Positions 1 through 43,811 of a stretch of 43,811 nucleotides of DNA are shown piece after piece. Source of the stretch: Sphingomonadales bacterium (GTDB taxonomy: Bacteria > Pseudomonadota > Alphaproteobacteria > Sphingomonadales > Sphingomonadaceae); the NCBI GenBank assembly GCA_012032285.1, contig JAAURJ010000023.1, forward strand, positions 1 through 43,811, read 5' to 3'. A program made the position numbers and the translations under genes. The notes under the pieces are model-generated. The model ran no database searches. It saw nothing but the letters and a program-made list of their open reading frames with translations, and was not told where the DNA came from. The stretch's first letter is position 1. Every line of letters begins with the position of its first letter.

Positions 1-546
1 GATACAGAGCTGCGCGATGCGGCGGTGACACTGCTTTTGGCGGGGCATGAAACCACGGCCAATGCGCTGTCATGGGCCTTTATCGAAATCGCCCGCGCTC
101 AGAATGATTTGATGGCGCAATATCACCCGGCGCAGATATTTGCCGAAACGCTGCGGCTGTATCCGTCCATCTGGATCATGGAAAGGCGGGCAATCGCAGC
201 GGACAGCATAGGCGGATACCGGGTCGAGCGCGGATCAATGATGTTGATGTCGCCCTATGTTCTGCACCGCCATCCGGGGCTTTGGGAAAACCCAGACCGG
301 TTTGATCCGGCGCGTTTCGATGCGGGCGGAGAGGATAAGGGGCCAAGGGGCCGCTATATCCCCTTTGGCATAGGCAAGCATAAATGCGTCGGCCTCTCCA
401 TGGCGCAGATGTTGGCGCAGCGGATCATCGCGGCGGTAACAAAGCGGTTTCACCTGCAACTATATGCCGGGCAGATAACAGAGGCGCAGCCGGGTATTAC
501 CTTGCAGCATAAAAATCCGGTGATGGTAAGCTTGGCGGAGCGATAG
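1..546 (+). CDS. Cytochrome P450, C-terminal part (5' end outside window)
   Basis: The reading frame is open from base 1, so the gene starts upstream of the window. The visible part carries the oxygen-binding I-helix motif AGHETT (about bases 40-57), the K-helix ExxR motif (ETLR), an FDPARF segment of the PERF type, and the heme-binding loop FGIGKHKCVG with the ligand cysteine codon at 385-387. It is therefore a heme monooxygenase that needs redox partners; none is encoded here. The stretch from AGHETT to ExxR is short (about 36 residues), as in soluble bacterial class I P450s. The substrate is unknown. The gene converges on the deacetylase-like gene at 762-1736. A 15-codon frame (GTG at 546, stop at 591-593) overlaps the P450 stop codon and may be the stub of a lost coupled gene. 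Confidence 0.9.
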   Translation, partial: DTELRDAAVTLLLAGHETTANALSWAFIEIARAQNDLMAQYHPAQIFAETLRLYPSIWIMERRAIAADSIGGYRVERGSMMLMSPYVLHRHPGLWENPDRFDPARFDAGGEDKGPRGRYIPFGIGKHKCVGLSMAQMLAQRIIAAVTKRFHLQLYAGQITEAQPGITLQHKNPVMVSLAER

Positions 547-761
547 TGAGCGATTTTGACCTGATCTGTGTTCCCATTTGGGCGCTGATCTGATTCAATT
601 TATTTGCTGTTATAGAGGTCCGCATGGATGGCGAGACCATCCGTTCCTCGTGCCAACGCTCTCTCCCGGCACATCGGACATTATTCGGCAGCGCCCCGCC
701 TCAGGAATGCGCCGCATTGCTCGGGAATAGCAGCTATGCTTCAATCAAAGTGAAATCGCGT

Positions 762-1736
762 TCAGCACGCGCCGTAAAGCGTATTGGCTATAGCCTGCTC
801 GCCCATGCGGCAGAGCGTGCGGTGATAGGCGTGCGGCAACAATGAAGGTGATTTTTGCGGGCTTTCGATCATCGGGGGGTAGCCGGTATAGGTCGCGGTG
901 TCCACGCCCGGCAGATGGGCAATATAGGCGCACGCCTTTTCAAAACGGTGCCTTATAATAGGGTTGATCCGTTTGCGGTCGCGGCTGAGCAGTTCGAAAC
1001 TGTGCGAGACAAAGGTAAAGCTTTTCCGTGCTGTATCGCGGGCATGGCGTACCGCGCAGGCAATTTCTTGCGCTGAAAGAGCGGTGATTTGTGCGTGCCG
1101 TTGTCCGCCGCCTCTGGCCGCTATCGAACCAATAGGCACTTGAACCACGCCCAAATATTCAATTGGGTGGATATTATCCGGACCAAGCGAAATGGCGCAT
1201 TGACTCTGTTCAATGCCCGGACAATGGCTGCTTTCATAAGCAATACCGTGCCGTGCCAGCGCCCGCAGCGTATCGTCATTGGCCCCATAATTGCCCGCGC
1301 GGAACGCAACCGGGCGCGGTGCGCCTGCGGCAATAATCTGTTCGATTCCATAACCGATCAGCGTGTATTGATCGTCGGCGCTGAAATCCTTCATATTGCG
1401 CCCGGTCTTCACCCCCAAAGGATTGGCGGTGCCAGCAAAGCCCAGCCATTCGCTATGCATGTGCAATTGCACATCATGGCCGCGCGAGACGATCGGCTGC
1501 ACCATAGCGGCAATCGCCTCTGTTCCCCAGATAAGAGCGGGCATGGGATCGACAAAAAATACCGCCTTCAACCCATAGCGATCCAATATATCCATTTGAT
1601 GGAAAATCCCGGCCTCGCCATCGGGTGTAAGGCCGCGGATCGACCGGTCGAAATTCACCTGACGGCTATGCTCGCCCTGCTGGCCATAAAGGGCGCAGCT
1701 ATATTCTGTATCGATGGTAATATAGATGGCGGTCAT
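762..1736 (-). CDS. Polysaccharide deacetylase-like (NodB-homology/CE4-type) protein
   Basis: This 324-residue protein has a NodB-like layout. An N-terminal ITIDTEYS strand supplies the metal-binding or catalytic Asp (D9), HMHSEW supplies the His pair (H92, H94), and a later RAGNYG segment matches the usual RxGNxG-type arginine motif. No signal peptide is visible, so it is probably cytosolic. Known family members hydrolyse N- or O-acetyl groups from sugars or act on related amides. The substrate cannot be read from sequence. It is a single minus-strand gene. Its upstream region holds an AT-rich 18-bp repeat that recurs before the TonB receptor gene. No strong ribosome binding site is seen, so the ATG at 1736 is the best but not a certain start. 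Confidence 0.75.
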   Translation of the reverse strand: MTAIYITIDTEYSCALYGQQGEHSRQVNFDRSIRGLTPDGEAGIFHQMDILDRYGLKAVFFVDPMPALIWGTEAIAAMVQPIVSRGHDVQLHMHSEWLGFAGTANPLGVKTGRNMKDFSADDQYTLIGYGIEQIIAAGAPRPVAFRAGNYGANDDTLRALARHGIAYESSHCPGIEQSQCAISLGPDNIHPIEYLGVVQVPIGSIAARGGGQRHAQITALSAQEIACAVRHARDTARKSFTFVSHSFELLSRDRKRINPIIRHRFEKACAYIAHLPGVDTATYTGYPPMIESPQKSPSLLPHAYHRTLCRMGEQAIANTLYGAC

Positions 1737-1787
1737 TTTGCTTTACAGGGTCAGGCTGGTCACTGATTTTGCAGAATAAGGGCATAG

Positions 1788-1805
1788 TATTAAAATAAAT
1801 TTATT
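1788..1805. repeat. AT-rich palindromic repeat, copy 1
   Basis: The 18-mer tattaaaataaatttatt is identical to bases 15892-15909. It includes a perfect palindrome, AAAATAAATTTATTTT at 1792-1807 in this copy. It lies 52 bases upstream of the deacetylase-like gene and just past the stop of the nucleotidyltransferase gene. An operator, an UP-like element or part of a terminator U-tract are all possible. Confidence 0.5.
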
Positions 1806-1807
1806 TT

Positions 1808-2539
1808 TTAAGACCCTGACCTTAAAACCTCATATTCCTCTGGCACGCCGCAAAAAATGACGTCTTGCGCCCTTATCAAATGATAGTGGATGGCTTTGCC
1901 GTCTTGGATCAAATGATTGTATAAAGGCGCCACAAACAGCTCTTTTGCGCTGGGATTCTGTTTTTCCACTGTCAATGCGGACAGGAAATATTCGGCGCGG
2001 GCGAAATGATATAGGCCGGTGCAGCATAGATTGGATATGGGTTTTTTTTCGGCTGTTTCGGCGGCGTAGGGCACACTGTCATGGGCGGACACAGGGCGAA
2101 CATAGGACCAATTGGCTCCGCTACCTTCAAACACTTCCAGATATCCGTCGCTGCAATGCATCCATTTTTTAGCCGGATAGGAAAAGCTGGGGCGGAAAGT
2201 GTCGATGTTAAAGATACTTATTGGCCCGCCTTGATGGTAGCCACTGCGTTTCAGCCCGATTTCAACGGTTTCCGCTTGTCCCGCTGTCATTTGGTCAAGA
2301 ATAACGGTTATGGGATTTTCGACCCCCATGGCGGCGCATTGGTTTTTGATAAAGTCTTCAACATCAGGATCGTCGTTGCGCGCAATGAACAAAAAAGGGT
2401 GCGATTTGAAATAGCTGCTAAAACCGCAAACGGCTTTTTCAAAAACGCTCATGCGACCGATCTGCAGCTTATATTTGGGTAATGTATAGCCCGCTTCTGC
2501 AAACCGACGCGATGCACCAGCCATGGGGAAGATAAACAT
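1808..2539 (-). CDS. Nucleotidyltransferase-like protein (sugar/capsule type)
   Basis: About 243 residues. The N-terminus MFIFPMAGASRRFAEAGY followed by LPKYKLQI matches the nucleotide-binding G-x-G-x-R-F...P-K signature of sugar-phosphate and phosphocholine-type nucleotidyltransferases. FNIDTF looks like the metal-binding Asp strand. A longer frame reaches 2584, but ATG 2537-2539 follows the stop of the upstream gene (2541-2543) by one base and has an AAGG-type ribosome site, so I use that start. It is the last gene of a minus-strand operon with 2541-4154 and 4161-5258, which suggests activation of a sugar or small alcohol for glycan decoration. The nucleotide and substrate are not known. 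Confidence 0.75.
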   Translation of the reverse strand: MFIFPMAGASRRFAEAGYTLPKYKLQIGRMSVFEKAVCGFSSYFKSHPFLFIARNDDPDVEDFIKNQCAAMGVENPITVILDQMTAGQAETVEIGLKRSGYHQGGPISIFNIDTFRPSFSYPAKKWMHCSDGYLEVFEGSGANWSYVRPVSAHDSVPYAAETAEKKPISNLCCTGLYHFARAEYFLSALTVEKQNPSAKELFVAPLYNHLIQDGKAIHYHLIRAQDVIFCGVPEEYEVLRSGS

Positions 2540-2540
2540 T

Positions 2541-4154
2541 TCAGCCGCCTTGCATTTCAACAAACAACCGCGCAGCATTGGCAATAAATGCCTTCTGGCG
2601 ATCAGGTCGGTCGCTGTGTAGCGGTAACATCGACAGGAATAAGTTTATGATAATCGCACTTATTTCCTCACTATCGGCGCGGTAATCGCCAATGGCCATA
2701 GCCGCAAAGCTTTTTTTGGCATGATGGTAATTGGGATGATCATCGAAATGGATATTAAGATCATAACCATGCGATGAAATATCATAGCGCCCGGCAATAA
2801 TATCATCATATCGGCCCAAAACAGAATGTCCCAATTTGGCAAGATCATAGCGTGTATCGCCGTAGATATTGGGACCACTACCTCCAATATAGCCGCGTGG
2901 ATCAAGTGCCCTAATTCGCCGCACACGGGGATTATAGAGAATATTGCTGAAACAAAAATCACCATGCATTACATTGGAGGGAGCGGGCGTAATAAAATTT
3001 ATCTGTTCAAGCGCAAACGTCATTATCCCGCGCAGGGAAGGAAGATTGCGGCCCGCATATCGTAATTCGTGGTCAACCGAAAAAACATTATCAGCAGCAA
3101 ATTCTGCAAGCCGCTTTTCGCCTTTATCGGCTACCAGCGCTTTTAATATCTGCCCCGCTTGCCATTCGGGGTTTTGATTTGTGGCGCAATTTTCCAAAAA
3201 TAGCTGGCAAGAGGCAAAGGCATGGGTCCACATAGCGGGGTCCATTTTCCCGAAAACAAGCAGTTCGGCCAAATTGGGTAGATATTCATATTCAGTTTCA
3301 TACCAGGCCGAACCATCGCTGTTTTCACCGCTTTCAACCAAGCGTGCAGTGTAAACACGCAGTCCATGAGGAAGCGTATCATACCAAGCGGCTTCCGCCT
3401 TTATCTTATTCCTAGCGCTGAACGACGATTTGCGGACCGTGACACCATCATTGTCGAGAAGGTTAAAATGCCGCGCCGTCGTAACCGTTCGGCGGGACCT
3501 GTAAAAGGTACGCAAATGTCCAAAATCATACCAGTTTACTAAAGGCAATACCGACAGGGATCGAAGCGAATTATAACGGTTTACACCGTCAATAAAATCA
3601 CCGCGTGTATATGTCAGGCTTTGCAGCAACAAAGTGGCGCTGGAGAATGAAAAATATCCGCAAGCTACTTGGCTGCGCCCTATGTCATGAGCGCCTGCAG
3701 CAATTGTGTTTATAGCAAGCATTGCGCCATCGTCATCGCTATCGACTGCCGCCCAACTATAGCCGTCTGACGATTGAGCAACGCCAATATGATCGCCATG
3801 ATCTTGGGGCAATTCATCGATCAAAGTGTCGCCATGCAAGATCGTGATCGGACTATCGGTCACCGCGATCATATTGCAGGCAAAAATGACGGCTTCACCT
3901 AAAGAAAGGCCAAGCGGTAAGGGCAATAGAGTGACCCCGGCGGATTCCAATTGCAAATGATCTCGCTTTTGCAATTCGAATGTTTCGGGCAAAGTCAGAT
4001 AGATATTTTCCTCCTGGCCTATGGATTGCAGTTGATAGTCGAGCAATCTTTTCATACCTACGGGAAGGAAGCTTGGAGGCAAGCGCCCAAATTCGGCGGC
4101 CAATTCCTGCTCAACAAATGCGGATGATAAGATCAGGAAAACGCGTTCGGTCAT
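2541..4154 (-). CDS. Fused nucleotidyltransferase + APH/choline-kinase-like phosphotransferase
   Basis: A 537-residue two-domain protein. Residues 1 to about 230 resemble a nucleotidyltransferase fold (FLPVGMKRLLDYQL near 29-42, ILHGDT near 105-110). Its usual GxGxR loop is poorly conserved, so this half may be inactive or divergent. Residues 240-537 look like an aminoglycoside/choline kinase: Brenner motif HGDFCFSN (397-404), LDPRG with the metal Asp (D418) and a later GDTRYDLAK. Known bacterial analogues phosphorylate and then activate a small alcohol or sugar as a CDP- or UDP-conjugate for surface polymers. The gene sits in a tight operon: 6 bases after the gene at 4161-5258 and 1 base before the next nucleotidyltransferase. 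A cytosolic location is inferred. Confidence 0.72.
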   Translation of the reverse strand: MTERVFLILSSAFVEQELAAEFGRLPPSFLPVGMKRLLDYQLQSIGQEENIYLTLPETFELQKRDHLQLESAGVTLLPLPLGLSLGEAVIFACNMIAVTDSPITILHGDTLIDELPQDHGDHIGVAQSSDGYSWAAVDSDDDGAMLAINTIAAGAHDIGRSQVACGYFSFSSATLLLQSLTYTRGDFIDGVNRYNSLRSLSVLPLVNWYDFGHLRTFYRSRRTVTTARHFNLLDNDGVTVRKSSFSARNKIKAEAAWYDTLPHGLRVYTARLVESGENSDGSAWYETEYEYLPNLAELLVFGKMDPAMWTHAFASCQLFLENCATNQNPEWQAGQILKALVADKGEKRLAEFAADNVFSVDHELRYAGRNLPSLRGIMTFALEQINFITPAPSNVMHGDFCFSNILYNPRVRRIRALDPRGYIGGSGPNIYGDTRYDLAKLGHSVLGRYDDIIAGRYDISSHGYDLNIHFDDHPNYHHAKKSFAAMAIGDYRADSEEISAIIINLFLSMLPLHSDRPDRQKAFIANAARLFVEMQGG

Positions 4155-4160
4155 AATAGC

Positions 4161-5258
4161 TTATATATTGGTGTTATCCAATGCGGCCCGCATTTGACGA
4201 CCATAATAACAATAATCATCCATATTTATCTTTGCACCATAAGCGTCCAGCTGTGCCATAATCTCTTCTGCATCGCTTTTGCGCCCTTCTGCAAGAGCAA
4301 GTCGGCCACGGGATAATAATATTGGTGGTTCGTCAGCATTTGAAGCTTTCGTTAAAGCTTCCTTTGCACCCGCCAGATCATCATTATCAAGGCAGATATT
4401 GGCTTGAATAGCTGCGACAAAATTTGCTGTTGGTCCGCAGGATGTATTAGCGTCATACCTTTTGCCGATTGCTGACAAAAATGCATCACGCGGCCATGGA
4501 TCAACGCCGATTTCAGCTTTGATTGCATGGGCATTTAACTTGCGACCTAAGATAAACTCTCCAATAATTTCATGAACATGATGCCGTTCTTTTTCGAACA
4601 TATTATGACGCATATGTTCGATTAAATCTTCCATCACATCGCGGTGCGCAACAATGACATTGTCGCCTGCCATCAATGTGCCGTCACCTTCTTCAAGCAG
4701 CCAGTCGAGATAAATTTCCGAACGGTCAAACTGTGTTGGTATGCAGGGCAGTTCGCATAAATCTGGTCTGATCCGAGCAACAATATCAAATTTATTCTTG
4801 CTCTCCTGTTCTGCGCATTTCATCAGGTTGAATGCCCGTGCCATTTTATAGTGAATGAAACGCATCGTATATTGATGTGCCCATTGCGGCAAAGTTTCCA
4901 CAAAAAGACGTCGATCCTCGATATCCACATAAGGCGTAATATTTTTGAGCCGATCGGCATCCACATTCTGCGATGTCAATGTCATACGGATATGATCGAA
5001 AAATTCGGGTATGAGTTTCTCAATTTCTCCAAATCCGATTAAGGAAGTGGGAAGGGCATCGCCAATATCAAAGCCCAAGGACCGTGATACCTGTCTTGGC
5101 GCAACCCAGCCTTCGACTTTTGAACCCACTGTCCCCCAAACCGATATGAAAATTTCCGTCTGATCCAGTACGGCCTCTTCCAAAGCATCGAGAAGCGTTT
5201 GATTGGCCCTTATCTCTCCGGTGACGCATATGGCAAGTGATGGATTTCCAGCAGTCAT
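4161..5258 (-). CDS. Putative glycan/LPS-synthesis protein with TPR-like tail
   Basis: About 365 residues, not assigned to a named family with certainty. The first part begins AICVTGEIRANQTLLDAL, has IFISVWG, then FDIVARIRPDL and GDNVIVAHRD. This order is reminiscent of WavE-like or other surface-glycan glycosyltransferases. The last 90 residues (NICLDNDDLAGAKEAL and following) look like one or two TPR-type helical repeats. A longer frame starts at 5300, but ATG 5256-5258 has an AGGGA ribosome site about five bases upstream and the longer start has none. First gene of the operon that continues with the kinase fusion and the nucleotidyltransferase. No signal peptide. Confidence 0.55.
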   Translation of the reverse strand: MTAGNPSLAICVTGEIRANQTLLDALEEAVLDQTEIFISVWGTVGSKVEGWVAPRQVSRSLGFDIGDALPTSLIGFGEIEKLIPEFFDHIRMTLTSQNVDADRLKNITPYVDIEDRRLFVETLPQWAHQYTMRFIHYKMARAFNLMKCAEQESKNKFDIVARIRPDLCELPCIPTQFDRSEIYLDWLLEEGDGTLMAGDNVIVAHRDVMEDLIEHMRHNMFEKERHHVHEIIGEFILGRKLNAHAIKAEIGVDPWPRDAFLSAIGKRYDANTSCGPTANFVAAIQANICLDNDDLAGAKEALTKASNADEPPILLSRGRLALAEGRKSDAEEIMAQLDAYGAKINMDDYCYYGRQMRAALDNTNI

Positions 5259-5372
5259 ATTATCCCTATCCACCAGATCAACAATATATCTACAAACCAT
5301 ATTAGCAGCATGGCGAAAACAAGCGAGCCTAATTTCAAATTTTTCCTATAAAAATAAGCTTCTGCGGCTTGT

Positions 5373-5386
5373 ATTATAAATATAAT
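5373..5386. promoter_or_regulatory. Back-to-back -10 boxes in a divergent intergenic region
   Basis: The 14-mer ATTATAAATATAAT contains a perfect TATAAT on the plus strand (5381-5386, 38 bases before the GTG of the glycosyltransferase) and a perfect TATAAT on the minus strand (5378-5373, about 115 bases before the operon at 5258). Neither has a convincing -35 hexamer, so promoter function is inferred. Confidence 0.35.
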
Positions 5387-5423
5387 CCATGATAGCAAAA
5401 ATCAGTGAATTGAGAGGATTACC

Positions 5424-6575
5424 GTGCAAAAAATGCATATTGTCATAACGACTGCTGGAACCAGCGGTGATGCCATACCTTTTGTTGCCATTGGTAAAGA
5501 GCTGATAGCTCGTGGTTATAAAGTGACATTGATGACCAGCCGGGATCATGAAATGCTGGCGCGGAAAAATGGACTTGATTTTATGCCGACGGGGGATGCG
5601 GATATGCCGCAAATAGGCCGCGATGAACGTGCCTTTTTCCGCGACCAGCTTTTCCCCGCCTATGTTATGATCGAAAAGCATATCGCTACTTTGCGAGCCA
5701 ATGGTGAAGAGGTTTTCGGTGTAGTCCGTGTGGGCAATTGGGGCGGGTTAATGGCGTGCGAACGGCATCAACTGCCTTTTGTGATCATGGTTCCGCAGCC
5801 CGCATCCATTTGGGGATATGGACAACCAATTTGCGATGAAGACCGAGTTCTGGTCAACAATTGGCGGCATTCCATCGGGTTGCATATGGTGACAGGCTAT
5901 ACCATTCCTGAACCTGCTATTCTGACTATTGGTTTGTTTCCGGACTGGTTCGGTTTCCCTGATACCGAAAGAATGCCGCGGGGGATATGCACTGGTTTTC
6001 CCTTTTTGGATTCGGATCAGAAGGTGCTGCCGCCGGAGATAGAATCCTTTATAGAAAATTATGGGCCGCCTGTTGTTTTTACAGCAGGTACAGGGGTTCA
6101 GGATATTGAAAAATTTGCCGGAGTCGCGCGTGAATTCCAAAGGAAAACTGACCGCCCGGTTATTTTTTTAAGCCATTATTGCAAAACCATTGGCGAAACC
6201 GAAAACACTATGTTTCGGGTACTTCCCTTTTTGGATCACAGGTTGCTCTTTCCCAGTGCGGCGATGGTTGTTCATAATGGCGGCATCGGGGTCATTGCGC
6301 AGGCGATACGCGCCGCCGTGCCGCAACTGGTGGTCCCTCTGGTCTGGGATCAACCGGACAATCGTGACCGGATAGAGGCGCTTGGAATTGGCTGTGGAAT
6401 CGAACTTGCTGATCTTTCAGCCACCGGATTACAGTTGGCTTTGGAGCATTTTGAAACGATGGACCGTAAACCGTTGCATCTTGCGGCTGCAGCGGTAAGG
6501 GGCGAAAATGCCGCAAGCCTGTGTGCCGATCAGATAGAAAGCGCCATAGCAAAGCCGTTAAAAAAGACAGCATAA
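5424..6575 (+). CDS. GT1-family (UGT-like) glycosyltransferase, paralog A
   Basis: A 383-residue GT-B fold enzyme. The N-terminal Rossmann half begins HIVITTAGTSGDAIPFVAIG, typical of UDP-glucuronosyl/sterol/macrolide glucosyltransferases. The C-terminal half has AAMVVHNGGIG (H284) followed by PQLVVPLVWDQPDNRDR, the nucleotide-sugar donor pocket. It should move a sugar from a nucleotide donor to a hydroxyl of a small, often lipophilic acceptor in the cytosol. The start is GTG 5424, with GAGAGGA five bases upstream; the ATG at 5433 is too far from it. It converges on the ABC exporter (3 bases between stops). Its paralog lies just beyond that exporter, which points to two related sugar additions in one product. 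Confidence 0.85.
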   Translation: MQKMHIVITTAGTSGDAIPFVAIGKELIARGYKVTLMTSRDHEMLARKNGLDFMPTGDADMPQIGRDERAFFRDQLFPAYVMIEKHIATLRANGEEVFGVVRVGNWGGLMACERHQLPFVIMVPQPASIWGYGQPICDEDRVLVNNWRHSIGLHMVTGYTIPEPAILTIGLFPDWFGFPDTERMPRGICTGFPFLDSDQKVLPPEIESFIENYGPPVVFTAGTGVQDIEKFAGVAREFQRKTDRPVIFLSHYCKTIGETENTMFRVLPFLDHRLLFPSAAMVVHNGGIGVIAQAIRAAVPQLVVPLVWDQPDNRDRIEALGIGCGIELADLSATGLQLALEHFETMDRKPLHLAAAAVRGENAASLCADQIESAIAKPLKKTA

Positions 6576-6578
6576 AAT

Positions 6579-8357
6579 CTATAATTTTTGCGCTGCGACC
6601 ATTTTGGCAAATTTGCCTTTAGCAGCAATCAACGCATCGAAACTACCCCTTTCGATAATACGCCCTTTGTCGATGACAAAAATAACATCTGCACCGCGCA
6701 CTGTGATTAACCGATGGGCGATGATGATTGTGGTGCGGTTTTTGCGGCGGGTTTCAATTAAGTTTTGTATCTTGGTTTCCGTTATCGCGTCGAGTGCGCT
6801 GGTTGCTTCATCGAGAATCAATATCGGTGCGTCTTTGAGCAAAGACCGCAGTAAACCCAAACGTTGCCTCTCGCCTCCGGATATTGTGCGGCCACTATGG
6901 GCCAATACTTCATCCCACCCCTCACGCTCTTCAGACAGAAAATGTGTCAGATCTGCAAGTTGGAGCAATTCCTCCAATTCATCCAGAGTCGCATCATGTT
7001 TTCCTAGCCGTAAATTTTCGGCCAAGCTTTGCTGCAGGATCGGGGAGTCCTGAAACACCACGGAGATGGATCGGCGCAACGATGCCAGCGTCATATCCTT
7101 TACATTGATGTTATCAATAAAAATCGCGCCGCTTTGCGGGTCCCATAAACGGCATAGCAAACCGACAAGCGTGCTTTTGCCGCCACCTGTTTCACCGACA
7201 AGAGCAATGGTTTGTCCAGCTTTCACCTCAAAGCTGATATCCTTAACCAATGGTTTAGTACCGCTATGAGCGAAATTGACATTTTGAAAGCGTATATCGC
7301 CCTTGGCATGGGACAACTCAATTGCATCATCGCGTTCAGCCATCACATCCTGTGAATCTAGGATATGAAAAAAATTGACCAATATTTGCCGGTGGACCAA
7401 CAATTGCGTGGCAAAGGAGGTTAATTGTTCAATCCGCGATATGACCAGACCGGCAAAGCTGGTAAATGTGACCAATTCACCGATGCTAGTTTGACCCCAA
7501 TAGAATAAATATGCACCCAAAACAAAAATCGCGAGCAATGCTAAAGCCGAAAAAGCCCGGTTGAGCACATAGGCTGTCGCCCATTTTGTCAGCACCGGAA
7601 ATTGGATATCCAAAAATTCGCCGACACGGCGCTGAAAAATATGGATCGATGCCCCAACTTTATCATAGCTTTGCAATAAGGACGCATTGTTGACCGTATC
7701 ATAAAAGTGGGTGGCAATTTTCCGATCAACATCATAGGCCGCACGCTGCCCTGCATCGGTAACCACGGCAAAATAGATATTTACTATCAGGAACAGCAGA
7801 ACCAGAAATATTAACAACAGCGACAAGGGCGGATTTAAGAAGGTCATCACCGGGAAAAGGATGGCGATGGTCATGATGCTGGATGCGTGTTCCCTGAATA
7901 TCTGCAACCACATATTATATAGGTAATGATTCGCCTCCATCATATAGCGTGCCAAAGCACCGGCGGGCTGACGCTGATGAAATGCTTGTGAGAGCGACAT
8001 AACGTGCCGTAAATATTGGCGGGTCACATCCCATCGGCTAAATTGCACTAAACGGTCGGTTTTTAGCGCGATCATGTAACCCACGACCAACCCGATCAGA
8101 TTGACGATGGCCAATAGCGCGATGATCCGCCATATTTCGGCTAGACCGCTTTGTTGCTTATCGGCCAATTGTCCGAATATATCGATCAAATGACCGAATA
8201 AAATCGGTTCTGTCACTCGCAAGCCAGCTAACAGAAAACTGCCTAGCAATATCAGCCGCAATGACCGGCCGTCACTATCTATCATCCTGATGGCCCGCAG
8301 AAACATTTTCTGCAGTTGCAGGTCTTTTAGCAGCTGGAAATAGTGCAAAGGCGGCAT
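6579..8357 (-). CDS. ABC exporter, fused transmembrane and ATPase domains
   Basis: 592 residues with a type I exporter half-transporter layout. Residues 35-320 hold the hydrophobic membrane domain. The ATPase domain follows with Walker A GETGGGKST, signature SGGERQ, Walker B ILILDE and the switch His in IIIAHR. It should act as a homodimer exporting an amphipathic molecule across the inner membrane (MsbA and drug exporters are the closest functional types). An AGAGG ribosome site precedes ATG 8357. It is the last gene of the minus-strand operon radical SAM - monooxygenase - glycosyltransferase - exporter, 24 bases after paralog B, so the cargo is probably the glycosylated product of this cluster. 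Confidence 0.88.
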   Translation of the reverse strand: MPPLHYFQLLKDLQLQKMFLRAIRMIDSDGRSLRLILLGSFLLAGLRVTEPILFGHLIDIFGQLADKQQSGLAEIWRIIALLAIVNLIGLVVGYMIALKTDRLVQFSRWDVTRQYLRHVMSLSQAFHQRQPAGALARYMMEANHYLYNMWLQIFREHASSIMTIAILFPVMTFLNPPLSLLLIFLVLLFLIVNIYFAVVTDAGQRAAYDVDRKIATHFYDTVNNASLLQSYDKVGASIHIFQRRVGEFLDIQFPVLTKWATAYVLNRAFSALALLAIFVLGAYLFYWGQTSIGELVTFTSFAGLVISRIEQLTSFATQLLVHRQILVNFFHILDSQDVMAERDDAIELSHAKGDIRFQNVNFAHSGTKPLVKDISFEVKAGQTIALVGETGGGKSTLVGLLCRLWDPQSGAIFIDNINVKDMTLASLRRSISVVFQDSPILQQSLAENLRLGKHDATLDELEELLQLADLTHFLSEEREGWDEVLAHSGRTISGGERQRLGLLRSLLKDAPILILDEATSALDAITETKIQNLIETRRKNRTTIIIAHRLITVRGADVIFVIDKGRIIERGSFDALIAAKGKFAKMVAAQKL

Positions 8358-8381
8358 TTCAAACCTCTATTTAATCCTTTG

Positions 8382-9551
8382 CTATGTCCGGGTGGGACAG
8401 GCGGTTTTACAATAACGTTCAATTATATCAGCCGCCATAATGATCCCGTCACCTTGGCAAGCAGCCTTTTGTGCCAACAATAGCAGCTTTGGGTTAATAT
8501 GATCTAATAAGCGGATAACAGGTAATATAATATCTACCGATAGATTTTCCGGCTCAACAATATGGCCGATGCCCAACGCTTTGACCCGTGCTGCATTTTC
8601 CGGTTGATCCCATACATAAGGGATAACCATTTGCGCGATGCCAGCACGCATGGCCTGTACGGTAACCCCAATTCCACCATTATGGATGACCATGGCGGAA
8701 CGCGAAAATAAGCACGCATGGTCGGCATAGCTTAGCCCAAAGAAATTATCATCCCCCTGGTGTGGCGCACCGGCATAGGCGGCGGATAAGAAAACCACAG
8801 GACGTTTGGATTTTTGAGCCACCCCGCGGGCTATAATTTCAAATTTAGTCGCATCCTTTATTCCGGTGCTCAAGCCAAAAATAATAGGCGGACCAAAACG
8901 ACTGATAAATTCGTCTAGATCAGATGGCAGGCCTTTGTCTTGTGTCCTCTGCACTGGAAAAGCGGTACATTCACCCGCTGCTGACGACAGGCTTTCAGGA
9001 TAGCCAAACCAATGCGGGAATAGCGCGATTTTGGTCAACGCGGCTTCGTGAACACCTTTGCCTTGAATTGCAGGAAGCGCCTGTTCATGCCTGAATTTGT
9101 TTAGTAAGAGCAAATCTTCGCTATCAATCGGGTTGCCCTCTTCCCAAATAGCATCGGGTTGCAGAAGAATATTGATAAGACCAATATCATATTTTTCGCA
9201 AGCCGCTGCTGCTCCCCAAGTTCCGAAGCGCGAAACCACAAGGATATTAGGGTTTTGGCTGGCCATTTCGCCAATATGTTCTGCAGTTCGATAAGCAGCG
9301 GGAATCAACTGCTGCGCTGTAAATTCTTGCAGGTCGCAGCCTATCTGGTCCATTTCCGGGTCGCAAATAGCGTGAAATTCAATCCTACCATTTTCTGCTA
9401 ATGGTTGATGATCGCTGTTGCTTATAATCTGTGTCCGAAAGCCGCGATCTTGCATCTCTTCGGCCAGGGCAATGAATGGGATGGCATCCCCCTTCGTTCC
9501 TAATGTTGCGAAAATTATAAGCGGTGCCGCTACAGTATCTGCCACGGTCAT
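8382..9551 (-). CDS. GT1-family (UGT-like) glycosyltransferase, paralog B
   Basis: About 389 residues, clearly related to paralog A along its length: LGTKGDAIPFIAL versus TSGDAIPFVAI, LFPHWFGYPE versus LFPDWFGFPD, and AMVIHNGGIGVTVQAMRAG with PYVWDQPENAARVKALGIG in the donor pocket. ATG 9549-9551 overlaps the stop of the monooxygenase gene by four bases (ATGA), which indicates translational coupling and rules out the longer frame reaching 9644. Likely a cytosolic transferase acting on the same scaffold as paralog A, with a different position or sugar. Acceptor and donor are unknown. Confidence 0.85.
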   Translation of the reverse strand: MTVADTVAAPLIIFATLGTKGDAIPFIALAEEMQDRGFRTQIISNSDHQPLAENGRIEFHAICDPEMDQIGCDLQEFTAQQLIPAAYRTAEHIGEMASQNPNILVVSRFGTWGAAAACEKYDIGLINILLQPDAIWEEGNPIDSEDLLLLNKFRHEQALPAIQGKGVHEAALTKIALFPHWFGYPESLSSAAGECTAFPVQRTQDKGLPSDLDEFISRFGPPIIFGLSTGIKDATKFEIIARGVAQKSKRPVVFLSAAYAGAPHQGDDNFFGLSYADHACLFSRSAMVIHNGGIGVTVQAMRAGIAQMVIPYVWDQPENAARVKALGIGHIVEPENLSVDIILPVIRLLDHINPKLLLLAQKAACQGDGIIMAADIIERYCKTACPTRT

Positions 9552-11116
9552 TGCGCCGCCGTATCCATAGGCATTTGAACTTCGTCTTTTACGCTGACCG
9601 TTTGCTCCATCCGCATCCGGTAGGGCAGCATAGGCTCTATCCATTTGCTTTCGGGCACTTGGCTTGCTCGTGTCTCATCTCCCTGACTAATCTGTCCTGT
9701 TGCAACAAGTCCTGCTCTCGCCTTAGGTGGCAGCGATGCCAATATACGAATTCGGATATCGGCCAGTTTTGCGAGATCATCAAAGGCACATGGCGCTTTG
9801 CTTGGGGTTTTCGATGCCAGTCTAGCCGGTTGCACATTACCTGATATCAATGTCCAATAATGAGCAAATTCTGTTTGTGGATCGGCAATTGTTCGGTTCA
9901 TCAATGAAAGGCGAATAGTTTCCAGCCAGCAATCATAAAATCTTTTGTTCCGTAATGCTGACATATTCTGATCGCTCCACCGAGCCATTTCGGCCTCCGG
10001 CGGTAGAACAAAACTCCCATCAAAAACCCGCAATGCCCATCCTGCAATCGCTTCAAAATAGGGGCAGGCCGTGCCGAACGCTTCGGTATCGACCGGAGTG
10101 TTTATGATAGCAAGGCTGGGATCGGGCCAATAGATAAAATGTTCGTATAAATGTTTGCGGTCAAAGCCCTCAATAAAGCTGTAATCGGGCCAGCCATAGC
10201 CAATGCATTGGATGATCCGGTCATATTTTTCCACTTTGTCATCGGCAAAAACAACCTCTGCGCTGGCGTCCAAAAACTGAGTTGCCGGGCGCAGGCTAAC
10301 CAAGCCCTTTTCGACCGCATTTACAATTTTGTCATTCACATGGACGGCATTGGGGAAACCCGGATCGGGCATCATATTGCTGCGTCGGCAGGCAGCGATA
10401 TGATCAGGAGCAATTTGCTCAAGCAGGCGGATATAGTCATCATATGACATTTCATCGATAGACAGGCGTCCGGCGTAAGAAAATAAAGCATCATTATAAT
10501 GGCGCCCACAAAAACGCGGCAGGAATAGCGCCTTGCGCCGGACGGACCAGTGCACCATATGCCCTGCTTCGCCCAGTTCAGAGGCAATGTCCGCACCGCT
10601 CACCCCGCCACCAATGACCAATATTTTCTTGCCGATAAAATCATCTGGCCCGCGATAATCTTTCGCGGTCAGAATTTTACTGTTGCTTGCTTCGGCCTGC
10701 ACTAGTTTTTGAGGAACCCAAAGCTCTCCGCTTGCGACCATTACCGCATCAAAATAATCAGTTCCATGCGGACTTTCCAATCGCCACTGGCCTCCTTCTT
10801 TGGCCATATGGGTTACCGGGCATTGAAATCTGATATGCGGCTCAATATCGAAATGCTTCGAATAGGCGCTCAGATAATCATGGACTTCATCCAGTGATAG
10901 AAAATCATTGTTGGAAATGGGCGCAAAATCGGAAAAGGGAAAGCTCAATTTGGAGCTTTGCATTTTTACGCCGGGATAAGCGCCGCCGCTGGCAGGGTTC
11001 CATATACCGCCGACCGATGTGTGACGTTCAAATACAATGATATCATGGCCGCGCACCAGCGCCTGCCTTGCGCTAGTGATCCCTGCCGGACCAGCACCGA
11101 TAATTGCGATTTTCAT
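9548..11116 (-). CDS. Flavin-containing monooxygenase-like oxidoreductase
   Basis: 522 residues. The FAD Rossmann motif GAGPAG lies at residues 7-12 (KIAIIGAGPAGITSA), with VGGIWNP downstream as in flavin monooxygenases and Baeyer-Villiger enzymes. A second dinucleotide fold VIGGGVSGADIASEL should bind NADPH. The usual FMO fingerprint FxGxxxHxxxY/W just before the second fold is altered here (ILTAKDYRGPDDFIGKK) and lacks the histidine. The family uses NADPH and oxygen to oxidise N, S or carbonyl groups. The residues after 400 form an extension rich in charged residues. Coupled by stop-start overlap to glycosyltransferase B and 21 bases downstream of the radical SAM gene. Confidence 0.8.
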   Translation of the reverse strand: MKIAIIGAGPAGITSARQALVRGHDIIVFERHTSVGGIWNPASGGAYPGVKMQSSKLSFPFSDFAPISNNDFLSLDEVHDYLSAYSKHFDIEPHIRFQCPVTHMAKEGGQWRLESPHGTDYFDAVMVASGELWVPQKLVQAEASNSKILTAKDYRGPDDFIGKKILVIGGGVSGADIASELGEAGHMVHWSVRRKALFLPRFCGRHYNDALFSYAGRLSIDEMSYDDYIRLLEQIAPDHIAACRRSNMMPDPGFPNAVHVNDKIVNAVEKGLVSLRPATQFLDASAEVVFADDKVEKYDRIIQCIGYGWPDYSFIEGFDRKHLYEHFIYWPDPSLAIINTPVDTEAFGTACPYFEAIAGWALRVFDGSFVLPPEAEMARWSDQNMSALRNKRFYDCWLETIRLSLMNRTIADPQTEFAHYWTLISGNVQPARLASKTPSKAPCAFDDLAKLADIRIRILASLPPKARAGLVATGQISQGDETRASQVPESKWIEPMLPYRMRMEQTVSVKDEVQMPMDTAAQ

Positions 11117-11137
11117 GAAGCTGTCTTTGCCGCTTGC

Positions 11138-12340
11138 TTAAATGAAAAAGTCATAATCATCACGCACTTCGGACTTCAGTCCTTCGGACATTTTTGCGAT
11201 TGTCAGGTTGGAGCTATGCCGTGCACAATGGAAGCGGCAATCTTTGGCAGGATCTAATTTTCGGGTAACAGCATCCTTCCACATCGAACGCAACGATGTA
11301 TCGGTCACATCACCAATCAGGCCTTTTTCGCTTCCGCGATGATAGGCGCAGCTATAAACACCACTGGGCGTTATGGTTGCCCGCAATTCGGCAATATGGC
11401 AGCTATTATAGTTTTTTGGCTGCTCTCTGTCGGCACCCGTTTTCAGCGCGGTCCAGGTCGACGAGCGCAATACTCTGAAACTTTCATCTTCTATTTTTGC
11501 AAGCGCATCTAGCTGATCCTGAACTTTTTGGATATCGGCTGCAGCTTCTTCAATCACAAAATGGCCATCATCAAAAACAGCCTTCACCTCAAGATAATCA
11601 CACCCTATCGACTTGGCGAGCTGACCGGCCTTTAGAACCTGATCATAATTGGTTTCGTATATAACGTTATTCTCATCACGTCGCTGCATCAAAAGGAAAG
11701 AATAGCCCAGTCGGCCCTTTTTTACTTTAGCAAGATTTGTAATATTCTCGATGACTTTGGGAAAAACCGAAACCTTACGACCACTAGGCCGAAAACGGTC
11801 ATAGATTTCGGGGGATGCCGCATCCATTGATACGCGGATCCAGGACATACGCTCCGCTAATATTTCAATATGCCTATCGATTAATGTGCCATTTGTGACC
11901 ATGCCGACCTTAACGCCGCCGTCGCTGAGCGTAGTAATGATCTTACCAATGCTACGATGCATCAACGGCTCACCGCCACCGATTAAAATCACACCCTTAA
12001 CGCCTGCTTCTACCAGTTCTTCAGCTAGTCTTTCGATACGCAGCGCGGAAAATTGTCCTTTGTTCAGAACGCCGCTGCTAATGCATTCTGGACAGGCAAG
12101 GTCGCAAAAAGTTGTCGGGTCCAAATCAACGACCAACGGTGCATCCAATCTTTGCCCTTGCGCAACTTTTAGTGCGCTGGCCACGATGGATTTTTGAAAT
12201 AATTTTTCTGCCAGTTCTAATTTCGATTCAATCGGTGCAGCGTGCGCTAATTTTGGTTTGGCTAAATCAATTTGATCTATAATGCGATCGGGTGCGCTGA
12301 TTTTGCTTCTGTTTTCGGGGGCTAATGACTCTGAATTCAT
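11138..12340 (-). CDS. Radical SAM protein with SPASM-like C-terminus
   Basis: 400 residues. TTFCDLACPEC holds the CxxxCxxC cluster motif (C79, C83, C86) that ligates the SAM-binding [4Fe-4S] cluster, followed by the GGEP-type motif IGGGEPLMH. The last 90 residues contain several Cys (YNSCHIAEL, YSCAYHRG, KDCRFHCARH) typical of SPASM/Twitch auxiliary clusters. It should generate a 5'-deoxyadenosyl radical. Relatives mature peptides, rearrange or dehydrogenate sugars, or modify small metabolites, and the substrate here is unknown. First gene of the four-gene minus-strand operon ending in the ABC exporter and divergent from the GH3 gene at 12516. An AAGGGA site lies upstream of the ATG. Confidence 0.82.
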   Translation of the reverse strand: MNSESLAPENRSKISAPDRIIDQIDLAKPKLAHAAPIESKLELAEKLFQKSIVASALKVAQGQRLDAPLVVDLDPTTFCDLACPECISSGVLNKGQFSALRIERLAEELVEAGVKGVILIGGGEPLMHRSIGKIITTLSDGGVKVGMVTNGTLIDRHIEILAERMSWIRVSMDAASPEIYDRFRPSGRKVSVFPKVIENITNLAKVKKGRLGYSFLLMQRRDENNVIYETNYDQVLKAGQLAKSIGCDYLEVKAVFDDGHFVIEEAAADIQKVQDQLDALAKIEDESFRVLRSSTWTALKTGADREQPKNYNSCHIAELRATITPSGVYSCAYHRGSEKGLIGDVTDTSLRSMWKDAVTRKLDPAKDCRFHCARHSSNLTIAKMSEGLKSEVRDDYDFFI

Positions 12341-12404
12341 TGTCTCAAATCCCTTTTTAGGAGATACCGTACTCTACCACAAGGATTCTATCATTTGCCT
12401 TTTA

Positions 12405-12418
12405 TGTCAACGTTGTCA
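12405..12418. promoter_or_regulatory. CG-centred palindrome TGTCAACGTTGTCA (candidate LacI-type operator)
   Basis: This 14-mer differs at one base from the perfect palindrome TGACAACGTTGTCA. It lies between the divergent radical SAM gene (65 bases upstream of its ATG) and the first GH3 gene (98 bases upstream). The half-site TGACAACG recurs upstream of the TonB receptor and of the GH3 lipoprotein. CG-centred palindromes of this size are typical of LacI-family repressors. No such regulator is encoded in the window. Confidence 0.45.
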
Positions 12419-12515
12419 AATATTAGATTGCATTTCGCGACAGACAATTGGTAAGGCGATTTGAACAATAGGATAGAGAAATGCAATCATTGTCATTGGA
12501 GAAAATGAGCCAGAG

Positions 12516-15095
12516 ATGGATTTCACAATAAAAGATTTTCATTTTGAATATAGAGATCATTGGCCCAAAGTTGGTAAGGCAAAAGACTTATATTGCCACA
12601 ATGAAATTACAATAAAATCGATTCTCGATCAAATGACCATTGAAGAAAAAATTGGTCAGATGATCCAACCTGAATTGTTCCAGATTACTCCAGATGAGCT
12701 TGAATTATATAAATTTGGTTCTGCCTTAAATGGGGCAGGTCTTTTCCCTGGGGATGATGCCCGCGCACCCCAAGAAAAATGGGTCAAAATGGTCGATGAT
12801 TTTTGGATGGCCTCACAGAGAGCCTATAAAGAACGGCCGTTCAACATTCCTTTTATGTGGGCGACGGATGCCGTTCATGGCCATAATAATTTATTCGGCG
12901 CGACCATATTCCCCCACAATATCGGGCTTGGCTGCGCAAACGACCCGTATTTGGTACACCGGATTGGGATAGCGACCGCAAAAGAGGTCGCTACAACTGC
13001 AATCGATTGGACCTTTGCCCCCAATGTTGCCGCTCCACGCGACTATAGGTGGGGACGGCATTTTGAAGGTTATTCGGAATCTCCTGCGGTGATTGCGTCT
13101 TATGCTGATGCTATGGTTCGCGGTTTACAAGGTGATTTTGTTGGATATGACCCTGATGACAGTGTCATTGCCTGCGCCAAGCATTGGATCGGGGATGGCG
13201 CCACCCATCTTGGGATTGATCGGGGCGATGCGCGCTGCAGTGAAGAGATGCTGCTAAACATTCATGCGGCAGGTTATATTGCAGCGATAGCAGCGGGTGT
13301 GAATACGATCATGGTATCCTTTAGCGGATGGGACGCCGCTGAAAATTACGACCATAGCCCTCAGTTACCTGGAAGTTACAACAACAAGCTGGCTGGCAGT
13401 CATTATCTGATTTCGGATGTTTTGAAGACGCAATTGGGGTTTGACGGTTTGGTGATTACCGATTGGGATGCCCATGCGGATGTCAGCCGATGTGATTTTG
13501 GCGAAGCTGCTTATGTTATTAATGCGGGTGTGGACATATTGATGGTGTCGCCCCGCCATGGCTGGATGGGATTGTTAGGCAGTTTGAAAAACCATATTGA
13601 AAGCGGCCATATACCCATGGCTCGCGTTGATGATGCCGTAACCCGGATATTGCGGGTGAAAATGCGCGCTGGCCTGTGGGAGAAGCCGCGCCCTGTAGAA
13701 CGGCCGAAGGTCAAAAACAAATCGGTTATCGGCTGTTATGAACACCGCGCTTTGGCAGAGGAGGCGATAAAAAAATCAGCTGTTTTGCTCAAAAATAATA
13801 GTGCGACCTTACCAATAAGGCAGGATGCGAAGATATTAGTCGTAGGGAGTGCGGCGGACAGCATACAAAAGATATGTGGTGGTTGGACTTTAAGCTGGCA
13901 AGGGACTGAAATCACTCAGGATGATATTCCTCATTCATCCACCATTGGAGAGGCGATTGCAGAGATTGTTGGCGCAAAGAACTGCACTGTGGATGCGGAT
14001 TTATCTTATGCCGACCCTGTCGCATTTGATATGGTTATTGCGGCAATCGGTGAGGATGCCTATGCGGAAATGCGCGGCAATATCAGACCGTGGCGAAGCT
14101 TAAGCTATGCCAAGCTAAAAACCAGCTATAGCCGCGATTTGGCAATATTGCAGAAGATACGAAGCCAGTTGTCCGACGCTAATGTTCGAACCAGGGTTGC
14201 GACTTTATTTTTTGGCGGACGGCCCCTTTATGTTAGCGAAGAGATTAACTTGTCCGATGCCTTCGTAGCAGCGTGGCTTCCCGGTCCTTATTCCAAGGCA
14301 CTTGCGGCCTTGTTGTTTGAGGCAAAGAATGGAGAGCTGCAATATGATTTTTCCGGCAAATTGAGCTTTTCTTGGCCTAAGGATTCGGCCTCATTTCAAC
14401 TCAACCACCGACCAGCGGCTTTGGCGGCGCAAAATTTAGCACCATTTGATGATCCTATGGATGCGCAGACAAGAGCGCTTTTCCCATTTGGCTATGGATT
14501 AAGCTATGCCAGCCCTGCATCCGATATGGGACCAGTGCCAGTTGAAGAGGTCGATCATAGTGAAATCATTCCTGCTGCCAAAGTAGGTTTGGATATTTTC
14601 GAAGACGGAATGAGCGATTTTGACTGGATGATTTGCGGCCATAATATTTGGGCTGGACAAAGGTTGAATTTTCAATCTGGTATCAATTTGTTAATTGTAG
14701 AAATTCAGCCCAACATTGCCGAAGCCAGAATCTTGGATTTGAACTTTAAAGGTTTCGCAGCTTTGGTCTATGCTCGTTTTCCAGATGCGATGCCGCGCGA
14801 TTTTAGGCCCTATATCGCTGCCAGTGCCTTTTTTGAAATAGACACTGACATCCTCTCGCCCCCCGAAGGGCCGCTTTATCTTGCGCTTCATGACGATTAT
14901 CCTGGGCAACCCGGATTTGATATTGCACCTATGCTTTGTGACCATGGGCCTGGAGCGGCAATATTGCAGATTCCAATGCACGAAATTAGCGCAACCGGTA
15001 TGGAATTGAACAATATTGATACCGCCTTCATGCTCTATTCCGAATCCAAGGCCCACTTATCGATCCGTAGCATAAAGATCAAATTGCCTCGATAG
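12516..15095 (+). CDS. GH3 family beta-glucosidase-like hydrolase without signal peptide
   Basis: 859 residues with the GH3 (beta/alpha)8 plus C-terminal alpha/beta layout and an extra C-terminal ExoP-type galactose-binding-like domain. WATDAVHGHNN and FAPNVAAPRDYRWGR are family signatures. The nucleophile should be D316 in VITDWDAH, and the acid/base is probably E518 in GEDAYAEMRGN, where the paralog has GD. The first residues (MDFTIKDFHFEYRDH) give no signal sequence or lipobox, so the enzyme is expected in the cytosol, unlike the second GH3 copy. It should remove beta-linked glucose or a related sugar. It is 13 bases upstream of the PIG-L deacetylase gene, so both probably form one transcript. 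Confidence 0.85.
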   Translation: MDFTIKDFHFEYRDHWPKVGKAKDLYCHNEITIKSILDQMTIEEKIGQMIQPELFQITPDELELYKFGSALNGAGLFPGDDARAPQEKWVKMVDDFWMASQRAYKERPFNIPFMWATDAVHGHNNLFGATIFPHNIGLGCANDPYLVHRIGIATAKEVATTAIDWTFAPNVAAPRDYRWGRHFEGYSESPAVIASYADAMVRGLQGDFVGYDPDDSVIACAKHWIGDGATHLGIDRGDARCSEEMLLNIHAAGYIAAIAAGVNTIMVSFSGWDAAENYDHSPQLPGSYNNKLAGSHYLISDVLKTQLGFDGLVITDWDAHADVSRCDFGEAAYVINAGVDILMVSPRHGWMGLLGSLKNHIESGHIPMARVDDAVTRILRVKMRAGLWEKPRPVERPKVKNKSVIGCYEHRALAEEAIKKSAVLLKNNSATLPIRQDAKILVVGSAADSIQKICGGWTLSWQGTEITQDDIPHSSTIGEAIAEIVGAKNCTVDADLSYADPVAFDMVIAAIGEDAYAEMRGNIRPWRSLSYAKLKTSYSRDLAILQKIRSQLSDANVRTRVATLFFGGRPLYVSEEINLSDAFVAAWLPGPYSKALAALLFEAKNGELQYDFSGKLSFSWPKDSASFQLNHRPAALAAQNLAPFDDPMDAQTRALFPFGYGLSYASPASDMGPVPVEEVDHSEIIPAAKVGLDIFEDGMSDFDWMICGHNIWAGQRLNFQSGINLLIVEIQPNIAEARILDLNFKGFAALVYARFPDAMPRDFRPYIAASAFFEIDTDILSPPEGPLYLALHDDYPGQPGFDIAPMLCDHGPGAAILQIPMHEISATGMELNNIDTAFMLYSESKAHLSIRSIKIKLPR

Positions 15096-15108
15096 AGAAA
15101 GCGCAGAT

Positions 15109-15861
15109 ATGAACGATCAAAAAGAAAAGTCAGAGGCGTTCGACCAGGCGGACAAAGGTTCGATCATTGTTTTTGCACCGCATCCTGACGATGAAGTTAT
15201 CGCGTGTGGCGGGACGATTTTAAAGCGGCGGGCAGAAGGTTATGTCGTTCATATTTGTTTTGCGACCGATGGATCTCAGTCACATAAAGCTGTTTTGGGG
15301 CTGGATGTCCCCAGCGCACAGGATTTAATCCGTATCCGCAAAGTGGAAGCACTGTGCGCAGCCGCAAAACTGGGTGTGGAATCAGCACTTGTTACATTTG
15401 TCGGGGCACGTGATACAAGGTTGATTGACGGTCTGAACCAATTAGAGCGGACAATATCGAGCTTGTTTTCAGCGATCCCAGATATATGCGAAATTTTTAT
15501 TCCGCATGAGCGGCGCGAGCTAAATGCGGATCATATCCTAACCGGGCGGACGGTTTTGGAACAGATCGTTAAAAGCGGTATCAATCCGGTTATTTATAAA
15601 TATGTTGTTTGGAACGCTGAAATTGAGGCCAGCTTTGGTTATGCGAATAGGCAAGCCGTTCCCGAAATAGATGAGACGCAGGAGGTGTGCATCGCGGAAG
15701 ATATTGGCGAATATCTGGAGCAGAAATATGAGGCTTTTCTGGAGCATAAGACGCAAACGACTTTATTTGTTCCCGAGCAGCAGCGCACTGTAGTTCCGCC
15801 ATTATTATTGGAACAAGTACGCAGTAATAAATTTGAAGAGTTCTGGGTTGTGCGCCAATAG
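15109..15861 (+). CDS. PIG-L/LmbE-family zinc-dependent de-N-acetylase
   Basis: 250 residues. VFAPHPDDEVIACGGT carries the AHPDDE zinc-binding and catalytic motif near residues 22-35, and NADHILTGRTV supplies the later metal histidine. Known members deacetylate GlcNAc-containing conjugates (GlcNAc-PI, GlcNAc-inositol, acetylated aminoglycoside intermediates, bacillithiol and mycothiol precursors). No signal peptide, so cytosolic. It follows the GH3 gene by 13 bases. Together with the deacetylase-like gene at 762 this hints that the handled glycoside contains an N-acylated amino sugar, which is an inference only. Confidence 0.85.
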   Translation: MNDQKEKSEAFDQADKGSIIVFAPHPDDEVIACGGTILKRRAEGYVVHICFATDGSQSHKAVLGLDVPSAQDLIRIRKVEALCAAAKLGVESALVTFVGARDTRLIDGLNQLERTISSLFSAIPDICEIFIPHERRELNADHILTGRTVLEQIVKSGINPVIYKYVVWNAEIEASFGYANRQAVPEIDETQEVCIAEDIGEYLEQKYEAFLEHKTQTTLFVPEQQRTVVPPLLLEQVRSNKFEEFWVVRQ

Positions 15862-15891
15862 TTTGATATATGCGCGTTACATAGCCTTGAA

Positions 15892-15909
15892 TATTAAAAT
15901 AAATTTATT
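15892..15909. repeat. AT-rich palindromic repeat, copy 2
   Basis: Exact copy of the 18-mer at 1788-1805, with the inner palindrome aataaatttatt. It lies 75 bases before the chosen start of the TonB receptor and 18 bases before a TTGACA hexamer, a suitable place for an UP-like or regulator site. Confidence 0.5.
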
Positions 15910-15926
15910 GCACCGCTATCTTCGCC

Positions 15927-15955
15927 TTGACAGTCTGCACTACAAATGACAACGA
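15927..15955 (+). promoter_or_regulatory. Shared upstream element TTGACA-N12-AATGACAACGA, copy 1
   Basis: TTGACA (15927-15932) and AATGACAACGA (15945-15955) are separated by 12 bases exactly as at 19064-19092, before the GH3 lipoprotein. The unspaced parts agree at all 17 positions and the base after TTGACA is G in both. No -10 hexamer is found at normal spacing from TTGACA, so it may be a half-site rather than a -35. TGACAACG is the half-site of the palindrome at 12405. Confidence 0.5.
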
Positions 15956-15983
15956 AAGTCAGATTGAGAGAGGAGGCGCGATC

Positions 15984-18212
15984 ATGTCGCCATTAAATTG
16001 TGCTACCGATGTGGATTGTAATGTTTTCTCGGGGCATGATAACCTCGGTCCTTCCTATTGCGGCAGACAAACAGGTGTTTTTGCCGTTCCTATCATGCTT
16101 CGAAAATCATTGCTGACGGCATTTTTGGCATTGGCTGTTCATTGGACATATGCATCTCCTGTTCTGGCGGATATAGTGCAGGAGGAGGCTAGCGACACGG
16201 CTTTCCCCAGTCTGTCTAGTGCGTCCATTGCGCCGAATGTCAGTGATGGCAAACAAATTTATACACCCGACCAATTCGCCCGCTTTGCGCCGCGTACGGC
16301 CTTTGACATGGTGGTGCGCATCCCCGGTTTCTCGATTAGCGGGGTTAGTAGCAACCGCGGCCTTGGCGAAGCCAGTCAAAATGTGCTGCTAAATGGTCAG
16401 CGGATAACCGGAAAAACCAATGATGCGGGAAATTTGTTGAGCAAAACCCCGGCTGAAGCAGTGGTTCGCCTAGAGATTGTTGACGGCGCGACGTTGAATA
16501 TACCGGGTTTGACAGGACAGGTGCTCAATTTGGTCACAAAAAGTGTTGGGATCAGCGGAAATTTTTTGTGGCGCAATTATTTTGTTGCCAATTCAGAAGT
16601 GCTTTGGACCGCCGGAGAGGTGAGCATTTCGGGCAAGCTTGGCCGTGGCGATTTCACTTTGGGGTTGGCCAACAACGCAGGCAGTTACCGGGCGGGCAGT
16701 TCGGGTGTTGAGCAGGTGTTTGATGCGGACAAAAATCTGTTATTCTTTAATGAAAGGGATAATCGGTATAATGGGGATCGGCCGACTTTAACAGCCACCT
16801 ATGCCTCAAAAAGTGCAGCCGGGAACAATTTTAACGCCAATATATTATTTCTTTTGTCGGAAACGAATGGCTATCAAAATTACCTTCGCAAAACCGACGG
16901 TGCCCCCGATATTTTTGAAAGCAATCAATTTAATAATGATGAACACGGTCTGGAATTGGGCGCGGACTATGAATTTGATTTGGGTGGCGGTCGATTAAAA
17001 CTGATCGGCTATGAACGCTATATATCCAATCCCAGCGATGCGACATTCAGCCGTTTGTTCGATGATGGCAGTGACAATAGTGCGACACGTTATGCCAGCA
17101 ACCGGAAGAGCGGAGAGAGCGTTGTTCGGGCCGAATATGGATGGAAAACGGGAAATTCGGATTGGCGTATTTCAGCAGAAGGGGCCTATAATTTCCTGTC
17201 GTCAACAGCCAATTTATCGGATGTCGCGGGTCCGCAACCAATTTTCATACCGTTGAACAATGCTGATACTGATGTTGACGAAAAAAGGGCTGAAATCATT
17301 TTAAGCTATGGCCGGCCGCTTAGCCAAAATCTTACGCTTCAAGCACAAGTCGGGGCTGAGTATAGCAAACTCAGCCAAAGCGGCATTGGTGCGGGATCCT
17401 CACGGCAATTTTACAGGCCGAAAGGGTCGCTTTCCTTGGCTTGGAAAGCAGCGGGTAATTTGGACATAAGTGCCCGGTTGGAACGGGCAATCGGACAGCT
17501 TGATTTTGGAGATTTTCTGGCTTCAGTCGATTTGCGCGATTCCAATAATAATATTGGCAATCCCGAACTTGTGCCGCCGCAAAGCTGGTTGGCCTTGGCT
17601 GAAATCAACCGCAGTCTTGGCAAAACCGGGTCAATCAACGTCAAGGTGAAGCAGGAATGGATCAGCGATCTGGTGGAGCAGAAACCTTTTGGGCCGGATG
17701 CCGAGTCGCCGGGTAATCTTGACGGAACCGCAAGGCGATTGAGCGCCGAGTTGCAATCCACATTTTTCCTTGATGCGTTAGGAATAAAGGGCGGCAAGCT
17801 TGAGCTTAGCAGCGCCTATCGACGCGGGCGTTTGATAGACCCCTTATTTCTGACATCCAGAGAGTTGAGTTCCCAGCAGCGTTTCTCGATAAGCTTGGGG
17901 TATAGCCATGATATTCAAAAATCCAATTGGAGCTATGGTTTTGGCATGAACGATAGCGTGACAAGCGATTCATTTCGGTTGGATTTTGCAAACAGAGCTT
18001 TTTTTAGCGGCCCGCAATATTATGCTTTTATCAGCAACCGCGATCTTTTCGGGCTCGAAACATCTTTCACGGTCAATAATATTTCGAACAGGCGCGAGCT
18101 ATATGATCAAATATTATATGTCGGCCGCCGTGATGGTGATATAAGCCAAGTCCGCAGCGGAACCCTAAAAACGGGCATTGGCGCAAGCCTTGCAGTTAAG
18201 GGGGAATTTTGA
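15984..18212 (+). CDS. TonB-dependent outer-membrane receptor
   Basis: About 742 residues from ATG 15984, which has AGGAGG seven bases upstream. A classic signal peptide (MLRKSLLTAFLALAVHW, ending near SPVLA) starts only at an internal ATG at 16095 without a ribosome site. The RBS-supported protein therefore has a 37-residue N-terminal extension with three Cys. The plug domain follows (YTPDQFARFAPRTAFDM, VRIPGFSISG, VLLNGQRITGK, VRLEIVDGATLNIPG), then a beta-barrel ending in a C-terminal Phe as expected for BAM-assembled proteins. It should import a large or scarce ligand across the outer membrane, powered by TonB. Neighbours (GH3, deacetylase, methyltransferase) suggest a glycoside ligand. 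Shares an upstream element with the GH3 lipoprotein. Confidence 0.85.
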   Translation: MSPLNCATDVDCNVFSGHDNLGPSYCGRQTGVFAVPIMLRKSLLTAFLALAVHWTYASPVLADIVQEEASDTAFPSLSSASIAPNVSDGKQIYTPDQFARFAPRTAFDMVVRIPGFSISGVSSNRGLGEASQNVLLNGQRITGKTNDAGNLLSKTPAEAVVRLEIVDGATLNIPGLTGQVLNLVTKSVGISGNFLWRNYFVANSEVLWTAGEVSISGKLGRGDFTLGLANNAGSYRAGSSGVEQVFDADKNLLFFNERDNRYNGDRPTLTATYASKSAAGNNFNANILFLLSETNGYQNYLRKTDGAPDIFESNQFNNDEHGLELGADYEFDLGGGRLKLIGYERYISNPSDATFSRLFDDGSDNSATRYASNRKSGESVVRAEYGWKTGNSDWRISAEGAYNFLSSTANLSDVAGPQPIFIPLNNADTDVDEKRAEIILSYGRPLSQNLTLQAQVGAEYSKLSQSGIGAGSSRQFYRPKGSLSLAWKAAGNLDISARLERAIGQLDFGDFLASVDLRDSNNNIGNPELVPPQSWLALAEINRSLGKTGSINVKVKQEWISDLVEQKPFGPDAESPGNLDGTARRLSAELQSTFFLDALGIKGGKLELSSAYRRGRLIDPLFLTSRELSSQQRFSISLGYSHDIQKSNWSYGFGMNDSVTSDSFRLDFANRAFFSGPQYYAFISNRDLFGLETSFTVNNISNRRELYDQILYVGRRDGDISQVRSGTLKTGIGASLAVKGEF

Positions 18213-18249
18213 AGATTGTTTGTTTTTCAAAAGAAAGAAACACTGCTTT

Positions 18250-19005
18250 ATGCCACAGGTTGACGATAAAATTCTGAAAGACTTGCCCTGCAAAGCGGAT
18301 TTGGAAGCAATTGCGCTATCGCTTGGCCAACGGAACGAGGTTGCCAAAAGGGTCATCGAAGGATTGCAATCAGGACGATTTTTCCATCCGGATGGCCGCA
18401 GTGATACCGTTGATATCCGTCTCGATCTGGATCAACTGGGTTTAATTGCTCATTTGGCTCCAAAGGCGCCCAAGCCGCTATGTATAGATATTGGTTTTGG
18501 CATGGGATCCTCTTCGGCCATCTGCCTTGCTGCCCGTGAGGATGCCGGGCTACCCCTTGATCATGTTGTTTTCGATCCTTTTGGCCTTGGCGGCGGGCGC
18601 GGAGAGGTTGTTGAAGAATATTTACACCAATCCTATGGAGACGCATTTCAACGTATATGGAAATTGTCCGAACTGGGTCTTCCTGCTTTATGCGAGGAGC
18701 GCGGCGTAGAGTCTGCCGGTTATGTGTTTATCGATGGCGATCACCGTTTCGAAGCGGTGATGGCGGACTTTGTATTTGCCGATTTATTATGTGCCCCGGG
18801 TGGTTTTATCATATTGGATGATGCCTCTTTTCCTGCGATTGAAACTGTGGTCAATTTTATCCGTGCCAATCGGCATGAGATGGAGGTGCATATGTTCCCG
18901 GCTGAAAATTGCTGCCTGCTTCATAAGACACGGCACCGTGGCGGAGAGTGGTCGGACTTTGAACCTTTTGCTGTGCCGCACCGTAGCGGATGGACCCGCG
19001 CCTGA
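18250..19005 (+). CDS. Class I SAM-dependent methyltransferase (Methyltransf_24-like)
   Basis: About 251 residues. LCIDIGFGMGSSSAICLA is motif I of a Rossmann-fold methyltransferase, VVFDPFG an acidic second strand, YVFIDGDHRFEAVMADF the metal or substrate strand seen in Methyltransf_24-type enzymes, and GGFIILDD a late beta-strand. A longer frame begins at a TTG (18178) inside the receptor gene. ATG 18250, 37 bases after the receptor stop, is more likely. It may O-methylate a sugar or phenol in the cluster product; no acceptor can be read from the sequence. Probably co-transcribed with the receptor. Confidence 0.75.
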   Translation: MPQVDDKILKDLPCKADLEAIALSLGQRNEVAKRVIEGLQSGRFFHPDGRSDTVDIRLDLDQLGLIAHLAPKAPKPLCIDIGFGMGSSSAICLAAREDAGLPLDHVVFDPFGLGGGRGEVVEEYLHQSYGDAFQRIWKLSELGLPALCEERGVESAGYVFIDGDHRFEAVMADFVFADLLCAPGGFIILDDASFPAIETVVNFIRANRHEMEVHMFPAENCCLLHKTRHRGGEWSDFEPFAVPHRSGWTRA

Positions 19006-19063
19006 TAACCTCGCTCTTAGATCGTTGCCTTGATCGTTCTATTTGTTGCTTGCCGGGCAAGTC

Positions 19064-19092
19064 TTGACAGGAGCGGCGGATAATGACAACGA
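19064..19092 (+). promoter_or_regulatory. Shared upstream element TTGACA-N12-AATGACAACGA, copy 2
   Basis: TTGACA at 19064-19069 and AATGACAACGA at 19082-19092, with the same 12-base spacing as at 15927-15955. It lies 37 bases before the ATG of the GH3 lipoprotein. It supports joint regulation of receptor and hydrolase. Confidence 0.5.
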
Positions 19093-19128
19093 CGGACATA
19101 ATATTTTTTGAGAGATGGGATATTTCGA

Positions 19129-21711
19129 ATGATTACCAAAGTTCAAGCCAGCCTTTGCGCAATTTCCTTGGCCTATCTGGCCGGGTGTACCGCGACAGCG
19201 GGTAAAGAGATGGAGGCGGCTATGCCTGCTCCTCGTGCCGCACCGGTCGCAACCGCTGTTCCTGCTATGCCCGCCGGTTTTGATAACGCGGCCCCCGACA
19301 AACCCGGTGTTGCGCATCCCGACCAATGGCCGAGTTATGAATATCCCTGGAAACCGAGTGCGGAGGCTGAGGCCCGAATTCGCGCACTAATGGCCAAAAT
19401 GACGGTGGAAGAAAAAGTGGCGCAAACGGTTCAGGCCGATCTATGCTGCATCACTCCTGAAGAGTTAAAAAAATATAAGCTAGGTTCGATTTTGGTGGGC
19501 GGTAATTCCGGCCCATATAATGATGACTTTGCTCCCGCGCCGATGTGGCTGAAGGCGGCAGATGAATTTTATGAAGCATCAGTGGACAAAAGCGACGGCG
19601 GCGTCGGCGTCCCGGTTATCTGGGGCATTGATGCAGTCCATGGCCACTCCAACATTATCGGCGCGACACTGTTTCCGCATAATGTCGGCCTAGGTGCGAT
19701 GCGCGATCCTGAATTGATTGAACGGATCGGCCATGTGACGGCAAAGGAAATTCGTGTGACCGGTCAGGAATGGACCTTTGCGCCTACCGTTACTGTGCCG
19801 CGTGATTATCGTTGGGGCCGTTCTTATGAAGGCTATTCCTCCAATCCCGAATTGGTGACCAGCTATGTCGGCGCTATGCTGCGCGGGCTTCAAGGGGCGC
19901 CTGACAATGAAAATCTTCTGGCGCAAGACCGGGTGATTGCATCGACCAAGCATTTCCTTGCCGATGGCGGGACAAAGGATGGCGTGGATCAAGGCAATGC
20001 CGAAATTTCCGAAAAAGAACTGCGTGATATTCATGGTCTTCCCTATGGTGCGGCGATTAAGGGCGGCGTGGCAACGGTGATGATCAGCCATTCCGCATGG
20101 CAGGGCCGCAAAATGACGGGCAATGACAGTTTGATAACCGGCGTTTTGAAAAACCGGATGGACTTTGACGGCTTTGTCGTTTCCGATTGGAATGCCCATG
20201 GCCAGGTCGAAGGATGCACCAATGACCAATGCCCCAAAGCCATGAAGGCTGGGTTGGATATGTATATGGCCCCCGATAGTTGGAAAGCCGTCTATGACAA
20301 TCTGGTGACAGAGGTGAAAGCGGGAAGCATCCCTATGGAACGGCTGGATGACGCGGTTTACCGGGTGTTGATGGTCAAGGAACGGGTGGGCCTGTTCAGC
20401 AATGGCAAGCCTTCTTCGCGCAAGCTTGCTGGACAATGGGATTTGCTGGGCGCTGCTGAACACCGTACGGTGGCGCGCGAGGCGGTTCGCAAATCGCTCG
20501 TCCTGCTGAAAAATGATGGCGTTCTGCCGCTTAAGGCCAATGCGCGGTTGTTGGTCGCGGGCGATGCGGCCAATGATATTTCGCGTCAATCGGGCGGCTG
20601 GACTCTTTCTTGGCAGGGTAAAGATGTGCCGGAAAAATATTTCCCCGGTGCAACCACTATCGGCAAAGGTTTGATGGATGCGGTGAAGGCGGCGGGCGGT
20701 TCTGCGGAAATGTCCGAAGACGGTAGTTATAAACAAAAACCCGATGCGGCCATTGTGGTGTTTGGCGAGGAATCCTATGCCGAATTCCAAGGTGACCTTA
20801 GCTCGCTGCAACTGGCGCCGGAACTGACCAAGCCTTATGAAACGATGAAGAAGCTGAAGGCTCAGGGCATTCCTGTCATTGCCGTGATGGTAACCGGACG
20901 GCCTTTGTTCGTTAACCCTGCGCTTAATGCAGCCGATGCCTTTGTTGTGACCTGGCTTCCTGGCTCAGAAGGGGACGGCGTGGCCGATGTGCTGGTGGGC
21001 GATACCATGGGTAAGGCCCGCTATGATTTTACCGGCAAATTGCCAACAGGTTGGCCGCAAAAGGCAAAAATTCAGGACGGCGAGCTTTATCCATTTGGCT
21101 ATGGCCTAAGCTATGCCTCACCCAAAACCGCATGGACCAAGTTGAGCGAGGATCCAGGGGTAGAGAATAATGGCGATAGCCGCGTCTGGTTTACCAACGG
21201 CGTGCCCGCCAGCAGCTGGTCGCTGATGATTGGCGAAGCGGATTTCAAAAATGAAATCCGTATTAGCACTGTGCCCAGCGAGGCGGCCGAAGGGCGGATG
21301 AAAATCACATCCTCCTTCTTCAAGGTGCAGGAAGGCGCCCGCCGGTTCGAACTATCATCGGGCAGCACCGCGATTTCGCTGCGCAGTTTCAACCCGGTCA
21401 ACATTTCGAAGGAAATGAATGCAGAGCTTTATCTGATGTTTACCAGCAAGGTGAATAAAGCGCCGCAAAGCGCAATGCTTGGCATGGGATGTGAAGGCGG
21501 GGATTGTAAAAACGGTTTTGTGCCGATTGCGATGCCGGTGTCAAAAGACTTCAAAACCTATGGTTTGCCCCTGAAATGCTTGCGGGATAAGGGCGTTGAT
21601 ATGACGAAAATATCCGCCTCTTTCATACTGACGCTCAGCGGAGCTTCGGATGTGGAATTGGGCGAGGTGTTCATGGGCACTGACCCAGCCAATATCCTGC
21701 CTTGTAAATAA
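19129..21711 (+). CDS. GH3 family exo-beta-glucosidase, predicted lipoprotein
   Basis: About 860 residues. ATG 19129 has GGGA eight bases upstream and starts a lipoprotein signal MITKVQASLCAISLAYLAGC with the lipid-modified Cys at residue 20; the longer TTG frame from 19108 is unlikely. GH3 signatures are WGIDAVHGHSN, FAPTVTVPRDYRWGRSYEGY, the nucleophile D353 in VVSDWNAHGQ and the probable acid/base E552 in GEESYAEFQGD. An ExoP-type C-terminal domain ends the protein. The family removes glucose from the non-reducing end of beta-glucans or glucosides. Location: periplasmic face of the inner membrane or outer membrane. It is a paralog of the cytosolic GH3 at 12516 and ends at a strong terminator. 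Confidence 0.9.
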   Translation: MITKVQASLCAISLAYLAGCTATAGKEMEAAMPAPRAAPVATAVPAMPAGFDNAAPDKPGVAHPDQWPSYEYPWKPSAEAEARIRALMAKMTVEEKVAQTVQADLCCITPEELKKYKLGSILVGGNSGPYNDDFAPAPMWLKAADEFYEASVDKSDGGVGVPVIWGIDAVHGHSNIIGATLFPHNVGLGAMRDPELIERIGHVTAKEIRVTGQEWTFAPTVTVPRDYRWGRSYEGYSSNPELVTSYVGAMLRGLQGAPDNENLLAQDRVIASTKHFLADGGTKDGVDQGNAEISEKELRDIHGLPYGAAIKGGVATVMISHSAWQGRKMTGNDSLITGVLKNRMDFDGFVVSDWNAHGQVEGCTNDQCPKAMKAGLDMYMAPDSWKAVYDNLVTEVKAGSIPMERLDDAVYRVLMVKERVGLFSNGKPSSRKLAGQWDLLGAAEHRTVAREAVRKSLVLLKNDGVLPLKANARLLVAGDAANDISRQSGGWTLSWQGKDVPEKYFPGATTIGKGLMDAVKAAGGSAEMSEDGSYKQKPDAAIVVFGEESYAEFQGDLSSLQLAPELTKPYETMKKLKAQGIPVIAVMVTGRPLFVNPALNAADAFVVTWLPGSEGDGVADVLVGDTMGKARYDFTGKLPTGWPQKAKIQDGELYPFGYGLSYASPKTAWTKLSEDPGVENNGDSRVWFTNGVPASSWSLMIGEADFKNEIRISTVPSEAAEGRMKITSSFFKVQEGARRFELSSGSTAISLRSFNPVNISKEMNAELYLMFTSKVNKAPQSAMLGMGCEGGDCKNGFVPIAMPVSKDFKTYGLPLKCLRDKGVDMTKISASFILTLSGASDVELGEVFMGTDPANILPCK

Positions 21712-21743
21712 TCCCTGCCGCTGCGGCGGAGGCAGCACCAAAT

Positions 21744-21773
21744 AAAGGCCGTTTGTCGCAAACGGCCTTTTTT
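21744..21773 (+). terminator. Rho-independent terminator after the GH3 lipoprotein gene
   Basis: A perfect 12-bp stem (AAAGGCCGTTTG / CAAACGGCCTTT) with a TCG loop is followed by a T run to 21773. It closes the left accessory cluster on the plus strand, 33 bases after the GH3 stop. Confidence 0.9.
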
Positions 21774-21846
21774 GGCGCCTATGATATTGGATGAGCGCGT
21801 GACCGAACAAGCCATTGTTGCAAACTGGTCGCAAAATATCGGTATC

Positions 21847-22038
21847 CTAGGCTTTATCTGCAAACGGGCGTGTGGCGGGATGCGCCGCTTTTAGAAACGG
21901 CTGTGCCATTATAATGTCGGCGGTATTGCCGACGGTCAGGACAATGGCGTCCGGCTGGCCGTGCGGAAGATGTTGCTCTATGGCCGGCCACGGCGCATCC
22001 GATGGCCAAAAAAGACATCCGTGCGTTAGGGGCTGCCG
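21847..22038 (-). other. Protein-like open frame without start codon; otherwise gene-free stretch 21712-22038
   Basis: The 327-base gap after the GH3 gene holds the terminator and then this minus-strand frame of about 63 codons. It is in frame with, and directly after, the stop of the XRE regulator gene. It reads smoothly (GCLFWPSDAPWPAI, then AIVLTVGNTADIIMAQPF, ending PFADKA) but has no start codon. It could be a remnant of a longer gene or a readthrough tail, or a chance frame. I do not recognise it. Confidence 0.25.
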
Positions 22039-22777
22039 CTAATTGTGGAAACGGACATAGTCCTTTGTCAGCGCCGCATCAATCAGACCGCGATATTGAT
22101 CATAATAGGCATCACCCGGTTTCACTGATCCAATAACAGCGCCCGCTATCCGGTCATATTTAACAAGCGCAACCGGGCATGATACCGGCACAAGTTGTGA
22201 CCCGTGGCCGACTTGCAGGGTGGTGAGCAAGCCGAATAACGTGCCGTCAATCGTTGGGCGGCCCAAAACCATCAAGCGATATTGGCCATTATCATTGGTC
22301 ACCAGATAAATATGCCCCGACAGATTGGGCATAGACACCCGGCCGTTTGTTCAAAATTGGCATCCTCTCGGCTGGTTTCGGCAAATTCCAGATAGCTGGC
22401 TTCCTCATTCCACCGGATCGAGATGATATAGCAGTAGACATCATCCGCATTGCCAAAGCTGGGCCGGATGGTCAGATATCTGCCCTCCACCCATTTGGTG
22501 CCTTCATGGCTATAGCTGCCAAGATAAAAAGGGGCCAGCTCTCCGCTGCCCTCCATCCCGGCTGGTATAATATTGCTTTTGCCGCGCAGCGATGTGTCCA
22601 ACGCTTCTTCAATACGGATCACCGTTGACAAAGTGAACGGCCGGTTTCCGGTCAGCGCCTTTTCCAGCGTTGATAGGCTGATTTTGCCATATCGGCCAGT
22701 TGCTGGCGTGATAGACGGCGACGGGCCAGTTCCTCGCGGATTTTCTGGGCAATATATTCGGCGTCCATTTCGGTCAT
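22039..22777 (-). CDS. XRE-family HTH regulator with C-terminal sensor-like domain (two frameshifts)
   Basis: Repaired length about 246 residues. The N-terminus (MTEMDAEYIAQKIREELARR, then LSRQQLADMA) enters an HTH that continues in the next frame as KISLSTLEKALTGNRPF. One A is missing from the A run on the coding strand (TTTT at 22682-22685). A second break comes after NFEQTAG, where one G is missing (CCC at 22338-22340), and the frame resumes VSMPNLSGHIYLV to RFHN. Both breaks are mended by one base. The HTH is followed by about 170 residues with no recognised domain. AAGGAGG lies 11 bases before ATG 22777. Divergent from the sortase-target gene, so it is a likely regulator of that system. 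Confidence 0.7.
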
Positions 22778-22800
22778 TCGCGTTATGTCCTCCTTCTTCT

Positions 22801-22879
22801 TCCGCACTTTCCTGCACAAATCCGCACATATCGTCAATTAAATACGGAAAATCCGCAATTTCCGGCAATTTCCGGCGGA
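22801..22879. promoter_or_regulatory. Phased direct repeats between XRE regulator and sortase-target gene
   Basis: TCCGCA occurs at 22801, 22821 and 22852, followed by TCCGGC at 22861 and 22871 within a 10-bp tandem repeat aatttccggc (22857-22876). The spacings 20, 31, 9 and 10 are close to whole helical turns, so the boxes face one side of the DNA. Arms TCCGC (22852) and GCGGA (22875) also form an inverted repeat. Candidate operator array for the adjacent HTH protein. Confidence 0.45.
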
Positions 22880-22958
22880 TATTTGCCGATAATGAACATG
22901 GATTTCGGCGATGAAATGAGGGATATGAACGATGAACTGTTGAGTTGAGGACCAAAAA

Positions 22959-25166
22959 ATGACCCTAGCCTATACAATCTCGTCATCCATACTGCTTGGC
23001 CCCAATGCCATGGGCAGCACAGGAAGCACCCCGAAGGCCCGCATTGCGCGGCGCCTTCTACCCCTGGCCGCAATCATGCTGGCCTTACCTGCGGGCGCCG
23101 TTTTGGCGGCGCCCGCCTTTGCTATGCAAGCCGCCGATATATCCGACGATACAGGTCCGCAAAGCGGCACATTGATGCTGATGCACAAAGATGGCAGCAG
23201 CGCAGTGCCCGCCGTTCAGCTTGGCACCGATATGGATGTTACCGTCACCGGCAATATCGCCCGCGTTCGCGTGACACAGGCGTTCCGCAATGTCTCCGCC
23301 GATTGGATGGAGGCGACCTATCTATACCCCCTGCCCGAAGATGCCGCCGTGGACAGTTTGAAAATGACCGTCGGTAACCGGGTCATCATTGGCAAGATTA
23401 AGAAACGCGAAGAGGCGCGGGAAATTTATGAAGAAGCAATGGCCGAAGGTAAAAAGGCCGGGTTGGTGGAGCAGCTACGCCCCAATATGTTTACCAACAG
23501 CGTTGCCAATATTGGCCCCGGCGAAACCGTGCTGATTGTCATTGAATATCAAATGCCGCTGCGACAGCTCGACGGCACATTCTCTTTGCGCCTGCCGCTT
23601 GTGGTCGCGCCGCGCTATGTCCCGCCGAGCAGCATCACCGGACCTGCTGCGCTTGATGATGCCAAAGCCATTGTTTCAGCGCCGCTGGTTGATCCCAAGC
23701 GGGGCAGTAAAACCAACCCGGTGTCGATCTCTGTGCATTTGGACCCCGGTTTTGTCCCTGCCAATCTGGACAGCGCCTATCATAAGGTCAACATTGACGG
23801 CAAAGGCTCAAAACGCACCGTCAAACTGGCGCAGGGGCAGGTTCCGGCGGACAAGGATTTTGAACTTAGCTGGCGCTCTGCGACCGCCGACCCGGCGCTT
23901 AGCCTGTATAAGCAGCAATTTGACGGCAGCTATTATGTCATGGCGTCGTTGACGCCGCCTGCGATCGATGCTGGCAGCGGTAAAAACAGTTTCATCCCCC
24001 CGCGCGAGATGGTTTTCGTGATCGACAATAGCGGTTCCATGAGCGGCACGTCGATGGATGAGGCGAAAAAAAGCCTGATCCATGCGCTTAGCACTTTGCG
24101 CCCGCAGGACCATTTTAACATCATCCGTTTCGACGATACATTGACGCAGCTTTTTGACGCCAGCGTGCCCGCCAGCGCAGATAGGATTGTGGAGGCGAAA
24201 GCCTATACCGAAACGCTGGAAGCCAATGGCGGCACCGAAATGCTCCCTGCTTTGATCGCAGCGTTAAAGGATGATGGCGTGACGGACCGCGCGGCCACTT
24301 TGCGTCAGGTGATTTTCTTGACCGACGGGTCAATTTCCAATGAAGCCGAAATGCTGACAGCTATCGGTGCCGATAAAGGCAATAGCCGGGTATTCATGGT
24401 CGGCATTGGCAGCGCGCCCAATGGCTATTTGATGAGCCGCATGGCAACCATGGGCCGGGGCATATATACCAATATCGGCGACGCGGCGGAGGTGACCGCG
24501 AAAATGACAAAGCTGCTCGATATGCTGTCGCGTCCCGCCATGCAGGATTTGAAAGTGAGCATCGCCGGAAACAGTTTCGACCTGACGCCGTCCACCCTGC
24601 CCGATCTTTATGCGGGGGAACCGCTGGTCTTGCTCGGCCGGTCGGACCGGTTGGAAGGCCAGGTGACGGTCAGCGGCCATATCGGCAAGGTAAATTGGAC
24701 CCGCACTGTCGATCTATCCTCTGCCTCCGAAAGCCCTGCTGTGGCCAAGCTTTGGGCCCGCCGCCGGATTGACGACATTGAGGCCGACAGCCTGCTGGGC
24801 AAGATTGAATATGAAGCAGGTGAGGCACAGATTGCCGAGCTGGGTCTGCGCTATTCGCTGGTGACGAGCCAGACTAGTCTAGTGGCGGTGGAGGAGGCGC
24901 GCAGCCGTCCAGAAGGGCAGCCGCTGCGCGAAGAGGATTTGCCGATTAACCTGCCCGACGGATGGGATTTTGATGCCCTTTTGGGCGGGGAAACCGCCGC
25001 CGCCGCCATCGCCAATGAAGCGCATTTGGCGCAGCTGCGCACCGATAAGAAATTTCAGCTTCCGCAAACCGCAACCAATTATGCGCTGCGCCTGCTGCTG
25101 GGATTATTCGCCTTTGGACTGGGCCTGATTGGCCTCACATTATCACGCCGTAAAAAGGAAGTTTGA
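22959..25166 (+). CDS. VIT/vWA-domain sortase-target protein (marine proteobacterial sortase target type)
   Basis: 735 residues. After a long N-region with signal sequence (RRLLPLAAIMLALPAGAVLA) comes a VIT domain (RVRVTQAFRNVS, EATYLYPLPEDAAVDSL, REEAREIYEEAMAEGKKAGL). A von Willebrand A domain follows with an intact MIDAS: DNSGSMSG from D356 and TDGS with D456. The C-terminus is a sorting signal: LPQTA at 701-705, a hydrophobic helix and the basic tail SRRKKEV. This matches the protein family always encoded next to a class GN sortase in proteobacteria. It should be exported, then cleaved or anchored by the sortase encoded one base downstream. GAGG lies eight bases before the ATG. Its biological role is not established. 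Confidence 0.9.
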   Translation: MTLAYTISSSILLGPNAMGSTGSTPKARIARRLLPLAAIMLALPAGAVLAAPAFAMQAADISDDTGPQSGTLMLMHKDGSSAVPAVQLGTDMDVTVTGNIARVRVTQAFRNVSADWMEATYLYPLPEDAAVDSLKMTVGNRVIIGKIKKREEAREIYEEAMAEGKKAGLVEQLRPNMFTNSVANIGPGETVLIVIEYQMPLRQLDGTFSLRLPLVVAPRYVPPSSITGPAALDDAKAIVSAPLVDPKRGSKTNPVSISVHLDPGFVPANLDSAYHKVNIDGKGSKRTVKLAQGQVPADKDFELSWRSATADPALSLYKQQFDGSYYVMASLTPPAIDAGSGKNSFIPPREMVFVIDNSGSMSGTSMDEAKKSLIHALSTLRPQDHFNIIRFDDTLTQLFDASVPASADRIVEAKAYTETLEANGGTEMLPALIAALKDDGVTDRAATLRQVIFLTDGSISNEAEMLTAIGADKGNSRVFMVGIGSAPNGYLMSRMATMGRGIYTNIGDAAEVTAKMTKLLDMLSRPAMQDLKVSIAGNSFDLTPSTLPDLYAGEPLVLLGRSDRLEGQVTVSGHIGKVNWTRTVDLSSASESPAVAKLWARRRIDDIEADSLLGKIEYEAGEAQIAELGLRYSLVTSQTSLVAVEEARSRPEGQPLREEDLPINLPDGWDFDALLGGETAAAAIANEAHLAQLRTDKKFQLPQTATNYALRLLLGLFAFGLGLIGLTLSRRKKEV

Positions 25167-25167
25167 G

Positions 25168-25782
25168 ATGAAAATAACGATCCGCACCATCACCTTTGCC
25201 GCCTCTATCGCGCTTTGCACCACCGGCCTTGCGGTGGCAGCCAGCGGGGCCGCTGTCCCGATCAAAGCAAAAATGGCGCAGGCGCTGCTCGAAAACGCCT
25301 ATGCCAAAAGCGTGCGCAGCGGCGAGCCGCAAAAGCCGTGGCCCGGCGCCGATATTGCGCCTGTTGGTAAAATTAGCCTGCCCCGTCTTGGCGTATCGGA
25401 AATCATCCTTGATTCCGGGAGCAATGAGGCAATGCGGGCCGGGCCGACACTGGTGCCGGGCAGCGCCGAAATTGGCGCTCCCGGCACAAGCGTGATTGCC
25501 GCGCACCGCGATACGCATTTCGCTTTCCTGAAAGAAGTGCAGGTCGGCGATATTTTTGAGGTCGCCGGGCGTGATGGGATGAAGATGCCTTACCGCGTGA
25601 CATCAATGAAGGTGGTTCATGCCGACCGCTTTACCGTGGAAACCGGGATGACGCAGAATGAACTGGCGCTTTCGACCTGCTATCCCTTTGGTTCGGTGCG
25701 CGGCGGAAAGCAACGCTATGTGGTGCGTGCCGTGCTCGACGCATCCCATATGGCCGAAGCAGCAGAGCAGGTTACAGAGTAA
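25168..25782 (+). CDS. Class GN sortase (proteobacterial type)
   Basis: 204 residues, starting one base after the stop of its target gene (TGAGATG), so tightly coupled. An N-terminal signal or anchor helix (MKITIRTITFAASIALCTTG) is followed by the sortase barrel. The catalytic triad is visible: H113 in VIAAHRDTHF, C171 in LSTCYPFG and R183 in GKQRYVVRA. Sortases cleave LPxT-type signals and transfer the acyl product to an amine. The nucleophile accepted in Gram-negative hosts is unknown. Substrate in this genome is almost surely the LPQTA protein encoded directly upstream. Confidence 0.9.
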   Translation: MKITIRTITFAASIALCTTGLAVAASGAAVPIKAKMAQALLENAYAKSVRSGEPQKPWPGADIAPVGKISLPRLGVSEIILDSGSNEAMRAGPTLVPGSAEIGAPGTSVIAAHRDTHFAFLKEVQVGDIFEVAGRDGMKMPYRVTSMKVVHADRFTVETGMTQNELALSTCYPFGSVRGGKQRYVVRAVLDASHMAEAAEQVTE

Positions 25783-25800
25783 ATCCCGCTTGCAATTGAC

Positions 25801-25820
25801 GTTTAATCGCGCAATTAAAC
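25801..25820. promoter_or_regulatory. Operator-like palindrome, site 1 (GTTTAATC-GCGC-AATTAAAC)
   Basis: A 20-bp inverted repeat directly after a TTGACG hexamer (25796-25801 overlap) and 20 bases before the acyl-CoA dehydrogenase start. It matches the sites at 31106 and 35983. TetR-family operators often have this length and symmetry, and a TetR gene lies at 34094. Confidence 0.6.
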
Positions 25821-25839
25821 GGGCGAGAGGAGTCGCCCG

Positions 25840-27066
25840 ATGAGCGAAACTGCGACCAAGCCCAGCCAGCAGGAACTGGCCGATTTTGAAGCGCAATGCG
25901 ATGCATGGTTTGCGGATAATGTCGTGCGCGACCCCGGTTTCATGCTGCCGCTGACCTTTATGGAGGTATCCACCGACCAGCAATTTGATTTCCTGCGCGG
26001 CTGGCAGCGCAAAGTATATGAAGCAGGCTATTTCGGGATGAGCTGGCCCGAAAAATATGGCGGGCGGGGAATGCATCCCGCCTATCAGCGGATCGTTACG
26101 CGGATCATGAAAAGCCATGACGCGCCGATCATGATTAACGCCATAGCCAATGGCTGGACCGGACCGCTGCTGCTCGATATTGGCCGCGAAGAGGATAAGC
26201 GCCGCTTCATCAAACCGATGCTCAGCGCAGAGGAAATCTGGTGTCAGGGTTTTAGCGAACCGGAACATGGCAGCGATCTTGGCAGCGCCCAGACAAAAGC
26301 GGTGCGCGACGGTGATGAATATGTGATCAACGGTTCCAAAATCTGGACGTCGCTTGGTGACCGGGCTGATTATATGATCTTGCTCGCCCGCACAAGTAAC
26401 GAAGAGGGGCAAAGCAAATATGCCGGGCTATCCTTCTTTCTCGCGCCGATGAAAATCACCGGTGTGGAGACAAGGCGGCTGAAAAAACTAACCGGCGAAT
26501 ATGGCTTTACCCAATGCTTTTTTACCGACGCACGCATCCCTGCCAGCGGCCTGATGGGTGAAGAGGGGCAGGGCTGGAATATTGCGATGAAAACATTGGA
26601 ATATGAACGCGGAGCAAAGGTCAATCCGGTTGGCGGCTATTTCGTTAAAGAAATGGACGTGATGCGCGTTGTAGATCTGGCCAGCGAAGCCAGACGGGGC
26701 GGAAAGCCGGTGCTGGATGATCCCGTCATCCGCGACCGGCTGGTGGATTATATGATCGATATACAGGCGCTGAACCTTAACAATCAGCGCCGCCGCATGG
26801 CCCCGCTCAATCAGGACAAACCCATGGGCCTGGCGCTGATGAACAAGCTGGCCCGAACCGAGCTGGTGCGCGAGTTGACCGAATTTTCGTTACAGTTTCA
26901 AGGAACAAGGGCGGGCTATTATGTCGGTGACGAAGCGGCGCAGGATGATGGTTATTGGCACCGCGCCTATTTGAACAGCTTCAGCGCCACCATTGGCGGC
27001 GGCACCAGCGAAATACAACGCAATATCATCGGCGAGCACGTGCTGGGTCTGCCCAAGACGCGCTGA
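25840..27066 (+). CDS. Acyl-CoA dehydrogenase
   Basis: 408 residues. WCQGFSEPEHGSDLGSAQTKA and INGSKIWTSLGDRADYM are the substrate and FAD-contact segments of the family, and GGGTSEIQRNIIGEHVLGL is the conserved C-terminal signature. The enzyme should introduce the alpha,beta double bond into a CoA thioester and pass electrons to ETF. An AGAGGAG site precedes the ATG. It opens the plus-strand catabolic unit (dehydrogenase, hydratase, ligase) and has an operator-like palindrome just upstream. The substrate class (branched, cyclic or aromatic side-chain acids are common for this subfamily) cannot be settled. Confidence 0.9.
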   Translation: MSETATKPSQQELADFEAQCDAWFADNVVRDPGFMLPLTFMEVSTDQQFDFLRGWQRKVYEAGYFGMSWPEKYGGRGMHPAYQRIVTRIMKSHDAPIMINAIANGWTGPLLLDIGREEDKRRFIKPMLSAEEIWCQGFSEPEHGSDLGSAQTKAVRDGDEYVINGSKIWTSLGDRADYMILLARTSNEEGQSKYAGLSFFLAPMKITGVETRRLKKLTGEYGFTQCFFTDARIPASGLMGEEGQGWNIAMKTLEYERGAKVNPVGGYFVKEMDVMRVVDLASEARRGGKPVLDDPVIRDRLVDYMIDIQALNLNNQRRRMAPLNQDKPMGLALMNKLARTELVRELTEFSLQFQGTRAGYYVGDEAAQDDGYWHRAYLNSFSATIGGGTSEIQRNIIGEHVLGLPKTR

Positions 27067-27092
27067 TCCCTTCCATCAACAGGAGTAGTATT

Positions 27093-27851
27093 TTGAGTGA
27101 AGTTTTAACCCAGAAACAGGACAGCGTCCTTGTCATCACCATCAATCGGCCAGAGGCAAAAAATGCGGTTAACCGTGCCGTGGCAGAGGGCATTGCGGCG
27201 GCGATGGAGGAGCTGGATAGTGACAAGGCTTTGAATGCCGGGATTATCGCTGGCGCGGGCGGTACATTTTGTTCGGGCATGGATTTGAAAGCTTTTTTGC
27301 AAGGTGAATTTCCGGTGGTTGCGGGCAAGGGCTTTGCCGGTTTTGTCGAAGCCCCGCCTGCCAAGCCGCTGATCGGGGCGGTCGATGGCTATGCGCTTGC
27401 CGGCGGCATGGAAATTGCCACCGCCTGTGACCTTCTGGTCGCCAATAAAGACGCTAAATTCGGCATACCAGAAGTGAAGCGATCATTGGTGGCGGCGGGC
27501 GGCGGGCTATTGTCCTTGCCCGCGATCATGGGCAAAAGAATGGCGATGGAGTTAGCGCTCACCGGCGATTTTTTCTCAGCACAGAGGGCTTATGAGGTCG
27601 GATTTGTCAACCGCGTGACCGATGGCGCTGCGATTGATGCTGCGCTCGAACTCGCCGCCAGCGTTGCGGCGGGCGGCCCGCTGGCGTTGATTGCAACCAA
27701 GCGTATCTTGAACGAACGCGGCGATTGGACGCGCGAAGAAATGTGGAAAAAACAGGCCGAAATCGCAATGCCGGTGATGATGTCGAAAGACAGCAAAGAG
27801 GGTGCACGCGCCTTTGCCGAAAAACGCAAACCCGTCTGGCAGGGCGAATAG
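27093..27851 (+). CDS. Enoyl-CoA hydratase/isomerase, first copy
   Basis: About 252 residues of crotonase fold. VITINRPEAKNAVNRAVAEG is the N-terminal signature, AGAGGTFCSGMDLKAF the first oxyanion-hole loop, and GYALAGGMEIATACDLLVA the second. TTG 27093 is the start: AGGAG lies seven bases upstream and the longer frame from 26955 overlaps the dehydrogenase gene. It should hydrate or isomerise an enoyl-CoA made by the preceding dehydrogenase. Intergenic distance to that gene is 26 bases and to the ligase gene 22 bases, so an operon is likely. Confidence 0.88.
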   Translation: MSEVLTQKQDSVLVITINRPEAKNAVNRAVAEGIAAAMEELDSDKALNAGIIAGAGGTFCSGMDLKAFLQGEFPVVAGKGFAGFVEAPPAKPLIGAVDGYALAGGMEIATACDLLVANKDAKFGIPEVKRSLVAAGGGLLSLPAIMGKRMAMELALTGDFFSAQRAYEVGFVNRVTDGAAIDAALELAASVAAGGPLALIATKRILNERGDWTREEMWKKQAEIAMPVMMSKDSKEGARAFAEKRKPVWQGE

Positions 27852-27873
27852 AACGCCATAAAAGGAGAGGCCC

Positions 27874-29387
27874 ATGCACCCCTTTGTCCATGCAAAGAAT
27901 AAACCGGATCATCCCGCCATTATCATGGGCGGATCGGGTCAGGTTATCAGCTATGATGCGCTTAACCGCGGATCAAACCGCTTCGCGCAATTTCTACGCA
28001 GCCAAGGCCTGCAGATAGGCGACACTATTGCGCTGTGCCTTGATAATTGCCCCGAATATTTCGAACTCGTCTGGGGCGCACATCGTGCTGGTCTGTTCTA
28101 TGTTGCGGTTAGCAGCCGGCTGACGGCGGCGGAGGTGGATTATATCATTGCCGACAGCGGTGCGAAAATGATTATCGCTTCGGCTTCCTTGGGCGCAATG
28201 CTCGATGCTTTGAAAAACGGGGCACAGCGCTATGCTCTGGGCGATCATCCGGGATGGCCGCCGCTTGCCGCCGCGCTCGCCGATATGCCCGATACGCCGA
28301 TTGCCGATGAACGCGCGGGCACCGATATGCTCTACAGCTCCGGCACCACCGGACAACCCAAAGGGGTGCGTGTGCCGCTGCCCGAAAATCCGGCACTCGA
28401 TGGCCCCAATTTATTGGTATCGCTTGCCATGGGCGCCTTTGGATTTACCGAAGGTTGCACCTATTTGTCGCCCGCGCCGCTTTATCATGCCGCGCCGCTA
28501 CGCTGGTGATGGTGGTGCACAAATTGGGCGGTACCGTCATTGTGATGGAAAAATTTGATCCCGAAATGGCGTTGGCGCTGATCGAAAAATACCATGTGGA
28601 TGTCAGCCAATGGGTGCCGACGCATTTTGTAAGAATGCTAAAACTGCCCGAAGAGGTGCGGGCGAAATATGATGTTTCGTCGCTCAAATCCGCTGTCCAT
28701 GCCGCTGCGCCCTGTCCGGTGCCGATTAAGGAGGCAATGATCAAATGGTGGGGGCCGGTGCTAAAGGAATATTATGCCGGCACCGAAGGCAATGGATTCA
28801 CCTATATCAGCAGCGAGGATTGGCTGACACATAAGGGTTCAGTCGGCCGGGCGCTGCTCGGCAAGACCCGGATATGCGACGATGCGGGCGATGAAGTCCC
28901 GCCGCGCACCGAAGGCGCAGTGTTTTTTGAAGGCGGCAATGCTTTCAGCTATCATAACGACCCCGAAAAAACCGCAAAGGCGGCGAACAAACATGGCTGG
29001 ACCTCACTCGGCGATGTTGGCTGGGTGGATGAAGAAGGGTTTCTGTACCTGACCGACCGGAAAAGCTTCATGATTATTTCAGGCGGGGTGAATATCTATC
29101 CGCAGGAGATTGAAAACCTGCTGGTCACCCATCCAAAAGTCGCCGATGCCGCAGTTATCGGTGCGCCTGATGAGGAAATGGGTGAACGGGTGGTCGCCGT
29201 GGTTCAGCCGCTTGATAACATTGGGGCGGAGGATGATCTGCGCGACGAGCTATATGCCTTTATGCGCCAATCGCTATCGGGGGTGAAAGTGCCGCGGCAG
29301 ATTGATTTTCGTGCAGAGCTGCCGCGTCATCCCACGGGCAAATTATATAAACGCCACCTGCGCGACGAATATTGGGCAAAACAATAG
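27874..29387 (+). CDS. Acyl-CoA synthetase (AMP-binding), one frameshift
   Basis: Repaired length about 504 residues. The first frame contains DMLYSSGTTGQPKGVRVPLP, the P-loop of adenylating enzymes, and runs to LYHAAPLRW before a stop at 28507-28509. The next frame continues MVVHKLGGTVIVMEKFDPE, YYAGTEGNGFTY, GDVGWVDEEGFLYLTDRKSF and the catalytic lysine region PTGKLYKRHL. Adding one base near 28505 (for example TGG to TGGG) restores one protein with family-like spacing. It activates a carboxylic acid to its CoA ester using ATP. AGGAGAG precedes the ATG. It is the third gene of the acyl-CoA dehydrogenase operon. Confidence 0.82.
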
Positions 29388-29532
29388 ACGGGCGTATAAA
29401 GGAAAGGACAACTATCCTGAATATGCAAGCGTGATTTGTCTGAGGATTGAGAACATAGCCCCTTAAAATAACCGCGACAAAACCTATATCAGCAGCAAGG
29501 GCGAATATACGAAGATTCCAAGGAGAGAAGAG

Positions 29533-30960
29533 ATGGCGGCGCAATATAAAAATTTGATCAATGGTGAAATGACCAGCAACGCGGCTTGGATGGATGTCGT
29601 CAATCCGGCAAATGAACAGGTGATTGGCCAAGTGCCGGCCTGCGGAGAGGCGGAATTAAATGCGGCCGTTTCTGCCGCCCGTGCGGCTTTCAAAACATGG
29701 TCGAAAACCCCGATTGAGGATCGCCGCGCAGTGGTTCAGAAAATCAGCGCGATCATCAAGGAAAATAGCGACGAGCTGATGCGCTTGCTCACCAGCGAGC
29801 AGGGCAAGCCCCATGCGCAGGCAACAGGCGAGGTGATTGGCGCGTCGATGATGGCGGGCGCACAATCGACGCTGACACTGGAAGATGAGATTAACGAAGA
29901 TAGCGATACCCGGTTGTCGCGCACTCGCCGCGTCCCGGTCGGTGTGGTTGCGGGTATTGTGCCATGGAATTTCCCGGTGATGATGGCGGTGCAGAAAATC
30001 GTGCCTGCTTTATTGTCGGGTTGCACCATCGTGTTGAAACCTTCACCCTTTACCCCGCTTACCACATTGCGGCTGGCCGAACTGATCAAGGATGTCGCGC
30101 CAGCGGGCGTTATCAATATCATCACCGGAGAGGACAGCCTTGGCCCGCTCATGACCGCGCATCCCGATATTGACAAAGTGACCTTCACCGGATCGACCGC
30201 AACGGGCAAGAAAATCATGGAAGGTGCCTCGAAAGACCTAAAGCGTATCACGCTGGAACTGGGCGGCAATGACGCTTCGATTGTCCTGCCCGATGCCAAT
30301 GTTGAAAAAGTCGCCGAACAGCTTTTCTGGTCCAGCTTCACCAATGCCGGGCAAATCTGCGTCGCGGCAAAGCGCATTTATATTCATGAAGATATTTATG
30401 ATGAACTGTCCGCCGCCATTGCCGCCTATGCTCGCCATGTGAAGGTTGGTGATGGCAGCGAGCAAGGCACCGCTGTAGGCCCGATACAGAATAAGAAACA
30501 ATTTGACCGTGTATGCGAGCTGATCCAGGACGCCAAGGATAATGGCTATAAATTTTTGGTCGGCGGTGATGTCGATCCCACAGGCAGCGGCTATTATGTT
30601 CCGATCACCATCCTGGATAACCCGCCCGAAGATGCGCGGATTGTGGCCGAGGAGCAATTTGGCCCTGTTATGCCATTGATGAAATTTTCCACCGAGGAAG
30701 AGGTCATTGCCCGCGCCAATGCGTCCGAATATGGGCTGGCAGGTGCGGTATGGACGGCCAATCCCGATAAGGGCGTGGAAATTGCCGAGCAGTTGGAAAC
30801 CGGCACCGTGTGGGTGAATGAATTCCTGCACCTTTCGCCCTTCGCTCCCTTTGGCGGGCATAAACAATCGGGCTTTGGCGCAGAATATGGCAAGGAAGGC
30901 TTGCTTGAATTCACCTATCCGCAGGTCATTACAGTGAAAAAGGATAATGTCCCGGCTTGA
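29533..30960 (+). CDS. Aldehyde dehydrogenase (NAD(P)+-dependent)
   Basis: 475 residues with full family length. PWNFPVMMAVQKIVPAL forms the cofactor site, FTGSTATGKKIM the Rossmann turn, LELGGNDA carries the general-base Glu, and NAGQICVAAKRIY the catalytic Cys. AAGGAGAG lies upstream of the ATG. It should oxidise an aldehyde to the acid that the neighbouring acyl-CoA synthetase then activates, feeding beta-oxidation. The 145-base gap before it shows no clear operator, so it may be read through from the upstream genes. Confidence 0.92.
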   Translation: MAAQYKNLINGEMTSNAAWMDVVNPANEQVIGQVPACGEAELNAAVSAARAAFKTWSKTPIEDRRAVVQKISAIIKENSDELMRLLTSEQGKPHAQATGEVIGASMMAGAQSTLTLEDEINEDSDTRLSRTRRVPVGVVAGIVPWNFPVMMAVQKIVPALLSGCTIVLKPSPFTPLTTLRLAELIKDVAPAGVINIITGEDSLGPLMTAHPDIDKVTFTGSTATGKKIMEGASKDLKRITLELGGNDASIVLPDANVEKVAEQLFWSSFTNAGQICVAAKRIYIHEDIYDELSAAIAAYARHVKVGDGSEQGTAVGPIQNKKQFDRVCELIQDAKDNGYKFLVGGDVDPTGSGYYVPITILDNPPEDARIVAEEQFGPVMPLMKFSTEEEVIARANASEYGLAGAVWTANPDKGVEIAEQLETGTVWVNEFLHLSPFAPFGGHKQSGFGAEYGKEGLLEFTYPQVITVKKDNVPA

Positions 30961-31105
30961 TGCCATGGCCCTGAACGGGACGAGCCATCCGGGCCAGAGC
31001 CATCTTCGCTGCGCTTGTCGCTGGCGGATAGTTGTTTAGAATATCGGGCACATGATGGGGTCGGAAAGACCTGATAAACTAGCAGTTGACGTTTACGTCA
31101 GCCGG

Positions 31106-31125
31106 GTTTAATCAAACGATTAAAT
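31106..31125. promoter_or_regulatory. Operator-like palindrome, site 2 (GTTTAATC-AAAC-GATTAAAT)
   Basis: Seven-base arms TTTAATC/GATTAAA with a 4-base centre, 33 bases before the thiolase ATG. A TTGACG hexamer (31086-31091) and a second small inverted repeat TGACGT-TT-ACGTCA (31087-31100) lie just upstream. This is the best-conserved member of the three-site family. Confidence 0.65.
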
Positions 31126-31158
31126 TATCCGAATCCATTATGAAGGGAGCCTGTAAAA

Positions 31159-32328
31159 ATGGCCGATGCTTATATTGTAGATGCTGTGCGTACCGCGGGC
31201 GGTCGCCGCGGCGGGCGGTTTGCCGCTATTCACCCGGTTGATCTTGGTGCCGCGACATTGGACGCGATTGCAGCGCGCAACGATTTTGATCCTTCTGCGA
31301 TCGAAGATGTGATCACCGGCTGCGTCATGCAGGGCGGAGAGCAAACCATGGATGTCGGCCGCAATGCCGTTTTGGCCTCCAAATTGCCTGACAGCATTCC
31401 CGCTGTCACCATCGACCGGCAATGCGGTTCATCGCAACAGGCGATGCAATTTGCCGCACAGGGTGTGATGAGCGGCACGCAGGATATTGTCGTCGCGCAC
31501 GGTATTGAAAGCATGACCCGTGTGCCCATGGGTTCAACAGCGATGCTTTATATGAAAGAGGGGCTTGGCAATTATAAAAGCCCGCGTCTGGAGGCGGCCT
31601 ATCCGAAGGTGATGTTCAGCCAGTTTGTGGGCGCGGAAATGATTGTCAAAAAATATGGCTTCACCCGCGATGATCTGGACAGCTATGCACTGGAATCGCA
31701 CAAAAGGGCGGCGGCAGCGGCAGCGGCAGGCGCTTTTGACAATGAAATCATCCCGATCGAAATCGAAACCGCCGATGGCAAGGAATGGCATAAGGTGGAC
31801 GAAGGCATCCGTTTTGATGCCACCATGGAAAGCATTAGCAGCGTCAAATTGCTGCAAGAAGGCGGTGCGATTTCCGCCGCCAATGCCAGCCAGATTTGCG
31901 ATGGCTCCTCGGCGGTTCTAATTGTATCGGAGAAGGCTTTGAAGGATCACGGTCTGACGCCAAGGGCGCGGATCGTGAATTTGACGGTAACCGCTGGTGA
32001 TCCGGTGATTATGCTGGAAGAACCACTTTTTGCAACCGACCGCGCCTTGCGGCGTGCGGGCATGACTATCGGTGATATTGACCTTTATGAGGTGAATGAA
32101 GCCTTTGCGCCGGTGCCGCTTGCCTGGATGAAGCATACAGGTGGCGTGCATGACCGGTTGAATGTCCATGGCGGCGCGATTGCTCTTGGTCATCCGCTGG
32201 GTGCATCGGGCACTAAATTGATGGCAACATTGCTCAATGCGCTGGAAACACGCGGCGGTAAATATGGCTTGCAAACCATGTGCGAGGGCGGTGGTCAGGC
32301 CAATGTCACCATCATAGAGCGCGTATAA
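31159..32328 (+). CDS. Thiolase (acetyl-CoA acyltransferase)
   Basis: 389 residues. The nucleophile is C89 in IDRQCGSSQQAMQFAA, the second catalytic pair is H345 in GHPLGASG and C375 in MCEGGGQANV. The N-terminal AYIVDAVRTAGG is typical of degradative thiolases. It should cleave a 3-ketoacyl-CoA with CoA. GGGAG lies upstream of the ATG and the gene heads a unit with the SDR (22 bases later), enoyl-CoA hydratase and TetR genes. Operator-like site 2 sits in its promoter region. Confidence 0.92.
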   Translation: MADAYIVDAVRTAGGRRGGRFAAIHPVDLGAATLDAIAARNDFDPSAIEDVITGCVMQGGEQTMDVGRNAVLASKLPDSIPAVTIDRQCGSSQQAMQFAAQGVMSGTQDIVVAHGIESMTRVPMGSTAMLYMKEGLGNYKSPRLEAAYPKVMFSQFVGAEMIVKKYGFTRDDLDSYALESHKRAAAAAAAGAFDNEIIPIEIETADGKEWHKVDEGIRFDATMESISSVKLLQEGGAISAANASQICDGSSAVLIVSEKALKDHGLTPRARIVNLTVTAGDPVIMLEEPLFATDRALRRAGMTIGDIDLYEVNEAFAPVPLAWMKHTGGVHDRLNVHGGAIALGHPLGASGTKLMATLLNALETRGGKYGLQTMCEGGGQANVTIIERV

Positions 32329-32350
32329 CTTTCTATAGGACAAGAAGAAA

Positions 32351-33136
32351 ATGGAATTAAACAACACTATTGCAGCGGTTGTCACCGGCGGCGCATCAGG
32401 CCTTGGTGCTGCTACCGCACGGGCCTTGGCCGCCAAGGGCGTGAAAGTCGCGCTGTTCGATATGAACGCCGAAAAAGGCGAGGCGCTCGCCGCCGAAATT
32501 GGCGGAATATTCTGCAAGGTTAATGTCACCAGCGATGAAGAGGTTGATGCCGGTTTTGAAAAGGCACGGGCCGCACACGGACAGGAGCGTATTCTTGTCA
32601 ACTGCGCCGGTATCGGCAATGCAATCAAAACCGCCAGCCGTGCAAAAGAAGATGGCAGCATCAGGCATTTTCCCGTCAGTGCTTTTGACTTTGTGGTTCA
32701 GGTCAATCTGATCGGCACATTTCGGTGTATCGCCAAATCGGCGGCGGGAATGCTGACGCTCGATCCCATGGATGAAAACGGCGCACGCGGGGCAATTGTT
32801 AATACCGCATCCGTTGCAGCAGAAGACGGACAAATGGGTCAGGCCGCCTATTCCGCATCCAAAGCCGGTGTGGTCGGTATGACCCTGCCCATCGCCCGTG
32901 ATTTGAGCCGGGAGGGGATCCGCGTTAACACGATCCTGCCGGGCATTTTCGATACGCCGCTGCTCGCCGCTGCGCCGCAAAATGTACGCGACGCTTTGGG
33001 CGCGTCGGTGCCCTTTCCGCAGCGACTGGGTCAGCCCGATGAATATGCGAAACTGGCGCTGTGTATGATTGAAACCGATTATTTCAACGGTGAAGACGTG
33101 CGCTTGGATGGGGCGATCCGTATGGCCCCGCGCTAA
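32351..33136 (+). CDS. SDR-family 3-hydroxyacyl-CoA dehydrogenase (HSD10-like)
   Basis: 261 residues. TGGASGLGAATARAL is the NAD-binding loop, VNCAGIG the NAG-type motif, and VNTASVAAEDGQMGQAAYSASKAG holds the Ser, Tyr and Lys of the active site. The long insert AIKTASRAKEDGSI before the NLIGTF strand and the ending PFPQRLGQPDEYAKL are typical of type 2 3-hydroxyacyl-CoA dehydrogenases (human HSD17B10 group). It should oxidise the hydroxyacyl-CoA formed by the hydratases, delivering substrate to the adjacent thiolase. Cytosolic. Confidence 0.9.
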   Translation: MELNNTIAAVVTGGASGLGAATARALAAKGVKVALFDMNAEKGEALAAEIGGIFCKVNVTSDEEVDAGFEKARAAHGQERILVNCAGIGNAIKTASRAKEDGSIRHFPVSAFDFVVQVNLIGTFRCIAKSAAGMLTLDPMDENGARGAIVNTASVAAEDGQMGQAAYSASKAGVVGMTLPIARDLSREGIRVNTILPGIFDTPLLAAAPQNVRDALGASVPFPQRLGQPDEYAKLALCMIETDYFNGEDVRLDGAIRMAPR

Positions 33137-33166
33137 AAGGCCATATAAGGATGAAGGAGTAAGATG

Positions 33167-34038
33167 ATGGGTGATTTTACGCAAATCCGCTATGCAGTGG
33201 CGGATAATATCGCGACGATCACCCTTATCGCCCCGAAAAAATGAACGCCTTCACCCCTGTGATGATGGCGGAGCTCATCGCCGCATTTGATGCGGCAGAC
33301 GGTAATGATGATGTCCGCGCGGTCATCGTCACTGGCGAGGGCGACCGCGCCTTTTGCGCCGGGGCCGATTTGACCCCCAAAGGCGGCGGACAGGTTTTTG
33401 CCGATAATGAAGAGGTGGAAAACCTGTCCGATGAGCGCGTTCGCGATGGCGGCGGACAAGTTACTTTACGGATATTCGAATGCAAAAAACCGGTGATCGG
33501 CGCGATTAACGGCGCGGCTGTCGGTATTGGTGCGACCATGCAATTGCCCATGGATTTTCGTCTTGCAAGCAAGACCGCCCGTTTCGGCTTCGTCTTTGCA
33601 CGGCGCGGTATCGTTCCCGAAGCGGCATCCAGTTGGTTTCTGCCGCGGCTCGTCGGGATACCGCAGGCATTGGAATGGTGCATGACGGGCCGGGTGTTCG
33701 GGTCGCAGGAGGCGCTGTCTGGCGGACTGGTGCGCAGCGTGCATGAACCAGAAGAATTAATGCCCGCCGCAATCGCGCTGGCCCGCGAAATTGCCGATAA
33801 CACTGCGCCGGTTTCGATTGCGCTGACCCGCGCGATGTTGTGGCGCCTGTCCGCCGCCGATCATCCGATGGAGGCGCATAAGATTGACAGCCGGGCGATA
33901 TATCGCCGCTCGCGGTCGGGCGATGCGCAAGAAGGTATCGCCAGCTTTCTGGAAAAAAGAGCGCCCAACTATCCCGATACAGTGGCATCGGACCTGCCCG
34001 ATTTTTATCCTTGGTGGGATGCCGTCAGCTATGGATAA
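33167..34038 (+). CDS. Enoyl-CoA hydratase/isomerase, second copy (one frameshift)
   Basis: Repaired length about 290 residues. From ATG 33167 (AAGGAG seven bases upstream; ATG 33164 is an alternative) the frame reads GDFTQIRYAVADNIATITL and then breaks. One A missing at 33227 (CTTATCGCC for CTTAATCGCC) would restore NRPEKMNAFTPVM, the standard crotonase signature, which is otherwise found from 33241 on. Later motifs are GDRAFCAGADL for the first oxyanion loop and INGAAVGIGATMQLPMDFRLA for the second. It acts in the same beta-oxidation route as its neighbours, possibly on a longer or branched chain. Confidence 0.85.
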
Positions 34039-34093
34039 ATCCGTCAAAGAGGTTTAGCAGCAATGTTTGACAAATCCGCATGGGAGGGCGGTG

Positions 34094-34732
34094 ATGGAAT
34101 CACATAAACAGAATAATATAGAGCATGGCAATGAAAGTGGCGGTGCACGTGCCCAATTGCTCGAATCGGCATCCCAAATTATGCGCGACGGCGATGTGGT
34201 GGATTTGTCGCTATCCGAACTTTCGCTGCGTTCGGGGCTGAACAGCGCATTGGTCAAATATTATTTCGGGAATAAAGATGGCTTGCTGCAAGCTCTGCTC
34301 GAACGGGATATGGGTAATGTGGTTGCGGCGTTGCAGGCTCTGGTCGCAAAGGACATGGATCCGGAACAAAAATTGCGGCTGCATATCGGCGCGGTGATTG
34401 ATACCTATTATGCTTTTCCCTATCTGAACCGCTTGCTGATGCGGATGATCCGTGACAGCGCCCCAGCCGATGCCAAACGGATTGCAGAACTATATCTGAA
34501 ACCGATTTCCGATGCTTATACTGCACTGGTTGCCGAAGGGGTGAGCGCGGGCAAATTCCGTGATCTGGATCCACAGCTTTTCTATTTCACCGTCACTGGT
34601 TCTGCCGACCGATTTTTCAATGCACGGCAAGTGCTGAAACATTGTTATGATCAGGACGATCTGAGCGAAAAGATACGTGACCGGTACCGCGAACATACGG
34701 TCGATATCATTATGCGCGGGCTTCTGGTTTAG
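34094..34732 (+). CDS. TetR-family transcriptional regulator
   Basis: About 212 residues from ATG 34094, with GGAGGG five bases upstream; the longer frame starts at a TTG without a ribosome site. The N-terminal HTH is visible in ARAQLLESASQIM, DLSLSELSLRSGLNSALVKY and YFGNKDGLLQALLERD. The C-terminal ligand domain is all-helical. It lies at the end of the thiolase unit and converges on the CaiB-like gene (4 bases between stops). It is the only TetR gene in the window, so it is the obvious candidate to bind the three 20-bp palindromes at 25801, 31106 and 35983. The ligand is probably an acyl-CoA of the pathway, by analogy with FadR-type TetR proteins. Confidence 0.88.
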   Translation: MESHKQNNIEHGNESGGARAQLLESASQIMRDGDVVDLSLSELSLRSGLNSALVKYYFGNKDGLLQALLERDMGNVVAALQALVAKDMDPEQKLRLHIGAVIDTYYAFPYLNRLLMRMIRDSAPADAKRIAELYLKPISDAYTALVAEGVSAGKFRDLDPQLFYFTVTGSADRFFNARQVLKHCYDQDDLSEKIRDRYREHTVDIIMRGLLV

Positions 34733-34736
34733 GAAT

Positions 34737-35936
34737 CTAGTCCTTAAATCCCAAAGCCGCCCTTATCTCTTCCCCGTCGGCATCGGGGCGGGGCGGATTG
34801 GCATAGGTGGTAACCGGGGTTCCTGTATACAGCACCGGGTGACGCATCGACCTATATCTGCCCATATGTTCGCCCTCGCGCAGTTCGAAAAAGCCAACCT
34901 GTTGCAAATGCGGATCGGCAATCACATCATCCATACGTTGGTAGCGCATGGCAGGAATATTATGATCATCGAGTATCGCCACCCATTCATCGGTTGTCTT
35001 GGTAGCGGCAACTTCCTCGATGATAGCGTATAGATCGCCGACATTATTCGCCCGTTCCTGATAAGTTGAAAAACGCGGATCATCGAACACGCCGGGCCGC
35101 CCGCCCAATTCAAAAAATTGACGCCATTGATTATCATTATAGGGCACAATGGCGATATAGCCATCGGCGGTCGGATAGGGACGGCGGCGCGGGTTGATCG
35201 AACGGGTATAGGCAAGCTTGCCATTGCCGGGGAGGAACGTTTCGCCAAACAGATTTTCCACCATGTGAAACCAGGTAAAGACTTCGAACATCGGCATTTG
35301 GACAAATTGCCCGCCCTGTCCATTGTGCCGGGCAATGATTGCTGCCATTACCGCCTGCGCCGCAAACAGCCCGCTGACCTTATCCGCGACCAAGGATGGG
35401 GCATAGCTAGGCCGTCCGCCATCGCGCATTTCAGAAAGCGAGGCAAAGCCCGACGCCGCCTGAATCAGATCGTCATAGGCCTGACGCTCACCATATTCGC
35501 CGTCCGCCCCAAATCCGGCACAATGTACATAGATGATGTCGGGGTTGATCGCCTTGACCGCTTCATAGCCAAAGCCGAGCCTTTCCATTCCGGCCATGCG
35601 GACATTATGGATGAACACATCGGCATCCTCCAGCAAAGCCGACAATATCGCCTTGCCATTGTCGGTTTTGACATTCAGGTTCATCGCCTTTTTATTGCGG
35701 TTAAGGGCGGCAAATATCGGACCCAGATCCTTGGTTGGGCTATCGCCTGCATAGCGCATCAAATCACCCGGCGTATTGCCTTCGCTATTTTCAATCTTAA
35801 TCACTTCTGCACCGAGATCAGCAAGTTGCAACGTGGCAAATGGGCCGAGCACGACGGTCGCCATATCGACGACTTTAATGCCTTTGAGCGGACCGGTTGG
35901 TTCGACATCCCATTTCAGCTTTGGCCATTTCGCCAT
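34737..35936 (-). CDS. CaiB/BaiF-family CoA-transferase
   Basis: About 399 residues from ATG 35936, which has AAGGAG upstream; the longer frame to 35969 lacks one. LKGIKVVDMATVVLGPFATL, LGAEVIKIENSEG and NRNKKAMNLNVKTD are the N-terminal signatures. The catalytic Asp is in QAYDDLIQAASG. Family III CoA-transferases move CoA between carboxylic acids; some members are racemases. It is divergent from the SCP2-type thiolase gene, and operator-like site 3 lies between the two, so both probably belong to the same regulon as the beta-oxidation genes. Confidence 0.9.
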   Translation of the reverse strand: MAKWPKLKWDVEPTGPLKGIKVVDMATVVLGPFATLQLADLGAEVIKIENSEGNTPGDLMRYAGDSPTKDLGPIFAALNRNKKAMNLNVKTDNGKAILSALLEDADVFIHNVRMAGMERLGFGYEAVKAINPDIIYVHCAGFGADGEYGERQAYDDLIQAASGFASLSEMRDGGRPSYAPSLVADKVSGLFAAQAVMAAIIARHNGQGGQFVQMPMFEVFTWFHMVENLFGETFLPGNGKLAYTRSINPRRRPYPTADGYIAIVPYNDNQWRQFFELGGRPGVFDDPRFSTYQERANNVGDLYAIIEEVAATKTTDEWVAILDDHNIPAMRYQRMDDVIADPHLQQVGFFELREGEHMGRYRSMRHPVLYTGTPVTTYANPPRPDADGEEIRAALGFKD

Positions 35937-35982
35937 AATCCACTCCTTTTGCCTTTTTAATGCTTGCAAGCCTCCGCAGGCT

Positions 35983-36002
35983 ATTTAATCAGATGATTAA
36001 AC
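35983..36002. promoter_or_regulatory. Operator-like palindrome, site 3 (ATTTAATC-AGAT-GATTAAAC)
   Basis: Seven-base arms TTTAATC/GATTAAA with a 4-base centre. It is placed in the divergent region 47 bases before the CaiB-like ATG and 19 bases before the ATG at 36021. Same family as sites 1 and 2. Confidence 0.65.
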
Positions 36003-36020
36003 TGATGGGAAAAGGATGCA

Positions 36021-37511
36021 ATGACTGATTTTGACGAAAATGCCCCGGTGATCATTGCGGTGGGCGAAGGCAAGCAGAACATCAGTGGGGCGGGAATGGC
36101 CTTCGCCCAAGGATTTGGCGGGTGCCGCGATCCAAACAGCGCTGACCGATAGCGGACAGTCGGCGCAGCTATCGGCGGCGATCGATTGTATCGCCGCAAT
36201 CCGCACCTTCGAAGACAGCGGTCTTTCAATGGGTACAGGCACCCCCGATAATGTGCCCCAAAGCTATGCACAGGCAGGCGGGGTGGAGCCGGACCATTTC
36301 CTATATGCTGATATTGGCGGCCAAAGTCCTCAAGCGATGGTGAATGAAATGGCGGGCGCGGTGCGGCGCGGCGAATATCGCGCGGTGCTGATCGCAGGGG
36401 CAGAGGCCAATGGCACCGCCAAACGCGCCCGCAAACAGAGCGTGAAGCTGGATTGGACGCAGAAATCGGACAGGGACTATGACAATCGGATAAGCAGCTT
36501 TGCGATATTAAGCCGGGCTGAAATCCGCAATGGCATCATCTCCATGCCGCTGGCCTATAGCCTGATTGAGACCGCACGGCGTGCGCGGCTGGGACTCGGC
36601 GTCACAGGTTATGAGGCCGAAATGGCGGCGCTATGGGCGGCCTTTTCCGAACGCTCGTTGGAACGCATTCATGCCCAATTTGCCCGAAAATGGGACGCAG
36701 GGGCGTTACAATCGGGCGGTGACGGCAATTACCGGCTAACGCAAATTTACCGCCGCTGGATGGTGGCACAGGACGCGGTCGATGTGGCAGCGGCGTTGAT
36801 CCTGACCCGCGCGGTCTTGCCCGCCAATTGGGGATAACAGATGATAAAATGATATGGCTGGCGGGCGCCGCCGAAGCGTCCGATTTACCGGTTAGCGAAC
36901 GGGCCAATATGGCGAGCAGCGACGCGCTGAGCTTTGCGATTGCCGCTGCGCTGGATCAGGCGAAGGTGACAGCGGCTGATTTAGGCCCAGTTGATATTTA
37001 CAGCTGTTTTCCCTGCGCCGTATTCGCCGCCATGGACGCTATGGACAGTCCCGAACGGACGCTGGGCGATTATACGCTGACCGGCGGGCTAAGCTTTTTT
37101 GGCGGGCCGGGCAATGGCTATGCGCTACACAGCCTGACGGCGATGGCGCAGGCGCTGCGCCGGGATGGAAGCAGGCCCGCACTGGTTACCGCCAATGGCG
37201 GGGTGATGTCGAAACAAGCGGTGGGTGTCTATAGTGCGCAAGCCCCGGCAAAACCTTGGCAGGGGGAGGTGGCCGGCGGTTATCGGCCGCAAAGCAGGGA
37301 GATTGACCATGCGCCCTCTGGCCGAGGCCGAATCATTAGCTTTTGCCAACCCATGGTGCAGGATATTCCCGGCGCGGCGACGCTATTGCTGGACATGGCG
37401 GACGGCAGGCGCGCTTTAGCGGTGATGGAGGCGGCGGCGGACCACGATCTTTGCGGCCAATATGTTCAGGTCATGGCGGGAGAAAAACGGCATAAAGCGG
37501 CGCTGGAATGA
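36021..37511 (+). CDS. SCP2-type thiolase-like acetyl-CoA acetyltransferase (two frameshifts)
   Basis: Repaired length about 496 residues. ATG 36021 opens MTDFDENAPVIIAVGE. An extra G at 36069-36070 shifts the frame, which resumes as EWPSPKDLAGAAIQTAL and continues to VDVAAALILTRA. A missing base near 36810 shifts it again to LARQLGITDDKMIWLAGA, YSCFPCAVFAAMDAM and GGLSFFGGPGNGYALHSL. This order is that of the SCP-x/acetyltransferase group. The position of the usual nucleophilic Cys reads GGQSPQ, so a normal thiolase reaction is doubtful. Relatives act in steroid and branched side-chain shortening, sometimes as retro-aldolase partners. Downstream of operator-like site 3. Confidence 0.75.
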
Positions 37512-37563
37512 TAAAGGATTTTGGGGTATAAGGATGCGGGGACGGATATAGAGGAGTGTTGTT

Positions 37564-38004
37564 ATGACCATGGCTTATACAAAGCGTTTGCCCTTTATTG
37601 TGCCTGTGTTGGCGCTGGCTCTTGCGGCCTGTTCAGGCGGCGATGTGGCATCGACACCCGCGCCCTTAACCGCAAAGCAAAGCGAACGGTTGGACAAGGA
37701 AATAGGCAATAGAATTGCCGGAAAACCGGTAAACTGCCTGAGCAGCAGCCCGCAAAGCAATTCGATCCGGATCAGTGATAACATCATTTTATACAAAACG
37801 GGCAGCACCGTTTATAAAAGCCAGCTTGACTATAGCTGCCGCGGTCTTGCCAATGATGATGATGTCATGGTGGTGGAAACCTTTGGCGGCTATTATTGCA
37901 AAGGGGATATATTCCAACTGGTGGACCGTTTTGGCGGCATACCCGGGCCGATTTGCCGCTTCGGTGCTTTTGTACCCTATCGCAAAGCCGATGGCGGTAG
38001 CTGA
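37564..38004 (+). CDS. Small predicted lipoprotein
   Basis: 146 residues. A lipoprotein signal (RLPFIVPVLALALAACSGG) places the lipid-modified Cys near residue 23. The mature part has about 120 residues with three further Cys (VNCLSSS, YSCRGL, YYCKGD) and one more in GPICRFG, so disulfides in the periplasm are likely. I do not recognise a functional family. GGAG upstream of the ATG supports the start. It follows the thiolase-like gene by 52 bases and is not obviously part of that pathway. Confidence 0.75.
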   Translation: MTMAYTKRLPFIVPVLALALAACSGGDVASTPAPLTAKQSERLDKEIGNRIAGKPVNCLSSSPQSNSIRISDNIILYKTGSTVYKSQLDYSCRGLANDDDVMVVETFGGYYCKGDIFQLVDRFGGIPGPICRFGAFVPYRKADGGS

Positions 38005-38092
38005 ATTTTCCCTGAAGCGGGCGTCTGCGACCGAAAAGCGTCGCTTCGCTGCGGGAGAGAAGCGTTAACGCTGTTTCCAAAGCGGTGAACGT

Positions 38093-39331
38093 TTACCGCC
38101 CGACAGGGATCAGGCCGAACAGCTTGCGCTTGCCGCCTTCATCTTTCACCTTGCCGCCGCTACCCGATTTCATCACATTGCGTTTGAACAATATCACCCC
38201 GATCCGCAGCAGCAATATGGTGAAGAATATCTGGCCTATCACTGCCACGCCATGATGCCACAATGTCGGCACTTGTGCCGACCGCGCGATCATAGCAAAG
38301 GGCGAGCTGAAGGGGAATATCGCGGCTATTTTTTCGATCGGCTTGTCGAGCTGCGTCACGGTATAGGCGGCAAAGAAAAAGATAATCAGCTGCACCATAG
38401 TGACCGGCATGGACAATGTCTGCACCTCGCGCACTGTGGCGGCCATCGCGCCAATCCCAAGGAACAAGGCGCCGAGCATCAAATAGGTCATGGTGAAATA
38501 GATTATGCCTAGTATCAGGAATATAGGCCAGCCGACGGCGGGCGCAGGGATTGCCCCTGCGGGGATCTCCGCCACCACAAGCGAGAATATGCCAAGCCCG
38601 GTGCCGATCCAGATGGTCAAGCCAATGAGCGACATAATCAACATGGCGAATAATTTGCCGATAAACACCGATTCAATCGGGATAGAGGCGGCCAAAATCT
38701 CAATGATCTTGTTCGATTTTTCCTCGACCAGATTGCTTAACACCATACCAGTTAGCAATACGGTGAGGAAATACATGATCACCTGCGCCAGTTGCCCTGT
38801 CACTTGCTGCCCTTTTTTGGCGCCGCTTGCGCTTTTGACGACAATTTCGATCTGCGGCTTTGGCATTTGCGTCGATTGGCCATTCACAGCATAGCTGATC
38901 AGGTTGGCAATTTCGTCATCATTGCGGTCTGCCTCTGTTTTCGTGGCAGTGATGACAGGTTTTTCCAGCGTGCCGGAAACCACCGCGACCAGATTATTTT
39001 TCTTATCCGTCAGATATTCTCGCGGGCTTTTCGCGCCAGCGGAATCGGGGGCGCCAATAGCCTTTAACTCGGGATACCAACCATCGCCCAGCTGTTCGCT
39101 TAGTTCATTGCGAACACTAACCAGCTTGGCTGCTTCATCGGCTTGCATCAGCACGCCGACCATCGGTTTATCGGCATCTTTTGCTATTTGCCCGCCGAGG
39201 CTTCCCGCCGCCACTGCGACAATCACAGGGAAAAGCGGCCCCAATAGGAACAGAATGAACGCCTTGGAAAATATGATCGCCGTCAAATCACGGCGGCCAA
39301 TGACGATAGCGGCCCGGATAATCTCTTTCAT
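38093..39331 (-). CDS. ABC-2 type transporter permease (NatB-like)
   Basis: 412 residues. One N-terminal membrane segment (AFILFLLGPLFPVIVAVAAG) is followed by a large soluble loop of about 150 residues, then a cluster of five or so hydrophobic helices between residues 180 and 380. MVLSNLVEEKSNKIIEIL is the conserved ABC-2/NatB signature. It starts inside the stop codon of the ATPase gene (TAATG overlap), so the pair forms one exporter. NatAB-type systems export sodium or hydrophobic compounds; the cargo here is unknown. It is placed in the inner membrane. Confidence 0.88.
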   Translation of the reverse strand: MKEIIRAAIVIGRRDLTAIIFSKAFILFLLGPLFPVIVAVAAGSLGGQIAKDADKPMVGVLMQADEAAKLVSVRNELSEQLGDGWYPELKAIGAPDSAGAKSPREYLTDKKNNLVAVVSGTLEKPVITATKTEADRNDDEIANLISYAVNGQSTQMPKPQIEIVVKSASGAKKGQQVTGQLAQVIMYFLTVLLTGMVLSNLVEEKSNKIIEILAASIPIESVFIGKLFAMLIMSLIGLTIWIGTGLGIFSLVVAEIPAGAIPAPAVGWPIFLILGIIYFTMTYLMLGALFLGIGAMAATVREVQTLSMPVTMVQLIIFFFAAYTVTQLDKPIEKIAAIFPFSSPFAMIARSAQVPTLWHHGVAVIGQIFFTILLLRIGVILFKRNVMKSGSGGKVKDEGGKRKLFGLIPVGR

Positions 39332-40263
39332 TATAGTTCCTCCGCCAGCGGTTGATCCATTTCGGCCGCCACCTGTTCACCTGCTATTGCGACAAAGGCA
39401 TCATGCAGGCCGGGCCGTTCGATCGAAAGCGAGCGCACACCGGCCTTACCCTCGACCAAAGCGGTCAATAAAGGCTCGACGCCGGTTTCGGGCAGGGTAA
39501 AATGCCACCAATTGCCCTGCGCCCTGCAATCACCGGGTAAAGCGCTACGCCAAGGCCCGTCAAGGTTTTCGGTTTCCAGATGCACTTGCGGGCGCAGCCG
39601 GTCGCGGGCCGCAGACACCAGCCCGTTAAAGCTGATCTTGCCCTTTGCAATGATTGCGATGCTTTCACACAGCCGTTCGGCATGGGCGATGACATGGGTG
39701 GAAAATATCACCGTCACGCCCCTGTCTGCCTGTGCCCGGATCATCCGTTCCAGCTTCGCCTGGTTAAGCGCATCAAGCCCCGAAAAAGGTTCATCCAGCA
39801 CGATCAGCTTCGGGTCATGCACAATGGTACCGATGAGCTGCACGGTTTGTGCCATGCCTTTGGACAGCTGCTTAATCTGGCGGTCTGCAGCATAGCCAAG
39901 CCCTGCTTCCTCCATCAGCACGCGGCCTTTTTCGCGCGCCTCTTTCAATGCCATTCCGCGAAGGGCACCCATGAAAGCGATGGTATCCACCGCCCGCATC
40001 GATTGGTATAATCCGCGTTCTTCGGGCAAATAGCCGACAATGCGTGACTGGCTGATCGGTTTTGCCGAGCCAAGCAAGGTCCGGCTGCCGGCATCGGGGT
40101 CGATAATGCCCAATAATGTGCGCAGCATCGTCGTCTTGCCCGCACCATTGGGGCCTAATATACCGAATATACTGCCTTCGGGAATATTCAGGTCCACGCC
40201 GTCTACCGCGCGGAACCCGTCAAATTCTTTCACAAGGCCGCGCGCCTCGATTGCATTTGCCAT
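39331..40263 (-). CDS. ABC transporter ATP-binding protein (NatA-like)
   Basis: 310 residues. Walker A is GPNGAGKTTM, the signature loop reads LSKGMAQTVQL (LSxG form), Walker B is LIVLDEPFSGLD and the switch His lies in FSTHVIAHAERL. A C-terminal extension of about 90 residues (from LRPQVHLETENL) is the DUF4162-like tail often found on NatA-type ATPases. It drives the permease encoded immediately downstream. Divergent from queG with 45 bases between the start codons. Confidence 0.92.
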   Translation of the reverse strand: MANAIEARGLVKEFDGFRAVDGVDLNIPEGSIFGILGPNGAGKTTMLRTLLGIIDPDAGSRTLLGSAKPISQSRIVGYLPEERGLYQSMRAVDTIAFMGALRGMALKEAREKGRVLMEEAGLGYAADRQIKQLSKGMAQTVQLIGTIVHDPKLIVLDEPFSGLDALNQAKLERMIRAQADRGVTVIFSTHVIAHAERLCESIAIIAKGKISFNGLVSAARDRLRPQVHLETENLDGPWRSALPGDCRAQGNWWHFTLPETGVEPLLTALVEGKAGVRSLSIERPGLHDAFVAIAGEQVAAEMDQPLAEEL

Positions 40264-40308
40264 ATATTTTGCCCCAAAGAGATTATCGTCATTACATAGA
40301 GTCGGTGC

Positions 40309-41433
40309 GTGAATAGAGACAAGATAAAATTGGTTAATGCCTTAAAAGAACGTGCGACCGAGGAGGGTTTTGCCGCCTGCGCTATCGCACCTGCTGCTTT
40401 GTCCGAACAAACGGCGAAGCGGTTTCGCGGCTGGCTGGATGACGGGCGGCATGGCGATATGATCTGGATGGAAAACCGCGCCGATGAACGTAGCGACCCC
40501 CAAAAGCTTTGGGGCGAGGTGCGCAGCATAATCATATTGGGGATGAGCTATGCGCCGGGGGAGGATCCAATGGCACTGGCGGACAGGCCCGATCATGCCC
40601 GCATATCGGTCTATGCCCGCGGGCGGGACTATCATGACCGTGTGAAAGGTGCGCTGAAAAGGCTGGCGGGCTGGCTGGTTCGGCAAAATGGCGCCGATGT
40701 GAAGGTGTTTGTCGATACCGCGCCAGTAATGGAAAAGGTGCTGGCTGCGGCGGCGGGCCTAGGCTGGCAGGGTAAGCATAGCAATATTGTCAGCCGCGAA
40801 CATGGCAGCTGGCTGTTCCTGGGTGCGATCTACACCAGCGCCGATTTGCCCGTTGATACCCCGATAGGCGATCGCTGCGGATCATGCCGTGCCTGTCAGG
40901 ATATATGCCCGACACAGGCGTTTCCCGCACCCTATCAGCTGGATGCAAGGCGGTGCATCTCTTATCTCACCATCGAGCATAAAGGGCCGGTGCCCCATGA
41001 TCTAAGGGAAGGGATTGGCAATCATATCTATGGCTGCGATGATTGTTTGGCGGTGTGTCCGTGGAATAAATTTGCGCAAAAAGCCGCCACGCATAAAGCC
41101 TTTCATCCCCGCGCCGAACTTAGTGCGCCGGAAATCGCCGATCTTTTGACGCTGGATGATACCGCCTTTCGTGCCCTGTTTTCCGGATCTCCGATCAAAC
41201 GCACAGGGCGTGACCGGTTTATCCGCAATGTCCTGATAGCGTCGGGTAATGCTGGAAAGTCAGATTTGGCGCTGCCGGTCATAGCGCTTTTGGATGACCC
41301 GTCCCCGCTGGTGCGCGGCGCGGCCATATGGGCGCTGGCGCAGATAGAAAGGACGGCGTTTGCCTGCGAAAAATCGCAAAGGCTGGCAAAAGAAAGCGAC
41401 GCCGATGTTATCGCCGAATGGAATTATTATTAA
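40309..41433 (+). CDS. queG: Epoxyqueuosine reductase QueG
   Basis: 374 residues, the usual length. [20 protein letters not shown] carries the catalytic Asp (D136) and the GWQGKHSN cobalamin-site segment. Two ferredoxin-type motifs, [12 protein letters not shown] (C190, C193, C196, C200) and [14 protein letters not shown] (C243, C246, C250), bind two [4Fe-4S] clusters. A C-terminal HEAT-like tail ([22 protein letters not shown]) contacts tRNA. The enzyme removes the epoxide oxygen in the last step of queuosine formation at tRNA position 34, with cobalamin as cofactor. Start is GTG 40309 with only a weak ribosome site. Its stop overlaps that of the convergent lipoprotein gene. Confidence 0.95.
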
Positions 41434-41815
41434 CGTTTCTGCAATGCGTTGACGCAGGAGGCACGGTCCACCTCCGCACCGTCGCTGCGCCGGGCATCAA
41501 CATGGGTGACAATTTCGCCGCCATCTTTGCCGTCAGGATATAAATAGGCATCCAAAACACAGGCATTGCCCGAAAATTGCAGTTTGCGGCCATATATTTC
41601 CTGTACATTCAGCCGGGGTTCGCCGAACAATCGGATGAGCGCGGCGCTGTCCTTGCCCATCACTGCTTCCAATCCCTTGACCGATACGGTGGGCCGCGGC
41701 GCGGATGTGACGGGCACATCCTTTATAGCTGTGCTGGCGCTGGCCACGGGGGCTTTGCTGCCGCCGCATCCGGCGAGCAGGGCAAACGGAAGGAGGGTGA
41801 GGAGTATTTTTGCAT
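41430..41815 (-). CDS. Small predicted lipoprotein (one frameshift in signal peptide)
   Basis: Repaired length about 128 residues. The visible long frame begins only at a GTG (41747), but upstream in the same frame it reads [18 protein letters not shown], a clear lipoprotein signal with no start codon. Adding one T to the T5 run at 41807-41811 joins it to ATG 41815 and gives [17 protein letters not shown]. The mature part has [24 protein letters not shown] and ends [13 protein letters not shown]. No function is recognised. It lies 20 bases downstream of the EI24-domain gene and is likely co-transcribed. Confidence 0.65.
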
Positions 41816-41835
41816 TTTTAATTCCAATATGCCCT

Positions 41836-42498
41836 TCAAACGGGCCGCTTCAAATGTGCAAGATGCACCGCCATTGCGGTTGCTACAACCGGAACAAACA
41901 GATTGACAAGAGGCAACAGCATCGCCGCCGTTCCCACTGCACCCAATAAAGTGCGCGATACCGGGTCAAAAGCGATTTGTCCTTTGCCATGCCGGGCCTC
42001 CAGCATATCCTGCAAATCACGGCCCAACAGCAATGCGTTAACGAATAAAAAAGCGATGCCCGTGCCAATCCCGCTAATCAAAAGCAGGATATAAAGCGGG
42101 GATGCGAGCAAATTATAGCCGATCAATCGCCCGGCAGAACGCAGCGCCATTTTGCCGCTTTCCACCGCGCCTGGCCGTTTTGCCGAAAGCGCATGGGCGG
42201 GATAATGCCGTGCCTCGACAGCATCCACAATATCATCGGAAAAAAACCACAGCACCGCAATGGCAATGGCCCGCCATAGCAACCAGCCGAAAATCAGGGT
42301 GATCGCCGCCGCGCCCAAAGCAGCAAAACCATATCCATCCCAATGCCACCGGCCCAATAAATGGCGGAGCGCGAACCAGAACAGTATCCCGAACAGCATG
42401 AAAATGGCGATGCCAATGGCCAGCGTCTTGGCCATTAACGCGATGATTCTGCCATCGCTCACGCTTTGCAGCGACAGGGTGAAAGCCCGGAATATCAT
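41836..42498 (-). CDS. EI24-domain (CysZ-like) membrane protein
   Basis: 220 residues with four or five hydrophobic helices (AIGIAIFMLFGILFWFAL, FAALGAAAITLIFGWLLW, LIGYNLLASPLYILLLISG, LLGAVGTAAMLLPLVNLFVP). The segment NALLLGRDLQDMLEARHG before the last helix and the terminal MAVHLAHL match the EI24/CysZ Pfam pattern common in alphaproteobacteria. CysZ itself is a sulfate channel, but most alphaproteobacterial members are uncharacterised. Located in the inner membrane; upstream partner of the small lipoprotein. Confidence 0.8.
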   Translation of the reverse strand: MIFRAFTLSLQSVSDGRIIALMAKTLAIGIAIFMLFGILFWFALRHLLGRWHWDGYGFAALGAAAITLIFGWLLWRAIAIAVLWFFSDDIVDAVEARHYPAHALSAKRPGAVESGKMALRSAGRLIGYNLLASPLYILLLISGIGTGIAFLFVNALLLGRDLQDMLEARHGKGQIAFDPVSRTLLGAVGTAAMLLPLVNLFVPVVATAMAVHLAHLKRPV

Positions 42499-42604
42499 GT
42501 CCTGCTTTTATCCTATGCCCGCCGGGCGTCAATCGGGATAAAGACTTGCCGCAAGGCCGCTAAATCTTTACGGCGCGGCAAAGATTTTCAAAACAGGACA
42601 TAAA

Positions 42605-43599
42605 ATGACACAGCCCCGTTACGATATTCTCGCCATTGGCAATGCCATTGTCGATGTGATTTGCGAAACCACCGATGAATTTATCGAGCTGGAACAATTG
42701 ACCAAGGGCGGGATGCAGCTGATCGATGCGGACCGGGCGACATCGCTTTATGATGCCATGGGGCCAGCGCGGGAGATTAGCGGCGGTTCGGCGCCAATAC
42801 GCTGGCGGGCCTGTCCATGCTGGGACGGCAATGCGCTTTTATCGGGCAGGTTGCCGATGACCAGCTGGGTCAGGTTTTTGCCCATGATATCCGGGCAACC
42901 GGAATTGATTTTGATGTTCCGCCACTGGGGCAAGAGCCGCCGACGGCCCGTTGCCTGATCTTGGTGACCCCCGATGCACAGCGCACAATGAATACCTTTT
43001 TGGGCGCTTCGCAGTTTTTGGCTCCGCATTTGGTGGACAAGGCATTGATCGCATCGGCGGCGATCCTCTATCTGGAGGGTTATTTATGGGATCCCGAAGA
43101 ACCCCGTGCCGCGATGCGCAGCGCGATTGAAAGCGCCAAGGCGGCGGGACGCAAGGTTGCATTCACTCTGTCCGATGCCTTTGTCATCGACCGGCACCGC
43201 GATGATTTTCTGGCGCTGATGGAGGACGGCCTGATCGACATATTATTTGCCAATGAGGTGGAGATACGCTCGTTGCAGCAAAATGATGATTTTGAAGCAT
43301 CGGTCGCGCAAACCGCGACCAAAGTGCCCTTGCTGATCTGCACTAAAGGCGAAAATGGCGCGATTGCAATTGAAAATGGCAAACGTTTTGAAGTGGCGGC
43401 CCAGCCTGTCGAACGATTGGTTGATACAACAGGCGCAGGCGATTTGTTCGCTGCCGGTGTGCTGGCGGGGATTGCCGAGGGGCGACCGATGGACGATTGC
43501 CTGACCATGGGTGCGATTTGCGCGGCGGAGATCATATCCCATTATGGTGCCCGGCCAGAGGCCGATATTAAAACACTGGTCGCCGCAAAACTCGGTTAA
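42605..43599 (+). CDS. PfkB-family carbohydrate kinase, adenosine-kinase-like (one frameshift)
   Basis: Repaired length about 331 residues. The first frame gives YDILAIGNAIVDVICET and KGGMQLID up to REISGGSA. One G missing near 42794 (TCGGCGCCAAT for TCGGCGGCCAAT) hides the standard ISGGSAANTLAGLSMLGR motif, after which the next frame runs FIGQVADDQLGQVFAHDI, ILYLEGYLWDP and VDTTGAGDLFAAGVL with the catalytic Asp in GAGD. The family phosphorylates adenosine or a sugar using ATP. Its stop codon overlaps that of the convergent flippase gene. Confidence 0.85.
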
Positions 43600-43811
43600 T
43601 CAGCCGGTTCTGTTTCGGGTTTTCCTTGTTTGCGGAACAGGACGCGGTCATCTTCACCAAAACCTCTGGTCCAGATGATAAAGGCATAGGCGGCCAATAT
43701 GGCGGGGATGCCAAGGGTCAGTTCGGCCATTCGGGATATAGGTTGCCGCGACGCCGACAATGGTGGCGGCGGCAACCGCATAGACCAAGGCCCAGCGCCA
43801 GATGCTGATCG
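43596..43811 (-). CDS. Polysaccharide flippase, C-terminal part (5' end outside window, one frameshift)
   Basis: The minus-strand frame from the window edge reads SIWRWALVYAVAAATIVGVA, a membrane helix, and then shifts to MAELTLGIPAILAAYAFIIW followed by TRGFGEDDRVLFRKQGK and a stop. Removing one C from the CCC run (GGG on the plus strand, 43733-43735) joins both parts. The ending, with a terminal GEDDRVLFRK segment, is like that of sphingomonad lipopolysaccharide/polysaccharide export flippases (Wzx/MATE type). The identification rests on few residues, so it is moderate. Confidence 0.55.
   Translation of the reverse strand, partial: RSASGAGPWSMRLPPPPLSASRQPISRMAELTLGIPAILAAYAFIIWTRGFGEDDRVLFRKQGKPETEPAD

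Follow-up and report, generated by a model that had tools for sequence, protein, structure and literature searches.

Do the glycosyltransferases, exporter, redox enzymes, and glycosidases encoded side by side in a Sphingomonadales bacterium form one pathway, and what would such a pathway make? The genes lie at positions 5424 to 21711 of the window, the 43,811-nucleotide stretch of DNA analysed here. A first-pass annotation had named ten of them, and all ten were intact ORFs at this place. Pfam matched each family assigned: two EryCIII-like/GT28-type (GT1-like) transferases, an ABC exporter, an FMO-like protein, a Radical_SAM protein, a GH3 enzyme, and a PIG-L protein, as well as a Methyltransf_24 protein, a second GH3, and a TonB receptor, the last weakly and below the Pfam cut-off (Table 1). 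The two transferases were indeed paralogs (38% identity). Judged by eye, the true starts of four genes are likely later than the ORF starts, namely at 9551 for the transferase gene at 8382, and at 16095, 18250, and 19129 for the TonB receptor, the methyltransferase, and GH3b.

Table 1. Features of the locus, with positions in the window, strand, and the basis of each assignment. rSAM: radical SAM enzyme.
Feature	Position	Strand	Basis
Three low-GC genes adjoining the cluster, by eye nucleotidyltransferase/kinase-like polysaccharide genes	1808..5300	-	GC, eye
GT1-like glycosyltransferase B, paralog of A (38%)	5424..6575	+	Pfam, identity
ABC exporter, fused TMD-NBD	6579..8357	-	Pfam, NCBIfam
GT1-like glycosyltransferase A, overlaps FMO stop (ATGA)	8382..9551	-	Pfam, start by eye
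FMO-type flavin monooxygenase, putative amino-sugar N-oxygenase; conserved core	9548..11116	-	Pfam, neighbourhoods
rSAM, CxxxCxxC and four invariant C-terminal cysteines; conserved core	11138..12340	-	Pfam, tree, structure model
Palindromic operator-like site TTGACAACGTTGACA, divergent rSAM/GH3a promoter	12405..12419	-	Motif search
GH3a, ExoP-type beta-glycosidase without signal peptide, loop YAEMRGN; conserved core	12516..15095	+	Pfam, tree
PIG-L/LmbE-type deacylase, HPDDE motif; conserved core	15109..15861	+	Pfam, neighbourhoods
Promoter motif CTTGACAG-N12-ATGACAACGA before TonB receptor	15926..15955	+	Motif search
TonB-dependent receptor, family widespread in the host's family; local addition	16095..18212	+	Pfam (weak), family survey
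Class I methyltransferase (Methyltransf_24); local addition	18250..19005	+	Pfam
Promoter motif CTTGACAG-N12-ATGACAACGA again, before GH3b	19063..19092	+	Motif search
GH3b, ExoP-type GH3 lipoprotein, host's own lineage (59% to G400)	19129..21711	+	Pfam, tree

Between 1808 and 19005, the GC content of the genes is 44-50%, compared with 54% for GH3b and 53-58% for the right-hand genes measured; the low-GC island thus ends about between the methyltransferase gene and GH3b. The three genes at 1808..5300, which neither Pfam nor NCBIfam matched at E 0.001, lie next to the cluster as candidate members of it and look polysaccharide-like by eye. In samples of the host's family, the only carrier of rSAM was the genome itself (1 of 397 genomes), as was the case for the GT1s (1 of 119), so that a separation of these genes in relatives could hardly be checked. 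The right flank, up to the gene at 22299, was present in G421 and G424 (52-62% identity for the 22299 homolog); no counterpart of the left flank was matched in these genomes, and an empty insertion site was therefore not seen. The low-GC island is absent from the sampled relatives; that it is foreign and horizontally acquired is a part of our best reading, to which we give even weight. Contamination or a chimera was rejected, as nine genes of the right flank are in synteny with G421 (52-85% identity) and the TonB receptor inside the low-GC part is of the type found in the host's family. No tRNA or Rfam family was detected in the window. A defence-system reading was rejected, as the matches of the six proteins searched were all weak, to a viperin-type rSAM and to FAD domains.

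Relation to actinobacterial clusters

A pattern scan of 84,980 species for rSAM, which detects a locus only if it contains either of two peptide patterns, returned 56 loci. A complete core of rSAM, FMO, PIG-L, and GH3 without a signal peptide was found in 17 of them (17 among L013-L030, L064, and L065). MFS and GT2 relatives accompanied the core in all 17 complete loci versus none of 34 rSAM-only controls (L031-L055, L057-L063, L066, and L011; 669,887 bases in all, several being short contigs). One further locus, L056, has rSAM, a short FMO, and an MFS gene, but no PIG-L or GH3. L019 and L025, whose contigs end beside rSAM, are not complete clusters, yet are counted within the 21 loci of the CebR analysis and the 22 of the gene counts given below; L012 belongs to the 22 and not to the 21, and L067, a partial match at a contig end, enters none of these later counts. 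Identities between the window and the actinobacterial clusters were 50-57% for rSAM, 44-52% for FMO, 42-47% for PIG-L, and 46-49% for GH3.

In the rSAM tree, the window protein falls inside a clade of FMO-linked loci (support 100/99; 23 rows, with 20 of the 22 others FMO-linked) and is sister to a gammaproteobacterial MAG (100/98). GH3a clusters with the 17 cluster GH3s (100/100, 18 rows), apart from Vibrio and host GH3s and from the non-cluster actinobacterial GH3s, of which only ten were included. Each row of both trees was assembled from the tblastn pieces of a single gene and is not a full-length protein; duplicates were omitted (L090 and L091 for rSAM; L087, the same DNA as L069, for GH3). 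By the placement of its rSAM and GH3a inside the cluster clades, the latter without a signal peptide by eye, the window falls in the rSAM-FMO-PIG-L-GH3 cluster family as defined here. The cluster GH3 was also the best match of GH3a (47-50%) in all 12 cluster genomes searched; among four rSAM-only genomes, two gave no match and two gave 43% partial and 35% matches.

The window shares with the actinobacterial clusters the homologous core and the presence of a transporter and a glycosyltransferase alongside it. It differs in carrying an ABC exporter and a GT1 pair instead of the MFS and GT2 genes that lie between FMO and PIG-L in the 17 actinobacterial loci, in its operator-like site, and in the addition of the TonB receptor, the methyltransferase, and GH3b. 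The product may therefore differ between the phyla, since the glycosyltransferases and transporters come from different families. GH3b groups with a same-genus GH3, apart from the cluster GH3s. The receptor family of the TonB protein is encoded by 51 of 119 genomes from the host's family, counting the window's own, and a 46% paralog elsewhere in that genome is followed by an ABC exporter gene. GH3b and the receptor are both of host lineages. The earlier proposal of a sugar-modifying cluster is supported for the glycosyltransferase, transporter, redox, PIG-L, and GH3 genes, which belong together and have a core co-inherited in actinobacteria, and also by the promoter features of the TonB receptor and GH3b described below. 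On sequence grounds, the cluster is a co-inherited core and not a loose assembly.

Operator-like sites and glucan-type genes

A box for CebR, the cellobiose repressor, with at most one mismatch was present within 1.8 kb upstream of rSAM in 16 of 21 cluster loci versus 0 of 34 controls, and 12 of the 21 had it no more than 400 bp away from the rSAM match, distances being counted from the start of the tblastn match and not from a mapped start codon; in 5 of the 21, no upstream box was found. When up to two mismatches were allowed, 40 sites were found, compared with 4.7 in shuffles. Glucan-type genes were also called, mechanically, in the actinobacterial loci: GH1 in 13, LacI in 6, and CebE in 5 of 22.

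The window itself has no CebR box (the best candidate, with two mismatches, is inside a coding region), and no LacI-type regulator was found among 30 window ORFs scanned by Pfam. Its rSAM/GH3a promoter carries TTGACAACGTTGACA, the only exact copy in the genome; the same-genus genome G400 has one exact copy, in a TonB/GH3 spacer. With two mismatches, eight matches occurred in the own genome versus four for the reversed control. The promoters of the TonB receptor and GH3b match each other exactly over an 18-base pattern and share an 8-mer with the core promoter. TGACAACG occurs three times in the window, always in promoters of this locus, a number reached by 7 of 100 shuffles; two looser operator patterns did no better in the window than expected by chance. 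We infer that the window site is a candidate glucan-type operator and that this site and the CebR boxes exert control over the clusters, which seem tied to glucan breakdown in both groups. As presented in the relevant parts of PMC8914351 and PMC12527672, the thaxtomin cluster of Streptomyces is a specialised-metabolite cluster with CebR sites, and the only cluster under direct CebR control. CebR sites are a feature that it shares with the actinobacterial versions and not with the window; thaxtomin is an NRPS phytotoxin, whereas the cluster described here is of a sugar type.

Predicted chemistry of the core enzymes

The rSAM had been credited with a SPASM domain, but Pfam finds none. Four C-terminal cysteines (C314, C331, C368, and C372), invariant in 27 aligned sequences, suggest a smaller auxiliary-cluster domain instead, presumably of the kind named "twitch". 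The enzyme fell below the cut-off of each NCBIfam model among the best 25 of 52. The best PDB folds for its structure model were DesII, then SuiB and BlsE; BlsE ranked 10 and AbmM 31 among the structural matches, and BlsE was the first match by sequence. DesII, BlsE, and AbmM are sugar or nucleoside radical SAM enzymes, and their structural likeness to the window rSAM (TM-scores about 0.42-0.66) comes with identities of 14-18%. The peptide enzymes SuiB and SkfB, as well as MoaA and PqqE, also rank high. From this structural resemblance, the rSAM may be DesII-like and carry out radical chemistry on an amino sugar.

More distant rSAM relatives occur in other settings. Viral contigs gave no relative with a single-protein query and three distant ones (37-40%) with an alignment query. 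In G834, the rSAM (43%) adjoins ATP-grasp and GT2 genes, with no FMO match within a 15 kb stretch; in G076, the match was only 25-29%. As the 34 control loci, some of them short stretches, carry rSAM without a detectable FMO, the chemistry of rSAM need not be tied to N-oxygenation.

A relative of the window FMO (41.8%) is found on E. coli plasmids, in an operon of the order aminotransferase (NtdA-like)-HAD-Gfo/Idh-SemiSWEET-FMO, an amino-sugar setting of a kanosamine-like kind. Unlike the window cluster, this operon has no rSAM, PIG-L, GH3, or glycosyltransferase annotated, and its amino sugar would come by transamination; the Pfam scan of 30 window ORFs found no NtdA-type aminotransferase of the kanosamine (Ntd) pathway. 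The best PDB match of the FMO was 8odw, which we take to be the oxime-forming Ox domain of lobatamide synthase, and the best named match of PIG-L was diacetylchitobiose deacetylase, at a weak 28 bits. By analogy, an amino sugar is the likely substrate of the pathway, since the FMO relative stands in an NtdA-containing operon and the rSAM resembles DesII, SuiB, and BlsE.

The first-pass reading that GH3a lacks a signal peptide and that the N-terminus of GH3b is lipoprotein-like agrees with inspection by eye, and the conserved GH3 of both the window and the 17 actinobacterial loci inspected looks cytosolic, again by eye. The Asp of its acid/base loop YAExxGD is replaced by Thr in all 17 cluster GH3s and by Asn in the window, and is kept in 22 other rows of a comparison (one a duplicate) that takes in no non-cluster actinobacterial GH3s.

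Proposed pathway and alternative readings

At even odds in our judgement, the locus arrived by horizontal transfer and directs the making and export of a specialised metabolite, a small N-oxygenated amino-sugar glycoside, with the breakdown products of beta-glucan as the signal that turns the cluster on. Its substrate, reaction order, product, and purpose, as we infer them, would be as follows. A glycosyltransferase (the two GT1s here, GT2 in actinobacteria) would link an acceptor to an N-acylated amino sugar, which is probably GlcNAc; the amine would then be freed by PIG-L and its nitrogen oxygenated by the FMO to the hydroxylamine, oxime, or nitroso level, and a sugar carbon would be oxidised or rearranged by the DesII-like rSAM. 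The product may be capped by the methyltransferase and would be exported by the ABC exporter here and, in the direction presumed for it, by the MFS transporter in actinobacteria. The cytosolic GH3, whose acid/base loop is altered, would cleave a pathway beta-glycoside in the cell, either for product finishing or for producer protection.

Several other readings were weighed against this one. In the decidedly unlikely cycle modelled on oleandomycin, which the first-pass annotation favoured, a GT1 would glucosylate and silence a compound, the ABC exporter would remove it, the lipoprotein GH3b would strip the glucose outside, and the TonB receptor would re-import the compound. The oleandomycin glucosylation/OleR system also combines a GT1-type transferase, an ABC transporter, and a GH3; these genes, with the TonB receptor, adjoin each other in the window, and the 18-base pattern shared by TonB receptor and GH3b, together with the placing of all three TGACAACG copies in locus promoters, would allow a make-export-trim-reimport loop. 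However, the analogy was not supported: the GH3 of the conserved core lacks a signal peptide by eye, both GH3b and the TonB receptor come from host lineages, and no macrolide-type GT1 was matched. One GT1 scored 21.2 of 700 bits against the OleI model and the other was absent among the matches listed, while the MGT model gave 33.2 and 32 of 260 bits; no polyketide synthase was found among the 30 window ORFs scanned. Unlikely too is a catabolic locus in which an imported N-acylated amino-sugar beta-glucoside is cut by GH3 and PIG-L and the remainder oxidised by FMO and rSAM. The glucan-type operator sites, the TonB receptor, and the two GH3s would fit it, as would the CebR boxes and the GH1, LacI, and CebE genes of some actinobacterial loci, where the MFS protein could be an importer; yet both versions of the core include a glycosyltransferase, the window transporter has exporter architecture, and FMO and rSAM enzymes are, to our knowledge, not usual in glucan utilisation.

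It is very unlikely that the cluster modifies and exports an envelope or cyclic glucan, with the GTs decorating a glucan carried by the ABC protein and with the polysaccharide-like genes at 1808-5300 taking part. The nearest NCBIfam models of the transporter are cyclic glucan exporters (ChvA/NdvA) and low-GC genes lie next door, but the scores (571.1 of 733 and 463.2 of 585.4 bits) are below both cut-offs, the Pfam scan of 30 window ORFs revealed no glucan synthase, and the transporter of the actinobacterial clusters is of the MFS type, which suits small molecules. A sugar-decorated radical SAM peptide (RiPP) or cofactor pathway like that of mycofactocin is highly improbable: SuiB is the second-best structural family of rSAM and the mycofactocin maturase model is among its weak NCBIfam matches (51 of 265 bits), yet Pfam finds no precursor-binding domain in rSAM and, in the 450 bp before rSAM that were covered, no short ORF (20-80 aa) was common to more than 4 of 17 loci.

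Under the preferred reading of an N-oxygenated amino-sugar glycoside, the modified compound would probably be made during competition for plant or algal sugars. A doubtful, though possible, extension is that the shared enzyme set serves sugar warfare in both phyla. During beta-glucan digestion, the cell would make an N-oxygenated amino-sugar compound that imitates cellobiose or laminaribiose and either blocks the beta-glucosidases of rivals or enters them as a Trojan horse; the cytosolic GH3, with its changed acid/base loop, would be the producer's resistant or detoxifying copy, and after its transfer the cluster would have come under a local glucan operator. The combination of a radical SAM enzyme, an amino-sugar N-oxygenase, PIG-L, and a cytosolic GH3 did not come up in searches of the open-access literature. 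If the preferred reading is true, these loci would represent a biosynthetic cluster family common to actinobacteria and proteobacteria, without a named product, and this product would be directly testable, because the CebR boxes show how induction can be tried, with cellobiose or by removal of CebR.

Gene content and layout of the locus

The ten ORFs named in the first-pass annotation were all intact and correctly placed, and their names were backed by Pfam and NCBIfam, the latter covering solely ten ORFs spanning 1808 to 15861. The FMO gene and the GT gene at 8382 are joined by an ATGA overlap. The GC content was 44–50% for genes 1808 to 19005 versus 53–58% for the measured genes of the right flank, and reached 54% for GH3b and 56–58% for the P450 and deacetylase genes at the left end of the window.

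Location of the features discussed in the text
Feature	Sequence	Position	Strand	Arrangement
GT (5424)	window	5424–6575	+	separate from the leftward row, convergent with the exporter gene
ABC exporter	window	6579–8357	−	single leftward row
GT (8382)	window	8382–9551	−	single leftward row
FMO	window	9548–11116	−	single leftward row
rSAM	window	11138–12340	−	single leftward row
GH3a	window	12516–15095	+	rightward, starting at the 175-base spacer also used by the leftward row
PIG-L	window	15109–15861	+	rightward
TonB receptor	window	16095–18212	+	rightward
Methyltransferase	window	18250–19005	+	rightward
GH3b	window	19129–21711	+	rightward
VIT/VWA protein with C-terminal anchor-like end, then sortase	window	22959–25782
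AMP-binding enzyme	window	27874–29387		overlapping ORFs 27874–28509 and 28455–29387, different frames
FMO plasmid operon	L096 (NZ_CP054364.1 46197–51065)	8623–13491		E. coli colicin plasmid
TonB receptor relative, then ABC exporter	L137, host family	6899–10912

Homologs of the VIT/VWA protein were found in 3 of 45 genus genomes, its own included. The splitting of the AMP-binding enzyme is a frameshift or a sequencing error.

Among drawn genome samples, rSAM was found only in its own genome in the family (1/397, E <= 1e-30), with an additional 29% match in the order (2/396, E <= 1e-20) and an additional 43% match in the phylum (2/398, E <= 1e-40). Likewise, FMO was found in its own genome only (1/249 phylum genomes, E <= 1e-60), as was the GT at 8382 together with its paralog (1/119 family genomes, E <= 1e-25). 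By these sequence searches, the cluster is apparently foreign to the host's family. Distant rSAM relatives (37–40%) were also observed in three IMG/VR viral contigs of 110–137 kb (L092, L093, and L094).

A conserved core and its inheritance

A pattern scan for rSAM across 84,980 species yielded 56 loci, 17 of which contained close relatives of the window FMO, PIG-L, and GH3a. The gene order rSAM-FMO-MFS-GT2-PIG-L-GH3 was found in 16 of these 17 loci, the exception being L023, with its GH3 on the opposite side. In L012 (a Steroidobacteraceae MAG) and L024, rSAM and FMO sit at contig ends, and L056 has a short FMO and neither PIG-L nor GH3. Relatives of MFS were present in 19 of 22 cluster-type loci and those of GT2 in 18 (the L056 match, 30%, being located elsewhere), versus none of the 34 rSAM-only control loci; L012, L019, and L025 show neither gene on the stretch available. 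A GH1 beta-glucosidase (13/22), a LacI regulator (6/22), and a CebE-like binding protein (5/22) were also absent from the controls (0/34 each). Most controls belong to a different kind of sugar locus, in which GHMP kinase, NUDIX, epimerase, HAD, and sugar ABC genes are found. In the actinobacterial controls (L031–L055, L057–L063, L066, and L011), the rSAM is a sister, and most carry an NDP-sugar epimerase and a sugar ABC transporter.

In the rSAM tree, the window and 20 FMO-linked loci formed one clade (100/99) of 23 rows, which also took in L019 and L025, two loci with contigs ending at this point; L012 adjoined the window (100/98). GH3a and the 17 cluster GH3s formed a single group (100/100); two Vibrio GH3s stood closest to it, and the non-cluster actinobacterial GH3s fell outside. 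A cluster GH3 was the top GH3a match in all 12 cluster genomes tested (47–50%), and of four rSAM-only genomes, two had no GH3a match (E <= 1e-30) and two had weaker ones.

The first-pass annotation had proposed an oleandomycin-type cycle of GT1 glucosylation, ABC export, trimming by an outer GH3, and TonB re-import. GH3b pairs with a GH3 of the same-genus genome G400 (100/100) and not with the cluster GH3s. Relatives of the TonB receptor occur in 51 of 119 family genomes, its own counted (E <= 1e-40), the closest (46%) being in its own genome, and an ABC exporter gene, Atm1-like as judged by eye, follows such a relative in all four host-family loci inspected (L137–L140). On the evidence gathered here, this oleandomycin-type model appears wrong, and we agree with the broader proposal of a sugar-type biosynthetic system.

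Predicted enzyme chemistry

As first proposed, GH3a lacks a signal-like N-terminus, as do all 17 cluster GH3s (read by eye). The nucleophile Asp and acid/base Glu, at the positions we assume for the family, are retained in GH3a and the cluster GH3s. In place of the last Asp of the acid/base loop YAExxGD, 17/17 cluster GH3s carry Thr and GH3a carries Asn; this Asp is unchanged in PDB ExoP and in the 22 remaining rows (one of them a duplicate) of a table that left out the ten non-cluster actinobacterial GH3s. The retained catalytic residues and the changed loop together point to GH3a being an active enzyme with a presumably specialised substrate.

The top PDB match of FMO was 8odw (170 bits, 'Polyketide synthase modules-related protein'), which we take to be the Ox domain of the lobatamide synthase. 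In related assembly lines, an oxime is reported to be put on a glycine primer by oxygenase, dehydratase, and methyltransferase domains (PMC7318616). By tblastn, FMO matched 398 plasmid records, 323 from Escherichia, just 66 of the 398 spanning 80% of the query; the relative on E. coli plasmids was 41.8% identical. In the one plasmid examined, FMO is last in an operon with a DegT aminotransferase, HAD phosphatase, Gfo/Idh dehydrogenase, and SemiSWEET. Among 5426 complete E. coli genomes, 541 matched the operon DNA, 66 of them over >= 80% of it. NtdA was one of the two top PDB matches of the operon's aminotransferase (301 bits), the other being an unnamed aminotransferase (310 bits). This operon may make kanosamine, perhaps N-oxygenated; one literature search on it found nothing.

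For PIG-L, the top named PDB match was a diacetylchitobiose deacetylase (28 bits). The predicted rSAM structure (mean pLDDT 83.7) was nearest to DesII, whose substrate is an amino sugar, then to SuiB and BlsE (TM-scores 0.5–0.66). A putative reaction order was proposed for the cluster enzymes.

Operator-like sites and the cluster family

Two papers give TGGGAGCGCTCCCA as the binding site of CebR, the cello-oligosaccharide repressor (PMC4898821, PMC4890002). With <= 1 mismatch allowed, 12 of 21 actinobacterial cluster loci had this box no more than 400 bp upstream of the rSAM match, and four more had it <= 1.8 kb upstream, before the GH1 preceding rSAM; none was found within 1.8 kb upstream in L016, L017, L023, L056, and L064. 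Controls gave 0/34, and 3/34 at two mismatches. The scan of the window found no CebR box.

The spacer of the window carries a palindrome, TTGACAACGTTGACA, which occurs nowhere else in exact form in its 2.78 Mb genome; G400 has a single exact copy, in the spacer separating a TonB receptor gene from the GH3b relative. The variant TTGACAAGGTTGTCA precedes a GH3 gene by 52 bp and a GH16 gene by 77 bp in the window's genome, and in G400 it precedes another GH3 match by ~240 bp. Since such matches numbered 8 versus 4 for a reversed control in the former and 12 versus 3 in the latter, some of these sites are due to chance; two in G400 adjoin a GntP permease and an AraC regulator. TGACAACG occurs three times in the window, each in a promoter of the cluster locus (7/100 shuffles reach three). 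The pattern CTTGACAG-N12-ATGACAACGA is common to the TonB and GH3b promoters with zero mismatches (0/100 shuffles), having been derived from these same two sites. Two looser operator patterns showed no excess over chance in the window.

No description of the cluster family was found in the open-access literature searched. The locus is a proteobacterial member of this horizontally spread cluster family, and in both phyla the family appears to be switched by glucan.
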